64,000 bases of DNA from Modestobacter lapidis (GTDB taxonomy: Bacteria > Actinomycetota > Actinomycetes > Mycobacteriales > Geodermatophilaceae): the NCBI GenBank assembly GCA_019779905.1, contig JABAKE010000007.1, forward strand, positions 124,001 to 188,000, given 5' to 3'. How positions within the stretch are numbered: the first letter of the stretch is position 1; the number at the start of each line of letters is the position of its first letter. This document shows positions 1 to 64,000 of the stretch, in pieces. The translations under genes and the position numbers were made by a program. Under the pieces are notes generated by a model. The model was given only the letters and a program-made list of their open reading frames with translations. It made no database searches and was not told the origin of the DNA.

Positions 1-143
1 TGCCCGAGGGGCAGGTGCCCGAGGGGCAGGTGTTCGAGGGTCAGGCGATCGACGGGCAGGTGATCGACGGCGATGTCGTCGACACCCCGGCCGACACCCC
101 GGCCGGCGACCCGGGCCGCTCCACGGGCTCGACCGCAGGCTGA
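1..143 (+). CDS. grpE: GrpE, C-terminal end only (partial at left edge)
   Basis: Reading the frame that starts at base 3 gives about 47 residues ending at TGA 141-143. The visible part is a low-complexity acidic tail containing imperfect five-residue repeats ([25 protein letters not shown]) encoded by matching 15-base units. No GrpE core is visible, so the name rests on position: in actinobacteria the order is dnaK-grpE-dnaJ-hspR, and dnaJ and hspR follow here at once. GrpE is the nucleotide-exchange factor of DnaK, and its C-terminal tail varies in this phylum. The identity is inferred and the reading frame is clear. Confidence 0.6.
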
Positions 144-210
144 GCGCCCGCCACTCCCACCGTCCGTTCCGGCCTCCGCGGAGGCCACTCCCCGCAGGAA
201 GGGGGCGCCC

Positions 211-1431
211 GTGAGCAGCACCCGGGACTTCATCGAGAAGGACTACTACGCGGCCCTGGGCGTTCCCAAGGACGCCGACGCCGCGGCCATCAAGAAGGCC
301 TACCGGCAGCTGGCCCGTGAGCTGCACCCGGACAAGAACCCGGACAACGCCGCGGCCGAGAACCGCTTCAAGGACGTCTCGGAGGCCTACGACGTCCTGT
401 CCGATCCCAAGCGGCGGGCCGAGTACGACGAGGCCCGGCGGCTGTTCGGATCCGGCGGCTTCCGCACCGGTGCTCCCGGTGGCGCCGGCGGGTTCCCCGG
501 CGGTGCCGGGGGCAGCGCCTTCGACCTGGGCGACCTGTTCACCGGCGCCGGGGCTCCCGGCGCCGGGAGCCGGGGCGCCGGTGGCCTGGGTGACATCTTC
601 GGCGGGTTGTTCGGCGGAGCCGGTGGCGCCACCGGCCCGCGCAGCCGCAGCCAGGCGGCATCGGGCCCGGCCCGCGGCCAGGACGTCGAGACCGAGGCGA
701 CCCTGTCCTTCGACGAGGCCGTCCTCGGCGTGACCGTGCCCCTGCGCATGCAGAGTCCGGGCTCCTGCCCGACCTGCCACGGCAACGGGGCACGCCCCGG
801 CACCAGCCCGCACACCTGCCCGGTGTGCAACGGCGCCGGGGTGACCAGCCGCAGCCAGGGCGCGTTCGCGTTCTCCGAGCCGTGTCGCGAGTGCCGGGGC
901 ACCGGCTCGGTCGTCGACGACCCCTGCCCGGAGTGCCGGGGGAACGGGGTCACCACCCAGACCCGGACGATCACCGTGCGGATCCCCGCCGGGGTCAAGG
1001 ACGGGCAGCGGATCCGGTTGGCCGGCAAGGGCGCTCCGGGGCGCCGCGGTGGACCGGCCGGTGACCTGTTCGTCGTCGTCCACGTGTCCGGGCACGACCT
1101 GTTCGGCCGCAACGGGAACGACCTGACGCTGAGCGTGCCGATCAGCTTCGCCGAGGCCTCGCTGGGGACGACGCTGACCGTCCCGACCCTGGATGGCCCC
1201 GTGTCGCTGAAGGTGCCACCGGGCACCGCCAGCGGGCGGACGTTCCGGGTGCGGGGCCGCGGTGTGCCCGGCAAGGGGGTCACCGGTGACCTGCTCGTGA
1301 CCGTGGAGGTCGCGGTGCCCAAGAAGCTCACCCCGGGCGCCCGGGAGGCGATCGAGAAGCTCGCCGCCGAACTGCCCGACGACCCGCGCCCGGAGATCAC
1401 CGCGGTGCTGGGGGCCGGAGGTGCGCGATGA
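211..1431 (+). CDS. dnaJ: Chaperone DnaJ (type I, zinc-binding)
   Basis: A 406-residue co-chaperone that stimulates the DnaK ATPase and holds unfolded clients. The J domain lies at about residues 10-75 with the HPD triad at 39-41. It is followed by a long Gly/Phe-rich linker, then four zinc-binding CxxCxGxG-type repeats at about 186-248 ([32 protein letters not shown]), and the C-terminal substrate-binding domains. GTG at 211 was chosen because AGGAAGGGGG precedes it and the J domain starts about 10 residues later. The in-frame ATG at 73 would overlap grpE and add a non-conserved leader. The stop overlaps hspR by ATGA, so translation is probably coupled. Confidence 0.95.
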
Positions 1432-1886
1432 CCGCTCCCGACGGCGGCGTGCCGGGCCCCCGCGGGGCCGCCCGGCCGGTCGCTGAGGACGCGCCGGTCT
1501 TCGTCATCTCGGTGGCCGCCCAGCTGGCCGGCATGCACGCCCAGACGCTGCGCCAGTACGACCGGCTCGGTCTGGTCCGCCCCGGCCGCACCCCCGGTGG
1601 AGGCCGGCGGTACAGCCCGCGGGACGTCGCCCTGCTGCGCGAGGTGCAGCGGCTGAGCCAGGAGGCCGGCGTCAACCTGGCCGGCATCAAGCGGATCATC
1701 GAGCTGGAGTCCCAGGTCGAGGCGCTGCAGGACCGGGTGCGCGAGCTGCTGCACGAGGTCGAGGTGTCCGAGAGCCGGCGGATCGCCGCGGAGTCCGCCG
1801 TCCCTGCCGGTTACCGCCGCGACCTGGTCCCGTTGTCGACCCCCGGTTCGGCCCTCGTGGTGTGGCGCCCGGCGGCCCGCCCGTGA
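1428..1886 (+). CDS. hspR: Heat-shock repressor HspR (MerR family)
   Basis: A 152-residue MerR-type regulator. The helix-turn-helix and wing run from about residue 25 to 80 ([20 protein letters not shown], then [14 protein letters not shown]), followed by a coiled-coil helix ([19 protein letters not shown]). In Streptomyces and Mycobacterium, HspR with DnaK as co-repressor binds HAIR sites (CTTGAGT-N7-ACTCAAG) upstream of dnaK and clpB. Its position directly after dnaJ with a 4-base ATGA overlap is the classic arrangement. A matching HAIR site lies upstream of clpB at 21168-21188, which supports both the identity and a two-locus regulon within this window. Confidence 0.95.
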
Positions 1887-1966
1887 CGCCCTCGGCGGCC
1901 CCGGGCGGGGACGACGGGTCGGCACCGAACGGGAACGCGGTGCCGTTCCGGCACGTCGAAGACGGT

Positions 1967-2455
1967 GTGAGCACCACGCCCGGCCCCGGCCCGGAGAAGG
2001 CCGACGTCGAGAACAGCCACGAGGCCTACGTCCGCCTTGAGCGCGAGGTGGCCCTGCTGCTGCGCCGGTCCCGGATCGTCTCCGGCCGGCTGGGCGGCGA
2101 GCTGCACCGCGACCTCGACGGCGCCTCGTACGGGTTGATGATCCTGCTGGACGACGCCGGCCCGCTGCGGGCCAGTGAACTCGTCGTGCGGCTCGGCCTG
2201 GACAAGAGCACGGTCAGCCGCCAGGTGGCCGCCCTGGTCGACCTGGGCATGGTCGACCGGGTGGCGGACCCCGCGGACGGCCGGGCGCAGGTGCTGACGA
2301 TCTCCGCGGAGGGGCACCGGCGGCTCAGCGAGGTCCGCGAGACCCGCCGGGCCCGCTGGCAGGCCAACCTCGCCGACTGGCCGACCTCCGACGTCGCCAC
2401 GCTCGCCACCCTGCTCAACCGGCTGAACCAGCAGGGCGAGGCCCGCGAGGACTGA
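1967..2455 (+). CDS. MarR-family transcriptional regulator
   Basis: About 162 residues with a winged helix-turn-helix: LRASELVVRLGLDKSTVSRQ is the recognition region and PADGRAQVLTISAEG the wing. The effector is unknown. The start is uncertain. GTG 1967 follows GAAG at good spacing and gives a normal MarR length. GTG 1883 would overlap the hspR stop (GTGA) but adds 28 low-complexity residues. It reads on from hspR and could be transcribed with the heat-shock operon. Its TGA (2453-2455) lies inside the left arm of a perfect inverted repeat shared with the convergent glcF gene. Confidence 0.8.
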   Translation: MSTTPGPGPEKADVENSHEAYVRLEREVALLLRRSRIVSGRLGGELHRDLDGASYGLMILLDDAGPLRASELVVRLGLDKSTVSRQVAALVDLGMVDRVADPADGRAQVLTISAEGHRRLSEVRETRRARWQANLADWPTSDVATLATLLNRLNQQGEARED

Positions 2456-2694
2456 AGAAGGACCCCGCTGCCCCGCTGCAGGGTCCCGCCCTGAGCCTGC
2501 GAAGGGTGGGGGGCAGCGGTCAGGCCCCGCTGCAGGGTCCCGCCCTGAGCCTGCGAAGGGTGGGGGGCAGCGGTCAGGCCCCGCTGCAGGGTCCCGCCCT
2601 GAGCCTGCGAAGGGTGGGGGGCAGCGGTCAGGCCCCGCTGCAGGGTCCCGCCCTGAGCCTGCGAAGGGTGGGGGGCAGCGGGGTCCTTCTTCAG
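2452..2694. repeat. Family-1 hairpin repeat, bidirectional copy with four 54-bp tandem units
   Basis: A perfect 23-base inverted repeat (2452-2474 and 2672-2694, each arm reading CTGAAGAAGGACCCCG then CTGCCCC) encloses four tandem 54-base units starting at 2471, 2525, 2579 and 2633. Each arm contains the stop codon of one convergent gene: TGA 2453-2455 of marR and TGA (minus) 2691-2693 of glcF. Read on the minus strand the units contain the core TCGCAGGCTC. A role as bidirectional terminator is likely from position and stem strength. It is one of eight related copies in this window. Confidence 0.9.
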
Positions 2695-4103
2695 TGCTGT
2701 GGGCCCAGCGTGCTGACCGGGAGTCCGCGGATCGACGCGTCGAGCACCTCGATCGTGTGCGCCAGCCCGATCCGGGTGCCCTGCCGCTCCAGCGACGAGG
2801 ACACCTGCATCAGGCAGCCCGGATTCGCCGTCACGAGCAGCTCGGCCCCGGTGGCGGCGATGTTGCGGGCCTTGCGGTCGCCGAGCTCACGGGCCGGCTC
2901 GGGGTTCAGGATGTTCCAGATCCCGGCGGAGCCGCAGCAGATCTCCGCCTCGGCGATCTCCTTGAGCTGGAGGCCGGGGATCTCCTGGAGCAGCGTCCGG
3001 GGCTGCGCGCGCACGCCCTGGGCGTGGGCGAGGTGACAGGCATCGTGGTAGGCGACGGTCACCTCGAGCGGATGCCGCTCGGCGACCGTGCCCAGCTCCG
3101 CGAGCAGTTCGGAGACGTCGCGGACCGAGCCGGCGAAGGTCTTCGCCCGCTCGGCGTAGGCCGGGTCGTCGGCCAGGATCGCGGCGTACTCCTTCATGCT
3201 CGATCCGCAGCCGGCCGCGTTGACGACCACGGTCTGCACCCCGGCGGCCTCGAAGGCGTCGATGGTGGCCCGGGCGTACTTCTCCGCTTCCTCCTGGCGG
3301 CCGTTGTGCACCGACAGCGCGCCGCAGCAGCCCTGCTTGCGCGGGATCACCACGTCGCAGCCCTCCGCGGCGAGCACCCGGGCGGTGGCGGCATTGACGC
3401 CGGGGAAGAACTCGCCCTGCACGCAGCCGGTGAGCAGCCCGACGACCGCACGCCGGGTGCCGACGGCGGGCATCCGGGTGGGCAGCTTCTCGCGCTTCTC
3501 CAGCGGCGGGGCGAGGCCCTCCATGGCGGCCAGCTTCGGCGCCAGTCGCTCCAGCAGGCCGCTGCCCCGGACCAGCTTGGGCAGCCCGCTGGCCTGATAG
3601 GCGCGCAGCGGCCCGCGCAGCGCCCGCAGCCGCTTCTTGTGCGGGAACAACGCGAAGATCGCCGCCCGCAGCGCCCGGTCGCCGGGGGCGCGGGTGTGGT
3701 GCCGCTCGACCTGCACCCGGGTGGCCTCGATCAGCGCGTCGTACTGGACGCCGGACGGGCAGGCGGTCACGCAGGCCATGCAGCCGAGGCAGGCGTCGAA
3801 GTGCTGCACCATCGTGTCGCTCATCGGGGCGCCCTGCAGCCCGGCCTTCATCAGGTCGATCCGGCCGCGCGGGGAGTCCATCTCCTCGCCCCACAGCGTG
3901 TACGTGGGGCAGGTCGGCAGGCAGAAGCCGCAGTGCACGCAGTCGCTGATCAGCTCCGCCGACGGCGGGTGGTCGTCGTCGAAGGCCGGCCGCAGGGCGG
4001 GCCCGTCGACCGGGACCGGACCGTGCGCCAGCGCGCCGGCCTTCTGCGGGTCGCCCTGGGGCTCCTGCTCGTGCACGCGGGCCTGGGCGGACTGTTCAGT
4101 CAT
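2691..4103 (-). CDS. glcF: Glycolate oxidase iron-sulfur subunit GlcF
   Basis: A 470-residue electron-transfer subunit of the glycolate oxidase complex, passing electrons from the flavin subunits to the quinone pool. Two [4Fe-4S] motifs are visible: CVHCGFCLPTCP near residue 55 and CLGCMACVTACP near residue 102. Two cysteine-rich CCG domains follow (KQGCCGAL with GCVQGE upstream; YHDACHLAHAQG and EICCGSAG). The start ATG at 4101-4103 overlaps the glcE stop. It is the last gene of glcD-glcE-glcF. Its stop codon merges with a family-1 hairpin repeat, which probably ends the transcript. Confidence 0.93.
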   Translation of the reverse strand: MTEQSAQARVHEQEPQGDPQKAGALAHGPVPVDGPALRPAFDDDHPPSAELISDCVHCGFCLPTCPTYTLWGEEMDSPRGRIDLMKAGLQGAPMSDTMVQHFDACLGCMACVTACPSGVQYDALIEATRVQVERHHTRAPGDRALRAAIFALFPHKKRLRALRGPLRAYQASGLPKLVRGSGLLERLAPKLAAMEGLAPPLEKREKLPTRMPAVGTRRAVVGLLTGCVQGEFFPGVNAATARVLAAEGCDVVIPRKQGCCGALSVHNGRQEEAEKYARATIDAFEAAGVQTVVVNAAGCGSSMKEYAAILADDPAYAERAKTFAGSVRDVSELLAELGTVAERHPLEVTVAYHDACHLAHAQGVRAQPRTLLQEIPGLQLKEIAEAEICCGSAGIWNILNPEPARELGDRKARNIAATGAELLVTANPGCLMQVSSSLERQGTRIGLAHTIEVLDASIRGLPVSTLGPQH

Positions 4104-5383
4104 CAGATGCCTCCGACGAACCGGCCGGGCGCCAGACGGCGCTCGGGGTCGAATTGTTCCTTCACGCGTCGCATCAGGTCCAACGCCGGGACCGGCCCCC
4201 AGGTGTCCACGCCCGCCTTGACCTCGGGCGGCCCGTCCAGGACGACGAGCGCGCCGCCGGCCACGGCGCACGCCTCGCGCAGCCGGGTGACGACCTCGCG
4301 GACGGCGGCGACATCGGTGTCGGCCGGCAGCGAGCCGTGCAGCACCCCGGCGCCACCGGACCCGCGCAGGCGCAGCGGCACCGCCGCTGCGGCCGCGGCA
4401 GCGCGGCCGGCCTCGAGCACCCGGGAGAGCCCGGAGAGGGCGAAGGTGGCCTTGAGGGCGGTGGCCCGCCCGGTGGTCGGGTCTTCGTCCCAGGGCAGGC
4501 GGCCCCATCCGGACGGGAGCCCGTCGGCGGCAGCGGCGTCCCCGCCGAGCAGGGCGATGGTGGCCGCGGTGCGCCCCTCGACGCCGGCCTCGGTGCCCTC
4601 GAGCAGCACGCCGACGGTGCCGCCGCCGGTGCCGGGCCAGTCGACCTCGACGGCGGCCGGCACGAGCTGGGCGTGCACGACCTGCTGGACCAGTCGCTGG
4701 GCGTCGTCGGGGGAGTCGGCCGAGACGTTGACCACCCGGCGGGCGACCGGCACCGGGTGCAGCCGGAACACCGCCTGGGTGACGACGGCGAGGGTGCCGT
4801 AGGAGCCGATGACCAGCTTGCCCAGGTCGTACCCGGCGACGTTCTTCACCACCCGGCCACCGGCCTTGGCGACCACGCCGTCGGCGCGCACCACCGTGAC
4901 GCCGATGAGCAGGTCGCGCGCCGTCCCGACGGCCATCCGGCCCGGACCGCTGGTGTTGGTGGCGAGCATGCCGCCGATGGTGGAGCCGGCCACCGGCTCG
5001 TCCAGGGCCAGGCGCTGCCCGGCGCCGGCCACCGTCCGCTGCACCTCGGCGAGCGGGGCACCGGCCTGGGTGTCGACGATCAGGTCGCCGGCGGCGTGGT
5101 CGAGGACGGCGGACATCCGGCTGAGGTCCAGCACCAGGTCGGCCTGCTCGGGCGGGCGGCCCCACGACATCTTGGTGCCGTGCCCCCGGGGCACGACCAC
5201 CAGGCCGTAGACCGCCGCGGCGCGCAGCACCTCGGCGACCTCGGGGGTGCTCGCCGGCCGGGCGACGAGGCCGACGGGCACCCCGTCGACGGCGTCGGCC
5301 GGGGTGCCGTCGGTGACCTCGCCACAGGCGGAGCCGAGCGCGGTGCGGGCGGCGTCCAGGCGGGTGCGGGCAGCAGTGGTCAT
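4103..5383 (-). CDS. glcE: Glycolate oxidase FAD-binding subunit GlcE
   Basis: A 426-residue VAO-type FAD protein. The N-terminal FAD-binding PP-loop region (VVPRGHGTKMSWG, then GSTIGGMLATNTSGP) is followed by a shortened cap domain, and the protein ends GRFVGGI. GlcE is a truncated paralogue of GlcD needed for an active glycolate oxidase. The start at 5381-5383 leaves a 10-base gap after the glcD stop, and the gene overlaps glcF by 4 bases, so the three subunits form one operon. The long GC-rich reading frames on the opposite strand are shadows. Confidence 0.9.
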   Translation of the reverse strand: MTTAARTRLDAARTALGSACGEVTDGTPADAVDGVPVGLVARPASTPEVAEVLRAAAVYGLVVVPRGHGTKMSWGRPPEQADLVLDLSRMSAVLDHAAGDLIVDTQAGAPLAEVQRTVAGAGQRLALDEPVAGSTIGGMLATNTSGPGRMAVGTARDLLIGVTVVRADGVVAKAGGRVVKNVAGYDLGKLVIGSYGTLAVVTQAVFRLHPVPVARRVVNVSADSPDDAQRLVQQVVHAQLVPAAVEVDWPGTGGGTVGVLLEGTEAGVEGRTAATIALLGGDAAAADGLPSGWGRLPWDEDPTTGRATALKATFALSGLSRVLEAGRAAAAAAAVPLRLRGSGGAGVLHGSLPADTDVAAVREVVTRLREACAVAGGALVVLDGPPEVKAGVDTWGPVPALDLMRRVKEQFDPERRLAPGRFVGGI

Positions 5384-5393
5384 CTCGGGCCCC

Positions 5394-6950
5394 TCAGAAC
5401 GCGTCGGCCAGGCCGGCTTCGACCAGCGGGTGGGCGTGCTTGCGCTTGCCCGGCACCTCGCCGCAGAGCCGGGGCGTCGGGAAGATCTTCCCCGGGTTGG
5501 AGATGTTGCCCGGGTCGAACGCGCAGCGGACCAGTTGCATGGTGTCCAGGTCGTCGTCGGTGAACATCTTCGGCATGTAGGCCGCCTTGTCCACGCCCAC
5601 GCCGTGCTCGCCGGTGATCGCGCCGCCATGGCTGATGCACAGGTCCAGGATGGCGCCGCTGACCTTCTCGGCGGCGTCCCCGGCACCGGGTTTCGCGTCG
5701 TCGAAGAGCACCAGCGGGTGGAGGTTGCCGTCACCGGCGTGGAAGACGTTGGCGACCCGCACCCCGGAGGACGACGATAGCTCGGCGATGGCCCGCAGCA
5801 CCTCGGGCAGCGCCGTCCGGGGGATGACGCCGTCCTGGACGATGTAGTCCGGGCTGATCCGGCCCACCGCCGCGAACGCGGACTTGCGGCCCTTCCAGAT
5901 CAGCGCCCGCTCGGCGGCGTCGATGGCCAGTCGCAGCTCGAAGGCGCCGTGGTCCTGGCAGATGCGCTCCACCTGGGCGTACTCGTGCTCGACCTCGGCG
6001 GAGGGGCCGTCGAGCTCGATGACCAGCACGGCGCCGGCACCGGCGGGGTAGTTGCAGTGCACGGCGGCCTCGGCGGCCTCGATGGCCAGCGCGTCCATCA
6101 TCTCGATCGCGGCCGGCAGCACGCCGGCACTGATGATCGCCGAGGTGGCGGCGCCGGCCTCGTCGGTGGAGGCGAAGCCGGCCAGCAGGGTGCGGACCTC
6201 CTCGGGCAGCCGCACCAGCCGGACGGTGGCGGTGGTGGCGATGCCGAGCGTCCCCTCCGAGCCGACGACGGTGCCGAGCAGGTCGTAGCCGGGGGCGTCG
6301 GGGGCCAGGCCGCCGAGGGTGACGATGTCGCCCTGTGGGGTGACCAGCTCGGTGCCGAGCACGTGGTTGCTGGTGAAGCCGTACTTCAGGCAGTGCGCGC
6401 CGCCGGAGTTCTCGGCCAGGTTGCCGCCGATGGAGCAGATCTGCTGGCTGCTGGGGTCGGGGGCGTAGTAGTAGCCCTCCGGGGTGGCGGCGCGGGTGAC
6501 GTCGAGGTTGATCACACCGGGGTCGACCACGGCCCGCTGGTCGGCACGCCGGATCTCGCGGATGGTGCGCATCCGGGACGTCACGATCAGCACGCCGTCG
6601 GCCCGGGGGAGGGAGCCACCGGACAGGCCGGTGCCCGAGCCGCGGGCCACGAACGGAACGCCGTGCTCGCTGCATGCCCGCACCACGGCGGCGAGCTGCT
6701 CGGTGGTCTCGGGGAGCACGACCAGGGCCGGGGTGACGCGGTAGTGGGCCAGGCCGTCGCACTCGTAGGTGCGCAGCTGGGTGGGGTCGGCGATGACGCC
6801 GGTGACGGGCATGACCTCGCGGGCCACCCGGCCGACCGCCGCCATGCCCGCGCTGTTGGCGCCGGGTTCGCCGGTGGCCGAGGTGGCTTCCGGTGGAACG
6901 TGCCCCTCGACCGGGCCCGCCGTCGTCTCCGTGCCGTGCATACCGCTCAT
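5394..6950 (-). CDS. glcD: Glycolate oxidase catalytic subunit GlcD
   Basis: A 518-residue FAD-linked oxidase that converts glycolate to glyoxylate. The FAD domain contains VPFVARGSGTGLSGG and SIGGNLAENSGGAHCLKYG. The C-terminal FAD-oxidase domain carries NVFHAGDGNLHP and GEHGVGVDKAAYMP, the usual substrate-side motifs, and ends near NPGKIFP. It is the first gene of glcDEF. A GC-rich hairpin at 7016-7047 separates it from the upstream aceB transcript, leaving about 65 bases for its own promoter. Product glyoxylate can feed AceB and SgaA, both encoded nearby. D-lactate dehydrogenase activity cannot be excluded from sequence alone, but GlcE and GlcF beside it favour glycolate. Confidence 0.93.
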   Translation of the reverse strand: MSGMHGTETTAGPVEGHVPPEATSATGEPGANSAGMAAVGRVAREVMPVTGVIADPTQLRTYECDGLAHYRVTPALVVLPETTEQLAAVVRACSEHGVPFVARGSGTGLSGGSLPRADGVLIVTSRMRTIREIRRADQRAVVDPGVINLDVTRAATPEGYYYAPDPSSQQICSIGGNLAENSGGAHCLKYGFTSNHVLGTELVTPQGDIVTLGGLAPDAPGYDLLGTVVGSEGTLGIATTATVRLVRLPEEVRTLLAGFASTDEAGAATSAIISAGVLPAAIEMMDALAIEAAEAAVHCNYPAGAGAVLVIELDGPSAEVEHEYAQVERICQDHGAFELRLAIDAAERALIWKGRKSAFAAVGRISPDYIVQDGVIPRTALPEVLRAIAELSSSSGVRVANVFHAGDGNLHPLVLFDDAKPGAGDAAEKVSGAILDLCISHGGAITGEHGVGVDKAAYMPKMFTDDDLDTMQLVRCAFDPGNISNPGKIFPTPRLCGEVPGKRKHAHPLVEAGLADAF

Positions 6951-7015
6951 CGGGTGCCGCCTCCGTCGCCGGACCTCGGGTGTCGTGCTCCGCGGGAGTC
7001 CCGCGGGGTGGTGCC

Positions 7016-7047
7016 GGGCCGGTGCCGGGTCTCCCCGGCACCGGCCC
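7016..7047 (-). terminator. Intrinsic-type hairpin downstream of aceB
   Basis: A perfect 14-base stem (GGGCCGGTGCCGGG at 7016-7029 with CCCGGCACCGGCCC at 7034-7047) and a 4-base loop. It lies downstream of the aceB stop and upstream of glcD. There is no U-tract, as is common in actinobacteria. It probably insulates glcDEF from aceB. Confidence 0.7.
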
Positions 7048-7092
7048 GCCGTACGTCAGGGGCCGTCGTTCCGGTTCCCTGCGGAGCAGTGC

Positions 7093-8694
7093 TCAGGGCA
7101 TGCGCTCGTAGGCCGGGACGGTCAGGAAGTCGGGGTACTCGTCTGCCAGGGCCATCTCGGTGAACAGGGCCCGAGCATCGTCCCACCGGCCCGAGGCGAA
7201 GGCATCTCCACGGGCGTCGCGGATCTTGCCCATCTCGTCCTCGATGACTCGCTCCACCAGTTCCCGGGTGACTTCCTGGCCGTCGGCCAGGGTCACCTGG
7301 TTGTGCAGCCACTGCCACACCTGGCTGCGGGAGATCTCCGCGGTGGCGGCGTCCTCCATCAGGCCGTTGATGCCGGCGGCGCCCGAACCCCGCAGCCAGG
7401 ACTCCACGTACTGGATGCCGACGCTGACGTTGGCCCGCAGGCCGGCCTCGGTGGCCTCACCGGGCGTGGACTTGACGTCGAGCAGCTGGGCGGCGGTGAC
7501 GGTGACGTCCTCCCGCAGCTTGTCCAGCTGGTTGGGTCGGTCGCCGAGCACCTTGTCGAAGACGTCCATCGCCGTCTGAACCATGCCGGGGTGGGCGACC
7601 CACGAGCCGTCGAAGCCGTCGTTGGCCTCGCGGGTCTTGTCCTCGGTGATCTTGTTGTAGGCGAACTCGTTGGCCTTCGGGTCCTTGCTGGGGATGAACG
7701 CGGACATGCCGCCCATCGCGTGCGCGCCGCGCTTGTGGCAGGTGCGCACCAGCAGCTCGGTGTAGGCCCGCATGAACGGCACCGTCATGCCGACCGAGTT
7801 GCGGTCCGGGAGGGTGAACTCCTCGCCGCGGGTCCGGAAGGTCTTGATGACGCTGAACATGTAGTCCCAGCGGCCGGCGTTGAGGCCCGAGGAGTGCTCC
7901 CGCAGCTCGTAGAGGATCTCCTCCATCTCGAAGGCCGCGGGGTAGGTCTCGATCAGGCAGGTGGCGCGGATCGTGCCGCGCGGGATGCCGAGCTGGTCCT
8001 GCGCCAGGTTGAACGCGTCGTTCCACAGCCGCGCCTCGAGGTGGCTCTCCATCTTGGGCAGGTAGAAGTACGGGCCCTGGCCGCGGTCGATCTGCTTCTG
8101 GCCGCAGGCGGTGAGGTAGAGGGCGAAGTCGACCAGGCTGCCGCTGGTCTGCTCGCCGTCCACGGTGATGTGCTTCTCCGGCAGGTGCCAGCCGCGGGGG
8201 CGCACGATGATCGTGGGCAGCTCGTCGTCCGGCTTGAGCTCGTACTTCTTGCCCTGCGGGCTGGTGAAGTCGATCGTGCGGTCGATCGAGTCCATCAGGT
8301 TCAGTGGACCGTTGACCACGTTCTCCCACAGCGGGGAGTTGGCGTCCTCCTGGTCGGCCAGCCAGCACTTGGCCCCGGAGTTCAGCGCGTTGATCGTCAT
8401 CTTGCGGTCGGTCGGGCCGGTCATCTCCACCCGGCGGTCGACCAGGCCGGGCGCCGGCTCGGCCACCCGCCACGAGTCGTCCTCGCGGATGGCGGCCGTC
8501 TCGGGCAGGAAGTCGAGCGTGCCGCCGGCGGCGAGCGCCTCGACCCGCTCCTGCCGGGCCTGCAGCCGCTCCAGCCGCCGGCCGTTGAGCTCGCGGTGGA
8601 GCAGGGCGATCAGGTCCAGCGCGCGAGGCGTGAGCACCTCGTCGAAACGCTCGCCCATCGGGCCGGTGATCTGCACACCGTCGACCGTGCTCAT
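7093..8694 (-). CDS. aceB: Malate synthase A
   Basis: 533 residues, the normal length for the AceB class. It condenses glyoxylate with acetyl-CoA to malate in the cytoplasm. The substrate arginine motif RPRGWHLPEKH, the class signature KMESHLEA, the Mg-binding region (ETYPAAFEMEEILYE, GLNAGRWDYMFS) and the catalytic-aspartate region (GLMEDAATAEISR) are all present. AGGAG precedes the ATG at 8692-8694. The gene is divergent from an IclR-type regulator, and two operator-like palindromes lie in the 175-base spacer. In this context it consumes the glyoxylate made by GlcDEF. No isocitrate lyase gene is visible in the window. Confidence 0.96.
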   Translation of the reverse strand: MSTVDGVQITGPMGERFDEVLTPRALDLIALLHRELNGRRLERLQARQERVEALAAGGTLDFLPETAAIREDDSWRVAEPAPGLVDRRVEMTGPTDRKMTINALNSGAKCWLADQEDANSPLWENVVNGPLNLMDSIDRTIDFTSPQGKKYELKPDDELPTIIVRPRGWHLPEKHITVDGEQTSGSLVDFALYLTACGQKQIDRGQGPYFYLPKMESHLEARLWNDAFNLAQDQLGIPRGTIRATCLIETYPAAFEMEEILYELREHSSGLNAGRWDYMFSVIKTFRTRGEEFTLPDRNSVGMTVPFMRAYTELLVRTCHKRGAHAMGGMSAFIPSKDPKANEFAYNKITEDKTREANDGFDGSWVAHPGMVQTAMDVFDKVLGDRPNQLDKLREDVTVTAAQLLDVKSTPGEATEAGLRANVSVGIQYVESWLRGSGAAGINGLMEDAATAEISRSQVWQWLHNQVTLADGQEVTRELVERVIEDEMGKIRDARGDAFASGRWDDARALFTEMALADEYPDFLTVPAYERMP

Positions 8695-8760
8695 GGTTCT
8701 CCTCGGGTTCGTCGATCGGACCGCGGCCCCGACGTGACGATGCCCGCGGGCGCGCGCGGA

Positions 8761-8801
8761 GAACCTTCCGAGATGCGGGAGGTTCCATCTGTGATGTGGA
8801 A
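8761..8801. promoter_or_regulatory. Overlapping operator-like palindromes between aceB and iclR
   Basis: Two inverted repeats overlap. GAACCTTCCG (8761-8770) faces CGGGAGGTTC (8776-8785) with one mismatch. TTCCA (8783-8787) faces TGGAA (8797-8801). The TTCC...GGAA form resembles known IclR-family operators. TATCCT at 8806-8811 could be the iclR -10, which would put the second site in its core promoter. A related perfect palindrome occurs upstream of sgaA at 13321-13335. The sites are seen; the binding protein is inferred. Confidence 0.55.
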
Positions 8802-8869
8802 AACGTATCCTCGCTCCCGGAGCCCGGTCAAGACGAGCGGGGAGCTCCGGACGTGGGCAGGGGAGTGGT

Positions 8870-9661
8870 ATGGCGACGATCGGCAGCGCGTCGGACGGGG
8901 TGCAGTCGTTGGAACGGGCGTTCCTGCTGCTGGAGCTGATGGCCGAGGACGGTGGCGAGGTGGCGCTGTCCCGGCTGGCGGTCGACAGCGGACTGCCGCT
9001 GTCGACCATCCACCGCCTGGTGCGCACGCTGGTCGCCCGCGGATACGTGCGGCAGTTGCCGTCCCGCCGCTACGTGCTCGGCCCGCGGCTGATCCACCTC
9101 GGCGAGAGCTCCTCGCGGACGCTGGGCACCTGGGCCCGCCCGCACCTGACCTCCCTGGTCGACACCATCGGCGAGACCGCCAACCTCGCGATGCTCGACG
9201 GCGATCGGGTGGTCTACGTGGCCCAGGTCCCGTCCCGGCACTCCATGCGGATGTTCACCGAGGTGGGCCGCCGGGTGCACCTGCACTGCACCGGGGTGGG
9301 CAAGGCGCTGCTGTCCCAGCTGCCGCCGGAGACCGCCCGCGAGCTGCTCGTGCGCGGTGGCATGCCTTCGCGCACGCCGCTCACCGTCACCGACCCGGAC
9401 CAGATGCTCGTCCGGCTGGCCCGGATCGCCGAGCAGGGCTACGCCCTCGACGACGGTGAGCAGGAGACCGGCGTCCGGTGCGTCGCCGTCCCGGTCCCCG
9501 GCGGCCCGCTGATGACGGCGATCTCCATCTCCGGCCCGGAGGGACGGGTGGCCATGGAGAGCGTGCCGCAGGTCGTCCGTCTCCTGCAGGCGACGGCCGT
9601 GGCGCTGGCCGCCGAGCTCAGCGAGGACGGTCCCGGCGCGCTCAGCGGCCGGTCCAGCTGA
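8870..9661 (+). CDS. IclR-family regulator of the glyoxylate block
   Basis: 263 residues. The N-terminal winged helix (ALSRLAVDSGLPLSTIHRLV) is followed by an IclR effector domain (HCTGVGKALLSQL, YALDDGEQETGVRCVAVPV). GGGGAG precedes the ATG. It is divergent from malate synthase, like IclR or AllR-type repressors that sense glyoxylate or related acids. Candidate sites lie in the aceB/iclR spacer and in the matC/sgaA spacer. The ligand is not determined by sequence. The last 20 bases overlap the convergent crotonase gene (9642-9661). Confidence 0.88.
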   Translation: MATIGSASDGVQSLERAFLLLELMAEDGGEVALSRLAVDSGLPLSTIHRLVRTLVARGYVRQLPSRRYVLGPRLIHLGESSSRTLGTWARPHLTSLVDTIGETANLAMLDGDRVVYVAQVPSRHSMRMFTEVGRRVHLHCTGVGKALLSQLPPETARELLVRGGMPSRTPLTVTDPDQMLVRLARIAEQGYALDDGEQETGVRCVAVPVPGGPLMTAISISGPEGRVAMESVPQVVRLLQATAVALAAELSEDGPGALSGRSS

Positions 9662-10427
9662 CCTGCCCGCGCTCGACGAAGGCCTGCACGCCGGCCCGGA
9701 AGTCCGCACTGCCGAACACCTCCCGCACCAGGTCGTCGCCGTAGGGCACGTTCGCCCGCCGCAGCCGGGCCACGGCCTGCTTGGCGGCCCGCATGCTCAG
9801 CGGCGCATGGCCCAGCAGCGGGGTCACCAGCTCGGTCAGCGCCCCGTCCAGCTCCCCGTCGGGACAGACCTCGCTGACGAAGCCGGCGGCGGCCGCCTCG
9901 TAGGCGGACAGCAGCCGGGCGCGCAGCAGCATGTCCAGCGTGCGCGCCGGCCCCAGGTGGGCGACGAGCAGCGAGTAGGTGTTCATCGACAGGCAGTTGC
10001 CCAGGGTGCGGGCGACCGGCACCCCGAACCGGGACGACGAGGTGGCCACCCGCAGATCGCAGGCGGCCGCCAGGATCAGCCCGCCGCCGACGCAGGACCC
10101 CTCCACCGCGGCGACGGTGGGCACCCCGACGTCCTCGAGCCGGTTGGTCACCTGCTCGATCCGCGCCTCGTAGGCGATGCCGTCCTCGCCGCTGGTCGAC
10201 TTCCCGTTGCCGAACTCGAGGAACTGGCTGATGTCGGTGCCGGCGACGAACGCCCGCCCGCCGGCGCCGCGGAGCACCAGGACGTGCACGGAGTCGTCCT
10301 CGTCGGCCCGCGCGCAGGCCTGCTCGAGGCCGTCGTACATCGCGTACGTCATCGCGTTCCGCTGCTCGGGACGGTTGAACAGCACGGTGAGCACCGCCCC
10401 GTCCTGGGTGACCTCCAACTCGCTCAT
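9642..10427 (-). CDS. Enoyl-CoA hydratase/isomerase-family (crotonase) protein
   Basis: 261 residues of crotonase fold acting on an acyl-CoA. Oxyanion-hole regions are present (RAFVAGTDISQF and AAVEGSCVGGGLILA). The usual catalytic-glutamate loop (GLPE...GGTQRL in standard hydratases) reads FGVPVARTLGNCLS, so the canonical Glu is missing and simple enoyl-CoA hydration is doubtful. The gene overlaps the CoA-transferase by ATGA, so the pair probably activates and then transforms one organic acid. The substrate is unknown. Its 3' end overlaps iclR on the opposite strand. Confidence 0.85.
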   Translation of the reverse strand: MSELEVTQDGAVLTVLFNRPEQRNAMTYAMYDGLEQACARADEDDSVHVLVLRGAGGRAFVAGTDISQFLEFGNGKSTSGEDGIAYEARIEQVTNRLEDVGVPTVAAVEGSCVGGGLILAAACDLRVATSSSRFGVPVARTLGNCLSMNTYSLLVAHLGPARTLDMLLRARLLSAYEAAAAGFVSEVCPDGELDGALTELVTPLLGHAPLSMRAAKQAVARLRRANVPYGDDLVREVFGSADFRAGVQAFVERGQVSWTGR

Positions 10428-11653
10428 GCCTGCTCCTCTCCTCGGGCCGGGGCGACGGCGTCGACCACGTCGGCGGGCACGCCGGCCCGGGTCAGCACCG
10501 CGCGGGTGTCGGCGCCCAGCGGTGGGCCGGCGACGCCACGGACGGCGGGGGTCCGGGACAGCCGCATCGGCGACCCGATCTGCCGGACCGGGCCCAGGGC
10601 CGGGTGCGGGGCGTCCCAGAAGAACCCGCGGGTGGCGAGGTGCTCGTCGGTGAACACCTGGCCGTAGTCGTTGATCGGTGCGCACGGGACCCCGGCCGCG
10701 CCCAGCGCCTCGAGCAGGTCCGCGGTCGTCCGGGCGCGGGTGCGGGACTCGATGACGTCCAGCAGCTCGCCCCGGCGGGCGTGCCGGCGGGAGGCGTCGG
10801 CGTAACCCTCGTCGGCCAGCTCGTCGGCCATGTCCAGCGTCGTGCAGAACCCCGCCCACGTGTTGGGCGTGTTCGCGCCGATGGTGATCCACCCGTCGGC
10901 GGTCTGGAACGCCTGGTAGGGCGCCTGGCTCTGGTGGGCCGAGCCCAGCGGGCCGCCGACCTCGCCGGTGGCGAAGTACTTGCCCGCCTCCCACACCGCC
11001 AGGCTCACCCCGGCCTCGAAGAGCGAGACGTCGATCGCCTGGCCGACGCCGGTGCGATCGCGCTCGCGCAGCGCGGCGGTGATCGCCAGGGCGAGGTACA
11101 GCCCGCAGACCAGGTCGCAGACCGGGACACCGACCTTGACCGGCTCGCCGCCCGGGGTGCCGGTGATGCTCATGATCCCGCTGCGGGCCTGGGCCATGAT
11201 GTCCAACCCGGGCAGCGGGGCCAGCGGCCCGTCCTGTCCCCAGCCCGAGCCCGAGGCGTAGACGACCGCCGGGTTGACCGCCCAGATGCCGGCGGCGTCC
11301 AGGCCGAGCCGGGCCATCGCGCCGGGACGCAGGTTCTCCACCACCACGTCGGCGCGCTCGACCAGGGCGAGGAAGGCCTGCTTGCCGGCCGCGGACTTCA
11401 GGTCCAGCGCGACGGACTCCTTGTTGCGGTTGAGCCGCAGGTACGGCGAGCTCTCGCCGTCCACGAACGGCCCGCTCGCTCGGACCGGGTCACCGGACCG
11501 GGGGTCCTCCACCTTGATCACCTCGGCACCGAGGTCGGCCAGTTGCATGGCGGCGTACGGCGCCGCCATGAACACGCCCACCTCCAGCACGGTGATGCCG
11601 GTCAGCGGAGGGCGCGCCGGGGTCTGCTCGTCGGTCTGTCCGGGGGTGCTCAC
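10424..11653 (-). CDS. CaiB/BaiF (class III) CoA-transferase
   Basis: 409 residues. The family features are the N-terminal GITVLEVGVFMAAPYAAMQL, GAEVIKVEDP, and LNRNKESVALDL (NRNK loop). The nucleophilic Asp of class III enzymes is probably the D in LPGLDIMAQARSG. It transfers CoA between carboxylic acids. The GTG start at 11651-11653 is the only sensible start. It lies between a crotonase (overlapping) and a dicarboxylate carrier, which suggests uptake and activation of a di- or hydroxy-acid. Oxalate, itaconate or malate-type substrates are possible but not shown. Confidence 0.88.
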   Translation of the reverse strand: MSTPGQTDEQTPARPPLTGITVLEVGVFMAAPYAAMQLADLGAEVIKVEDPRSGDPVRASGPFVDGESSPYLRLNRNKESVALDLKSAAGKQAFLALVERADVVVENLRPGAMARLGLDAAGIWAVNPAVVYASGSGWGQDGPLAPLPGLDIMAQARSGIMSITGTPGGEPVKVGVPVCDLVCGLYLALAITAALRERDRTGVGQAIDVSLFEAGVSLAVWEAGKYFATGEVGGPLGSAHQSQAPYQAFQTADGWITIGANTPNTWAGFCTTLDMADELADEGYADASRRHARRGELLDVIESRTRARTTADLLEALGAAGVPCAPINDYGQVFTDEHLATRGFFWDAPHPALGPVRQIGSPMRLSRTPAVRGVAGPPLGADTRAVLTRAGVPADVVDAVAPARGEEQA

Positions 11654-11701
11654 ATCTGTCTCCGTATCGACGTCGTCTGCTGCCCATCCTGGGCCCGGAC
11701 G

Positions 11702-11743
11702 CGACCGCGCCCCGGAGGCGGGTGGCCTGCCGGGGCGCGGTCG
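11702..11743 (-). terminator. Hairpin downstream of the MatC-like carrier
   Basis: A 14-base stem (CGACCGCGCCCCGG at 11702-11715 with CCGGGGCGCGGTCG at 11730-11743) between the carrier stop codon and the CoA-transferase start. It probably separates the two leftward transcripts. Confidence 0.65.
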
Positions 11744-11769
11744 TTGCGTGCACTCGGTCGTTCAGTGGC

Positions 11770-13272
11770 TCACAGCCAGCCGGGCACGATCAGGATCAGC
11801 CAGGTGATCGGCGGGATGAGCGCGACCATCGAGAAGCCCCAGACCATCAGATTCTTGAAGGTCCGCTCCCGCTCGGCCTCGGTGGCGTTGGCGACCACCA
11901 GGGCGCCGCTCGTGGAGAAGGGGCTGGAGTCGACGATCGACGAGGAGAGCGCCAGCGCGGTGATCAGGCCGATCGCCCCGATCGCGTTGTCGCCCTGCAG
12001 GAACGGCACGGCCAGCGGGATGAGCGCACCGAGGATGCCGGTGGTCGAGGCGAACGCGGAGACGACGCCGCCGATGTAGCAGATCAGCAGCGCGGCGATC
12101 AGCGGCAGGCCCAGCGCGGCGACGTTGTCACCGAGCCACCCGGGGACGTTCTGGTCCTGCATCAGGCCGACGTAGGTGACGATGCCGCAGATCAGCAGCA
12201 CGGTCGGCCAGGCGATCTGCCCCACGGCGCCCTTGGCCCCACGGGGGGCGACCACGGAGAGGATGACGCCGACGGTGATGGCCATCAGGCCGATGTCGAG
12301 GTCGAAGCCGAGCGCGCCGGCGACCAGCAGCGCCAGGCCCGCCAGGGTGAGCTTGCGGTCCCGGTCGAGGGTGGTGACCTGGCCGTGGTCCTCGGTGGCC
12401 AGTGCGGTGGTCTGCAGCGCCTTGGTGTCGGCGCGGTCCTCGGAGCTGGAGTGCTGGTGGCCGGGCTCGCCGTGCCGGGGCTCGGTGACCCGCCCGCCGG
12501 AGATGGCCGCGCCGCCGGTGCCGGTGCTGCCCACGGCGGTCCCGCGGGCCGGTCCGCCGGGGATGTCGGCGCCGGTGTCCTCGGTGGCGTCGCCGGCGAC
12601 GGTGGCCGCCACGAAGTCGTCGTCGCGCCGGTCGGTCATGTCGACGCGCCCGCCGCCGAGCAGCTTGCGGCCGCCGAAGAGGAAGAAGACGGCGATCGAC
12701 AGCAGGATGTTGATGACGATCGAGGCGCCCCAGAGGAACAGCGGGCTGCCGGCGAGGCCGTTGTCGTCGACCACCGTGTTGGTGATGACGCCGAAGATCG
12801 ACAGCGGGGAGAAGCCACCGGCGGTGGCGCCGTTGATGATGAACAGGCCCATCAGCACCGGGTTGATCCCGTACCGGCGAGCGAAGGACATGCCGACCGG
12901 GGCGATGATCGCGACCACGGCCGGCACGACACCGCCGATCGCGGTGAGCGCGCCGGTGACGGCGAACATCGCCCACGGGATGGCCACCAGCCGGCCGCCG
13001 GAGGCCGTGACCGCGGCGTGCACCAGCCAGTCGACGGTGCCGTTGTTCTTCGCAATGGCGAAGAGGTACGTCACCCCGACCAGGACGACGAACAACGACC
13101 CCGGGAAGAAGCCGAAGATGGTGTCGTCGTAACTCTCTTCCCCGCCGGCGTAGATGAAGTACCCGGCGATGAAGGCCGCGACGAGCGCGAGTGCCCCCAT
13201 GTGCACCGGGAGCACCGTGGCGATCAAGAAGACCACCAGCAGTATCAGGATTAGGACGAGCTGTACGGACAC
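11770..13272 (-). CDS. MatC-like dicarboxylate carrier (SLC13/CitM-type permease)
   Basis: A 500-residue integral membrane protein with about 12 hydrophobic segments in two halves, separated by a hydrophilic loop of roughly 95 residues (about 210-305). The N-terminal half (VHMGALALVAAFIAGYF, FFPGSLFVVLVGVTYLF) matches the MatC N-terminal family of malonate/dicarboxylate carriers. The loop is poorly conserved and rich in Asp and Gly. GTG at 13270-13272 with an AGGGA upstream is the start. It is divergent from sgaA, with an IclR-type palindrome between them. Likely role: uptake of C2-C4 acids that feed glyoxylate metabolism. The exact substrate is unknown. Confidence 0.82.
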   Translation of the reverse strand: MSVQLVLILILLVVFLIATVLPVHMGALALVAAFIAGYFIYAGGEESYDDTIFGFFPGSLFVVLVGVTYLFAIAKNNGTVDWLVHAAVTASGGRLVAIPWAMFAVTGALTAIGGVVPAVVAIIAPVGMSFARRYGINPVLMGLFIINGATAGGFSPLSIFGVITNTVVDDNGLAGSPLFLWGASIVINILLSIAVFFLFGGRKLLGGGRVDMTDRRDDDFVAATVAGDATEDTGADIPGGPARGTAVGSTGTGGAAISGGRVTEPRHGEPGHQHSSSEDRADTKALQTTALATEDHGQVTTLDRDRKLTLAGLALLVAGALGFDLDIGLMAITVGVILSVVAPRGAKGAVGQIAWPTVLLICGIVTYVGLMQDQNVPGWLGDNVAALGLPLIAALLICYIGGVVSAFASTTGILGALIPLAVPFLQGDNAIGAIGLITALALSSSIVDSSPFSTSGALVVANATEAERERTFKNLMVWGFSMVALIPPITWLILIVPGWL

Positions 13273-13320
13273 CGGCGTTCCCTGAGGTCGAGGCGGGCCG
13301 AAGCCCGCTGGTCACAGCGC

Positions 13321-13335
13321 TTCCGCGATGCGGAA
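13321..13335. promoter_or_regulatory. Perfect operator-like palindrome between matC and sgaA
   Basis: TTCCGC-GAT-GCGGAA, a perfect 6-base inverted repeat with a 3-base centre, lies in the divergent spacer. It resembles the TTCC...GGAA sites between aceB and iclR, so the same IclR protein may control both pairs. For sgaA, TAACCT at 13434-13439 is a plausible -10. Confidence 0.5.
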
Positions 13336-13494
13336 CCGATTTTTCGCTAGCGGGGATTAGAGCCGCCAGGCGACGCAGTGTCAAGCGTCACAGACCCAGT
13401 CATGGCCCTGCTGGACTGTCCACCAGCCGGTAGTAACCTTCCGCAGAGTGGACTTCGGGCCTCACCCGAGGACTTCTGACGAGAGGGCGAAGGC

Positions 13495-14667
13495 ATGTCA
13501 GTCAGCACGAGCACCGGCGGGCGGCACTTCCTGCAGATCCCCGGGCCGACCAACGTCCCCGACCGGGTGCTGCGGGCGATCGCTGCCCCGACCATCGACC
13601 ACCGCGGGCCGGAGTTCGCCGCGCTCGGCCTGGACGTGCTCCAGGCGGTCAAGCCGGTCTTCGGCACCGAGCAGCCGGTGGTGATCTACCCGGCCTCGGG
13701 CACCGGGGCGTGGGAGGCGGCGCTGACCAACACGCTGTCGCCGGGCGACAAGGTGCTGGCGTTCGAGACCGGCCACTTCGCCACGCTGTGGCAGGACATG
13801 GCCACCCGCATGGGCCTGGAGGTGGAGTTCGTCCCGGGCGACTGGCGGCACGGCGCCGACCCGGAGGCCGCCCAGGAGCGGCTCGCCGCCGACACCGGCC
13901 ACGAGATCAAGGCCGTGATGGTGGTCCACAACGAGACCTCCACCGGCGTCACCAGCCGGGTGCCGGAGATCCGCCGGGCGCTCGACGCCGCCGGCCACCC
14001 CGCGCTGCTGCTGGTCGACACCATCTCCTCGCTGGGCAGCATCGAGTTCAAGCACGACGAGTGGGGTGTCGACGTCACCGTCGCCGGCTCGCAGAAGGGC
14101 CTCATGCTGCCGCCGGGGCTCAGCTTCAACGCGGTCAGCGAGAAGGCGCTGCAGGCGTCCAAGACCGCGCGCCTGCCGCGCGCCTTCTGGGACTGGCAGC
14201 CGATCCTCGCCGCCAACGAGCGCGGCTTCTGGCCCTACACCCCGGCGACCAACCTGCTCTACGGGCTGAAGGTGGCCCTGGAGATGCTGGACGACGAGGG
14301 GCTGTCGAACGTCTACGCCCGGCACACCCGGCACGGTGAGGCCACCCGGGCCGCCGTCCACGGCTGGGGCCTGGAGGTGCTGGCGCTCGACGAGCGGGAG
14401 TACTCCGGCGCGCTGACCGCCATCTACCTGCCCGAGGGCGGCGCCGACGCGATCCGCGACGTCATCCTGCGCGAGTACGACATGTCCCTGGGTGCCGGGC
14501 TGACCAAGCTGGCCGACAAGGTGTTCCGGATCGGCCACCTGGGTCACTTCAACGACCTGACGCTGGCCGGCACGCTCGCCGGGGTGCAGATGGGCCTGGT
14601 GCGGGCCGGCGTGAAGATCGACCCGGCCGGCCTGCAGGCCGCCCTCGACCGGCTCCAGCAGCCATGA
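13495..14667 (+). CDS. sgaA: Serine-glyoxylate / alanine-glyoxylate aminotransferase (class V)
   Basis: A 390-residue PLP enzyme that transfers an amino group to glyoxylate to make glycine. The N-terminal signature GRHFLQIPGPTNVPDRVLRA is typical of SgaA. The PLP lysine is K201 in GSQKGLML, and VDTISSLGS carries the cofactor aspartate. GAGAGGGCGAAGG gives the ribosome site. Its stop overlaps the next oxidase gene by ATGA. It offers a second fate for glyoxylate besides AceB. The amino donor (serine or alanine) cannot be settled by eye. Confidence 0.9.
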   Translation: MSVSTSTGGRHFLQIPGPTNVPDRVLRAIAAPTIDHRGPEFAALGLDVLQAVKPVFGTEQPVVIYPASGTGAWEAALTNTLSPGDKVLAFETGHFATLWQDMATRMGLEVEFVPGDWRHGADPEAAQERLAADTGHEIKAVMVVHNETSTGVTSRVPEIRRALDAAGHPALLLVDTISSLGSIEFKHDEWGVDVTVAGSQKGLMLPPGLSFNAVSEKALQASKTARLPRAFWDWQPILAANERGFWPYTPATNLLYGLKVALEMLDDEGLSNVYARHTRHGEATRAAVHGWGLEVLALDEREYSGALTAIYLPEGGADAIRDVILREYDMSLGAGLTKLADKVFRIGHLGHFNDLTLAGTLAGVQMGLVRAGVKIDPAGLQAALDRLQQP

Positions 14668-17576
14668 CAGCGGCTCCTGAGCGCACGGCGCCGGCCGGCA
14701 CCGCGGATCTCGAGCGGGAGCTGCGGGCCACGCTGGACGGTGAGGTCGCCTTCGACGACTACACCCGGCACCTGTTCAGCCAGGACGCCAGCATGTACAC
14801 GATCACCCCCGCCGGGGTGGTGTACCCCAAGCACGCCGCCGACGTCGCGGCCGCGGTGCGGCTCGCCGCCGGGGCCGGCATCCCGGTGCTCGCCCGGGGG
14901 GCGGGCACCAGCCTCGCCGGGCAGACGGTGGGCCCCGGGCTCGTGCTGGACCTCTCACGGCACATGCACGCGATCCGGGAGCTGGACCCCGGGGCCCGGA
15001 CGGCGGTGGTCGAGCCGGGCGTGGTGCAGGACGACCTCAACCAGGCCGCGGCGGCCCACGGGCTGATGTTCGGCCCGGACACCTCGACGTCCAACCGCGC
15101 CACCATCGGCGGGATGATCGGCAACAACTCCGCCGGCAGCGGCTCGGTGCGCTTCGGCATGACGATCGACCACGTGCAGGAGGTCGACGTCGTCCTGGCG
15201 GACGGGTCCACCGCCACCTTCGGTGTGGTCGACGAGGCCGAGCGGGCCCGCCGCGCGCAGGGCACGACCCTCGAGGCCGAGATCTACCGCCGGCTGCCCG
15301 AGCTGGTCGCCACGCACCCCGAGGCGATCGCCAGCGGCTTCCCGCAGTTCTGGCGGCGGGCCGGTGGTTACCGGCTGGACCGGCTGGCCGACGGCGCCCC
15401 GTTCGACCTGGCGAAGTTCCTCGTCGGCTCGGAGGGAACCCTGGCCATCGTCACCGCGGCCCGGGTCGGGCTGGTCCCGAAGCCCAAGAAGCAGGTCTTC
15501 GCGGTGGGTCACTTCGAGACGGTGCAGGGGGCGATCAACGCCACCGAGGACGCGCTGTCGTGCGACCCGGCCCAGGTCGAGCTGCTGGACCGGACGATCC
15601 TCGACCTGTCCCGGGAGAAGATCGAGTACGCCGGGCTCGGCAAGATCCTGCAGGGTGACCCGGACGCGCTGCTGTTCGTCTCCTTCACCGGTGACGACGA
15701 GGCCGAGCTGGTGTCCTCGATGGACCGGCTGGTCGCCCTCTGGGAGCGCAACGGGCACGGCTACCACACCCTGCGGGCGGTCACCCCGGCCCAGCAGTCG
15801 GCCCTGCTGAAGGTGCGCAAGTCCGCCCTCGGCCTGCTGATGGCCAACTCGGTCGGCGCGCGCCGACCGCTGGCGTTCGTCGAGGACACCGCCGTCGATC
15901 CCAGGCACCTGGCCGAGTACACCGCCCGGTTCCGGGACGTGCTCGACCGGCACGGCCTCGAGGCGGGCTTCTACGGGCACTGCTCGGTGGGCTGCCTGCA
16001 CATCCGCCCCTTCGTCGACCTGTCCCAGCCGGGCCAGGTCGAGGTGATGCGGTCGGTGGCGGTGGAGATCAAGGACCTCGTCCGCGAGTACGGCGGCGTG
16101 AACTCCAGCGAGCACGGTGACGGCCTGGCCCGCAGCGAGTTCAACCGGGAGCTGTTCGGCGACGAGCTCTACGAGGCCATGCGCGAGGTCAAGGCGCTGT
16201 TCGACCCGGAGGGCCGGCTGAACCCGGGCAAGATCGTCGATTCCCCGGCGATGACCGAGCACCTCCGGGACGCCAACCCGCCGGTGCCCGGCCCGCTGCG
16301 CACCCGGCTGGAGTTCGACGTCGTCGGCGGCATGTTCGGCGCGGCCGACCGGTGCATGAACATCGGGCTGTGCCGCAAGTCCACGACCGGCACGATGTGC
16401 CCCTCCTACATCGCGACCCGGATGGAGGAGCACTCCACCCGCGGTCGGGCCGGCGCGCTGGTGAAGGCGCTGAGCGAGGGTGACCCGCACACCGCGCTGG
16501 CCGACGAGCGGCTGCACGAGGTGCTCGATCTCTGCCTGATGTGCAAGGCCTGCAAGAGCGAGTGCCCGCTGGGGGTGGACGTCTCCAAGATGAAGAGCGA
16601 GGCGCTCGCGGCCAAGCACGACGTGCAGGGCACCCCGCTGCGGTCCCGGGTGTTCGGCGGGATCCGCACGCTGAACAGGCTCGGTTCGGCCACCGCGCCG
16701 CTGTCGAACCTGCCGGGGAAGATCAAGCCGCTGCGGGCGCTGATGGACTCCCGGCTCGGCATCGCCCGTCAGCGGGATCTGCCGACGTTCCACCGGACCA
16801 CGCTGATGCGCTGGTTCAAGGGTCACCAGGCGCCGGTCGGCGCGACCCAGCAGCCGGTCACCATGCTGGCCGACTCGTTCACCAGTTACACCGAGCCGGG
16901 CATCGGCCAGGCCGTGGTGCGGCTGCTGGAGGCGGCCGGGCACCCGGTGCGGTTGGAGAGCAAGGGCTGCTGCGGCCGCTCGAGCATCTCCAAGGGCATG
17001 CTCGACGACGCCCGGGGCAAGGCGCAGAAGCTCGCGGCGAACCTGTGCGAGGGCACCGAGCCCGGTTCGCCGATCGTGGGCTGCGAGCCCTCCTGCATCC
17101 TCACGCTGCGGGCCGAGCACGTGGAGCTGCTGCCCGACGACCCGAACGTCCGCGACGTCGCGTCCCGGGTGAAGCTGCCCGAGGAGCTGCTGGTCGAGGC
17201 GATCGACGACGGCCGGCTGCGGCTGCGCGCGGACAGCTGGCTGGCCGGCCGGACCGTGGTCTTCCACGGGCACTGCCACCAGAAGGCCGAGGCCGGGACG
17301 GCGGCCACCGTCGCCCTGCTGGAGCGGATCCCGGGCGTCACCGTGCAGGAGCTGGACGCCGGCTGCTGCGGCATGGCCGGGTCGTTCGGCTTCGAGTCCG
17401 AGCACTACGAGGTCTCGTTGCAGGTGGGGGAGGACCGGCTGTTCCCGGCGGTCCGTGCCGCGGACGAGGACGCCGTCATCGCGGCGACCGGGGTCTCCTG
17501 CCGTCAGCAGATCTTCCACGGCACCCAGCGGACGGCGTGGCACCCGGCCGAGCTGGTCCTGGAGGCACTCGCGTAG
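14664..17576 (+). CDS. Fused FAD-linked oxidase / Fe-S oxidoreductase (YdiJ-like)
   Basis: 970 residues that join a GlcD-like half to a GlcF-like half. The FAD domain (VLARGAGTSLAGQ, TIGGMIGNNSAGSGS) and FAD-oxidase C-domain (YGHCSVGCLHIRP, NSSEHGDGLARSEF) fill residues 1-530. Two Fe-S segments follow (CMNIGLCRKSTTGTMCPSY near 556; CLMCKACKSECP near 622). Then come CCG-type motifs (SKGCCGRSS, HGHCHQKAEAG, DAGCCGMAGSFG). The family includes D-2-hydroxyacid (2-hydroxyglutarate or lactate) dehydrogenases that reduce quinone. Coupled to sgaA by ATGA, it may oxidise a 2-hydroxyacid in the same pathway. The substrate is inferred only. Confidence 0.88.
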   Translation: MTAAPERTAPAGTADLERELRATLDGEVAFDDYTRHLFSQDASMYTITPAGVVYPKHAADVAAAVRLAAGAGIPVLARGAGTSLAGQTVGPGLVLDLSRHMHAIRELDPGARTAVVEPGVVQDDLNQAAAAHGLMFGPDTSTSNRATIGGMIGNNSAGSGSVRFGMTIDHVQEVDVVLADGSTATFGVVDEAERARRAQGTTLEAEIYRRLPELVATHPEAIASGFPQFWRRAGGYRLDRLADGAPFDLAKFLVGSEGTLAIVTAARVGLVPKPKKQVFAVGHFETVQGAINATEDALSCDPAQVELLDRTILDLSREKIEYAGLGKILQGDPDALLFVSFTGDDEAELVSSMDRLVALWERNGHGYHTLRAVTPAQQSALLKVRKSALGLLMANSVGARRPLAFVEDTAVDPRHLAEYTARFRDVLDRHGLEAGFYGHCSVGCLHIRPFVDLSQPGQVEVMRSVAVEIKDLVREYGGVNSSEHGDGLARSEFNRELFGDELYEAMREVKALFDPEGRLNPGKIVDSPAMTEHLRDANPPVPGPLRTRLEFDVVGGMFGAADRCMNIGLCRKSTTGTMCPSYIATRMEEHSTRGRAGALVKALSEGDPHTALADERLHEVLDLCLMCKACKSECPLGVDVSKMKSEALAAKHDVQGTPLRSRVFGGIRTLNRLGSATAPLSNLPGKIKPLRALMDSRLGIARQRDLPTFHRTTLMRWFKGHQAPVGATQQPVTMLADSFTSYTEPGIGQAVVRLLEAAGHPVRLESKGCCGRSSISKGMLDDARGKAQKLAANLCEGTEPGSPIVGCEPSCILTLRAEHVELLPDDPNVRDVASRVKLPEELLVEAIDDGRLRLRADSWLAGRTVVFHGHCHQKAEAGTAATVALLERIPGVTVQELDAGCCGMAGSFGFESEHYEVSLQVGEDRLFPAVRAADEDAVIAATGVSCRQQIFHGTQRTAWHPAELVLEALA

Positions 17577-17600
17577 GACTGATCGGCACTCCGCACCACC

Positions 17601-17652
17601 CAGGACGGGCACCGGCGCGATCTCTTCCGAGGTCGCGCCGGTGCCCGTCCTG
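17601..17652 (+). terminator. Strong hairpin after the sgaA-oxidase operon
   Basis: A perfect 20-base stem (17601-17620 with 17633-17652, arms CAGGACGGGCACCGGCGCGA and its complement) and a 12-base loop. It begins 25 bases after the stop codon. No U-tract follows. Confidence 0.8.
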
Positions 17653-17765
17653 CTGTGGGCGGCCTCTCAGCCCGCAATGTTGTAGACAGCAACCAACTGG
17701 TGGATGCTGGACGACGTTGCGCGCACGGCCGACCGGCCCGGCGCCCCTCTTCCCAGGACGGCGAC

Positions 17766-18248
17766 GTGCAGATCACCCCCGCGACCTCCCATCGGCTGAC
17801 CGCCGGGGTGACCCAGCTGGTGCGCGCCGGCCGCCGGCTCGGCTCCCGGGTCGCCGACGACCTCTACGGCGACCTGCCCTCCTTCGGCTGGGCGGTGCTG
17901 GTGCCGCTCGAGCAGGACGGTCCGCAGCGGTGCAGTGCCCTGGCCGCCCGGCTCGGGGTGGACGTCTCGGTGGCCAGCCGTCAGGTGTCGGCACTCGAGC
18001 GGGCCGGGTACCTGGACCGCCGTCCCGACCCGCACGACGGGCGGGCCAGCCTGGTCAGCCTCAGCGCAGCCGGTGCAGCCGCCCTCGCCCGGACCCGCGA
18101 GGTGCGAGGTACCTGGGTGGCCGCCGCGCTCCACGACTGGACCGACGAGGAGGCCCGGGAGTTGACCGCCCGGCTGGAGCGGCTGACCGGGGCCCTGGAG
18201 GCCGCCCGCCGACCCGTTCCCCGCCCGTCGACCCCGGTCGCCGGGTGA
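17766..18248 (+). CDS. MarR-family regulator of the adjacent efflux pump
   Basis: 160 residues with a winged helix (CSALAARLGVDVSVASRQVS, then PDPHDGRASLVSLSAAG). GTG 17766 was chosen because it begins just before the conserved first helix and has AGGAC upstream. An ORF start at 17655 would add a non-conserved leader. It lies 71 bases upstream of a DHA2 transporter in the same direction, the usual regulator-pump pair. GTTG-N7-CAAC at 17679-17693, near the likely promoter, is a weak candidate operator. Confidence 0.85.
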   Translation: MQITPATSHRLTAGVTQLVRAGRRLGSRVADDLYGDLPSFGWAVLVPLEQDGPQRCSALAARLGVDVSVASRQVSALERAGYLDRRPDPHDGRASLVSLSAAGAAALARTREVRGTWVAAALHDWTDEEARELTARLERLTGALEAARRPVPRPSTPVAG

Positions 18249-18319
18249 GCCCGCCCCGCCCGCGGGTGCCCGCCGTCCTCCCCGCTCCACCCGAACCGCA
18301 CTCCGCAGGAGATCCGCAG

Positions 18320-19996
18320 ATGAGCAGCACCGCCCCGGCCCGGCCAGCAGCCGGCCCACCCGCACCGGCGCCGGCCGAGCAGCAGGGCGGGATGACCCAC
18401 CAGCAGATCCTGTCGGCGCTGTCGGGGATGTTGCTGGCGATGTTCGTCGCCTTCCTGTCCTCGACGGTCGTCTCCAACGCCCTGCCGACGATCATCACCG
18501 ACCTGCGTGGCTCGCAGAGCCAGTACACGTGGGTGGTCACCGCCACCCTGCTCGCCTCGACGGCGACCACCCCGATCTGGGGCAAACTGGCCGACCTGTT
18601 CAGCAAGAAGCTGCTGATCCAGCTGTCGATCGTGGTCTTCGTGGTCGGTTCGATGCTGGCCGGGCTGTCCTCGTCGGTGCCCATGCTCATCGGCTGGCGG
18701 GCGCTGCAGGGCGTGGGGCTGGGCGGCATCACCGCCCTGGTGCAGATCGCGATGGCCGCGATGATCAGCCCGCGGGAGCGGGGCCGGTACTCCGGCCTGC
18801 TCGGCGCGGTGATGGCGGTGGCCACCGTCGGCGGCCCGTTGATCGGCGGCCTGCTGGTCGACACCAGCTGGCTGGGCTGGCGCTGGTGCTTCTACGTCGG
18901 CGTGCCGTTCGGGATCGTCGCGCTGGTGCTGCTGCAGCGCACGCTGCACCTGCCGGTCACCAAGCGGAAGGTGTCCATCGACTACCTCGGTGCCACCTTC
19001 CTCACCGCCGGCGTCTCGGCCCTGCTGATCTGGGTGACCCTGGCCGGCGGCAGCTTCGACTGGGTGTCGACCGAGAGCGCGCTGTTCGTCGCCGGCGGGC
19101 TGCTCGCCGTCGTCGCCTTCGTCGTCACCGAGCTGCGGGTGCGTGAGCCGATCGTGCCGCTGCGGCTGTTCCGCGACCGGACGACGACGCTGGCGATCAT
19201 CGCCAGCGTGGCGATCGGCGTGGCGATGTTCGGCTCGACGGTCTTCCTCGGGCAGTACCTGCAGATCTCCCGCGGCTACTCGCCGACCGCGGCCGGGCTG
19301 CTGACCATCCCGATGGTCGGCGGGCTGCTGGTGTCCTCGACGGCGTCGGGCATCCTCATTTCCCGGTACGGCCGGTGGAAGGCCTACCTGGTGGCCGGGT
19401 CGGTGCTCGTCGCCGCCGGCTTCGGGCTGCTCTCCACGCTCGATCACGCCACGGACATGGTGGTGCTGGGCGTCTTCCTGGCGGTGCTGGGCGTCGGCAT
19501 CGGGATGACCATGCAGAACCTGGTGCTGGCGGTGCAGAACACCGTGGCGGCCGCCGACCTCGGGGCGGCCAGCTCGGCGGTGGCCTTCTTCCGCAGCCTC
19601 GGTGGCACGATCGGCGTCTCGGTGCTGGGAGCTGCGCTCAGCAGCCGGGTGGGGGTCCTCATCCAGGAGGGCATCGCCGACGTCCCCGGCGCCCCGGCCG
19701 CCGCGTCGGGCGACGTGGGCCTGGCCGACCTGGCCGACGCCCCACCCGCCCTGCGGCAGCTGATCATGGAGTCCTACGGCGACGCGACGGGCCGGATCTT
19801 CCTGATCTCCGCGCTGCTGTCGATTATCACGATCGCGGCGATCCTCTTCATCCGGGAGGTGGCGCTGCGCACCGAGTCCGGCGACCAGCGGCTGCGATCG
19901 GCGAGCGTGGCCCCGGGCGACGCCGGGCCGCCGGACGCCACCGCCGCCGTCGACGCACAGCTGGCCGGGCGGCCCGCCGTGGTTCCCCGGCGGTAG
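18320..19996 (+). CDS. MFS multidrug efflux transporter, DHA2 (EmrB/QacA) type
   Basis: 558 residues with about 14 membrane segments. The proton-coupled MFS motif A is GKLADLFSKK near residue 90. Motif C-like GGPLIGGLLVD near 170 marks drug:proton antiporters. The N-terminus is a Pro/Ala-rich cytoplasmic tail and the C-terminus a hydrophilic tail of about 45 residues. CAGGAGA precedes the ATG. It probably exports toxic or signal compounds under the MarR protein just upstream. Confidence 0.9.
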   Translation: MSSTAPARPAAGPPAPAPAEQQGGMTHQQILSALSGMLLAMFVAFLSSTVVSNALPTIITDLRGSQSQYTWVVTATLLASTATTPIWGKLADLFSKKLLIQLSIVVFVVGSMLAGLSSSVPMLIGWRALQGVGLGGITALVQIAMAAMISPRERGRYSGLLGAVMAVATVGGPLIGGLLVDTSWLGWRWCFYVGVPFGIVALVLLQRTLHLPVTKRKVSIDYLGATFLTAGVSALLIWVTLAGGSFDWVSTESALFVAGGLLAVVAFVVTELRVREPIVPLRLFRDRTTTLAIIASVAIGVAMFGSTVFLGQYLQISRGYSPTAAGLLTIPMVGGLLVSSTASGILISRYGRWKAYLVAGSVLVAAGFGLLSTLDHATDMVVLGVFLAVLGVGIGMTMQNLVLAVQNTVAAADLGAASSAVAFFRSLGGTIGVSVLGAALSSRVGVLIQEGIADVPGAPAAASGDVGLADLADAPPALRQLIMESYGDATGRIFLISALLSIITIAAILFIREVALRTESGDQRLRSASVAPGDAGPPDATAAVDAQLAGRPAVVPRR

Positions 19997-20016
19997 CCAC
20001 GCCCGCCGCACGCGAG

Positions 20017-20045
20017 GGAGGACCGCCGACCGTGGGCGGCCCTCC
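20017..20045. terminator. Hairpin between convergent MFS and osmC genes
   Basis: GGAGGACCGCC (20017-20027) pairs with GGCGGCCCTCC (20035-20045) with one mismatch and a 7-base loop. It lies between the two convergent stop codons and may act in both directions. Confidence 0.6.
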
Positions 20046-20073
20046 GTCGGGTGGGTTCTCCGGGCCTTCCGCC

Positions 20074-20514
20074 TCAGACGAGTGCGGCGTCGAGCGTGAT
20101 CTGCACGCCGGTGAGCGCCTTGCTGACCGGGCAGCCGACCTTGGCCGCCTCGGCGGCCTTCGAGAAGCCGTCGGCGTCCAGGCCCTCGACCTCGCCGCGA
20201 ACGGTGAGCGCGATGCCGGTCAGCATGAACCCGCCGTTGGCCTCGTCCGGCCCGAGGGAGACGTCGGCGCTCACCTCCAGGCTCTGGGTCGTTCCACCGG
20301 CCTCGCCGATCATCGCGGACAGCTGCATGGCGAAGCAGGACGAGTGCGCCGCGGCCACGAGCTCCTCGGGGCTCGTGGTGCCGCCCGCCTCGTCGGCGGC
20401 GCGCTTGGGGAAGGACACCGCGTAGGTGCCGACCTTCGAGCTGCTCAGCTCGACCTGACCGGAACCTTCCTGCAGGGAGCCGTTCCAGGCGGTGCGTGCG
20501 GTGCGGGTGGGCAT
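20074..20514 (-). CDS. osmC: OsmC-family peroxiredoxin
   Basis: 146 residues. It reduces organic hydroperoxides using two reactive cysteines, seen in AAHSSCFAMQLS and AAKVGCPVSKAL. The N-terminus (ARTAWNGSLQEGSG) and TTSPEELVAAAHSSC match OsmC rather than Ohr. An AGGAGG site lies upstream of the ATG at 20512-20514. It lies downstream of an OhrR-like gene in the same direction, with a 118-base spacer, so peroxide-responsive control is likely. Confidence 0.93.
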   Translation of the reverse strand: MPTRTARTAWNGSLQEGSGQVELSSSKVGTYAVSFPKRAADEAGGTTSPEELVAAAHSSCFAMQLSAMIGEAGGTTQSLEVSADVSLGPDEANGGFMLTGIALTVRGEVEGLDADGFSKAAEAAKVGCPVSKALTGVQITLDAALV

Positions 20515-20632
20515 GGGGCCTCCTGGGGGCACGATCCACCGGCCGGGGTGGTCGGTGGGGGTGGACGGGTCGTGCCCGACCATCCCGCGACCGGTCGTGC
20601 GCCGCCAGCCGGGCGCTGCCCGGAGGGGCGGC

Positions 20633-21097
20633 TCAGGAGGTGGTGGCGTCCGCCCGAGGGGTGCCGACCCGTTCGGTGATGACGTGCAGCAGGTCGCGGA
20701 GCGCGAGGAACTCGTCCTTGCCCATGGCCAGCGCGTCGATCATCTCGGCGGAGACCGAGCAGGCCGGTCCCTCGAGCGCGCGGCCCGCGTCGGTCAGCCG
20801 GATGGAGACCGACCGCTCGTCGTCGGCGCGGCGGTGCCGGGTCACCAGGCCGGCCGCGGTGAGGCGCTTGAGCAGCGGTGAGAGGGTGCCGGAGTCGAGG
20901 GCGAGGCGGGCGCCCAACTGACCGACCGTCTGGCCGTCCTCTTCCCACAGCAGCATCAGCACCAGGTACTGCGGGTACGTGATGCCCAGCTCGTCGAGCA
21001 TGGGGCGGTACCGCGCGGTGACCGCGCGGGAGGCCGCGTAGAGCGCGAAGCACAGCTGGTCGTCGAGAGCGACGCTCGGCGACGGAGTTTCCGTCAT
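20633..21097 (-). CDS. OhrR-like MarR-family peroxide sensor
   Basis: 154 residues. The N-terminal LDDQLCFALYAASRA carries the lone redox cysteine (about residue 16) that OhrR proteins use to sense organic hydroperoxides. The winged helix follows (QTVGQLGARLALDSGTLSP, DDERSVSIRLTDAG). The start ATG 21095-21097 lies 6 bases after TACTCT (minus strand), so the mRNA is probably leaderless. The reading frame is open much further upstream across clpB, but that part is an antisense shadow. It probably represses itself and osmC. Confidence 0.88.
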   Translation of the reverse strand: MTETPSPSVALDDQLCFALYAASRAVTARYRPMLDELGITYPQYLVLMLLWEEDGQTVGQLGARLALDSGTLSPLLKRLTAAGLVTRHRRADDERSVSIRLTDAGRALEGPACSVSAEMIDALAMGKDEFLALRDLLHVITERVGTPRADATTS

Positions 21098-21103
21098 GCC
21101 GTC

Positions 21104-21109
21104 AGAGTA
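21104..21109 (-). promoter_or_regulatory. Leaderless -10 box of ohrR-like gene
   Basis: TACTCT on the minus strand lies 6 bases upstream of the ATG, the TANNNT-6/8-start pattern of leaderless actinobacterial genes. Confidence 0.6.
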
Positions 21110-21167
21110 GGGCGCCACCCGGCCGGGAGCGGTTCCAACGCCCCCCATGGGAGTGCCCCGTGTGAGA

Positions 21168-21188
21168 CTTGAGCGGAACAGACTCAAC
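21168..21188. promoter_or_regulatory. HAIR element (HspR operator) upstream of clpB
   Basis: CTTGAGC-GGAACAG-ACTCAAC fits the HAIR consensus CTTGAGT-N7-ACTCAAG in 12 of 14 arm positions with the exact 7-base spacing. It lies 63 bases upstream of the clpB ATG. HspR is encoded at 1428-1886. The match is seen directly; the function follows from the known HspR regulon. Confidence 0.88.
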
Positions 21189-21250
21189 TCCCTCGTCGTT
21201 GGACCGACCGACAGGCACGTCGTCGCAGGAGAGGACCGGGATCCCCGACC

Positions 21251-23848
<2,598 letters not shown>

Positions 23849-23874
23849 CGTGGGCGCCGCGGGATCGTGAGTGG

Positions 23875-23928
23875 GCAGTTGTGGTCGCCCACCCCGGCGC
23901 GTCCGCGCGGGTCGGCGACCACAACTGC
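23875..23928. terminator. Hairpin between convergent clpB and DUF4190 genes
   Basis: A perfect 15-base stem (GCAGTTGTGGTCGCC at 23875-23889 with its complement at 23914-23928) and a 24-base loop between the two stop codons. Likely a bidirectional terminator. Confidence 0.75.
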
Positions 23929-23960
23929 GCTGTCGATCGCGCCGGCTCCGTGGTGCCGGG

Positions 23961-24539
23961 TCAGCCCTCGACGGCGTCCTGCAGGCACTGCTCGTACTGG
24001 GCCTGGTCACCGGTCTGGTTGAACTCGGTGATGCAGTCGCCGGCCGTGGTGACGAAGAACACGGTGGCCAGCAGGATGACCGCGCCGAGCGCCAGCCCGA
24101 TGACGCCGGTCACGATGCCGGTGATCGCCATGCCCCGGTTGTCGGCCCGGCGGGCCTTGACCCGGCGCAGGCCGAGGATGCCCAGCACGATCGCCAGCAG
24201 GCCCAGCACGATGCCCGGGACGCCGGCGAGGAAGGCCGCCGGGATCGACAGGATGCCCAGCACCAGGGCGGCGATGCCCAGGCCGTTGGACTTTGGGGGC
24301 TCGCCGGGCTGGCCGTACTGCCCGGGCTGGCCGTACTGCCCGGGCGTGCCCGGCTGTCCGTAGCCGGGCGGCGGCGCCGCCGGGTAGCCCGGCTGCGGTG
24401 GGAACTGCTGGGCCGACCACGACTGCCCGGAGCCGGTGAACTCCCCGGAACCGGACGAGCCGCTGGGGGGACCGGCCGGCCCGGGACGCTCGTCGTCGGG
24501 ACGGGAGGACTCGGGTGGCGGACCTGGGGGCGTCGTCAT
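23961..24539 (-). CDS. DUF4190 membrane protein with Pro/Gly/Tyr-rich N-terminus
   Basis: 192 residues. The first 85 are disordered, rich in Pro, Gly and Ser, with GQYGQPG repeats. Two membrane segments follow, with the typical DUF4190 layout (GIAALVLGILSIPAAF, then GIVLGLLAIVLGILGLRRVKA, then a further hydrophobic stretch near 150). The last 25 residues have two Cys and are probably outside. The function is unknown; such proteins are common in actinobacterial membranes. The start at 24537-24539 is the first ATG upstream of the repeats. Confidence 0.8.
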   Translation of the reverse strand: MTTPPGPPPESSRPDDERPGPAGPPSGSSGSGEFTGSGQSWSAQQFPPQPGYPAAPPPGYGQPGTPGQYGQPGQYGQPGEPPKSNGLGIAALVLGILSIPAAFLAGVPGIVLGLLAIVLGILGLRRVKARRADNRGMAITGIVTGVIGLALGAVILLATVFFVTTAGDCITEFNQTGDQAQYEQCLQDAVEG

Positions 24540-24634
24540 CCGCCGGAGCGTAGGCCTCCCACGCGACGGTGGCATGGGGCAGCGTCGCCGTCGGTCCGGG
24601 CGAGGACGTCGCCCACCGGGGCCGGTGGCCCGCG

Positions 24635-25117
24635 TCAGGCGCGGCCGCGGGCCCCGGTCTGCGTCCAGGCGGCGGTGGTCGGCGCGAGCAGGCTGCTCGC
24701 CGCGGCCACGCAGAGCACGAGCAGGAGCAGCGAGCTGACGGCGATCCCGCCGGCGCCCGCGCTGACCCACACGGTGAGCAGCCCGAGCAGCCCGCACGTC
24801 ACCAGCCCGGCCCACCGGGCCCAGCCGTGCCGGTGCGCGAGGAACCACGCGGACACGACGGCGGGGAGCCCGAACACGAGGCCCTGGACGACGTTGAGCA
24901 GCACCAGCAGGTCCGCATCGGCCCGGGTCGCGTCCGGCTGTGCCCGGAGGTACTGCTCGACGACCCCGTCGCGGCCGCCCCAGGTGAGCAGGGCGCTGAT
25001 CAGCAGCAGGGCACCGACGACGGCCAGCACGACGACGGCGACCCGGGCCGAGGTGGGCGCGCCGGACGCGCCGGTGGCGGGATCCGAGGAGGGCTGGGCA
25101 GGGCGCGCGGCGCTCAT
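24635..25117 (-). CDS. Small four-helix membrane protein, unknown function
   Basis: 160 residues with about four hydrophobic segments (AVVVLAVVGALLLISALLTW, VVQGLVFGLPAVVSAWFLA, AGLVTCGLLGLLTVWV, and one near the C-terminus). I do not recognise a family. It is divergent from the molybdoenzyme gene with about 100 bases between. Confidence 0.65.
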   Translation of the reverse strand: MSAARPAQPSSDPATGASGAPTSARVAVVVLAVVGALLLISALLTWGGRDGVVEQYLRAQPDATRADADLLVLLNVVQGLVFGLPAVVSAWFLAHRHGWARWAGLVTCGLLGLLTVWVSAGAGGIAVSSLLLLVLCVAAASSLLAPTTAAWTQTGARGRA

Positions 25118-25221
25118 GGGTGCAGCCTGGCACGTCGCCCGGCAGGCTGGCTCCAGCCGACTGTGCGGCCCGTTATGCGATTGTGATCAACCGAAACGGG
25201 CCCTGGGCGCGAAGACAGTGC

Positions 25222-26928
25222 GTGACCGACACCGAGCAGGGCCCGGCGCCCACCGCGGCGCCCGCGGCCGGGACGCCGCGCACCGGCCCGGCCGCACGCC
25301 GGGCGGCGGCCGCGCTGGCCGGCCTGCTCGCCGCCGCCGTCGCGCTCGGGGTGGCCGAACTGGCGGCCGGCTTCATCGGTGCCGCCTCCAGCCCGGTCAT
25401 CGCCGTCGGCAACGCCGCCATTCCGCTGACCCCCGAGCCGGTCAAGACCTTCGCCATCCGCACGTTCGGCGAGGACGACAAGATCGCCCTCGTCGTCGGC
25501 ACCCTGGCAGTTCTCGCGATCTACGCCCTCGTGGTCGGCATGGTCGGCCTGCGCTCCCGGGCCCTGGGCTACGCCGGCATCGTGGTCTTCGGGCTGGTCG
25601 GCTTCGTCGCGGCCGTCACCCGGCCGGCCGGTGGAGTGCTGGACGGCGTCCCGTCGGTCGCCGGCGCCCTCGCCGGGACCGCTGCCCTCGCGGCACTCCT
25701 GGCCCCGCTGGGCACCCGGCCGGGATCCGGTGTCGAGGAGCACGCCGCGGCGGGAGGCGGGCGGGTTCCGGCCGCGGGCACCGCGCGGGCCGACGACCGG
25801 GTGCTGGGGCGGCTCCGCGAGGTGCTGGCCGCCGCTGACCGGGGGAACGCGGCCGTGGACCGCCGGCGCTTCCTGGTCACCAGCGGGGTGGCCGTCGGCG
25901 TCGCCGCGGTCGCCGGTGGCGGCGGTCGGCTGCTGCAGCGGCGCTTCGCCGTCGCCGGGGAGCGGTCGGACCTGGCCCTCCCCCTGCCGTCCTCGCCGGC
26001 CGCGGCGCTGCCGCCGGGCGCCGACCTCGCCGAGCGCGTCCCCGGACTTCCCCCGCTGTTCACGGCCAACCGGGACTTCTACCGCGTGGACACCGCGCTC
26101 GTCGTGCCCCAGCTCAGCCCGTCGGAGTACTCACTGACCCTCACCGGGATGTTCGACTCCCCGCGCTCGTTCGGCCTGGCCGAGCTGTTCGACCGGGACG
26201 ACCTCGTCGAGCGCGACATCACCCTGACCTGCGTCTCGAACGAGGTCGGCGGCACCCTGGCCAGCACCGCCCGGTGGATCGGCGTCCCGCTCGGGGCGTT
26301 CCTCCGGGAGGCCGGCGTGCAGCCGGGCTCGGACCAGCTGGTCTGCCGGTCCAGCGACGGCATGACCATCGGCACCCCGACCCGGGCCGCCCTCGACGTC
26401 GAGGACGCGATGCTGGCCATCGGGATGAACGGCGAACCGCTGCCGGTCGCGAACGGCTTCCCGGTCCGGATGCTCGTCCCCGGCCTCTACGGCTACGTGT
26501 CGGCGTGCAAGTGGCTGACCGGTATCGAGGCGACCACGTACGGCGCCTTCGACGCCTACTGGACCGAGCGGAACTGGGCGATCGACGGCCCGATCGAGGT
26601 CTTCTCCCGGATCGACACGCCCGCCTCCCTGCGCCGGTTCCCGGCCGGGCGGCAGGCCGTCGCCGGGGTCGCCTGGGCGCAGACCCGCGGCATCGCCCGG
26701 GTCGAGGTCAAGGTGGACGACGCGGAGTTCGTCGACGCCGAGCTCGCCCCCGAGGTGGACGCCGACCTGTGGCGCCAGTGGGTGCTCCCGGTCGACCTCG
26801 CCGTCGGCCAGCACCAGCTCACCGTCCGCGCCACCGACCGCGCGGGCACGGTGCAGACCGCCGTCCGGACCCCGCCGTTCCCCGACGGGGCCACCGGCTG
26901 GCACTCCATCCGGGTCATCGCGACCTGA
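25222..26928 (+). CDS. Membrane-anchored molybdopterin oxidoreductase (sulfite oxidase family)
   Basis: 568 residues. The first 170 hold about four membrane helices. A twin-arginine-like motif RRRFLVTSG follows at 214, then an extracytoplasmic Moco domain. The Mo-binding cysteine is C337 in ITLTCVSNEVGG, followed by KWLTGIEATTYGAFDAYWTE, typical of the SUOX/YedY fold, and a C-terminal dimerisation domain. GTG 25222 was chosen because upstream sequence is not conserved in character. The substrate is unknown. A fasciclin lipoprotein follows, an arrangement seen in other actinobacteria. A hairpin at 26935-26959 follows its stop. Confidence 0.85.
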   Translation: MTDTEQGPAPTAAPAAGTPRTGPAARRAAAALAGLLAAAVALGVAELAAGFIGAASSPVIAVGNAAIPLTPEPVKTFAIRTFGEDDKIALVVGTLAVLAIYALVVGMVGLRSRALGYAGIVVFGLVGFVAAVTRPAGGVLDGVPSVAGALAGTAALAALLAPLGTRPGSGVEEHAAAGGGRVPAAGTARADDRVLGRLREVLAAADRGNAAVDRRRFLVTSGVAVGVAAVAGGGGRLLQRRFAVAGERSDLALPLPSSPAAALPPGADLAERVPGLPPLFTANRDFYRVDTALVVPQLSPSEYSLTLTGMFDSPRSFGLAELFDRDDLVERDITLTCVSNEVGGTLASTARWIGVPLGAFLREAGVQPGSDQLVCRSSDGMTIGTPTRAALDVEDAMLAIGMNGEPLPVANGFPVRMLVPGLYGYVSACKWLTGIEATTYGAFDAYWTERNWAIDGPIEVFSRIDTPASLRRFPAGRQAVAGVAWAQTRGIARVEVKVDDAEFVDAELAPEVDADLWRQWVLPVDLAVGQHQLTVRATDRAGTVQTAVRTPPFPDGATGWHSIRVIAT

Positions 26929-26934
26929 CCACCC

Positions 26935-26959
26935 GGGTGCCGGGACACTCCCGGCACCC
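26935..26959 (+). terminator. Hairpin after the molybdoenzyme gene
   Basis: GGGTGCCGGG (26935-26944) pairs perfectly with CCCGGCACCC (26950-26959) across a 5-base loop, starting 6 bases after the stop codon. It could attenuate read-through into the fasciclin gene. Confidence 0.6.
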
Positions 26960-27062
26960 CACCACGCTCGTCGACGGCCACCGGCCGGCGGCGCCGCCCG
27001 GGCCGACGGTCCGGGCACGAACCCCGCGACGAGCCGTCGCACGAGATCCATGGGAGACCACC

Positions 27063-27743
27063 ATGAGCAGCCCCCGCCGCTACCGCAGCATCGTCCTCGC
27101 CGGCGCCGCCGGCCTCGCCCTCACGATGACCGCCTGCGGCTCGGACGACACGTCCGCCGCAGAGGGCACGACCAGCAGCGCCGCCGAGAGCACCAGCTCG
27201 ACTCCCGAGGCCACCGAGGCCACCGAGGCGACCCCGGCGTCGGACGCCCCCTTCGGCCCGGCCTGCTCGCAGGTCCCGACCGAGGGCGAAGGCAGCGTGG
27301 CGGGCATGGCCGACGACCCGGTCGCCACCGCCGCCAGCAACAACCCGCTGCTGTCCACCCTGGTGACCGCCGTCACCCAGGCCAACCTGGTCGACGCGCT
27401 CAACTCGGCCGAGGACGTCACGGTGCTGGCCCCGGCCAACCCTGCGTTCGAGGCCGTGCCGGCCGACGCGCTGAACGCGCTGCTGGCCGACCAGGCCCAG
27501 CTGACCACGGTCCTGACCTCCCACGTCATCCCGGGCCGGCTGGCCCCCGACGAGCTGGCCGGCGAGCACACCACGCTGGCCGGCGGCACCGTGACCATCG
27601 AGGGCTCCGGTGAGGACTTCACCCTCACCGCCGACCAGACCGTCGTGGGCAGCGCGCCCGCGTCGGTGATCTGCGGCAACGTGCAGACGGCGAACGCGAC
27701 GGTCTACCTCATCGACCAGGTCCTGGCGCCGGCCGCCGGCTGA
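27063..27743 (+). CDS. Fasciclin-domain lipoprotein
   Basis: 226 residues. The signal peptide ends in a lipobox (LTMTAC), so Cys is lipidated. A Ser/Thr/Glu-rich linker (about 25-60) leads to one fasciclin (FAS1) domain (NPLLSTLVTAVTQANLVDAL, VTVLAPANPAFEAVPADAL, LTSHVIPGRL, and the end ATVYLIDQVLAPA). It resembles mycobacterial MPT83-type surface proteins and is probably extracytoplasmic. ATCCATGGGAGACCACC supplies the ribosome site. It lies after a molybdoenzyme, with a hairpin between. Confidence 0.9.
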   Translation: MSSPRRYRSIVLAGAAGLALTMTACGSDDTSAAEGTTSSAAESTSSTPEATEATEATPASDAPFGPACSQVPTEGEGSVAGMADDPVATAASNNPLLSTLVTAVTQANLVDALNSAEDVTVLAPANPAFEAVPADALNALLADQAQLTTVLTSHVIPGRLAPDELAGEHTTLAGGTVTIEGSGEDFTLTADQTVVGSAPASVICGNVQTANATVYLIDQVLAPAAG

Positions 27744-27756
27744 TCGCCCGCCCGCC

Positions 27757-27786
27757 GCAGGGCCGCCGTCCGGACGGCGGCCCTGC
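27757..27786 (+). terminator. Perfect palindromic hairpin after the fasciclin gene
   Basis: A 30-base perfect palindrome (GCAGGGCCGCCGTCC and its complement) begins 13 bases after the stop. It would form a terminator-type stem directly upstream of the pyrE promoter. Confidence 0.75.
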
Positions 27787-27819
27787 CGCGGGCACTGCGG
27801 AACGGCCGGGGGTGCTCAG

Positions 27820-27825
27820 TAGGGT
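27820..27825 (+). promoter_or_regulatory. Leaderless -10 box of pyrE
   Basis: TAGGGT lies 8 bases before ATG 27834. This spacing supports leaderless translation from 27834 and therefore translation of the family-1 repeat that forms the first codons. Confidence 0.6.
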
Positions 27826-27833
27826 CTGCGCTC

Positions 27834-28433
27834 ATGCAGAAGGACCCCCTCCCTCCCCACTCCTCGTCCCTCGCGGCGGGCCCCCGGGACGGGGCCGCGC
27901 ACCCCGACCGCGACCGGCTCCGCGAGCTCGTCCTCTCCCTCGCCGTGGTGCACGGGAAGGTCACGCTGTCCTCGGGCCGGGAGGCCGACTGGTACGTCGA
28001 CCTGCGCCGGCTGACGCTGCACCACGAGGGCGCCCCACTGGTCGGCCGGGTGATGCGGCAGCTCACCGGCGACCTGTCCTACGACGTCGTCGGCGGGCTC
28101 ACGCTGGGTGCCGACCCGGTGGCCACCGCGATGCTGCACGCCGCGGCGGAGGGAGCCGGGTTCCTGGATGCCTGCGTGGTGCGCAAGCAGGGCAAGGCCC
28201 ACGGGCTGCAGCGCCGGATCGAGGGGCCCGACGTCGCCGGGCGCAGGGTGCTGGTCGTCGAGGACGTCTCCACGACCGGCGGCAGCCCGCTGACCGCGGC
28301 GGAGGCGCTGCAGGAGGCCGGTGCGGAGATCGCCGCCGTCGCGGTGATCGTCGACCGGGGTGGCCGGGCGGCGGTCGAGGCGGCCGGCTTCGAGTACCGG
28401 GCGGCGTTCGACCTGGCCGACCTCGGACTCTAG
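27834..28433 (+). CDS. pyrE: Orotate phosphoribosyltransferase with a repeat-derived N-terminus
   Basis: 199 residues. It adds PRPP to orotate to make OMP in pyrimidine synthesis. The PRPP loop VLVVEDVSTTGGS, the motif VHGKVTLSSGREADWYVDLR and GGLTLGADPVATAM are all present. Homologues start close to DRDRLRELV; here about 22 residues precede it. That leader is encoded by a family-1 repeat copy (27839-27900). No other start codon lies between it and the conserved core, and a leaderless -10 fits ATG 27834, so the leader seems to be translated. The TAG stop is the first triplet of another family-1 copy. Confidence 0.93.
   Translation: MQKDPLPPHSSSLAAGPRDGAAHPDRDRLRELVLSLAVVHGKVTLSSGREADWYVDLRRLTLHHEGAPLVGRVMRQLTGDLSYDVVGGLTLGADPVATAMLHAAAEGAGFLDACVVRKQGKAHGLQRRIEGPDVAGRRVLVVEDVSTTGGSPLTAAEALQEAGAEIAAVAVIVDRGGRAAVEAAGFEYRAAFDLADLGL
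27839..27900 (+). repeat. Family-1 hairpin repeat inside the pyrE coding start
   Basis: GAAGGACC at 27839, basal arm CCCCCTCCC (27845-27853), core TCGTCCCTCGCGGCGGGCCC, and the facing arm GGGACGGGG (27886-27894). One central mismatch is present. It aligns along its length with the copy that follows pyrE at 28433. It is the only copy located at a gene start. Confidence 0.8.
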
Positions 28434-28572
28434 AAGGACCCCGTTGCCCCCCACCGCTCGCAGGCTCGCGGCGGGCCCCTGCAACGGGGCCGCACCCCCA
28501 CCGCTCGCAGGCTCGCGGCGGGACCCTGCAACGGGGCCGCACCCCGCCCCTGCAACGGGGCCGCAGCCCACC
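28433..28572 (+). repeat. Family-1 hairpin repeat after pyrE, two 47-bp units
   Basis: TAGAAGGACCCC overlaps the pyrE stop. The basal arm CCCCGTTGC (28439-28447) faces GCAACGGGG (28481-28489), a compensated change relative to CCCCGCTGC/GCAGCGGGG in other copies. The core TCGCAGGCTC occurs twice, in units starting at 28451 and 28498 (47-base period), and a third partial arm follows. Confidence 0.85.
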
Positions 28573-28591
28573 TGGGCAGCCGTCGAGGACG

Positions 28592-28597
28592 TACGGT
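28592..28597 (+). promoter_or_regulatory. Leaderless -10 box of the lone glcD-type oxidase
   Basis: TACGGT lies 6 bases before GTG 28604. Confidence 0.5.
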
Positions 28598-28603
28598 CGG
28601 GGA

Positions 28604-30037
28604 GTGACCGCCCGCACGACGACGTGGGTCCGAGAGCTCCAGGACGCCCTGGGCCGCGACAGCGTCCTCACCGACCCCGAGGTGACCGCCTCCTACGCCC
28701 GCGACCAGGCCATGCTGGTCCAGGCCGGTGTACCGGCCGCGGTCGTCCTCCCGCGCAGCACCGCCGAGGTGGTGGCGGTGCTGCAGGTCGCCTCCCGGCA
28801 CGGCGTCCCGGTGGTGCCGCGGGGCGCGGGCTCCGGGCTGGTGGGTGGCGCCAACGCGATCGACGGCGGCATCACCCTGGTGCTCACCCGGATGGACGCC
28901 GTCCTGGAGGTGGCGCCGGCCGACCGGCTCGCCGTCGTCCAGCCGGGCGTGGTGAACAAGACGCTGCGGGACGCCGTCCGCGGGCACGGGCTGTTCTACC
29001 CACCCGACCCGGCCAGCTACGACTGGTGCACGATCGGCGGGAACCTGGCGGTGAACTCCGGTGGGCTGTGCTGCGTGAAGTACGGCGTCACCACCGACTA
29101 CGTGCTCGGCCTGGAGGTCGTGCTCGCCGACGGGCGGGTGCTGCGCACCGGCCGGCGCACCGTCAAGGGGGTCGCCGGCTACGACCTGGCCCGGCTGTTC
29201 GTCGGCTCCGAGGGCACCCTGGGCGTGATCACCGAGGCGACCCTGGCGCTGCGCCCGTCCCCGCCCGCACCGATCACCCTGGTCGCCAGCTTCGGAACCT
29301 CCGCGCAGACCGGCCAGGTGGTCGAACGGGTGGTCACCAGCGGCCTGGTCCCCAGCATGCTCGAGGTGATGGACCAGACCTGCATCCGCGCGGTCGACGA
29401 TCTGATCCGCGCCGACCTGGACCGGGACGCGCAGGCGCTGCTGCTCGCCCAGTCCGACAGCGGCGGCGAGGCCGCGGCCGCGGAGATCGCACTGCTCACC
29501 CGGCTCTGCGAGGAGGCCGGCGCGGACTTCGTGCACTCCACGGACGACCCCGCCGAGGGCGACCTGCTGCTCACCGCCCGCCGGATGGCGCTGCCGGCGC
29601 TGGAGCGGCTGGGCAGCCTGCTGCTCGACGACGTCGCCGTACCCCGCTCGCAGGTGGCCACCTTCATCGACGGCTGCGTGGCGATCGCGGCCGAGGCCGG
29701 GCTGGTCGTCGGCGTCGTCGGCCACGCCGGCGACGGCAACATGCACCCCACCGTGGTCTTCGACGCCGCGGACGACGACCAGCGGGCGCGGGCCTTCACC
29801 GCCTTCGACGCGATCCTGGCCCTGGGCCTGTCGCTGGGCGGCACGGTCGCCGGCGAGCACGGCGTGGGCACCCTCAAGGCCGACTGGCTGGAGCGGGAGA
29901 TCGGTCCGGTGTCGCTCTCCGTGCACCAGGCGATCAAGGACGCCCTGGACCCGGCCGGCCTGCTCAACCCGGGCAAGCTGTTCCGCCGCGGCCACCGGGC
30001 CGACCTGGGCGCGGTCGGCGCCCTGGCCGGATCGTGA
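28604..30037 (+). CDS. FAD-linked oxidase, GlcD family (stand-alone)
   Basis: 477 residues of the VAO/GlcD type. FAD-binding motifs are VVPRGAGSGLVGGA and TIGGNLAVNSGGLCCVKYG, and VKGVAGYDLARLFVGSEGT follows. The C-domain holds VVGHAGDGNMHP and AGEHGVGTLK and ends NPGKLFRRG. It probably oxidises a 2-hydroxyacid (glycolate, D-lactate or 2-hydroxyglutarate). No GlcE or GlcF partner is adjacent, so its electron acceptor is unclear. GTG 28604 is supported by a leaderless -10. The next gene starts 29 bases downstream and may be co-transcribed. Confidence 0.88.
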   Translation: MTARTTTWVRELQDALGRDSVLTDPEVTASYARDQAMLVQAGVPAAVVLPRSTAEVVAVLQVASRHGVPVVPRGAGSGLVGGANAIDGGITLVLTRMDAVLEVAPADRLAVVQPGVVNKTLRDAVRGHGLFYPPDPASYDWCTIGGNLAVNSGGLCCVKYGVTTDYVLGLEVVLADGRVLRTGRRTVKGVAGYDLARLFVGSEGTLGVITEATLALRPSPPAPITLVASFGTSAQTGQVVERVVTSGLVPSMLEVMDQTCIRAVDDLIRADLDRDAQALLLAQSDSGGEAAAAEIALLTRLCEEAGADFVHSTDDPAEGDLLLTARRMALPALERLGSLLLDDVAVPRSQVATFIDGCVAIAAEAGLVVGVVGHAGDGNMHPTVVFDAADDDQRARAFTAFDAILALGLSLGGTVAGEHGVGTLKADWLEREIGPVSLSVHQAIKDALDPAGLLNPGKLFRRGHRADLGAVGALAGS

Positions 30038-30065
30038 TCCGCCCCGCGGCCCCCCGGCCGGCCCG

Positions 30066-31421
30066 GTGAGCGCCCGCCGGCATCTCGTGGTGGTCGGTGG
30101 CGACGCCGCGGGAATGTCCGCCGCCACCCAGGCCCGCCGGCTGCGCACGGCGGCCGAGCTGCAGATCACCGTGCTCGAGCAGGGCCACGACGTCTCCTTC
30201 TCGGCGTGCGGGATCCCCTACTGGGTGGGCGGGCAGGTGGCCGGGCGGAACGAGCTGATCGCCCGCACCCCGGCCGAGTTCGCCGCCCAGGACATCAGCG
30301 TGCACACCGGCACCCGGGCGGCCGGTATCGACCTGGCCGCGGGTGCCGTGGTCACCGAGCACGGCACCCGGTTCGGCTACGACACCCTGGTGATCGGCAC
30401 CGGTGGCCGGCCCACCCGCCCGCCGATCCCCGGGCTGGACGCCCCCGGCGTCTTCGGGGTGCACCGGCTCGAGGACGGCGCGGCCATCCGGACGGCGATC
30501 GACGCCGGTGCGCGCACCGGCCTCGTCCTCGGCGGCGGCTACATCGGGCTGGAGATGGCCGAGGCGCTGCTGGCCCGCGGGCTGGCGGTCACCGTCGTCC
30601 TCGCCGACCCGCTGCCCATGCAGCTGCTCGACGCCGACATGGGGGAGCGGGTCTGCGCCGGGCTGCGGGCGATGGGCATCGTCGTGCACACCGACTCGGC
30701 GGTGCGCGAGGTACTGCTCGACGGCGACGGCCGGGCGTGCGGGGTGCGCACCGACGGGGCGAGCTACGAAGCCGACCTCGTCGTCCTCGGGCTGGGCATG
30801 GGCCCGGAGGTCACGCTGGCCGCCGATGCCGGGCTGGCGCTCGGCGTCACCGGCGCGATCGACGTCGACCGCAGCCAGCGCTGCCGCGACCATCCCGAGG
30901 TCTTCGCCGCCGGCGACTGCGCGCAGACCTTCCACCGGGTGAGCGGCGAGGTCGCGCACGTGCCGCTGGGCACGCACGCGAACAAGCAGGGACGGGTGGC
31001 CGGGTCGGTCATCGGCGGGCGCCCGGCCCGCTTCGCCGGAGTGCTCGGGACGGCGGTCACCAAGGTCGGCGACCTGGAGGTCGGCCGCACCGGCCTGTGC
31101 ACCACCCAGGCGGAGGAGGCGGGGTTCGCCTACCGGACCGACGTCATCGAGGCGACCACGCGGGCCGGCTACTTCCCCGGCGCCGAGGACGTCGCGGTGA
31201 AGCTGGTCAGCGAGCGTGGTTCCGGGCACCTGCTGGGCGCCCAGGTGGTCGGCGGGCCCGGCTCGGCCAAGCGCATCGACGTGCTGGCCACCGCCATCTG
31301 GGCCGGGATGACCGCCGAGGACCTGGCCGGCTCCGACCTGTCCTACGCCCCGCCGTTCTCCCCGGTCTACGACCCGGTCGCGGTCGCCGCCCGAGCGGTC
31401 AGCCGCACCGAGCAGGGCTGA
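30066..31421 (+). CDS. CoA-disulfide reductase / NADH-oxidase-like flavoprotein
   Basis: 451 residues of pyridine-nucleotide disulfide oxidoreductase fold. The FAD motif is VVGGDAAGMSAATQARR. SFSACGIPYWVGG carries the single redox-active Cys typical of CoA-disulfide reductases, and GLVLGGGYIGLEMAEAL is the NAD(P)H site. The C-terminal dimerisation domain is full length. Likely role: thiol redox balance or oxygen reduction. The GTG start at 30066 directly precedes the FAD motif. The stop is followed at once by a family-1 repeat. Confidence 0.88.
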   Translation: MSARRHLVVVGGDAAGMSAATQARRLRTAAELQITVLEQGHDVSFSACGIPYWVGGQVAGRNELIARTPAEFAAQDISVHTGTRAAGIDLAAGAVVTEHGTRFGYDTLVIGTGGRPTRPPIPGLDAPGVFGVHRLEDGAAIRTAIDAGARTGLVLGGGYIGLEMAEALLARGLAVTVVLADPLPMQLLDADMGERVCAGLRAMGIVVHTDSAVREVLLDGDGRACGVRTDGASYEADLVVLGLGMGPEVTLAADAGLALGVTGAIDVDRSQRCRDHPEVFAAGDCAQTFHRVSGEVAHVPLGTHANKQGRVAGSVIGGRPARFAGVLGTAVTKVGDLEVGRTGLCTTQAEEAGFAYRTDVIEATTRAGYFPGAEDVAVKLVSERGSGHLLGAQVVGGPGSAKRIDVLATAIWAGMTAEDLAGSDLSYAPPFSPVYDPVAVAARAVSRTEQG

Positions 31422-31484
31422 CGAAGGACCCCGCTGCCCCCCACGCCACGCTCCGCGCGGCGCGGGCCCCTGCAGCGGGGCCGA
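31422..31484 (+). repeat. Family-1 hairpin repeat after the flavoprotein gene
   Basis: CGAAGGACCCC follows the TGA directly. The basal arm CCCCGCTGC (31429-31437) faces GCAGCGGGG (31472-31480). It probably ends the transcript just upstream of the aldolase promoter (GATACT near 31495). Confidence 0.8.
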
Positions 31485-31543
31485 AGGCTGGCGCGATACT
31501 GACGACCAGCACAGCCGCTGACCCCGACGCCAGGAGTGCCCGC

Positions 31544-32578
31544 ATGCCCATCGCGACCCCCGAGGTCTACGCCGACATGATCAGCCGGGCCAAGGAGGGC
31601 GGCTTCGCCTACCCGGCCATCAACTGCACGTCCTCGGAGACGATCAACGCGGCGCTGCGCGGCTTCGCCGACGCCGGCAGTGACGGCATCATCCAGTTCT
31701 CCACCGGTGGCGCGGAGTTCGGCTCGGGCACCCGGGTCAAGGACATGGTGACCGGCGCCGTCGCGCTGGCCGAGTTCGCCCACGTGGTCGCCGAGAGGTA
31801 CCCCGTCCAGGTCGCGCTGCACACCGACCACTGCCCCAAGGACAAGCTGGACAGCTACGTCCGGCCGCTCATCGCCATCTCGCAGGACCGGGTGGATGCC
31901 GGGCAGGCGCCGCTGTTCCAGTCGCACATGTGGGACGGGTCGGCCGTCGAGCTGGGCGAGAACCTGGACATCGCCGCCGAGCTGATCGAGAAGTGCGCCA
32001 GCGCCAAGATCGTCCTGGAGGTCGAGATCGGCGTCGTCGGTGGCGAGGAGGACGGCGTCGCGCACGAGATCAACGAGAAGCTGTACACCGCCGACGGCGA
32101 CTTCATCCGCACCGCGCAGGCCATCGGCCTCGGAGAGCAGGGCGTCTACCTGCTGGCCGCGACCTTCGGCAACGTGCACGGCGTCTACAAGCCCGGCAAC
32201 GTCAAGCTCCGCCCCGAGGTGCTCAAGCAGGGGCAGGCCGTCGTCGCCCAGGAGTTCGGCCTCGGCGCCGACGCCAAGCCCTTCAACCTGGTCTTCCACG
32301 GCGGCTCCGGCTCCGCGCTGGAGGAGATCCGGGAGGCGCTGTCCTACGGCGTGGTCAAGATGAACGTCGACACCGACACCCAGTACGCCTTCACCCGGCC
32401 GATCGCCGGCCACATGTTCAGCAACTACGACGGCGTCCTCAAGGTCGACGGCGAGGTCGGGGTCAAGAAGAACTACGACCCGCGCACCTACATGAAGCTG
32501 GCGGAGGCGGGCATGGCCGACCGCGTCGTCCGGGCCTGCGAGGACCTGCTGTCCGCCGGCCAGTCGCAGGCCGGCTGA
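31544..32578 (+). CDS. fba: Class II fructose-bisphosphate aldolase
   Basis: 344 residues, as in the mycobacterial enzyme. It cleaves fructose-1,6-bisphosphate to two triose phosphates, with zinc. Zinc and catalytic regions are visible: ALHTDHCPKDKLDSYV, VEIGVVGGEEDGVAHE, TFGNVHGVYKPGN, and VFHGGSGSALEEI. CAGGAG precedes the ATG. The small DUF3151 gene follows 39 bases downstream, an association also seen in mycobacteria. Confidence 0.96.
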   Translation: MPIATPEVYADMISRAKEGGFAYPAINCTSSETINAALRGFADAGSDGIIQFSTGGAEFGSGTRVKDMVTGAVALAEFAHVVAERYPVQVALHTDHCPKDKLDSYVRPLIAISQDRVDAGQAPLFQSHMWDGSAVELGENLDIAAELIEKCASAKIVLEVEIGVVGGEEDGVAHEINEKLYTADGDFIRTAQAIGLGEQGVYLLAATFGNVHGVYKPGNVKLRPEVLKQGQAVVAQEFGLGADAKPFNLVFHGGSGSALEEIREALSYGVVKMNVDTDTQYAFTRPIAGHMFSNYDGVLKVDGEVGVKKNYDPRTYMKLAEAGMADRVVRACEDLLSAGQSQAG

Positions 32579-32617
32579 CCCGCCGAGCCCATCCGTCGAA
32601 GTCTCGAGGAGCACCGC

Positions 32618-33034
32618 ATGACGCACTCCCACCAGAACCTGCTCGGCGAGCCGCCGGCCACCCTGCTCCCGGGTGAGCCGGCCGCCGACGGCGCGCTGGC
32701 CGCCGGCACCGACCCGGCCGAGGTGGCCGCGGCGCACCCCACCTCCAGCGCTGCGTGGGCCGCGCTGGCCGAGGGCGCCCTGGCAAGCACCGATGAAGGC
32801 CGGGCCATGACCATCCAGGCCTACGCCTACGCCCGCACCGGTTACCACCGCGGCCTGGACGCATTGCGTCGCAACGGCTGGAAGGGCTACGGCCCGGTGC
32901 CCTGGTCGCACGCGCCCAACCAGGGGTTCCTGCGCTGCGTGACGGTGCTCGCGACGGCCGCGGAACGGATCGGCGAGGCCGCCGAGGAGGAACGGCTCAC
33001 CCAGCTGCTGCGCGACTGCGACCCGGCACTATGA
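32618..33034 (+). CDS. DUF3151 protein
   Basis: 138 residues of a conserved actinobacterial family without known function. Typical features are NLLGEPPATLLP near the N-terminus and a helical core with YAYARTGYHRGLDALRRNGW and PNQGFLRC. GAGGAGCACCGC precedes the ATG. It is probably co-transcribed with the aldolase gene. The TGA stop leads straight into a family-2 repeat. Confidence 0.88.
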   Translation: MTHSHQNLLGEPPATLLPGEPAADGALAAGTDPAEVAAAHPTSSAAWAALAEGALASTDEGRAMTIQAYAYARTGYHRGLDALRRNGWKGYGPVPWSHAPNQGFLRCVTVLATAAERIGEAAEEERLTQLLRDCDPAL

Positions 33035-33510
33035 CACTGCGATCCTGGCGGATCGCACCGCGGCCAGCGGCCGTCCCCGGCTCGCGCTGAGCCGTTGCCC
33101 GCGTCTCCTCAGGGAGGCCTGCGGCCTCCGTCGTCGGCACGGAGGCCGCAGGCGGCCGTCGTAGCCCGGTGCGGGGGGCCGTTGCCCGCGTCTCCTCAGG
33201 GAGGCCTGCGGCCTCCGTCGTCGGCACGGAGGCCGCAAGCGGCCGTCGTAGCCCGGTGCGGGGGGCCGTTGCCCGCGTCTCCTCAGGGAGGCCTGCGGCC
33301 TCCGTCGTCGGCACGGAGGCCGCAGGCGGCCGTCGTAGCCCGGTGCGGGGGGCCGTTGCCCGCGTCTCCTCAGGGAGGCCTGCGGCCTCCGTCGTCGGCA
33401 CGGAGGCCGCAGGCGGCCGTCGTAGCCCGGTGCGGGGGGCCGTTGCCCGCGTCTCCTCAGGGAGGCCTGCGGCCTCCGTCGTCGGCACGGAGGCCGCAAG
33501 CGGCCGCGGA
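33035..33510 (+). repeat. Family-2 repeat with five 87-bp tandem hairpin units
   Basis: Starting 4 bases after the DUF3151 stop: stem GCGATCC/GGATCGC (33039-33056), ACCGCGGCCA, then the TGAGCCG box (33088-33094). Tandem 87-base units begin at 33094, 33181, 33268, 33355 and 33442 (the last is partial). Each holds a 15-base hairpin (GCCTGCGGCCTCCGT and its complement, 7-base loop). Units 2 and 5 carry one G-to-A change in the right arm. The period is a multiple of three, so long false reading frames cross it. The rest of the 570-base gap (33511-33605) shows only the small membrane-protein leader. Confidence 0.9.
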
Positions 33511-33605
33511 CGTGGTGATGATCGCCGAGATGCCGATGTGACCCGGAGTGACTAACGTCGCCCCACTGGGCGCCACCGCGGCGCCCCACGTGGAAGGGGA
33601 TCACC

Positions 33606-33749
33606 GTGGCGACCCTGCTCTGGATCCTGGCAGTCGTGCTCGTCATCGCCGGCATCTTCGCCATCCTGCGCAAGCAGGTGCTCTGGGGCGTCGTGCTCAT
33701 CATCCTCGGTCTGCTCGTCGGGCCCGGCGGGGTGAGCGTCTTCACCTGA
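33606..33749 (+). CDS. 47-residue membrane protein with GPGGVSVF end
   Basis: GTG 33606 opens a 48-codon frame preceded by GGAAGGGG. The product has two hydrophobic stretches (LLWILAVVLVIAGIFAIL and VVLIILGLLVGPGGVSVF) joined by RKQVLWG. Short proteins ending in GPGGVS are widespread in actinobacteria; no function is known to me. A strong bidirectional hairpin follows at 33754-33794. Confidence 0.7.
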   Translation: MATLLWILAVVLVIAGIFAILRKQVLWGVVLIILGLLVGPGGVSVFT

Positions 33750-33753
33750 CGGC

Positions 33754-33794
33754 GCCCGTCGTCGTCTGGCCGGCCTGGGCAGACGACGACGGGC
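33754..33794. terminator. Hairpin between the small membrane gene and the orphan ABC ATPase
   Basis: A perfect 15-base stem (GCCCGTCGTCGTCTG at 33754-33768 with its complement at 33780-33794) and an 11-base loop fill the convergent gap. Confidence 0.8.
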
Positions 33795-34616
33795 TCACCG
33801 CCCGGGGGCGGCGCGGCGCAGCGTCGCGGTGAGCCGGGAGAGCTCGTCACCCCCGGCGACCAGCCGGGTGAGGTCGTCGGCATCGACGTCGTCCCGGGTG
33901 AGGTTGCCGGCGACCCGACCGCGGGCCAGCAGCAGGAAACGGTCGCCCACCAGGTGCGCGTACTGGGGGCTGTGGGTCACGAACACCACGGCCAGCCCCT
34001 CGTCACGTGCTGTGACCACCGATTGCAGGACGAGCCCCCGCTGGGACAGCGTCATCGGGGTGGTCGGCTCGTCGATGACCAGCACCCGGGCGCCGAAGTG
34101 CAGCGCGCGGGCGATGGCCAGGCTCTGCCGCTCCCCGGCCTGCAGCCCGCTGGCCGCCTGATCGGGGTCCAGACCGGCCACGCCGACCCGCGCCATCGCC
34201 CGGACGGTCACCTGCTGCGCCGTGGCGACGTCCAGCCGGCGGAGCGGCCAGACACCCCGGGTCGGCTCGGCGCCGAGGAAGAAGTTCCGCCACACCGACA
34301 TGAGCGGGGCGATCGCGAGGTCCGGCCAGACCGTGGCGATCCCCTGCGCCCGGGCCTGGCCCGGCGACCGGAAGCGCACCGGACGGCCGGCCACGAGCAG
34401 CTCGCCCTCGCCGTGCCGCAGCAGCCCGGACAGCAGGGCGACCAGCGTCGACTTCCCCGAGCCGTTCTCCCCGAGCACGCAGCAGACCTGGCCGCCGTCC
34501 AGCTGCAGGGACACCCGCGACAGCGCCGCCACGCTGCCGAAGGAGACCGTGAGGTCGCGCAGCTCCAGCAGCGGGGTCGCGCCGGCCGCGCCGGCGGTGG
34601 GGAGCGGGGTCGTCAT
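33795..34616 (-). CDS. Sugar ABC transporter ATPase, degenerate motifs
   Basis: 273 residues with one ABC domain of the FrcA/RbsA type. Walker A (GENGSGKST) and Walker B (VLVIDEPT) and the switch His (VFVTHS) are intact. The Q-loop reads TVWPDLA instead of TVYQDLA, so the conserved Gln is Pro. The signature reads LQAGERQ instead of LSGGERQ. The D-loop region is PTTPMT rather than PTSALG. The paralogue at 59998-60801 keeps all these residues. It overlaps its permease gene by ATGA. Activity may be reduced or lost. No binding protein gene is adjacent. Confidence 0.85.
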   Translation of the reverse strand: MTTPLPTAGAAGATPLLELRDLTVSFGSVAALSRVSLQLDGGQVCCVLGENGSGKSTLVALLSGLLRHGEGELLVAGRPVRFRSPGQARAQGIATVWPDLAIAPLMSVWRNFFLGAEPTRGVWPLRRLDVATAQQVTVRAMARVGVAGLDPDQAASGLQAGERQSLAIARALHFGARVLVIDEPTTPMTLSQRGLVLQSVVTARDEGLAVVFVTHSPQYAHLVGDRFLLLARGRVAGNLTRDDVDADDLTRLVAGGDELSRLTATLRRAAPGR

Positions 34617-35677
34617 GAGCGTGGCACCGTGCCCAGCCGGCGCCGGACCAGGCCGTTGGCCAGCAGCGCGACCAGCAGCAGCATCCCGAGGAAGGCCTGG
34701 AACCAGTAGAGGTCACCACCGGCCCGGGTGATGCCCTCGCGGGCGACGGCGTAGAGCAGCGCCCCCAGCGAGGCCCCCAGCGTCGAGCCGTAGCCGCCGG
34801 TCAGCAGGCACCCGCCGATGACGGCGACCACCAGGAACTCGATCTCGGTGCCCAGGGTGGGGGCGACCTGCACCCCGCCCAGCCGGACCAGGCCGATGGT
34901 GCCGATCAGCCACCCCGCGGTGGCCGTGCCGAGGAACAGCAGCACCGTCGTCCGGGCGACCGGCACGCCCAGCTCGCGGGCCGCCTGGCCGGCCCCGCCG
35001 GTGGCGAACACCGCGTTGCCGAACCGGGTCCGCCACAGCTGCCAGGTGGTGAGGACCGTGGCGACGACCCACCAGAGCAGCGAGATCCGGAACCGTCCGT
35101 CACCGATCTGCACGGTGGCGTCGAAGACCCACTCGGCGCTGGACCAGCCGGCCGCGCCGTCCAGCCCGCTCACCCGGGAGGAACCGGCCGCGGCCGAGGC
35201 CAGCGCCAGCGCGCCACCCTCCAGCACCAGGAAGGTGGCCACGGTGACCAGGAAGCTGGGCAGGCCGGTTGCGACCACCAGCAACCCGTTGACCGCGCCC
35301 ACCGCGAGGGCGACGAGCAGCGAGACCGCCAGCGCCGGCCAGATGGGCAGCCCGACCTGGCTGACCAGCACCGCGGTCACCAGGCTGCTGAAGACGGCGA
35401 CCACGCCGATCGACAGGTCGAACTGGCCACCGACGAGCAGCATGGCGATCGCCACCGCCCCGATGCCCAGCAGCGCCGCGACGTCGAGGACCGTGGCCAG
35501 GCCCCCGGAGGTCAGCAGGCCGGGGGCGCGCAGGCCGAAGACGAGGAGCGCGACCAGCAACCCCACCACCGCAGCGGCGCTGGGCCGGGCGAGCAGGCTG
35601 TCCAGCAGCCGGCGGCCGGTCGGGCGCGCAGGCGGGGCCGGGGAGGGAGCCCGGAACGTCGGCAGCCCGGCGTTCAC
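34613..35677 (-). CDS. Sugar ABC transporter permease (orphan copy)
   Basis: 354 residues with about 9-10 membrane helices of the BPD_transp_2 (RbsC/FrcC) family. GAVAIAMLLVGGQFDLSIG and [20 protein letters not shown] are family hallmarks. GTG 35675-35677 with CGGAG upstream is the start. The open frame continues upstream on this strand through purA, but that is shadow. It is closely similar to the permease at 58940-60001. A binding protein is lacking nearby, so it may borrow the one at 57969 or be non-functional. Confidence 0.85.
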   Translation of the reverse strand: MNAGLPTFRAPSPAPPARPTGRRLLDSLLARPSAAAVVGLLVALLVFGLRAPGLLTSGGLATVLDVAALLGIGAVAIAMLLVGGQFDLSIGVVAVFSSLVTAVLVSQVGLPIWPALAVSLLVALAVGAVNGLLVVATGLPSFLVTVATFLVLEGGALALASAAAGSSRVSGLDGAAGWSSAEWVFDATVQIGDGRFRISLLWWVVATVLTTWQLWRTRFGNAVFATGGAGQAARELGVPVARTTVLLFLGTATAGWLIGTIGLVRLGGVQVAPTLGTEIEFLVVAVIGGCLLTGGYGSTLGASLGALLYAVAREGITRAGGDLYWFQAFLGMLLLVALLANGLVRRRLGTVPRS

Positions 35678-35776
35678 CGGCGGCTCCGACCCGGGAGGTC
35701 GGGCGAGGGCAGCAGGACCTCCTCGGTCGACGGCAGGGCCCCCAGTGTCCACGTGCAGGATGCGGGCCGGGAACGT

Positions 35777-35829
35777 GGCCCCGCTGCAGGTCCCTCCGCG
35801 AGCGTGCGAGGGGGCAGCGGGGTCCTTCC
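35777..35829 (-). repeat. Family-1 hairpin repeat after the 35830 gene (minus orientation)
   Basis: On the minus strand the stop TGA of the gene at 35830 runs into GGAAGGACCCCG. The arms CCCCGCTGC (35779-35787) and GCAGCGGGG (35814-35822) pair perfectly. The core reads TCGCACGCTCGCGG on the minus strand. Confidence 0.8.
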
Positions 35830-37810
<1,981 letters not shown>

Positions 37811-38094
37811 GCTGTGCTCATTGCGATCCTCCGGATCGCACCGCGGCCAACGGCCGTCCCCGACGGGCGTTGAGCCGCTTCGTGCGCTCCGGGCGGGAGC
37901 CTCCGGCCCCGCGCCCGCAGCCCACAGCGGCCAACGGCCGTCCCCGACGGGCGTTGAGCCGCTTCGTGCGCTCCGGGCGGGAGCCTCCGGCCCCGCGCCC
38001 GCAGCCCACAGCGGCCAACGGCCGTCCCCGACGGGCGTTGAGCCGCTTCGTGCGCTCCGGGCGGGAGCCTCCGGCCCCGCGCCCGCAGCCCACA
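37811..38094 (+). repeat. Family-2 repeat after purA with three 84-bp tandem units
   Basis: Stem GCGATCC/GGATCGC (37823-37839), then ACCGCGGCCA and the TGAGCCG box (37871-37877). Units of 84 bases start at 37843, 37927 and 38011. The period is a multiple of three, so repeated-peptide reading frames cross it on both strands; I see no sign that they are genes. With the GDPD-side copy it fills the convergent purA-GDPD gap (37811-38135). Confidence 0.88.
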
Positions 38095-38187
38095 GTCGTC
38101 CTCCGGACGACGCCGAGGTCGCCGCTCGCAGCGGCTCAGCGTTGCTGGGGAACGGCTGCTGGCCGCGAGGCGGTCCGGAGGACCGCA
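38095..38187 (-). repeat. Family-2 repeat on the GDPD side, partly coding
   Basis: Read on the minus strand: stem GCGGTCC/GGACCGC (positions 38170-38186), GCGGCCA, then CGCTGAGCCG (38132-38141). The TGA of that box (38136-38138) is the GDPD stop codon, so the last 17 or so GDPD codons lie in the repeat. A further small stem GTCGTCC/GGACGAC lies at about 38096-38112. Confidence 0.75.
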
Positions 38188-39209
38188 GGGTGCACCGCCG
38201 ACAGCTCCGCGCGGGCGCGGGCGGCGGTGTCCGGGGAGTCGGTGATCACGCCGTCGATGCCGAGGGCGAACAGCAGCCGGGTCTCGGTCTGCAGGTCGCC
38301 CTGGCCGGCCGGGTCGGCGCCGCGCCGGAGGTGGCGCGGCAGGAACGCGTTCTCCGGGCGCAGGGTCCAGGCGCAGATCCGCAGGTCGGCCCGGTGGGCC
38401 TGGCCGATCAGGTCGGAGACGCCGGTGAGGGAGCCGTCCTCGCCGCGCAGCAGGATGCGCGCCTTGCCGGGACCGATCCCCTCGGCGTAGGTGGAGATCT
38501 CCCGCAGCCCGGCCGGGGTGACCATCGCGTCGTGGCAGGGCTCGTCGAGGACCAGCTGGACGAGGTGGGGGCCGCGCGGGCCGAGGTCGGCGCGCAGCGC
38601 CCGCAGCGACGCCGCGTCGAAGCTCTGCAGGACGACGGGGCCGTCGGGGCCGGCGGCACCGAGCCGCCGCAGCTCCGCCGCGACCAGCTCCACCATCGGG
38701 ATGCCCTGGGCGCCCCACCAGTCGGGGTACTTCAGCTCGGCCTGCACCCGGATGCGCCGGGCCGGGGTCGACCGGCGGCGGGCCAGGGCGACCACCTCGG
38801 CGAGGGTGAGGATGCCGTAGCGGCCGTCGTAGGCGGTGTTCAGCGGGCGCAGCGCCGGCAACCGCTCGACCGCGCGCAGCGTGCGGAGCTCGGCGAGGGT
38901 GAAGTCCTCGGTGAACCAGCCGGTCAGCTCCTCGCCGTCCACCTCCTGGGTGCGCCGGCGGGCGGCGAATCCGGGGTGGTCGGCGACGTCGGTGCTCAGC
39001 GACAGCTCGTTCTCGTGCCGGGCGACCAGGACGCCGTCCCGGGTGGGCACGATGTCGGGCTCGATGAGGTCCGCGCCCAGGTCGATGGCCAGCTCGTAGC
39101 TGGCGAGGGTGTGCTCGGGGCGGTAGCTCGGGGCGCCGCGGTGGCCGATGACCACCTGCAGCTGGGTCCGATGGGACGACGGCACGGCCTTCAGGCCGGT
39201 CTCGTGCAT
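38136..39209 (-). CDS. Glycerophosphodiester phosphodiesterase
   Basis: 357 residues. It hydrolyses glycerophosphodiesters to glycerol-3-phosphate and an alcohol. The catalytic motifs VVIGHRGAPSYRPEHTLASY, IEPDIVPTRDGVLVARHE and the TIM-barrel strands (RVQAELKYP, VVLQSFDAASLRAL, ICAWTLRPEN) are clear. There is no obvious signal peptide with ATG 39207-39209; a GTG at 39297-39299 would add an Arg-rich leader. The final segment after GVITDSPDTAARARAEL comes from a family-2 repeat, and the stop lies within its TGAGCCG box. Confidence 0.9.
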   Translation of the reverse strand: MHETGLKAVPSSHRTQLQVVIGHRGAPSYRPEHTLASYELAIDLGADLIEPDIVPTRDGVLVARHENELSLSTDVADHPGFAARRRTQEVDGEELTGWFTEDFTLAELRTLRAVERLPALRPLNTAYDGRYGILTLAEVVALARRRSTPARRIRVQAELKYPDWWGAQGIPMVELVAAELRRLGAAGPDGPVVLQSFDAASLRALRADLGPRGPHLVQLVLDEPCHDAMVTPAGLREISTYAEGIGPGKARILLRGEDGSLTGVSDLIGQAHRADLRICAWTLRPENAFLPRHLRRGADPAGQGDLQTETRLLFALGIDGVITDSPDTAARARAELSAVHPAVLRTASRPAAVPQQR

Positions 39210-39337
39210 GGACACCAGTGGAACGCGTCTGGATGTGCGGCGGGTGAACACGCGCCGACGGGACGCCGACGAACCAGCGGACAACCGCCTCACCTGCACG
39301 TCACCATCGACCCTGTGACGGATCTCTCAGCGCCCGG

Positions 39338-39807
39338 CCGGCGCGCCGGCTGACCGTGCTGGACGCCGACGGTGAGCGGTGGGCCCGCCGGTCCGGTGCC
39401 CTGCACGACGACTCCGGCTCCGGGGAGCCGGCGGTGGCGACTGGGTCGCCGTGCAGGGGGAGCGGGTGGTCGCGGTGCTGCCCCGGCGGACGGCCTTCGT
39501 CCGCACCGCCGCCGGGCGGGGGTCGGTGGCCCAGGTGGTGGCCGCGCTGCTCGTGGACACCCCGGGGATGCGGGAGCTGGCGCTGCCGGGTGGCGCCGGC
39601 CTGGACGCCGCCGCGATCGGCGACGGCGTCCTCGACCCGGCCCGGCTGACCGCCTGGCGCAAGCTGCAGGCCGAGGCGTACCGGCAGGAGCTGCGGGCCG
39701 ACGCCCGGGCGCGGGCGCTCGAGCACGCCCGCCTGCGTGCCCGGCCCCGCTCGGGGCACCGCCGCGAGCTTGCGAGTGGTGGGGAGCACGGGGTCCTTCG
39801 ACGGTAG
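39338..39807 (+). pseudogene. Decayed rsgA-type ribosome small-subunit GTPase
   Basis: The first part reads in one frame (RLTVLDADGERWARRSG ... GEPAV). Near 39440 a one-base shift moves the sequence to a second frame (GDWVAVQGERVVAVLPRRTA). Both match the N-terminal OB-fold of RsgA GTPases. After GSVAQVVAA the sequence jumps to LLVDTPGMREL, so almost the whole GTPase domain (G1-G4 motifs) is missing. The C-terminal zinc-domain Cys/His residues are absent and only LTAWRKLQAEAYR remains. The 3' end runs into a family-1 repeat. A frameshift plus a large internal deletion indicate a pseudogene. Bases 39210-39337 show nothing else. Confidence 0.75.
39743..39799 (-). repeat. Family-1 hairpin repeat between the rsgA remnant and purD
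   Basis: On the minus strand it reads CGAAGGACCCCGTGCTCCCC, core TCGCAAGCTCGCGG, then CGAGCGGGGCC. The basal stem CCCCG/CGGGG has a two-base bulge. It lies directly upstream of the purD -10 box and forms the 3' part of the rsgA remnant. Confidence 0.75.
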
Positions 39808-39810
39808 GTT
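39805..39810 (+). promoter_or_regulatory. Leaderless -10 box of purD
   Basis: TAGGTT lies 7 bases before GTG 39818, consistent with a leaderless transcript. The family-1 repeat ends 5 bases upstream. Confidence 0.6.
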
Positions 39811-39817
39811 CAGCGAC

Positions 39818-41089
39818 GTGCGCGTGCTCGTGATCGGCTCCGGTGCCCGGGAGCACGCCCTGTGCGTGGCTCTCTCGTCCGACCCCGCGGTCACCGCGCT
39901 GGCCTGTGCGCCCGGCAACGCCGGCACGGTCCGGCTGGCCGAGGCCCGGCCGGTCGACGTCGCCGACCCGGTGGCGGTGGCGGCGCTGGCGGTGGACTGG
40001 GCGGCCGACCTCGTCGTCGTCGGCCCCGAGGTGCCGCTGGTGGCCGGTGCGGCCGACGCGGTCCGGGACGCCGGCATCGCCTGCTTTGGCCCGTCGGAGC
40101 AGGCCGCGCAGCTGGAGGGTTCCAAGGCCTTCGCCAAGCACGTGATGACCGCCGCCGAGGTGCCCACCGCCCAGGCGTGGCCGGTCGGTGGGCCCGCCGA
40201 GCTGGAGACCGCGCTGGACGAGGCGCACCAGGTGAGCGCCGGCGCGCCCTACGTGGTCAAGGACGACGGGCTCGCCGCCGGGAAGGGCGTGCTGGTCACC
40301 CAGGACCGGGCCGCGGCCGTCGCGCACGGCCAGGCGGTGCTCGGCGCCGGCCATGCGGTGCTGGTCGAGGAGTACCTCGACGGCCCGGAGGTGTCGCTGT
40401 TCGCCCTCTCGGACGGGACGACGGTCGTGCCGCTGTTGCCCGCCCAGGACGCCAAGCGCCGGGACGACGGCGACGGTGGCCCCAACACCGGCGGCATGGG
40501 CGCCTACGCGCCGCTGCCCTGGGCGCCGCCCGGGCTGGTCGAGGAGGTGCTGGCCACCGTCCTGCAGCCCACCGTGACCGAGATGGCGCGCCGCGGCGAG
40601 CCGTTCGCCGGGCTGCTCTACGCCGGGCTCGCGCTGACCTCCCGCGGCGTTCGGGTGGTGGAGTTCAACGCCCGGTTCGGTGACCCGGAGACCGAGGTCG
40701 TGCTGCCCCTGCTGGAGACGCCGCTGGCCGGGTTGCTGCACGCCGCCGCCACCGGGACCCTCGCCGACCAGCCGCCGCTGCGCTGGCGGGACGGCGCCGC
40801 GGTGACGGTCGTCGTCGCCGCCTCCGGGTACCCGGAGCGGCCGCGCACCGGTGATCCGGTCACCGGCGCGGAGGGCGCGGGCGTGCTGCACGCCGGCACC
40901 ACCGCCGGCCCGGACGGGGTGGTCCGGTCCAGCGGTGGGCGGGTGCTCGCCGTCACCGCCGTCGGGGACGACCTGGCCGCGGCCCGGCAGGCGGCCTACG
41001 AGCGGGTCGCGGGCGTGCGGCTGGCCGACGCGCACTGGCGCACCGACATCGCACTGGCCGCCGTCGAGGGCCGGATCTCACCGCCCTGA
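39818..41089 (+). CDS. purD: Phosphoribosylamine-glycine ligase
   Basis: 423 residues. This ATP-grasp enzyme makes GAR from phosphoribosylamine and glycine. The N-terminus is VLVIGSGAREHAL; PYVVKDDGLAAGKGV and GGPNTGGMGAYAPLP are ATP-grasp hallmarks; VVEFNARFGDPETEVVLP is the signature. GTG 39818 is supported by position and by the leaderless -10. The stop is followed by a family-1 repeat shared with the convergent AI-2E gene. Confidence 0.96.
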   Translation: MRVLVIGSGAREHALCVALSSDPAVTALACAPGNAGTVRLAEARPVDVADPVAVAALAVDWAADLVVVGPEVPLVAGAADAVRDAGIACFGPSEQAAQLEGSKAFAKHVMTAAEVPTAQAWPVGGPAELETALDEAHQVSAGAPYVVKDDGLAAGKGVLVTQDRAAAVAHGQAVLGAGHAVLVEEYLDGPEVSLFALSDGTTVVPLLPAQDAKRRDDGDGGPNTGGMGAYAPLPWAPPGLVEEVLATVLQPTVTEMARRGEPFAGLLYAGLALTSRGVRVVEFNARFGDPETEVVLPLLETPLAGLLHAAATGTLADQPPLRWRDGAAVTVVVAASGYPERPRTGDPVTGAEGAGVLHAGTTAGPDGVVRSSGGRVLAVTAVGDDLAAARQAAYERVAGVRLADAHWRTDIALAAVEGRISPP

Positions 41090-41090
41090 C

Positions 41091-41148
41091 GGCCGCCTCC
41101 AGGGGCCCGCCGCGAGCCTGCGAGTGGTGGGGAGGAGGTGGTCCTTCT
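41091..41148 (-). repeat. Family-1 hairpin repeat between purD and the AI-2E gene
   Basis: On the minus strand the TAA of the AI-2E gene runs into AGAAGGACCACC. The arms are CCGCCTCC (41093-41100) and GGAGGTGG (41134-41141), with one G-T wobble on the plus strand. The core reads TCGCAGGCTCGCGG on the minus strand. Confidence 0.8.
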
Positions 41149-42438
41149 TTACTCGACGACGACGGGCGCCGCGGCCCGGCCGGTCTCCGGCTCGGGCGGC
41201 CGCGGGCCCTCGTGCCGCCGCGCCAGGTAGGTGCCGGCGACGTTGAGGCAGGCGACGAGCGGCACGGCGATCAGGGCCCCGAAGATGCCGGCGACCAGCA
41301 GACCGGCGGCGATGGACAGCACCACGGCCAGCGGGTGCACCCGGACGGCGCGGCCGAGCAGCAGCGGCTGCAGCACGTGCCCCTCCAGCTGCATGACGCC
41401 GACGGTGACCGCCAGGACGACCAGGGCGGCGATCGGCCCGTTGGACACCAGTGCCACGAGGACCGCCGCCGTCCCGGCGAGGAACGAGCCGATGATCGGG
41501 ATGAACGCCCCGAGGAACACCAGCGCGGCCAGCGGGATGGCCAGCGGCACGCCGATGACCGACAGGGCGATGCCGATCACCACGGCGTCGACCAGGGCGA
41601 CCAGTGCGGTCGCCCGGACGTAGGCGACCAGCGTCCGCCAGGCCCGCCGCGCAGCCTCGTCCAGGTGGGCACGGGAGGCCCGCGGGGCGAGGCCGACGAA
41701 CCACAGCCAGATGGGCCGGCCGTCCTTGAGGAAGAAGAACAGCGTGAACAGCGCGAGCACGATCCCGGTGACGACCTCCCCCACGGTGGCCGCGGTGGTG
41801 AGGGCGCCGGCGGTGAGGGTGTCGCGGTTGTCGAGGACGGACTGCTGGGCGGTCTCCAGGGCGGCGTCGATCTGGGCCTGGGAGACCGGGAAGTTCGCGG
41901 TGACGAAGTCCTGGACCTGCTCGATGCCCTGCCCCACCTGGTCGGCGAGGTCTGCGTAACCGGCGGTGAACCGCTCGACGACGAGGGTGATGATCCCGGC
42001 GACGGCGCCCACCCCGACAACGAGCATGGTGGTCGCGGCCACCGCGCGCGGCCAGCCCTGGCGCACCATCAGCGCCGCGCCGGGCTGCAGCAGCGCGGCC
42101 AGCAGCAGCGCGACGATCACCGGGACGACGACGACCGCGACGTAGCCGACCAGGATCAGCAGCGCGTAGAGGGCGGCGCCCACGACGAGCGCCCGCCACG
42201 ACCAGGCGGCGGCCACCCGCAGTCCGGGGGGCACCGGGTCCTCGCCCACCTGGGAGTCGTCGGGGGCCGGCAGGCTGCCGTCGCCGTCGTGGCTGCCGTC
42301 GTCGGGCTCCAGATGGCCGTGCCGGTCGTCGTCCATGACCAGCACCACCCGGGTGTCCGGCCAGGCGTGCGGGTCCCGTTCGGCGGCCCGGATGCGCTCG
42401 CGGGCCCGGGCGATCAGGTGGGACGCCCGAGCGGGCAT
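41149..42438 (-). CDS. AI-2E family (PerM-type) membrane transporter
   Basis: 429 residues. An acidic cytoplasmic N-terminus of about 80 residues (DDDRHGHLEPDDGSHDGDGS region) precedes roughly 7-8 membrane helices (VVVVPVIVALLLAALLQPG, FTLFFFLKDGRPIW, PLAALVFLGAFIPIIGSFLA, EGHVLQPLLLGRAVRVHPL). The last two are family hallmarks. Members export AI-2 or act as Na+/H+ antiporters in other species; the role here is unknown. ATG 42436-42438 has GGAGG upstream. Its TAA leads into a family-1 repeat. Confidence 0.88.
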   Translation of the reverse strand: MPARASHLIARARERIRAAERDPHAWPDTRVVLVMDDDRHGHLEPDDGSHDGDGSLPAPDDSQVGEDPVPPGLRVAAAWSWRALVVGAALYALLILVGYVAVVVVPVIVALLLAALLQPGAALMVRQGWPRAVAATTMLVVGVGAVAGIITLVVERFTAGYADLADQVGQGIEQVQDFVTANFPVSQAQIDAALETAQQSVLDNRDTLTAGALTTAATVGEVVTGIVLALFTLFFFLKDGRPIWLWFVGLAPRASRAHLDEAARRAWRTLVAYVRATALVALVDAVVIGIALSVIGVPLAIPLAALVFLGAFIPIIGSFLAGTAAVLVALVSNGPIAALVVLAVTVGVMQLEGHVLQPLLLGRAVRVHPLAVVLSIAAGLLVAGIFGALIAVPLVACLNVAGTYLARRHEGPRPPEPETGRAAAPVVVE

Positions 42439-42577
42439 CGGGTCCTCCAGTGCGTCGGTGGCGGTGGTGTGGCCGGCCGGGACGACGGGGCGCTCGGGGC
42501 TGGTCGAGCCGCGCGCGGCCGGTGCGGGAGGATGGTCCCGTGGCGCTCCGAGCTGACCAGTCCCAGGCGGTACCCGC

Positions 42578-43881
<1,304 letters not shown>

Positions 43882-43885
<4 letters not shown>

Positions 43886-44763
43886 GCGGACGGAGGCCGG
43901 CGCTGGACCTGCCGCTGGTCGCGCGGGGCAAGGTGCGCGAGGTCTACGCGGTCGACGACGACCGGCTGCTGCTGGTCGCCAGCGACCGGATCTCGGCCTT
44001 CGACGTGGTGCTGCCCACCCCGATCCCGGACAAGGGCCGGGTGCTCACCGCGCTGTCGGTGTGGTGGTTCGGGCAGCTGGCCCCGGTGCTGGAGGCGCAC
44101 GGCGCGACCCACCACCTAGTCGGCGCGGACGACGTCCCGGCGGCGGTGGCCGGCCGGGCGATGCTGGTGCGCCGGCTGCAGATGCTGCCGGTGGAGTGCG
44201 TGGCCCGCGGCTACCTGTCGGGGTCGGGGACGGTGGAGTACCAGCGCACCGGCGCGATCCGGGACGTCGTCCTGCCGGCCGGTCTGGTCGAGGGCTCGCG
44301 GCTGCCGGAGCCGGTGTTCACCCCGTCCACCAAGGCCGAGGTGGGGGAGCACGACGAGGCGATCACCTTCGCGCAGGTCGGCGACGCCGTAGGGAGCGAG
44401 CAGGCGGCGGCGTTGCGCGAGCTCACGCTGGCGCTCTACCGGCGGGCGGTGGAGATCGCGGCGGCGGCGGGCATCGTTCTGGCCGACACGAAGTTCGAGT
44501 TCGGCACGGCTGCCGACGGTGCCGGGCTGGTGCTCGGCGACGAGGTGCTCACCCCCGACTCGTCCCGGTTCTGGCCGGCCGTCACCTGGTCACCGGGCGC
44601 GGCGCAGCCCTCCTACGACAAGCAGTACGTCCGCGACTGGCTCACCAGCTCGGGCTGGGATCGGGTGTCCCCGCCGCCCGAGCTCCCCGCCGACGTCGTC
44701 GCCGCCACGAGGGAGCGGTACGTCACCGCCTACGAGAAGCTGACCGGCCAACCGTTCGGATAA
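43882..44763 (+). CDS. purC: SAICAR synthetase
   Basis: 293 residues. It joins aspartate to CAIR using ATP. The motifs LVARGKVREVYAVDDDRLLL, ASDRISAFDVVLPTPIPDKG, VECVARGYLSGSG, ADTKFEFG and LTPDSSRFW are all typical. It overlaps purB and ends with TAA, followed within 8 bases by a family-2 stem. With purB it supplies two consecutive steps of IMP synthesis. Confidence 0.97.
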
Positions 44764-44935
44764 CGGGCCCGCGGTCCGGAGGACCGCTGTGGCCGGGCGT
44801 CGCGGAGGCCCGAGGCCTCCCGACGTCGGGCCACGGAACGGCTCAGCGCAGCAGGGGCACGGCACGTGGCCGCGGTGCGATGCGGAGCATCGCGATGTGC
44901 ACAGCCCGCGGTGCGATGCGGAGCATCGCCATGTG
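44764..44935. repeat. Two converging family-2 repeats between purC and the PilZ gene
   Basis: On the plus strand purC is followed by stem GCGGTCC/GGACCGC (44771-44787). On the minus strand the PilZ stop TAG is followed by stem GCGATGC/GCATCGC (44913-44929), duplicated at 44877-44893, then ACCGCGGCCA and the TGAGCCG box (44840-44846, complement). A small hairpin GGAGGCC/GGCCTCC sits in the middle. Each convergent gene seems to carry its own copy. Confidence 0.82.
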
Positions 44936-45595
44936 CTACGTCACCAATCCTCTGGCCCGGGCGTTGCGCAGGGCGGTGAACACGTGCGAGCGGATGAGGT
45001 CCTTGGCCGGCTCGGGGAGCTGGAGGAACTTGAGCGACCACTCGTGCAGCTGGTCCTCCCGCCGCCGGCGCCGGACGAACTCGACCTGGGTGTCCAGCTG
45101 GTCGGAGTAGAGGTCGAGGACCAGCCCGATCGGGTGTCCCGCCTTGGGGAAGGGGATGTTGGTCCCGAGGTCGCCGTGCGGCCGGAAGACGCAGCGCAGG
45201 CCGCCCTCGCTGAGGTCCACGGTGCTGCCGACGAGCTCGGTCCGGCCGTAGACGACGCGGACGGGCAGGCCGAGGGGCGCCCGCACGGCCTCGCGGCGCT
45301 GGGTGCGGGTCGCCTCGCCCTTGATGCGCAGCTGGAGCAGCCCGTCGGCGCCGACGTCGACCAGCTGGGCGTCGACGGACCGGAAGCCGTCGTCCGCCTG
45401 CCAGGACAGCTCCATCAGGTCACCCGGGCGGAGGGCCACCGCCACGCCCACGCCGTTGCGCGGCGAGGTCACGTGCATGTTCTTGGCACCGATGTGCCGC
45501 ACGCGGCTGGTGAGGGCGTCGTCCTGCCCGAAGGGGACGACGCTCAGCGCCGTGTCGGCGTCGGGGTAGTCGATGTTGGGCCGCCCGGCGACCAT
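44936..45595 (-). CDS. PilZ-domain (YcgR-like) c-di-GMP binding protein
   Basis: 219 residues. An N-terminal YcgR-type domain (to about 100) precedes a PilZ domain with the c-di-GMP motifs RTQRREAVR and VDLSEGGLR. It probably binds cyclic di-GMP and changes a target; the target is unknown. ATG 45593-45595 was chosen because GGGAG lies 5-9 bases upstream; an ATG four codons earlier is possible. TAAACT (minus, 45651-45656) is a plausible -10. It is divergent from purS. Confidence 0.85.
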   Translation of the reverse strand: MVAGRPNIDYPDADTALSVVPFGQDDALTSRVRHIGAKNMHVTSPRNGVGVAVALRPGDLMELSWQADDGFRSVDAQLVDVGADGLLQLRIKGEATRTQRREAVRAPLGLPVRVVYGRTELVGSTVDLSEGGLRCVFRPHGDLGTNIPFPKAGHPIGLVLDLYSDQLDTQVEFVRRRRREDQLHEWSLKFLQLPEPAKDLIRSHVFTALRNARARGLVT

Positions 45596-45811
45596 GCCTG
45601 CTCCCATGTGGTGCGGTCGCCGGTCCCGTGGCCCGGCGGTGAACGCACAAAGTTTAACTGAGCGTGAGCGAGCTGTGACGTAACGGCGGAAGTCCGCTGG
45701 CCCTGTCGGGTGACCGTCGGGTGGTGGCGTTCGGCCCCGCGGGGGTCCGGACCGCCTGGCCGGGTCGTCGCCGGCCGGCTCGACCGTCCGCAGCGGCTGT
45801 CGGCCTGCCGG

Positions 45812-45817
45812 TACCCT
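45812..45817 (+). promoter_or_regulatory. Leaderless -10 box of purS
   Basis: TACCCT lies 7 bases before GTG 45825, the leaderless spacing seen for several pur genes here. Confidence 0.6.
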
Positions 45818-45824
45818 TCCCAGC

Positions 45825-46064
45825 GTGTCCCGGGTGGTCGTCGACGTCGTGCTGAAGCCAGAGATCTCCGACCCCCAGGGGCAGGCGGTGCTGGGCGCCC
45901 TGGGCCGGCTGGGCCACAGCGGGGTGCGCAGCGTCCGCCAGGGCAAGCACTTCGTGCTGGAGGTCGACGGCGACCCCGACGAGGCCGAACTCCGGCAGAT
46001 CGCCGAGACACTGCTGGCCAACCCGGTCATCGAGGACGTCGAACTGCACCTCTCGACCGACTGA
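45825..46064 (+). CDS. purS: FGAM synthase subunit PurS
   Basis: 79 residues, the normal size. It dimerises and bridges PurQ and PurL in the three-part FGAM synthase. [20 protein letters not shown] and [14 protein letters not shown] are the family pattern. The GTG start fits a leaderless promoter. purQ starts 27 bases downstream. Confidence 0.95.
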
Positions 46065-46091
46065 CGGCCCTACCCCTTGAAGGACAGTGCT

Positions 46092-46763
46092 GTGCGCATC
46101 GGTGTTCTCACCTTCCCGGGCTCGCTGGACGACGTCGACGCCGCGCGGGCGATCCGTCTCGCCGGCGGCGAGCCGGTTCCGCTGTGGCACGGCGACCACG
46201 ACCTGAAGGACGTCGACGCCGTCGTCCTGCCCGGCGGCTTCTCCTACGGCGACTACCTGCGCGCCGGCGCCATCGCCGCGCGGTCGCCGCTGATGCGCGA
46301 CGTCGTGGCCGCGGCCGGCGGGGGCCTGCCCGTGCTGGGCATCTGCAACGGCTTCCAAGTGCTCTGCGAGGCCGGCCTGCTCCCCGGCGCGCTCACCCGC
46401 AACAGCCACCTGCACTTCCGCAACCGCGACCAGGGCCTGCTGGTCGAGCGCGCCGACACCGCCTGGACGTCGGCGTACACGACCGGGCAGACGATCGTCG
46501 TCCCGGTGAAGAACGGCGAGGGCCGCTACGTCGCCGCACCCGCCGACCTGGACCGGATCGAGGGCGAGGGCCGCGTGGTCGTCCGCTACACCGGCGGCAA
46601 CCCCAACGGCAGCTCCCGCGACATCGCCGGGGTGACCAGCGCCGACGGCCGGGTCGTCGGCCTGATGCCGCACCCCGAGCACGCGGTCGAGGCGCTCACC
46701 GGCCCGTCCACCGACGGCCTGGGTTTCTTCACCTCGGTGCTGTCGGCGATGGTGACCTCGTGA
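46092..46763 (+). CDS. purQ: FGAM synthase glutaminase subunit PurQ
   Basis: 223 residues of the class I glutamine amidotransferase fold, releasing ammonia for PurL. The nucleophile Cys is in [11 protein letters not shown], the catalytic His/Glu pair in [10 protein letters not shown], and the N-terminus is [13 protein letters not shown] 46092 was chosen over TTG 46077 because GAAGGAC (46080-46086) is then a well-spaced ribosome site. It overlaps purL by 4 bases. Confidence 0.96.
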
Positions 46764-49111
46764 GCGCCACCGAGGGCCTGTCCGACCTCGACACCGGCCC
46801 CGGCCGGCTGGCGAACCGGCTCGACACCGTCGATCTGGCGGCGAGCACGCCGGACGACGAGCAGCCCTACGCCGAGCTCGGCCTGCGCGCGGACGAGTAC
46901 GACCGGATCCGCGGCATCCTCGGCCGCCGGCCCACCACCGCCGAGCTGGCCATGTACTCGGTCATGTGGAGCGAGCACTGCTCCTACAAGTCCTCCAAGG
47001 TGCACCTGCGCCGGTTCGGCGACCTGCCGCCCAGCGACGCGCTGCTCGTCGGTATCGGCGAGAACGCCGGCGTGGTCGACGTCGGCGACGGCTACGCCGT
47101 CACCTTCAAGGTCGAGTCGCACAACCACCCCAGCTACGTCGAGCCCTACCAGGGGGCGGCCACCGGCGTCGGCGGCATCGTCCGCGACATCCTCACCATG
47201 GGCGCCCGGCCGGTCGCCGTCATGGACTCGCTCCGTTTCGGCCGTGCCGACGCCCCCGACACCGCCCGGGTGCTGCCCGGCGTCGTCGCCGGGGTGGGCG
47301 GCTACGGCAACTGCCTGGGCCTGCCCAACATCGGCGGGGAGCTGCTCTTCGACGACTGCTACGCGGGCAACCCGCTGGTCAACGCGTTGTGCGTCGGCGT
47401 CATGCGGCACGAGGACGTCCGGCTGGCCAAGGCCGAGGGCGTGGGCAACAAGGCGGTCCTGTTCGGCGCCCGCACCGGCGGCGACGGCATCGGCGGGGTG
47501 TCGGTCCTGGCCAGCGAGACCTTCGACGACGCCGCGGACGGAGAGCGCGGCCCGGCCAAGCGGCCCGCCGTGCAGGTCGGCGACCCGTTCACCGAGAAGC
47601 TGCTCATCGAGGCCTGCCTGGAGATCTTCGCCGCCGACCTGGTCACCGGCATCCAGGACCTCGGCGGCGCCGGGCTGTCCTGCGCCACCAGCGAGCTCGC
47701 CAGCGCCGGCACCGGCGGCATGCACGTCGACCTCGACACCGTCCCGCTGCGCGACAGCACCCTGACGCCCGCCGAGATCCTGATGAGCGAGTCGCAGGAG
47801 CGGATGTGCGCGATCGTCGAGCCGGCCAAGGTCGACGCCTTCCTCGCGGTCTGCCGCCGGTGGGACGTGCTGGCCACCGTCATCGGTGAGGTCACCGACG
47901 GCGAGCGGCTGACCGTCGACTGGCACGGCGAGCGGATCGTCGACGTCCCGCCGCGCACCGTCGCCCACGAGGGGCCGGTCTACGAGCGGCCGATGCGCCG
48001 CCCGGCCGACCTCGACGCGCTGCAGGCCGACGACCCGGCGCGGCTGCCGGCTCCGTCGGGGCCCGACGAGCTGCGCGCCGCCTGGCTGGCCGTGGTGAGC
48101 AGCCCGGACGGCGCCGACAAGTCGTGGGTCACCGAGCAGTACGACCGCTACGTGCGGGGCAACACGGTGCAAGCAGGGCCCGAGGACGCCGGGGTGGTGC
48201 GGATCGACGAGGTCACCCACCGCGGCATCGCCCTGGCGCTGGACGGGAACGCCCGCTTCGCCCGGCTGGACCCCTACACCGGCGCCCAGCTCAACCTGGC
48301 CGAGGCCTACCGCAACGTCGCGGTCTCCGGCGCGGTCCCGCTGGCCGTCACCAACTGCCTGAACTTCGGCTCCCCGGAGGAGCCCGAGGTGATGTGGCAG
48401 TTCGCCGAGGCCGTCCGCGGGCTGGCCGACGGTTGCCGGGAGCTGGGCCTGCCGGTCACCGGCGGCAACGTCAGCCTCTACAACCAGACCGGCGACGTGC
48501 CGATCAACCCGACCCCGGTCATCGGCGTGCTGGGCGTGCACGCCGATGTCCGGCGCCGGGTGCCCACCGGCTGGCGGGCCGCCGGCGAGACCGTGCTGCT
48601 GCTGGGCGAGACCCGGCCGGAGTTCGGCGGCTCCGCCTGGGCGTCGGTCGTGCACGGCCACCTCGGCGGGCGCCCGCCGGCGCTCGACCTGCCCGCCGAG
48701 CGGGCCCTCGGCGGGCTGTTGGCGGCCCTCTCCGCCGCCGGGCTGGTGAGCTCGGCGCACGACCTGGCCGACGGCGGCCTGGCGCAGGCGCTCACCGAGT
48801 CGGCGCTGCGGTACGGCGTCGGGGCCACGCTGACGCTGCCCGGCGAGCCCTTCCCGACGCTGTTCAGCGAGTCGGTCGCCCGCGCCGTCGTCACCACGTC
48901 CGACGCCGGCGCCGTGCGCGCCGCCGCCGAGCGGGCCGGCGTGCCGGTCACCGAGCTGGGCACGACGGGCGGCGCCGCGCTGACCGCCGGCGAGCTCGAG
49001 CTGTCCCTGGACGAGCTGCGGGCCGCCTGGTCGGCCACCCTGCCGGCGCTGTTCGGGTCGCCGGCCGACGCGGTCGGCACCGTTCCGGCGGGCACCGTCC
49101 CGACCAGCTGA
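46760..49111 (+). CDS. purL: FGAM synthase large subunit PurL
   Basis: 783 residues, the small PurL form that needs PurS and PurQ. It converts FGAR to FGAM with ATP. The motifs [61 protein letters not shown] and [12 protein letters not shown] are present across two AIR-synthase-like halves. GTG 46760 overlaps the purQ stop. The operon continues to an SCP-like gene 13 bases downstream. Confidence 0.97.
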
Positions 49112-49124
49112 TGGCTCGGTCGTG

Positions 49125-49544
49125 ATGGCCGGGCCCGGGCCGATCCCGGCCGACGAGCTGCGGGCGGCGCTCGCCCCCACGGCGGCGTGGCTGGCCGGGG
49201 AGGCCGACCGGCCGACCCGGGCGGTGCTGGGTGCGGCGGTGAAGACCTCGGCGCGCTGGCTGGCCCAGCAGGTGCCCGGTCGCTCGGTGGAGGTGCGGGT
49301 GCCGCCGTTCGTCGCCGTCCAGTGCGTGCCGGGGCCGCGGCACACCCGCGGCACGCCGCCCAACGTGGTCGAGACCGACCCGGCGACCTGGCTGCGGCTG
49401 GTGACCGGGGCGCTGACCTGGGCCGAGGCCGTCGGCGCCGGCCGGGTCAGCGCGAGCGGCAACCGGGCGGACCTGTCGGAACTGCTTCCCTTGTCACCGC
49501 TCCGCGGCGACACCGCGGCCAGGAGCCGTCCCCCGGAGTCCTGA
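49125..49544 (+). CDS. Sterol-carrier-family protein with repeat-derived C-terminus
   Basis: 139 residues of a small actinobacterial family annotated as sterol carrier family protein and found near purL or purF in mycobacteria as well. [20 protein letters not shown] and [17 protein letters not shown] form the core. The protein should end near ADLSELLPL, but a family-2 repeat begins at 49491. Translation continues about 15 residues into it and stops at the TGA of the TGAGCCG box (49542-49544). GTG 49122 is an alternative start. The molecular role is unknown. Confidence 0.75.
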
Positions 49545-49620
49545 GCCGCTGCGGCCACTCCTCGCGGAGGCCTCCGGCCCCCACTCGTCCTGGACCACGG
49601 CCTCCGGCCGACCGACCGTC
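49491..49620 (+). repeat. Family-2 repeat overlapping the SCP-like gene end
   Basis: Stem GTCACCGC (49493-49500) with GCGGCGAC (49504-49511), one A-C mismatch, then ACCGCGGCCA and TGAGCCG (49542-49548). Further GC-rich short repeats (GCCTCCGGCC, twice) follow to about 49610. Confidence 0.78.
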
Positions 49621-49628
49621 CTCATACG

Positions 49629-49663
49629 ACAGCGCCCCGGCCGCTGGGCGGCCGGGGCGCTGT
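49629..49663 (-). terminator. Hairpin downstream of the OFA antiporter operon
   Basis: A perfect 15-base stem (ACAGCGCCCCGGCCG at 49629-49643 with its complement at 49649-49663) and a 5-base loop, 11 bases after the small-subunit stop on the minus strand. It may also stop rightward transcription from purL. Confidence 0.8.
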
Positions 49664-49674
49664 GGTGGTGCTGG

Positions 49675-49809
49675 TCAGCCGCCGAACAGGGTGCTGGCGG
49701 TGCGGACGGTGTTGAACAGGCCGTAGGCCAGGGGCACGCCCACCAGCAGCCAGGCGAAGGCGATCAGGGCCGTCGGGGTGTGCGTGGCAGGACGCTCGGG
49801 GGTGCTCAT
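49675..49809 (-). CDS. MFS transporter small subunit
   Basis: 44 residues with one membrane helix (ALIAFAWLLVGVPLAYGLF) and a short tail. Such peptides regularly follow OFA-type MFS genes and are described as MFS small subunits. ATG 49807-49809 overlaps the stop of the large transporter (ATGA), so synthesis is coupled. Confidence 0.82.
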   Translation of the reverse strand: MSTPERPATHTPTALIAFAWLLVGVPLAYGLFNTVRTASTLFGG

Positions 49810-51221
49810 CGGGTGGCGCTCCGTTCGGTGCTCGAGGCGGCGGTGGGGACGTCGGTGCCCTTGGGTTCGAACCACTTGCTGTCGACCTGCTTGATCATCA
49901 GGTTGGCGACGAAGCCGACGGCGAGCAGGCCGACCATGATGAACAGCGCCGGCCGGTAGTCGCCGGCGACGAGCTCACCCGGGGTGCCCCGGGAGTCCAG
50001 GACACCGTTGATGATCAGCGGCCCGGCGATGCCCGCCGCGGACCATGCGGTCAGCAGCCGGCCGTGGATCGCGCCGACCTGGAAGGTGCCGAACAGGTCG
50101 CGCAGGTAGGCCGGCGCGGTGGAGAACCCGCCGCCGTAGAAGCTGATGATCAGTGCGGCCAGGATGACGAACAGCCAGGTGGCCGAGCTGCCGACGGTGG
50201 CCAGCAGCACATAGAGCACCAGGCCGACGCCCAGGTAGATCATGTACATCGGCTTGCGGCCGATGTAGTCCGACGTGGTCGACCAGGCGAAACGCCCGCC
50301 CATGTTGAACAGCGAGAGCACGCCGACGAAGCCGGCTGCCGCGGCCGCGGTGACCGCGGAGGTCGAACCGTCACGGAAGAAGTCCTGGATCATCGGGGCG
50401 GCCTGCTCGAGGATCCCGATGCCGGCGGTCACGTTGCAGAACAGGGCGACCCAGAGCAGCCAGAACTGCGGGGTCCTGATCGCGTTGCCGGCCGAGACGT
50501 TCTCGGTGGTGACCAGCGACTTCTGCTTGACCGTCGCCGGGTCGAAGCCGTGCGGGCGCCAGTCGGGAGCCGGCACCCGGACGATGAGGGCGCCGAAGAG
50601 CATGAAGGCCAGGTAGACCAGGCCGAGGGTCACGAACAGCAGGGCGACGGCGCTGCCGGCGGGGACGGTGCCGGCCGTGCCGTCGTAGCCCTCGTCGTAG
50701 AAGTTCATCAGCTGGCGGGAGATCGGGGAGGCGATCAGCGCGCCACCGCCGAAGCCCATGATCGCCATGCCGGTGGCCAGGCCGGGGCGGTCGGGGAACC
50801 ACTTGATCAGCGTGGAGACCGGGGAGATGTAGCCGATGCCCAGCCCGATGCCACCGAGGACGCCGTAGCCGAGGTACACCAGCCACAGCTGGTTGGTGCT
50901 GATGCCCAGCGCCCCGACGAGGAAGCCGGCCGACCACAGGACGGCGGCGGTGAACATCGCGGCGCGCGGGCCGTTGCGGTCGACCCAGGTGCCGAACGCG
51001 GCGGCCGACAGGCCGAGCATCACGATGGCGAGGGAGAAGATGATGCCGATCGCGGTGAGGCTGCTGTCGAAGTGCTGGACCAGAGCGGTCTTGTAGACGC
51101 TGGTGGCGTAGGCCTGGCCGATGCACAGGTGCACGGCCAGGGCTGCCGGCGGGATGAGCCACCGGTTGAAGCCCGGTCGAGCGACGATGCGCTCGCGAGC
51201 CAGGAAGCTGGGTACTGCCAC
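49806..51221 (-). CDS. OFA-family MFS transporter (oxalate/formate antiporter type)
   Basis: 471 residues with 12 predicted membrane helices. GTWVDRNGPRAAMFTA is motif A, GIGLGIGYISPVSTLIKWFPDRPGLATG (split here as GIGLGIGYISPV and KWFPDRPGLATG) is typical of the OFA family, and a central loop contains DWRPHGFDP. GTG 51219-51221 has GGAGG upstream. It may exchange or export formate, oxalate or a similar acid. It is divergent from a formaldehyde dehydrogenase whose pathway makes formate, so formate export is a reasonable guess. Confidence 0.87.
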   Translation of the reverse strand: MAVPSFLARERIVARPGFNRWLIPPAALAVHLCIGQAYATSVYKTALVQHFDSSLTAIGIIFSLAIVMLGLSAAAFGTWVDRNGPRAAMFTAAVLWSAGFLVGALGISTNQLWLVYLGYGVLGGIGLGIGYISPVSTLIKWFPDRPGLATGMAIMGFGGGALIASPISRQLMNFYDEGYDGTAGTVPAGSAVALLFVTLGLVYLAFMLFGALIVRVPAPDWRPHGFDPATVKQKSLVTTENVSAGNAIRTPQFWLLWVALFCNVTAGIGILEQAAPMIQDFFRDGSTSAVTAAAAAGFVGVLSLFNMGGRFAWSTTSDYIGRKPMYMIYLGVGLVLYVLLATVGSSATWLFVILAALIISFYGGGFSTAPAYLRDLFGTFQVGAIHGRLLTAWSAAGIAGPLIINGVLDSRGTPGELVAGDYRPALFIMVGLLAVGFVANLMIKQVDSKWFEPKGTDVPTAASSTERSATR

Positions 51222-51446
51222 GGAATGACCTCCGGGAACGGGAACGACGGCGCCGAGCGGACACAGCCAGGGCATGCCTGTCTCACAGGGCACGAACGGG
51301 TGGGACGGTACGTCCACCTGGGGCGGATGGTGCCCCTGGGGCCGCATTCCGGGGGAGGACGAGATCGGATCGTTGTCTGCGCGGCGCATCTCGGGGTGGG
51401 CTTCCGTGCCGTGCAAGGCCCCCGGACCACGGCGCCGACGGCTCCC

Positions 51447-51452
51447 TAAGCT
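51447..51452 (+). promoter_or_regulatory. Leaderless -10 box of the mycothiol-dependent dehydrogenase
   Basis: TAAGCT lies 6 bases before ATG 51459. No ribosome site is visible, which fits a leaderless transcript. Confidence 0.6.
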
Positions 51453-51458
51453 CACGGC

Positions 51459-52550
51459 ATGCCATACGAGGTGAAGGGCGTCGTCGCCCGCAGCAAGGGT
51501 TCCCCGGTCTCCGTCGAGACGATCATCGTTCCGGACCCCGGTCCGGGCGAGGCGGTCGTGGACGTGCAGGCCTGCGGGGTCTGCCACACCGACCTGCACT
51601 ACCGGGAGGGCGGGATCAACGACGAGTACCCCTTCCTCCTCGGCCACGAGGCCGCCGGGCTCGTCTCGGCCGTGGGCGAGGGCGTCACCAACGTCGCCGT
51701 GGGCGACTACGTGATCCTGAACTGGCGGGCCGTCTGCGGCGAGTGCCGCGCGTGCGCCAAGGGCAAGCCCTGGTACTGCTTCAACACCCACAACGCCACC
51801 CAGAAGATGACCCTGGCCGACGGCACGGAACTCTCCCCGGCGCTGGGCATCGGCGCCTTCGCCGAGAAGACCCTGGTCCACTCCGGCCAGTGCACCAAGG
51901 TCGACCCGGCCGCCAAGCCCACCGCGGCCGGGCTCCTCGGCTGCGGCGTGATGGCCGGTGTCGGCGCCGCCATCAACACCGGTGGGGTGGGACGCGGCGA
52001 CTCGGTCGCCGTCTTCGGCTGCGGTGGTGTCGGTGACGCCGCGATCGCCGGCTCCCGGCTGGCCGGCGCGGGCACGATCATCGCCGTCGACATCGACGAC
52101 AAGAAGCTCGAGTGGGCCAGGGGCATGGGCGCCACCCACACGGTCAACTCCAAGGAGACCGACCCGGTCCGGGCGATCAAGGACCTCACCGGCGGGTTCG
52201 GCGTGGACGTGGCGATCGACGCCGTGGGCCACCCGGCCGTCTACGAGCAGGCCTTCAAGGCCCGTGACCTGGCCGGCACCGTCGTCCTCGTCGGGGTTCC
52301 CAACCCGGCCATGAAGATCGAGCTGCCGCTGATCGACGTCTTCGGGCACGGCGGGGCGCTGAAGTCCTCCTGGTACGGCGACTGCCTGCCCAGCCGCGAC
52401 TTCCCGATGCTCATCGACCTGTACCTGCAGGGCCGCTTCGACCTCGACGCCTTCGTCTCCGAGACCATCGGCATCGACGACGTCGAGTCGGCCTTCGAGA
52501 AGATGCACCACGGCGACGTGCTGCGCTCGGTCGTGGTGTTCGACAAGTGA
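51459..52550 (+). CDS. mscR: S-(hydroxymethyl)mycothiol dehydrogenase
   Basis: A 363-residue zinc alcohol dehydrogenase that oxidises the formaldehyde-mycothiol adduct (and reduces S-nitrosomycothiol) with NAD. Catalytic zinc residues are in [15 protein letters not shown] and LGHEAAG. The structural zinc lobe is [15 protein letters not shown], and the NAD motif is [10 protein letters not shown]. Length and motifs match the mycobacterial enzyme. It is coupled to an MBL-fold gene by a 4-base overlap, as in mycobacteria. It implies that the host makes mycothiol. Confidence 0.93.
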
Positions 52551-53170
52551 CGGGCGTGCGCATCGACAAAGCGGTCATCAGCGGGGTCTTCAGCCTCGAC
52601 GGGCAGGACTTCGACGTCGACAACAACGTCTGGCTGGTCGGCGACGACGACGAGGTCCTGGTTGTCGACGCCCCGCACCGGGCGGAGCCGATCATCGAGG
52701 CGATCGGTGGCCGGAAGGTCGCCGGGATCGTGCTGACCCACGGGCACAACGACCACATCACCGCCGCGGTCGCCCTGCGCGAGGCCGTGGACGCGCCGAT
52801 CTGGTTCCACCCGGCCGACCGGATGCTGTGGGACATGGTCTACGGCGAGGTCCACCCGTCCGCGGTTCCGGACGCCGAGATCGCCGACGGCACCCGGTTC
52901 GCGGTGGCCGGCACGACGCTGCAGGCGCTGCACACCCCCGGCCACTCGCCGGGCAGCACCTGCCTACACGCCCCCGACCTGAACACCGTGTTCACCGGCG
53001 ACACCCTGTTCTGCGGGGGCCCGGGCGCCACCGGCCGCTCGTTCAGCGACAAGCCGACCATCCTCAGCTCCATCCGGGGCCGGCTGCTGTCGTTGCACGG
53101 CGACACGGTGGTGCGTACCGGGCACGGCGACGACACCACCATCGCCGCCGAGGTGGGCAACATTGCTTGA
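52547..53170 (+). CDS. MBL-fold hydrolase, partner of mscR
   Basis: 207 residues of the metallo-beta-lactamase fold. [13 protein letters not shown] is the metal motif, HTPGHSPGS and [17 protein letters not shown] are further metal ligands, and RTGHGDDTT is the last His region. By context it may hydrolyse S-formylmycothiol to formate and mycothiol, completing formaldehyde detoxification; that step is inferred. GTG 52547 overlaps the mscR stop. The TGA is followed by a family-2 repeat. Confidence 0.88.
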
Positions 53171-53287
53171 CCGTCACCCTCGCGGGCGACACCGCGGCCC
53201 GGTGCCACGACAGCCGAGCTGAGCCGCTGCCAGCAGTGACGGCGGGATCCTCCGGGCCCGCGCCGTCCCGGCTGAGGTCGCAAGCGG
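53171..53287 (+). repeat. Family-2 repeat after the mscR operon
   Basis: Directly after the TGA: stem GTCACCC (53173-53179) with GGGCGAC (53184-53190), then ACCGCGGCC and TGAGCCG (53220-53226). Compared with the SCP copy (CCGC/GCGG) the stem has changed to CCC/GGG on both arms. Confidence 0.75.
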
Positions 53288-53327
53288 CCGTCCCGCCCGG
53301 GTGAGCGGAACCACCCGGGCGGGACGG
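53288..53327 (+). terminator. Strong hairpin upstream of purF
   Basis: A perfect 16-base stem (CCGTCCCGCCCGGGTG at 53288-53303 with its complement at 53312-53327) and an 8-base loop. It probably ends the mscR operon and isolates the purF promoter, 21 bases further on. Confidence 0.8.
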
Positions 53328-53347
53328 TCGGCAACCCCCATCCCCGG

Positions 53348-53353
53348 TACGCT
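53348..53353 (+). promoter_or_regulatory. Leaderless -10 box of purF
   Basis: TACGCT lies 6 bases before GTG 53360. Confidence 0.55.
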
Positions 53354-53359
53354 CGATGG

Positions 53360-54925
53360 GTGCCTCGCGGTGATGGACGGCTGACGCACGACCTCGACCC
53401 CTCTGAACCCGGCCCCCAGGACGCCTGCGGCGTCTTCGGCGTCTGGGCGCCGGGTGAAGAGGTCGCCAAGCTCAGCTACTTCGGCCTGTACGCCCTCCAG
53501 CACCGCGGGCAGGAGGCGGCCGGCATCGCGGTGTCCGACGGCTCGTCCGTCGTGGTCTTCAAGGATCTCGGCCTGGTCAGCCAGGTGTTCGACGAACCGA
53601 CCCTGGGCAGCCTGCGCGGCCACATCGCCGTCGGGCACACCCGGTACTCGACCACCGGCGCCTCCACCTGGGAGAACGCCCAGCCCACGTTCCGCACCAC
53701 GGACGCCGGCACCAGCCTGGCGCTGTGCCACAACGGCAACCTGGTGAACACCGCGGAGCTGGCCAGGGCCGCCGCCGACGAGGGCATCGCCGGGGCGTTC
53801 ACCTCGACCACCGACTCCGACCTGATCACCTCCCTGATCGGCGCCCGCCAGGACCTCTCGGTCGAGGGCGCCGCGATGGAGGTGCTGCCCATGCTCCGCG
53901 GCGCCTTCAGCCTCACGTTCATGGACGAGAACACCCTCTACGCCGCCCGCGACCCGCAGGGCGTGCGCCCGCTGGTGCTCGGCCGGCTGGAGCGGGGCTG
54001 GGTCATCGCCTCCGAGACGGCGGCCCTGGACATCTGCGGCGCGTCGTTCGTCCGCGAGGTCGAGCCCGGCGAGCTGATCGCCATCGACGAGAACGGGCTG
54101 CGCTCGCAGCACTTCGCCCCGGCGGCACCCAAGGGCTGCGTCTTCGAGTACGTGTACCTGGCCCGCCCGGACACCACCATCTCCGGCCGCGGCGTGCACG
54201 CCGCCCGGGTCGAGATCGGCCGCCGGCTGGCCAGGGAGCACCCGGCCGACGCCGACCTGGTCATCCCGGTGCCCGAGTCCGGAACACCGGCCGCCGTGGG
54301 CTACGCGGAGGCCTCGGGCATCCCCTACGGGCTGGGCCTGGTCAAGAACTCCTACGTGGGCCGCACCTTCATCCAACCCTCGCAGACCATCCGCCAGCTG
54401 GGCATCCGGCTGAAGCTGAACCCGCTGCGCGACGTCATCCGCGGCAAGCGGCTCGTCGTCGTCGACGACTCGATCGTCCGCGGCAACACCCAGCGCGCGC
54501 TGATCCGGATGCTGCGGGAGGCGGGCGCGGTCGAGGTGCACGTGCGGATCTCCTCGCCGCCGGTGAAATGGCCGTGCTTCTACGGCATCGACTTCGCCAG
54601 CCGCGCCGAGCTGGTCGCCAACGGCCTGGACGTCGACGGGATCCGCGCCTCGATCAACGCCGACTCGCTGGGCTACGTCTCCGAGCAGGCCCTGATCGCG
54701 GCCACCGAGCAGCCGGCCAACCGGCTGTGCACCGCCTGCTTCACCGGCGAGTACCCCATTCCGCTGGGCGAGCCGGAGCTGCTGGGCAAGCACGTGCTGG
54801 ACGGGATCGGCCGGCGGGCGATGTCCGACGCCGACGCCGCCCGGTCGGTGAGCGGGTGGACCGGTCAGCAGGCCGGCAGCCCGGCCCGGGCCGGCGGCGC
54901 CGACGACGCCCTCACCCGGCCGTGA
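53360..54925 (+). CDS. purF: Amidophosphoribosyltransferase
   Basis: 521 residues. It makes phosphoribosylamine from PRPP and glutamine, the first committed purine step. The nucleophile Cys is in DACGVFGVW (about residue 23), after a propeptide-like leader. Further features are LQHRGQEAAGIAV, GHTRYSTTG and the PRPP loop VVVDDSIVRGNTQ. CTACFTGEYP suggests the Fe-S-containing type. The GTG start fits a leaderless promoter. It overlaps purM by 4 bases. Confidence 0.97.
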   Translation: MPRGDGRLTHDLDPSEPGPQDACGVFGVWAPGEEVAKLSYFGLYALQHRGQEAAGIAVSDGSSVVVFKDLGLVSQVFDEPTLGSLRGHIAVGHTRYSTTGASTWENAQPTFRTTDAGTSLALCHNGNLVNTAELARAAADEGIAGAFTSTTDSDLITSLIGARQDLSVEGAAMEVLPMLRGAFSLTFMDENTLYAARDPQGVRPLVLGRLERGWVIASETAALDICGASFVREVEPGELIAIDENGLRSQHFAPAAPKGCVFEYVYLARPDTTISGRGVHAARVEIGRRLAREHPADADLVIPVPESGTPAAVGYAEASGIPYGLGLVKNSYVGRTFIQPSQTIRQLGIRLKLNPLRDVIRGKRLVVVDDSIVRGNTQRALIRMLREAGAVEVHVRISSPPVKWPCFYGIDFASRAELVANGLDVDGIRASINADSLGYVSEQALIAATEQPANRLCTACFTGEYPIPLGEPELLGKHVLDGIGRRAMSDADAARSVSGWTGQQAGSPARAGGADDALTRP

Positions 54926-56025
54926 CCGGCTCGTCGTCCGGCGGTGACCAGCACCCCGCAGGCCGGGGGGAGCTGACCTACGCCGCCTCCGGGGTCGACA
55001 TCGACGCCGGCGAGCGGGCGGTCACGCTGATGCGCTCGGCGGTGGAGCGGACCAACCGGCCCGAGGTGGTCGGCGGGCTCGGCGGCTTCGCCGGGCTGTT
55101 CGCGCTGGACACCGTCAAGTACCGCCGCCCGTTGCTGGCGTCGTCGACCGACGGCGTCGGCACCAAGATCGCGCTGGCCCGGATGCTCGACCGGCACGAC
55201 ACCGTGGGCATCGACCTGGTCGCCATGGTCGTCGACGACCTCGTCGCCTGCGGCGCGGAGCCGCTGTTCCTGCAGGACTACGTCGCCTGCGGCCGGGTGG
55301 TGCCCGAGCGGATCGCCGCCATCGTCACCGGCATCGCCGCCGGGTGCAGCGAGGCGGGCGCGGCGCTGGTGGGCGGCGAGACCGCCGAGCACGGCGACCT
55401 GATGGACGCAGACGAGTACGACCTGGCCGCCACGGCGGTCGGGGTCGTCGAAGCCGACGCCGTGCTGGGGCCGGAGCGGGTGCAGCCGGGCGACGCGGTG
55501 ATCGCGATGGCGTCCTCCGGGCTGCACTCCAACGGCTACTCGCTGGTCCGCCGGGTCGTGGCGCGGGCCGGCCTGGACCTCACCGCCACCCCGGCCGGGC
55601 TGCACCGGTCGCTGGGGGAGGAGCTCCTCGAGCCGACCCGGATCTACGCGCTGTCCTGCCTGGCCCTCGTCGCCGAGCTCGGGGTGGAGCAGGTGCACGC
55701 CTTCGCGCACATCACCGGCGGCGGGCTCGCCGGCAACACCGCCCGCGTCGTTCCGGAGGGGCTGACCGCGGTGCTCGACCGCAGTACGTGGGAGCTGCCC
55801 CCGGTGGTCGGGCTGCTGGAGCAGCACGGGGTGCCCCGGGTGGAGTCCGAGCGGGCGTTCAACTGCGGCGTGGGCATGGTGGCCGCCGTCTCACCCGCGG
55901 TCGCCGGCCGCGCCGTGGCGCTGCTCAGCGCCCGCGGCATCCCGGCGTGGGTGGCCGGCACGGTCGACCGCACGCCCGACGGCGGGCAGACCGGCGCGCA
56001 CCTGGTGGGCTCCTACCGCCGTTGA
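54922..56025 (+). CDS. purM: AIR synthetase
   Basis: 367 residues. It closes the imidazole ring, FGAM to AIR, with ATP. The motifs YAASGVDIDAGERAV, STDGVGTKIALA, VGGETAEH, ASSGLHSNGYSLVRR and HITGGGLAGN are standard. GTG 54922 overlaps the purF stop. The TGA is followed immediately by a family-1 repeat. Confidence 0.97.
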   Translation: MTGSSSGGDQHPAGRGELTYAASGVDIDAGERAVTLMRSAVERTNRPEVVGGLGGFAGLFALDTVKYRRPLLASSTDGVGTKIALARMLDRHDTVGIDLVAMVVDDLVACGAEPLFLQDYVACGRVVPERIAAIVTGIAAGCSEAGAALVGGETAEHGDLMDADEYDLAATAVGVVEADAVLGPERVQPGDAVIAMASSGLHSNGYSLVRRVVARAGLDLTATPAGLHRSLGEELLEPTRIYALSCLALVAELGVEQVHAFAHITGGGLAGNTARVVPEGLTAVLDRSTWELPPVVGLLEQHGVPRVESERAFNCGVGMVAAVSPAVAGRAVALLSARGIPAWVAGTVDRTPDGGQTGAHLVGSYRR

Positions 56026-56083
56026 AAAAGGACCTCGTCCTCCTCATGCCTCGCAAGCTCGGCACGAGCCTCGGGACGAGGCC
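56026..56083 (+). repeat. Family-1 hairpin repeat after purM
   Basis: AAAAAGGACC follows the TGA. The basal arm CCTCGTCC (56033-56040) faces GGACGAGG (56074-56081), another fully compensated variant of the family-1 stem. The core is TCGCAAGCTCGG. Confidence 0.82.
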
Positions 56084-56150
56084 ATCGTGGCTCAGGGTGA
56101 GCCTCTGGACGGGGCCGCTGGGAGCGGGGCCAGCTGGGGCCGGGGCGCGC

Positions 56151-56190
56151 GACGACACCGCCGCCCCCGGGTGGGAGCGGCGGTGTCGTC
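56151..56190. terminator. Hairpin between purM and the DUF3073 gene
   Basis: A perfect 14-base stem (GACGACACCGCCGC at 56151-56164 with its complement at 56177-56190) and a 12-base loop in the convergent gap. Confidence 0.75.
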
Positions 56191-56215
56191 AAACTGGGCC
56201 GGAGAACTCAGCGGG

Positions 56216-56431
56216 TCAACGACTGGCAGCCCAGTCGTCGTCCGCGTCGTCGTCCGGCGCCCATCGATCGTCGATCGCGTCGTCGTCGTCGCTGGTGCCC
56301 CCGCGAGCGGGGAACGACGATGGCTGACCAGCGAGCTCACGCTGCAGAGCCGTGAGGTCGGTGTTGGGTGAGCTGTACTTGAGCTCACGGGCCACGCGTG
56401 TCTGCTTGGCCTTCGCTCGGCCGCGCCCCAT
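56216..56431 (-). CDS. DUF3073 protein
   Basis: 71 residues. The basic N-terminus MGRGRAKAKQTRVARELKYS is the hallmark of this actinobacterial family, and the C-terminus is very acidic (repeated Asp). Its place beside purM is conserved in mycobacteria. GAGGGGG lies upstream of the ATG at 56429-56431. The function is unknown; the charge pattern suggests nucleic-acid or protein binding. Confidence 0.9.
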   Translation of the reverse strand: MGRGRAKAKQTRVARELKYSSPNTDLTALQRELAGQPSSFPARGGTSDDDDAIDDRWAPDDDADDDWAASR

Positions 56432-56662
56432 CGGCTCGACCCCCTCGGTGACCGGGAAGGGGCGCCCAGCTCCGGGCTGGACGGCCCGTGCGGCGACCCC
56501 GACTGAGTGACTGTGTCCTGGGGCGAGCTTACGACACGTATCGGTCACGAGCACGCGTCCCTGCGCGCGGCCCCCCATCCGGAGGGCCCAGCGGCCCTGT
56601 CCGTGACCGGAGTCTCATCCGATCGGCCGTCGAGGGGCCCGCGATCCGGCCTCCGGGACCGG

Positions 56663-57727
56663 TCAGCGGGGGAGGCGGATCGTCGCCAGCCGGCCGACCG
56701 AGGCCATCCGCTCCTCGGCGAGCCGATCGGCGGCCACGGCGGGGGACACCCCCGCTGCGGCGGCGGCATCGAAGACCCGCAGCGCCACGTCGAAGATCGT
56801 GGTCGCCTTGGCCTCGGCCCTGGCGAAGGAGAACCCGTGCCGCTCGTCCTCGACCTGGATCACGCCACCGGCGTTCACCAGGTAGTCGGGGGCGTAGAGG
56901 ATCCCGCGGTCGGCGAGCAGACCCGCCGTGCCCTCGTGGACCAGCTGGTTGTTCGCGCCGCCGCAGACGATCTCGGCGGGCAGGGCGGCCACCGTCTCGT
57001 CGTCCAGGGCGCCGCCCAGTGCGCAGGGCGCGTAGACGTCGTGCGGCGTCCGGACGAGGGCCGCGGTGTCCGCGACGGCGGTGACCTGCGGGTGCCGGGA
57101 GCGGACCCGTTGCACGGCCGCGGGGTCGACGTCGGTCACCGCGACCGTGGCGCCGTCGGCCACCAGCCGGTCGACCAGCCAGCTGCCGACCTTGCCCACC
57201 CCGGCCACGGCGACGGTCCGCCCGGCCAGCGTGGGGCCGCCCCAGCGGTGCTGGGCAGCGGCCCGCATGCCCTGGAAGACGCCGAACGCAGTCAGCACCG
57301 AGGAGTCGCCGCAGCCGCCGAAGGCCTCCGACCGGCCGTGCGCGAAGCGGGTTTCCCGGGCTACGACGTCCAGGTCGGCGTTGTACGTGCCGACGTCGCA
57401 GGCGGTGAGGTACCGGCCACCGAGGGCCTCCACGAAACGCCCGTAGGCGCGCAGCAGCGCCTCGGTCTTGTCCCGTCTCGGGTCGCCGATGATCACCGCC
57501 TTGCCGCCGCCGAGGTCGAGCCCGGCGAGGCTGTTCTTGTAGGCCATCGCCCTGGACAGCGCCAGCGCGTCGGTAACGGCGGCCTCCTCCGAGGCGTAGG
57601 GGAAGAACCGCGTGCCGCCGAGGGCCGGGCCGAGCGCGGTCGAGTAGATAGCGATCACCGCCCGCAGACCGGAGGCCTCGTCGGAGCAGAAGACGACCTG
57701 TTCGTGCCCGGAGCCCATCACGTCCAC
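56663..57727 (-). CDS. vdh: Leucine/valine (branched-chain) dehydrogenase
   Basis: 354 residues of the Glu/Leu/Phe/Val dehydrogenase family. It deaminates branched-chain amino acids to keto acids with NAD, which can feed branched fatty acids. The catalytic lysine region is [17 protein letters not shown], the dimer/nucleotide part [14 protein letters not shown], and [16 protein letters not shown] follows. Valine and leucine enzymes are not separable by eye. The GTG start at 57725-57727 lies 6 bases after TAGGCT (minus strand), so the mRNA may be leaderless. A 9-base palindrome covers that -10. Confidence 0.9.
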
Positions 57728-57753
57728 GGGAGGAGCCTAGGTGCGCTCCTCCC
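57728..57753. promoter_or_regulatory. Palindrome over the vdh -10 box
   Basis: GGGAGGAGC (57728-57736) and GCTCCTCCC (57745-57753) form a perfect 9-base inverted repeat with an 8-base centre. The minus-strand -10 TAGGCT (57734-57739) lies across the inner end of one arm. A repressor bound here would block the promoter directly. No candidate regulator is adjacent. Confidence 0.5.
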
Positions 57754-57968
57754 GTTCGGTCGTCCACACCGGCGGCACCGGCACCGGGAACGCGGGTTGC
57801 GGCGAGGAGGTCCCTGGTCCCTGAGCCGGGGCGGGCGGGCATGATCAGGGCCGACGTACATGCCGGGCGGGAGCCGGTGCCGCACACTCCGTCCGGGGCC
57901 CGGGACCACGGTCGCCGGGCGGACCACCGGGCGCGGCGCCGGTCGCCGACACAGGAGGACACGCAACG

Positions 57969-58943
57969 ATGGCTGGACCCAAGCGGCTGCTCGCACTCGC
58001 ACTGGCGGCGCCCCTGCTCCTCTCCGCCTGCTCCGGCGGCGACGGCGGTGGCGGCGGTGGCGGTACCGGCGACGATCTGGCCGGCGACCTCAGTTTCGCC
58101 GTGGTCACCCACGGTTCGGCCGGCGACGCCTTCTGGGACGTGGTCAAGAACGGCGCCCAGGCCGCCGGCGAGGATCTCGGGATCGACGTCGACTACCAGA
58201 GCGACGGCGACCCGCAGCGCCAGTCGCAGCTGATCGACGCCGCGATCAACGAGCAGGTCGACGGGCTCGTCGTCTCGATGGCCAACCCCGACGCGGTGCA
58301 GGACTCGATCGAGACGGCCGTGGCGGCCGGGATCCCGGTGGTCACCATCAACTCCGGCGCGGAGCGGTCGGCGGAGTTCGGGGCGATCGGGCACGTCGGG
58401 CAGGACGAGGTCATCGCCGGGCGCGGGGCCGGGCAGCGGCTGGCCGCCGACGGCGCCACGAACGTGCTCTGCGTCGTCCACGAGGCGGGCAACATCGGGC
58501 TCGAGCAGCGGTGCGAGGGCGCATCCCAGGGCCTGGGCACCCCCGTGCAGCTCGTGCAGGTGGACATCAACGACCTGCAGGCCGCCCAGTCGACGATCAC
58601 CTCCCAGCTGCAGGGCGACTCGCAGGTCGACGCCGTCCTCACGCTGAACTCCGCGGTCGCCTCGGTCGCCGCCGCGGCGGTCTCCGACGCCGGCTCCGAT
58701 GCCGAGGTCGCCACGTTCGACCTGAACAGTGACGTGATCGCCGGCATCCAGGACGGCACCATCTCCTTCGCGGTGGACCAGCAGCAGTACGAGCAGGGCT
58801 ACCTGCCGATCGTCATGCTCAAGCTGTACGTCGAGAACCTGAACACCGTCGGTGGCGGGCAGCCGGTGCTGACCGGCCCGGGGATCGTGGACAGCTCGAA
58901 CGTCGACGAGATCGCCGACCTGTCCTCGGCCGGTACCCGCTGA
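57969..58943 (+). CDS. Sugar ABC transporter substrate-binding lipoprotein
   Basis: 324 residues. The signal peptide ends in a lipobox (LLLSAC) followed by a Gly-rich linker. The mature part is a periplasmic-binding type 1 fold (VVTHGSAGDAFWDVVKNGAQ, NEQVDGLVVSMANPDAVQ, GIPVVTINSG, FAVDQQQYEQGYLPIVML). It is similar to ribose/fructose-type binding proteins. AGGAGG precedes the ATG. It is the first gene of a three-gene import operon; the sugar is unknown. Confidence 0.9.
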   Translation: MAGPKRLLALALAAPLLLSACSGGDGGGGGGGTGDDLAGDLSFAVVTHGSAGDAFWDVVKNGAQAAGEDLGIDVDYQSDGDPQRQSQLIDAAINEQVDGLVVSMANPDAVQDSIETAVAAGIPVVTINSGAERSAEFGAIGHVGQDEVIAGRGAGQRLAADGATNVLCVVHEAGNIGLEQRCEGASQGLGTPVQLVQVDINDLQAAQSTITSQLQGDSQVDAVLTLNSAVASVAAAAVSDAGSDAEVATFDLNSDVIAGIQDGTISFAVDQQQYEQGYLPIVMLKLYVENLNTVGGGQPVLTGPGIVDSSNVDEIADLSSAGTR

Positions 58944-60001
58944 GCGCGGTCTCCCAGGCGCCGGCCGCCCCACCGGCGCGGGCGGACGAACGACTGGCGA
59001 CCACCGGGCTCTGGCGGCGCCTGCTGGTCAAGCCCGAGCTGGGTTCGCTGATCGGCGCCGTCGTCGTGTTCGCGTTCTTCGCCGTCCTGTCCGAGGACTT
59101 CCGGTCCCCGGGCGGGGTGGCCAACTGGCTCGACCCGGCCTCGACGCTGGGCATCATGGCCGTCGCGGTGGCGCTGCTGATGATCGGCGGCCACTTCGAC
59201 CTCTCGGCCGGCGTGATGACCGGGACGACGGCGCTCACCGTGGGCGTCGCCACCGGCCAGTGGGGGTGGAACATCTGGGCGGCCATCGCCGCGGCGCTGG
59301 CGCTCGCGCTGGCGATCGGCTTCGCCAACGGCTGGCTGGTGACCCGCACGGGGCTGCCCAGCTTCATCATCACCCTCGGCACGTTCCTGATGCTGCAGGG
59401 GCTGAACCTGGGGCTGACCAAGGCCTTCACCGGCACGGTGGTGGCCGGGGGCATCGCCTCGGCGCCCGGGTACGCCGCCGCGGAGGCCGTCTTCGCCTCG
59501 CGGTTCACCATCGCCGGCGCGCAGTTCCGGGTGGCGGTGCTGTGGTGGCTGCTGATCACCGTGCTGGCCAGCTACGTGCTGCTGAGGACGCGCTTCGGCA
59601 ACTGGGTGTTCGCCACCGGGGGTGACCCGGTGGCCAGCCGCAACGTCGGCGTCCCGGCCCGGCGGACGACGATCACGTTGTTCATGACCACCGCCGCGGC
59701 CGCCTGGCTGGTCGGCACGATCCTCGCCGTCCGGCTGACCTCGGTGCAGGCGAACACCGGCACCGGCAACGAGCTGATCTACATCGTGGCGGCGGTGATC
59801 GGCGGGTGCCTGCTCACCGGCGGGTTCGGCTCGGCGGTCGGAGCCTCGCTGGGGGCGCTGATCTTCGGGATGACGCAGTTGGGCATCCCGTACCTGGACT
59901 GGGACGCCGACTGGTTCTACTTCTTCCTCGGCGCGATGCTGCTGCTCGCGGTGCTGGCCAACCGGCTGGTGCGCCGCTACGCCGAGGCGGCCCGGCGATG
60001 A
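58940..60001 (+). CDS. Sugar ABC transporter permease, probable CTG start
   Basis: 353 residues if translation begins at CTG 58940, which overlaps the binding-protein stop as CTGA. There is no ATG, GTG or TTG in frame before GTG 59066, and starting there would cut into the first membrane helix ([19 protein letters not shown]). The remaining helices match RbsC/FrcC permeases ([37 protein letters not shown]). Coupled translation with its neighbours on both sides (ATGA with the ATPase) supports the early start. It is paralogous to 34613-35677. Confidence 0.85.
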
Positions 60002-60801
60002 GCGGGGGCGCGCCGGCCGGCACACCGCTGCTGGAGCTGCGCGGCATCGGCAAGGACTACGGCTCGGTCATCGCGCTGGACGGCATCTCGACCAGCGTGC
60101 GCGCCGGGGAGGTCACCTGCGTGCTGGGCGACAACGGCGCCGGCAAGTCCACCCTGATCAAGGTGTTGGCCGGGGTGCACCGCCCGACCCGCGGCGAGCT
60201 GCTGCTCGACGGGCGGCCGGTGAGCTTCTCCGCCCCCCGCGAGGCGCTCGACGCCGGCATCGCGACGGTCTACCAGGACCTGGCGATGATCCCGCTGATG
60301 TCGATCTGGCGGAACTTCTTCCTGGGGTCGGAGCCGACCACCGGGTGGGGCCCGTTCCGCCGCTTCGACAGCGTGACGGCCAAGGAGGTCACCCGCCGCG
60401 AGCTCGCCGCGATGGGGATCGACATCCGCGACCCCGATCAGCCGGTGGGCACGCTGTCCGGCGGCGAGCGCCAGTCGGTGGCCATCGCCCGGGCGGTGCA
60501 TCTCGGTGCGCGGGTGCTGATCCTCGACGAGCCGACGTCCGCGCTGGGGGTGCGGCAGGCCGGCGTCGTGCTGCGGTACATCGCCCAGGCGCGCGACCGG
60601 GGCCTGGGCGTGGTCTTCATCACCCACAACCCGCACCACGCGCACCCGGTGGGTGACCGCTTCCTGCTGCTCAACCGCGGCCGGAGCATGGGCGACTTCG
60701 CGAAGGGCGAGGTCGGCCGGGACGAGCTGACCACCATGATGGCCGGCGGCCAGGAGCTCACCGAGCTGGCCGAGGAGCTGGAGCGCCCGCCGGGATCCTG
60801 A
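59998..60801 (+). CDS. Sugar ABC transporter ATPase
   Basis: 267 residues with one complete ABC domain. Walker A is [10 protein letters not shown]-loop VYQDLA, signature LSGGERQ, Walker [13 protein letters not shown], and switch VFITHN. The single-domain form resembles FrcA rather than the two-domain RbsA. It is the last gene of the operon binding protein-permease-ATPase. It retains every motif that is altered in the paralogue at 33795-34616. Confidence 0.92.
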
Positions 60802-60924
60802 GCCCCGGACGGTGCAGTTCCACATCGGCGACCACTGCGCCGCGTGTTGCCTTTGTTACTCCTGGTGATTCCTGGGACAGTCGCGGAGCTCATCCATCCG
60901 CCCCTCTTCCCCAGGGAGCGACCC

Positions 60925-62241
60925 ATGCCGCAGCGTCTGCTGCGCCCGCCTCCAGCCCGTCCGGGCCCGGGTCGGCGACCGTCCCGGAGCCTGGCCGGCG
61001 CGATCGCCGCCCTGCTCGCCGGCGCCCTCCTCGTGGTGGGCGCCGCACCCGCCTCGGCCGACCCGGCCAACCCCAGTGACGGCGAGCTGGACCAGGCCGC
61101 CACCGCCCAGCAGGCCGCCGCCGCGGAGGTGGACCGGATCACCGGGCTCCTCACCGCGGCCGAGCTGCAGCTGGAGCAGGTGCAGGTGCAGGCCGAGGCC
61201 GCCGGCACCGCGTACCTGGCTGCCGAGGAGGAGCGGCAGCTGGCCGAGGCGGCGGCTGCCGCGGCGGCCCGGGACCTGCAGCTGGCCGCGGACGCCGTCG
61301 TCGCGTCCCAGTCACGGATCCGGGACTTCTCCCGGGACACGTACATGAACGGCAGCGCGCTGACCAGCGAGCTGGCATTGCTGGACGTCGACGGGCCGGC
61401 CGAGCTGGTGCAGAAGGCGGCGATGCTGCAGTACGTCGCCGACCACCAGCTCGACGTGCTGGGACAGCTGGAGGGCGCCCAGGTGCGGCAGGCCGAGGCC
61501 GAGGCCGCCGCGCGGAGCACCCGCGACGAGAAGGCGGCCGCCGAGCAGCGGGCCGCGGCCGCGAAGACCGCCGCCGACGCCCAGGTGGCGGCCTCGGCGG
61601 CCGCGTTCGCCGCGGTGGACGCGCAGAAGGCGGCCTACGACCAGCAGCTGCAGGACGCCCAGGTGCGCCTGCTGGAGCTGCAGGGCGCCCGCAACGCCTA
61701 TCAGCAGTGGCTCGCCCAGAAGCGGGCCGAGGAGGAGGCGGCGGCCGAGGCGCAGCGGCGCGCGGACGCCGCGGCGGCCGCGGCGGCCAGCCGCGCGGTC
61801 ACCGCCGGCAGCCGGTCCACCACCGCGTCGTCCGCGGGGTACGTCCGCCCCACCAGCGGCAGGATCACCAGCTGCTTCGGTGCCCGCTGGGGGGTCACGC
61901 ACTTCGGCGTGGACATCGCCGCCCCGGTCGGCACCCCGGTCTACGCGGCCACGTCGGGGACCGTGCAGCGCGCGGGCGCGGCCACCGGCTTCGGGCTGGC
62001 CGTCTACATCCGCGGCGACGACGGGGCGATCACCGTCTACGGGCACGTCAACGAGTACTACGTGTCGGTCGGGGAGCGGGTCTCGGCCGGCGAGCAGATC
62101 GCCGAGGTCGGCAACCGCGGCCAGTCAACCGGTCCGCACCTGCACTTCGAGGTCCACCCCGGTGGGGGCATGTACAGCGGGCAGGTCAACCCGGTGCCGT
62201 GGCTGCGGGCCCGCGGCGTCCCGATGGAGCGCTGCGGCTGA
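60925..62241 (+). CDS. M23-family peptidoglycan endopeptidase with coiled coil
   Basis: 438 residues. A signal peptide (ending near ASADPAN) is followed by about 260 residues of Ala/Glu/Gln-rich coiled coil and a C-terminal LytM/M23 domain. Zinc ligands are in THFGVDIAAP and GPHLHFEVHP. It is secreted and probably cuts peptide cross-links or activates another hydrolase, like RipA/EnvC-type proteins. ATG 60925 was chosen because CAGGGAG precedes it and the signal peptide begins there. The 120-base upstream gap contains TTTGTTACTC, which might belong to a promoter or MtrA-type site. Confidence 0.88.
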   Translation: MPQRLLRPPPARPGPGRRPSRSLAGAIAALLAGALLVVGAAPASADPANPSDGELDQAATAQQAAAAEVDRITGLLTAAELQLEQVQVQAEAAGTAYLAAEEERQLAEAAAAAAARDLQLAADAVVASQSRIRDFSRDTYMNGSALTSELALLDVDGPAELVQKAAMLQYVADHQLDVLGQLEGAQVRQAEAEAAARSTRDEKAAAEQRAAAAKTAADAQVAASAAAFAAVDAQKAAYDQQLQDAQVRLLELQGARNAYQQWLAQKRAEEEAAAEAQRRADAAAAAAASRAVTAGSRSTTASSAGYVRPTSGRITSCFGARWGVTHFGVDIAAPVGTPVYAATSGTVQRAGAATGFGLAVYIRGDDGAITVYGHVNEYYVSVGERVSAGEQIAEVGNRGQSTGPHLHFEVHPGGGMYSGQVNPVPWLRARGVPMERCG

Positions 62242-62250
62242 GCGTCCGGA

Positions 62251-62781
62251 TCAGCTGCTCGGCGCGGTGGTGGGCGTTCCGGTCGCGGCGTTGTCGCAGT
62301 TGGTGGTGAGGAAGTCCTCGACGGCCCGCTGCGGCTCGGCGGTGTCGTTCTGGAACGTCGTGACGGCGCCCTGGACCTCGGCCTGCCCCTCGGGAGTGGT
62401 GACGTCGGTGCCGGCCACGGCGTCGCGCAGGCCGGTGAGGCTCTGCTGCAGCGCGGACCAGTCGGCGCTGATCTCCGCCGGCGGCTCGACCTGGTCGAAC
62501 GCGGTGACGATCTGGTCGAACGCGGCGCCGACGTCGGCCGGCGCGGTGGGGGAGCCGAATGCGTCGGCCACCCCGGTGAAGGCGGCCTCGGCCTCGGCGC
62601 AGAAGGCCTGCACGTCCTCCTCGGACGTGGCCGTGGACTCCGCGGTGGAGCCGGCGGGCGTCGACGCACCGGCCGACGGCGCGGCGTCCGGCTCCTCGTC
62701 GGACCCGCCGCAGCCGGTGAGCAGCAGGACGGCGGCGGTCGCGGACAGACCGGCCCGGAGGACGGTCGCGGATGGGCGCAT
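62251..62781 (-). CDS. Small lipoprotein, unknown function
   Basis: 176 residues. The signal peptide ends in a lipobox (LLLTGC), followed by an acidic Ser/Thr/Ala linker and a helical domain of about 120 residues with two Cys (AFCAEAE and TTNCDN) that could form a disulfide. No known family is recognised. ATG 62779-62781 fits a leaderless -10 (TAACGT, minus, 62788-62793, 6 bases away); the GTG at 62785-62787 would leave no room for it. It is convergent with the M23 gene. Confidence 0.75.
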   Translation of the reverse strand: MRPSATVLRAGLSATAAVLLLTGCGGSDEEPDAAPSAGASTPAGSTAESTATSEEDVQAFCAEAEAAFTGVADAFGSPTAPADVGAAFDQIVTAFDQVEPPAEISADWSALQQSLTGLRDAVAGTDVTTPEGQAEVQGAVTTFQNDTAEPQRAVEDFLTTNCDNAATGTPTTAPSS

Positions 62782-62829
62782 GGCCACACGTTATCGGCCG
62801 GCGGAGGAGGGTGCCGGGCGCTGCGCGGC

Positions 62830-62835
62830 TAGCCT
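62830..62835 (+). promoter_or_regulatory. Leaderless -10 box of the MBL hydrolase gene
   Basis: TAGCCT lies 7 bases before GTG 62843. Confidence 0.55.
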
Positions 62836-62842
62836 GCCGGAC

Positions 62843-63712
62843 GTGACCGCCCCCGTGGACCCCCGCACCGGCTGGGACCTGCCCGCTCCCGGCGCGATGT
62901 CGCCGACCGCCGACCTGGAGCCCCTGGCGACCCGGGTGCTGGCACCGAACCCGTCCGGGATGACGCTGGACGGCACCAACACCTACGTGGTCGGCGCGCC
63001 GGGCAGTGGTCAGGCGGTGGTCGTCGACCCCGGACCGGCGGACGACGCCCACCTCGCCGCCGTCGAGTCGGTGCTCGCCGCCCGGGACGCCCGGGTGGTG
63101 GCCGTGCTGGTCACCCACCACCACGGCGACCACGCGGCGGCCGCTGCGCCGTGGGGCCGCCGCTTCGGCGCCCCGGTCGCGGCGGCGGACCCGGCGGTGG
63201 CCGGCCCGGGCGGGCGGGTGCTGGCGGCCGGGGACACCGTGACGCTGTCCGGCACCGCGCTGGGCGTCGTCGCCACCCCGGGGCACACCCGCGACCACCT
63301 GGCCTTCCGGCTGGAGTCCGGCGCGGTGCTGGTCGGTGACCACGTGCTGGGGCGGGGCACCTCGGTGGTCACCCATCCCGAGGGCGACGTGCTCGCCTAC
63401 CTCGAGTCGCTGCGCCGGGTGCACGACCTCGGCCCCTCGGCGCTGTACTGCGGGCACGGCCCCGAGCTCACCGAGGACCCGCTGGCGGTGCTGGACTTCT
63501 ACCTCGCGCACCGGGCCCATCGGGAGGCGCAGCTGCTGGACCTGCTCGCCGGCGGGGCGCGCACCGTCGAGGAGCTGGTGGCCACCGTGTACGCCGCCGT
63601 GCCGCGGGAGGTGTGGCCGGCCGCGGCCCAGTCGACGCGGGCGACGCTGGCCAAGCTGGTCAGCGAGCAGCGCGTCGTGCCGGGTGCGGCGGGGATGTTC
63701 CGGCTCGCCTAG
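62843..63712 (+). CDS. MBL-fold hydrolase, LACTB2-like
   Basis: 289 residues. The metallo-beta-lactamase core (TLDGTNTYVV, VLVTHHHGDHAAAA, TPGHTRDHLAF, VLVGDHVLG, YCGHGPEL) is followed by a C-terminal winged-helix-like domain (TVEELVATVYAAVPREVWPAA). This layout matches LACTB2-type hydrolases or endoribonucleases. The substrate is unknown. The GTG start fits a leaderless promoter. Its TAG stop is the start of the next gene's -10 box. Confidence 0.87.
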   Translation: MTAPVDPRTGWDLPAPGAMSPTADLEPLATRVLAPNPSGMTLDGTNTYVVGAPGSGQAVVVDPGPADDAHLAAVESVLAARDARVVAVLVTHHHGDHAAAAAPWGRRFGAPVAAADPAVAGPGGRVLAAGDTVTLSGTALGVVATPGHTRDHLAFRLESGAVLVGDHVLGRGTSVVTHPEGDVLAYLESLRRVHDLGPSALYCGHGPELTEDPLAVLDFYLAHRAHREAQLLDLLAGGARTVEELVATVYAAVPREVWPAAAQSTRATLAKLVSEQRVVPGAAGMFRLA

Positions 63713-63715
63713 CGT
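63710..63715 (+). promoter_or_regulatory. -10 box of the GMC gene overlapping the MBL stop codon
   Basis: TAGCGT contains the TAG stop of the MBL gene and lies 7 bases before GTG 63723, so one triplet seems to serve both purposes. Confidence 0.5.
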
Positions 63716-63722
63716 CGGCCCC

Positions 63723-64000
63723 GTGGCCGCGGCGGAGCACTGGGACGTCGTCGTGGTGGGCGCGGGCTCGGCCGGGTGCGCGCTCGCCGCCCGGCTCGTC
63801 GACGCCGGCCGGCGGGTCCTGGTGCTGGAGGCCGGCGCCGACCACCGGGCCGTCGACGACTTCCCGGCCGTCCTGCGCGACGTGGCGACCCTCGGCGCGG
63901 CCACGCCGGGCCACCCCGCCAACTGGACCTACACCGGCCTGCTCGCCGAGGACGTGCGGTACCCGGTGGTCCGCGGCCGCGGGGTCGGCGGGTCGAGCGC
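63723..64000 (+). CDS. GMC oxidoreductase, N-terminal part (cut by window edge)
   Basis: About 92 residues are visible before the window ends. The Rossmann FAD motif is VVVGAGSAGCALAARL with the acidic residue in VLVLEAGAD. The GMC signature VVRGRGVGGSS follows at the edge. Members oxidise alcohols such as choline or sugars; nothing here fixes the substrate. GTG 63723 is 7 bases from a -10-like TAGCGT. Confidence 0.85.
   Translation, partial: MAAAEHWDVVVVGAGSAGCALAARLVDAGRRVLVLEAGADHRAVDDFPAVLRDVATLGAATPGHPANWTYTGLLAEDVRYPVVRGRGVGGSS

Follow-up and report, generated by a model that had tools for sequence, protein, structure and literature searches.

Modestobacter lapidis (Geodermatophilaceae) carries a high-copy hairpin repeat, about 59 nt in length, whose 5' end is, in most copies, set with base-level precision against a translation stop codon. 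We consider it to be probably a REP-like, non-autonomous mobile palindrome, found among the genomes searched in Geodermatophilaceae only, the integration of which is directed to gene ends and, in most cases, to the stop codon as such.

The repeat unit and its copies in the window

Each unit consists of a GAAGGA lead, a two-part hairpin with a TCGCANGCTC-like loop and a GGCC end, and the hairpin contains a bulged (extrahelical) A and a conserved A.C mismatch. The 5' tag GAAG is unpaired and conserved, with G, A, A and G present in 82, 95, 97 and 100%, respectively, of 76 copies. Like REP elements in the broad sense, the element is thus a short, imperfect palindrome that bears an unpaired tag at one end and is extragenic and present in many copies, its tag being GAAG rather than GTAG or CGTC. 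A preceding sequence-only reading of this DNA had described changes occurring together on both arms of the stem, and these were borne out by a stem covariation score of 0.310 as compared to 0.089 after shuffling (0 of 500 shuffles scored as high), compensatory swaps of stem bases having maintained pairing while altering the sequence. The lead and the non-paired core and loop, which it had described as kept, were likewise conserved in the family alignment. Alignments of 59-nt copies of at least 50 bits took in 66 of 68 (L100:295-353 and L081:10122-10180 were left out), and the copies are mutually related, so that nominal p-values exaggerate their independence. The sense strand of the element gives stable folds. 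A scan of the window, that is, the whole stretch of 64 kb analysed, against Rfam 15 at gathering thresholds gave 0 matches, and the 8-mer GAAGGACC was by itself not enriched (197 and 172 occurrences on the two strands, with 211 and 270 for the reversed control).

A covariance model recovered the element at all eight places in the window that the sequence-only reading had named as copies (Table 1). With filters off, full copies scored 50.8-86.8 bits, while the best match in the 64 kb unrelated to the family reached 18.6 bits. Two of the eight proved to be composites: 2452-2694 holds one full minus-strand copy, three truncated units and a plus-strand lead at 2457, and 28433-28572 one full copy with truncated tandem units. 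Six of the eight do touch a stop, as had been claimed (at 2457/2689, 28433, 31423, 35828, 41147 and 56027), and each of the two that do not, 27839 and 39743-39799, is overlapped by the start called for the ORF that follows. The lead at 2457 lies at +1 from the TGA at 2453-2455 of the left gene and, since 2452-2694 comprises opposed plus and minus copies, both convergent genes end in TGA, one nucleotide (N) and GAAGG. The GGCC end of the 41091-41147 copy is 1 nt from the purD stop. In L107, a copy follows the TGA of the orthologue of the gene ending at 28431-28433, and the orthologue of the CoA-disulfide-reductase-like gene also bears one.

Table 1. Copies and partial units of the element in the 64 kb window
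Feature	Position	Strand	Score (bits)	Location and remarks
Lead and 5' arm of a copy, joined to the array	2457..2485	+	21.8	
Three truncated units, 54-bp period	2473-2519, 2527-2573, 2581-2627	-	56.0 each	Model positions 9-55
Full copy	2631..2689	-	86.6	+1 from stop of minus-strand gene 2691-4103
Full copy, away from stops	27839..27896	+	66.9	95 nt past upstream stop
Full copy	28433..28491	+	86.8	First G is the G of TAG stop 28431-28433
Truncated tandem units after the 28433 copy	28495..28572	+	34.1 (28495-28527)	Remainder by sequence reading
Full copy	31423..31482	+		+1 from TGA 31419-31421, CoA-disulfide-reductase-like gene
Copy with shortened upper stem, 52 nt	35777..35828	-	61.4	+1 from stop of minus-strand gene 35830-36459
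Full copy, away from stops	39743..39799	-	50.8	purD 5' end
Full copy between convergent genes	41091..41147	-	59.4	+1 from TAA of minus-strand gene 41149-42438
Full copy, lead AAAGG	56027..56083	+	54.5	+1 from TGA 56023-56025 of purM

Placement at stop codons

Within 1.60 Mb of the M. lapidis genome, 124 strong copies (at least 50 bits) were found. Copy density was taken only from three large contigs, because additional regions had been chosen for known copies; these contigs, chosen by size after copies had already been seen on them, span 1.17 Mb with 68 strong copies, corresponding to about 280-300 per genome. From the first set of matches 15 of 105 were left out (14 truncated units and one 45-nt match, L096:3423-3467), and from the second 4 of 61, all truncated units. 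Genes were called by a purpose-written script, with rough starts and possibly missed ORFs, and 106 of the 1412 called in the 1.60 Mb, a sample partly chosen for known copies, bear the element at their stop.

A sense-upstream stop lay at -3 to +2 from the lead in 93 of the 124 strong copies, and at exactly +1 in 65. For copies with a sense-upstream gene and outside called ORFs, 92 of 105 fell into this range, as compared to 16.4 on average and never more than 27 when positions in the same gaps were drawn at random 2000 times, so that the stop-codon placement first seen in the window holds across the genome. The 28 best-scoring copies from other genomes of the family, with genes called using the M. 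lapidis codon table, had a stop at -3 to +2 in 25 cases. Genes ending in TGA, TAG or TAA were all found carrying the element, and its register tracked the position of G within TGA and TAG: TGA stops were at +1 in 71 of 84 copies and at -2 in 8 of 84, TAG stops at +2 in 5 of 9 and at -1 in 4 of 9. This variation of spacing with stop codon type points to a junction defined at the sequence level. A C stood just before the stop in 54 of the 65 copies at +1. The head of the element is able to remake a stop (T+GA, TA+G). That the element supplies its own TGA as a general rule was rejected, given TAG and TAA copies without CTGA and a TGA at -4 in only 3 of 31 non-stop copies.

Stops were occupied to a similar extent at convergent (40/334) and codirectional (64/599) gene ends. 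Copies in sense orientation between codirectional genes made up 66 of the 124 strong copies, and the GGCC end preceded the next codirectional start by a median of 93 nt (n = 34 copies). Among the 57 copies facing an opposing gene, 10 have their GGCC end at a distance of exactly 1 nt from the stop of that gene, and some convergent copies adjoin stops at both ends.

The 5' junction motif, (C)WG-NN-GAAGG, was retained in copies away from stops. Of 31 such copies, 22 had W at -4, 23 had G at -3 and 19 had both; in the 17 without a stop triplet near the lead, WG was present in 10. A stop triplet in matching register was found in 14 of the 31, where 16% were expected, and some non-stop copies may therefore lie where an ORF that was overlooked or has decayed comes to its end. 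Where convergent genes are at least 20 nt apart, 40 occupied stops among 334 compare with 3 non-stop copies at 1802 CWG sites, so that occupancy is about 70 times higher at stops, in a comparison that mixes 40 stops counted with all scored copies and 3 non-stop copies of at least 50 bits. The preference for stops thus exceeds the motif, and WG or CWG alone does not explain it; the excess at stops could equally reflect selection for a function beside them.

Distribution among genomes and occupancy of orthologous sites

The element was detected in 28 of 38 genomes of Geodermatophilaceae, in 0 of 37 other genomes of the order and, under stricter filters, in 0 of 117 other genomes of the class. 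Per-genome counts are lower bounds, the number of candidates scored having been capped at about 46-150 in each. G035 gave one weak match (E 3.9e-4) beside two congeners with at least 149 and at least 151 copies.

Copies were present or absent at orthologous sites, as is characteristic of mobile elements, when M. lapidis was compared with five congeners (G018, G003, G001, G008 and G013). The dnaE1 end (C90:338470) is filled in M. lapidis, holds a shortened remnant in G018 and is empty, with the same stop, in G003, G001, G008 and G013. Site 320512 is filled in M. lapidis, G003, G008 and G018 and empty in G001 and G013, while site 324183 is filled in M. lapidis, holds a fragment in G018 and is empty in the other four. 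Downstream of 324183, M. lapidis and all five congeners have another hairpin rich in G+C, which shows no clear T-run either, whether the element is present or not. Site 343469 has a shifted stop among the congeners. In the purA region, most orthologous proteins end within 0-3 codons with the copy present or absent, on which ground truncation of genes by insertion was rejected. In M. lapidis the gene at 28433 has one codon fewer than in most relatives, and protein ends are unequal for purD, with 42 extra codons in G020, and for the gene at 41149, with 133 extra codons in G032. G038, G028 and G042, which belong to other genera, likewise carry a copy in the purD/41147 gap, and this shared occupancy fits recurrent insertion and also long retention. 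No empty site resolved to the base was seen, intergenic DNA of the nearest relatives, even of G003, being too strongly diverged, and the presence and absence of copies is compatible with gain or loss.

Strand polarity and the nature of the folded molecule

Stem cells were paired in 98.5% on the strand opposite the gene and in 92.1% on the sense strand, or in 98.7% and 96.1%, respectively, when the conserved A.C mismatch was set aside. Outside that position, sense-strand cells of 101 distinct copies comprised 53 A.C and 9 G.U (nominal p 1e-8, for copies that are not independent). A folded mRNA would tolerate G.U in the sense strand, and the prevalence of A.C thus indicates better pairing in the complementary strand. 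The conserved A.C mismatch may be an enzyme's mark of the sense strand, rather than a sign of opposite-strand folding. At least four T in the next 8 nt followed the stem in just 2 of 124 strong copies, and the T fraction over the 8 nt past the stem was 0.156, with 0.132 for intergenic DNA; the G+C hairpin followed by a T-run on the transcript strand that marks an intrinsic terminator was not found. Intrinsic termination as the primary function is not favoured, on account of this lack of a U-tract and of the similar occupancy of convergent and codirectional ends.

The sequence-only reading had understood the paired changes as selection for a folded RNA at the gene 3' end. Such a hairpin, in the gene's own mRNA, would form or protect the 3' end behind the terminating ribosome, and would be selected and spread by recombination. 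It would account for sense-oriented stop positions far above chance, for the strong covariation and stable sense-strand folds, for the roughly 70-fold preference for stops over other CWG sites in convergent gaps and for the occupied purD/41147 gap in several genera. However, the wobble polarity is opposite to that expected of the mRNA strand and no U-tract follows the stem; copy presence varies among congeners, with the stop in place or a few codons shifted, and G035 is nearly without the element; the second hairpin at 324183 is there in all five congeners regardless of the element; occupancy is similar at convergent and codirectional ends, and the register varies with stop codon type. The claim is therefore not supported in its original form, and we hold an mRNA hairpin to be unlikely as the primary explanation, while the element may have a secondary 3'-end role.

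The better pairing of the complementary strand (98.5% of cells), together with the 10 of 57 copies whose GGCC end is 1 nt from an opposing stop, might suggest a fold that functions as RNA of that strand, in an antisense transcript or in the 3' UTR of a convergent gene. This is very improbable, as for the 66 of 124 strong copies that are codirectional and in sense the complement is the mRNA of no neighbouring gene, and convergent occupancy is not clearly higher than codirectional. Least probable of all is a symmetric site in double-stranded DNA, for example for a nucleoid protein, acting without single-strand folding: it would suit the convergent copies that adjoin stops at both ends and the conserved non-stem core, but predicts neither the compensatory stem swaps nor the A.C/G.U strand polarity.

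According to the reading that we prefer, a REP-like mobile palindrome, the element would spread in the form of single-stranded DNA folded into a hairpin, which a trans-acting enzyme would recognise by its tag, bulge, mismatch and loop, as in REP/TnpA-REP, and which would be joined to a (C)WG target. Stops would be over-represented because TGA and TAG contain WG and because insertions inside coding sequence would be purged, with an additional preference for true stops beyond both; any influence on the 3' ends of mRNAs would be secondary. That the machinery integrating such a mobile hairpin targets the stop codons used in translation as such we propose only tentatively, and consider rather doubtful.

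Search for a mobiliser

The Y1 transposase (TnpA-REP) domain PF01797 was found in 0 of the 38 family genomes, that of M. lapidis included, with 5 of 14 controls positive, and mobilisation by a RAYT (REPtron) was rejected on this basis. A reverse transcriptase was encoded by 10 of the 20 genomes tested and was found neither in M. lapidis nor in the high-copy genomes G022, G045, G043 and G036; it was rejected as mobiliser owing to its absence from several high-copy genomes. Ten proteins whose genes lie between or next to closely spaced copies included no transposase (nine belong to non-transposase Pfam families and one had no match), and none pointed to an autonomous copy. The earlier statement that no transposase is near can accordingly be upheld for twenty proteins, ten in the window and ten near other copies.

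If these features hold family-wide, the element reshapes many gene ends, and it is a clear case of base-level placement of a repeat at stop codons. With almost no copies in G035, some 150 or more in its congeners and many natural variants, both the mobiliser and effects on 3' ends are directly testable. If integration is indeed stop-directed, a mobile element would here follow a safe-harbour rule on the scale of the whole genome, through an enzyme acting on its folded single strand. As wobble polarity here favoured the opposite strand, covariation of a stem beside a gene is by itself no evidence for RNA function of that gene's transcript.

Comparison with known systems

No earlier description of the element in Geodermatophilaceae was found among the titles and abstract openings listed from the open-licence literature, which does not prove the element new, nor, among the entries on REPs listed there, anything on this family; the passages of PMC9686282 found concern CRISPR.

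MIRUs are small mycobacterial repeats located at stop codons and also occurring as tandem arrays of about 50 bp; they are not known to have hairpin symmetry, and small ORFs within them couple neighbouring genes. By that description, the present element resembles them as a small actinobacterial repeat on stops, also in tandem, and differs in its hairpin symmetry and in that its GGCC end lies a median of 93 nt before the next codirectional start. Integron attC sites are recombination sites that act as folded single strands with bulged bases and usually lie at the 3' ends of cassette genes. The likeness lies in a folded hairpin with a bulged base at gene 3' ends; attC core-site sequences are not evident here, and the copies follow unrelated host genes.

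According to the relevant passages of PMC8266576, REPs mobilised by TnpA-REP (RAYT) carry a 5' tetranucleotide tag, conserved stem mismatches form a bulge in E. coli REPs, and recognition is strand-specific for the folded single strand, with a CT cleavage dinucleotide near the hairpin. Tag and stem mismatch or bulge recur in our element, as perhaps does the C before the stop (PMC8266576); in contrast, its sequence and size are other, and no Y1 domain was found in the 38 family genomes. REPs of the GTAG/CGTC type, as characterised in the pertinent sections of PMC3733652, are short, high-copy, tagged palindromes of 20-40 bp, situated mostly between convergent or codirectional genes near 3' ends; the main text of that paper mentions neither Geodermatophilus, Blastococcus, Modestobacter nor Actinobacteria. 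The Geodermatophilaceae element is like them in being a short, tagged, high-copy palindrome near gene 3' ends. In contrast to these REPs as described there (PMC3733652), it has a longer unit with a two-part stem and a GAAG tag, is restricted to Geodermatophilaceae among the genomes searched, and sits in a base-level register that depends on the type of stop codon.

Anatomy and distribution of the element

A covariance model (R1) built from five window copies recovered 8/8 of the places in the window at which the sequence-only reading had recognised a single repeat family. Full window copies scored 50.8 to 86.8 bits, and the top match unrelated to the family reached 18.6 bits with filters off. 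The consensus is approximately GAAGGA-CCCCGCTGC-CC-CCCACCNC-TCGCANGCTC-GNGGCGGG-NCCCT-GCAGCGGGG-CC; its 5' part comprises an unpaired GAA(G) tag, a GG/CC base and an extrahelical A, and its stems are a basal one of 8-9 bp and, beyond an internal loop, an upper one whose 7 pairs flank a conserved A.C mismatch, with a conserved loop of 10 nt. In some copies, including some of other genera, the GGCC end extends as GTTCCAGCACGTCACC or similar; this extension starts with GTTCC or GCTCC in 13/28 of the copies listed for other genomes and in 13/124 from the genome itself.

The window and three large contigs (1.23 Mb) contained 105 R1 matches at E <= 0.01, of which 90 were kept as full copies and 76 scored at least 50 bits; without the window, 68 copies in 1.17 Mb correspond to ~280 per 4.78 Mb. 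A 15-letter pattern spanning lead and stem was present in 19/19 genus genomes searched, this one included, and element matches were found in 28/38 family genomes, covering 9/12 genera. At 95%, purA identity to two Modestobacter records suggests that this genome probably belongs to Modestobacter or to a near relative of it within the Geodermatophilaceae. No match was obtained in 37 genomes of the order outside the family or, under stricter filters with 46 candidates scored per genome, in 117 other genomes of the class.

Placement on stop codons

Among 124 copies of at least 50 bits in 1.60 Mb, 93 had the stop of the gene upstream on the sense strand (that of the abutting gene's mRNA) at -3 to +2 relative to the lead's first base, and 65 stood at exactly +1 (62 TGA, 3 TAA). 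The placement on stop codons claimed from the sequence held when distance was tested, since 92 of the 105 copies with such a gene and outside called ORFs lay at the stop, whereas random placement in the same gaps averaged 16.4 and never exceeded 27 (2000 trials). The same was seen in 25/28 of the best-scoring copies of other family genomes. It is this stop-directed placement that we expect to surprise a specialist.

The register varies with the type of stop codon. For copies of at least 30 bits within -3 to +8 of a stop, TGA (n=84) was at +1 in 71 and at -2 in 8, TAG (n=9) at +2 in 5 and at -1 in 4, and TAA (n=14) was scattered, with 6 at -3; the outer registers of TGA and TAG both place the G of the stop on position -3. 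In the +1 copies the stop was preceded by C in 54/65 and followed by a purine in 56/65, as compared with 614/1063 and 443/1063 element-free TGA genes, and the junction is therefore about C-W-G-N-N-GAAGGACC, stop codon included.

Of 31 copies away from stops, 23 had G at position -3 (nominal p 4e-5), 22 had W at -4 (nominal p 3e-7) and 19 had both. As 14 of the 31 had a stop triplet in matching register, against 16% expected, some may lie at the ends of missed or decayed ORFs. The 17 copies without such a triplet had WG in 10 (nominal p 8e-7), two of the ten being the inner copies of two similar nested composites. The WG motif alone is nevertheless insufficient for the excess at stops, because 40/334 stops were occupied in convergent gaps 20 nt or longer, whose 1802 CWG sites carried 3 copies not at a stop.

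Sites, arrays and composites of the element (C, contigs of the same genome; G, other genomes; L, sequence records)
Feature	Position	Observation
Site	after dnaE1	filled here; shortened remnant in G018; empty in G003, G001, G008, G013
Site	320512	filled here, G003, G008, G018; empty in G001, G013
Site	324183	filled here; fragment in G018; empty in four
Second G+C-rich hairpin	downstream of 324183	without clear T-run; in 6/6 genomes
Site	343469	stop position itself differs between species
Genes with a copy	28433, 31423	copy also in Modestobacter record L107 (purA region)
GGCC end exactly 1 nt from opposing stop	window 41091-41147	one of 10/57 copies facing an opposing gene
Tandem array, truncated units	window 2473-2689	four units among matches listed
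Tandem array, truncated units	C184:298702-298918	four units among matches listed
Tandem array, truncated units	C118:18910-19121	four units among matches listed
Tandem array, truncated units	C90:391868-392077	four units among matches listed
Nested composite	C90:297975-298079	inverted full element within outer element
Nested composite	C10:84909-85013	inverted full element within outer element, same offset
Repeated extension	L187:1559-1680	another species of this genus; GTTCCAGCACGTCACC extension and part of hairpin, 46-bp period
baeRF (bacterial archaeo-eukaryotic-type release factor) homologue	L074:16944-18071	copy 128 nt upstream of called start

Variation between relatives

Over 80 kb syntenic with five congeners, occupancy of sites varies between species (table), and in most cases gain and loss are indistinguishable. 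In the purD gap a copy is also present in genomes of other genera (G038, G028 and G042). Most orthologous proteins of the purA region end 0-3 codons apart, copy or not, the long exceptions being purD of G020 and the 41149 gene of G032. The element seems dispensable, because genome G035 had a single weak match (E 3.9e-4), as against at least 149 and at least 151 in its congeners G028 and G042, with 150 candidates scored in these. This trio offers a natural near-null for comparison.

Which strand folds

Pairing was assessed in 65 distinct 59-nt copies, with the A.C mismatch written as a pair. The sense strand had 92.1% paired cells and a covariation of 0.310 against 0.089 when shuffled (0/500 shuffles), which bears out the concerted changes of the stem arms noticed in the sequence. 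The complementary strand, however, had 98.5% paired cells and a covariation of 0.384 against 0.128 (0/500 shuffles). The difference lay mostly in the upper helix (85.4% paired in sense versus 98.8% in complement); with the conserved mismatch left out, the values were 96.1% and 98.7%.

The sequence-only reading had taken covariation as the mark of a selected folded RNA, which would be a hairpin in the mRNA of the abutting gene. That explanation predicts the reverse of the wobble polarity found, as outside the mismatch position 101 distinct 59- and 57-nt copies held 53 A.C cells and 9 G.U cells in the sense strand. This part of the claim is thus not supported, which leaves two readings: pairing may be maintained in the complementary strand, or the irregularities may label the strand with the tag for an enzyme that acts on one strand only. 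On either reading DNA is indicated, not the gene's own mRNA. As possible strand marks, the irregularities would be akin to the mismatches conserved in E. coli REPs, which mark the strand for a strand-specific enzyme (PMC8266576).

Relation to known mobile elements

Element units also form tandem arrays of 54-bp period, and the two nested composites are alike at 107 of 145 positions, flanks included. Ten proteins encoded between or beside close copies gave nine non-transposase Pfam matches and one without a match. RVT_1 was found in 10/20 genomes, neither in this genome nor in several high-copy ones. Membership of the REPs mobilised by RAYT (the TnpA-REP, or Y1, transposase) was rejected, the Y1 domain being found in none of 38 family genomes.

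The nearest known kind is the REP elements, from which this element differs in tag, size, taxon and its base-level stop register; it resembles a REP and may work like one.
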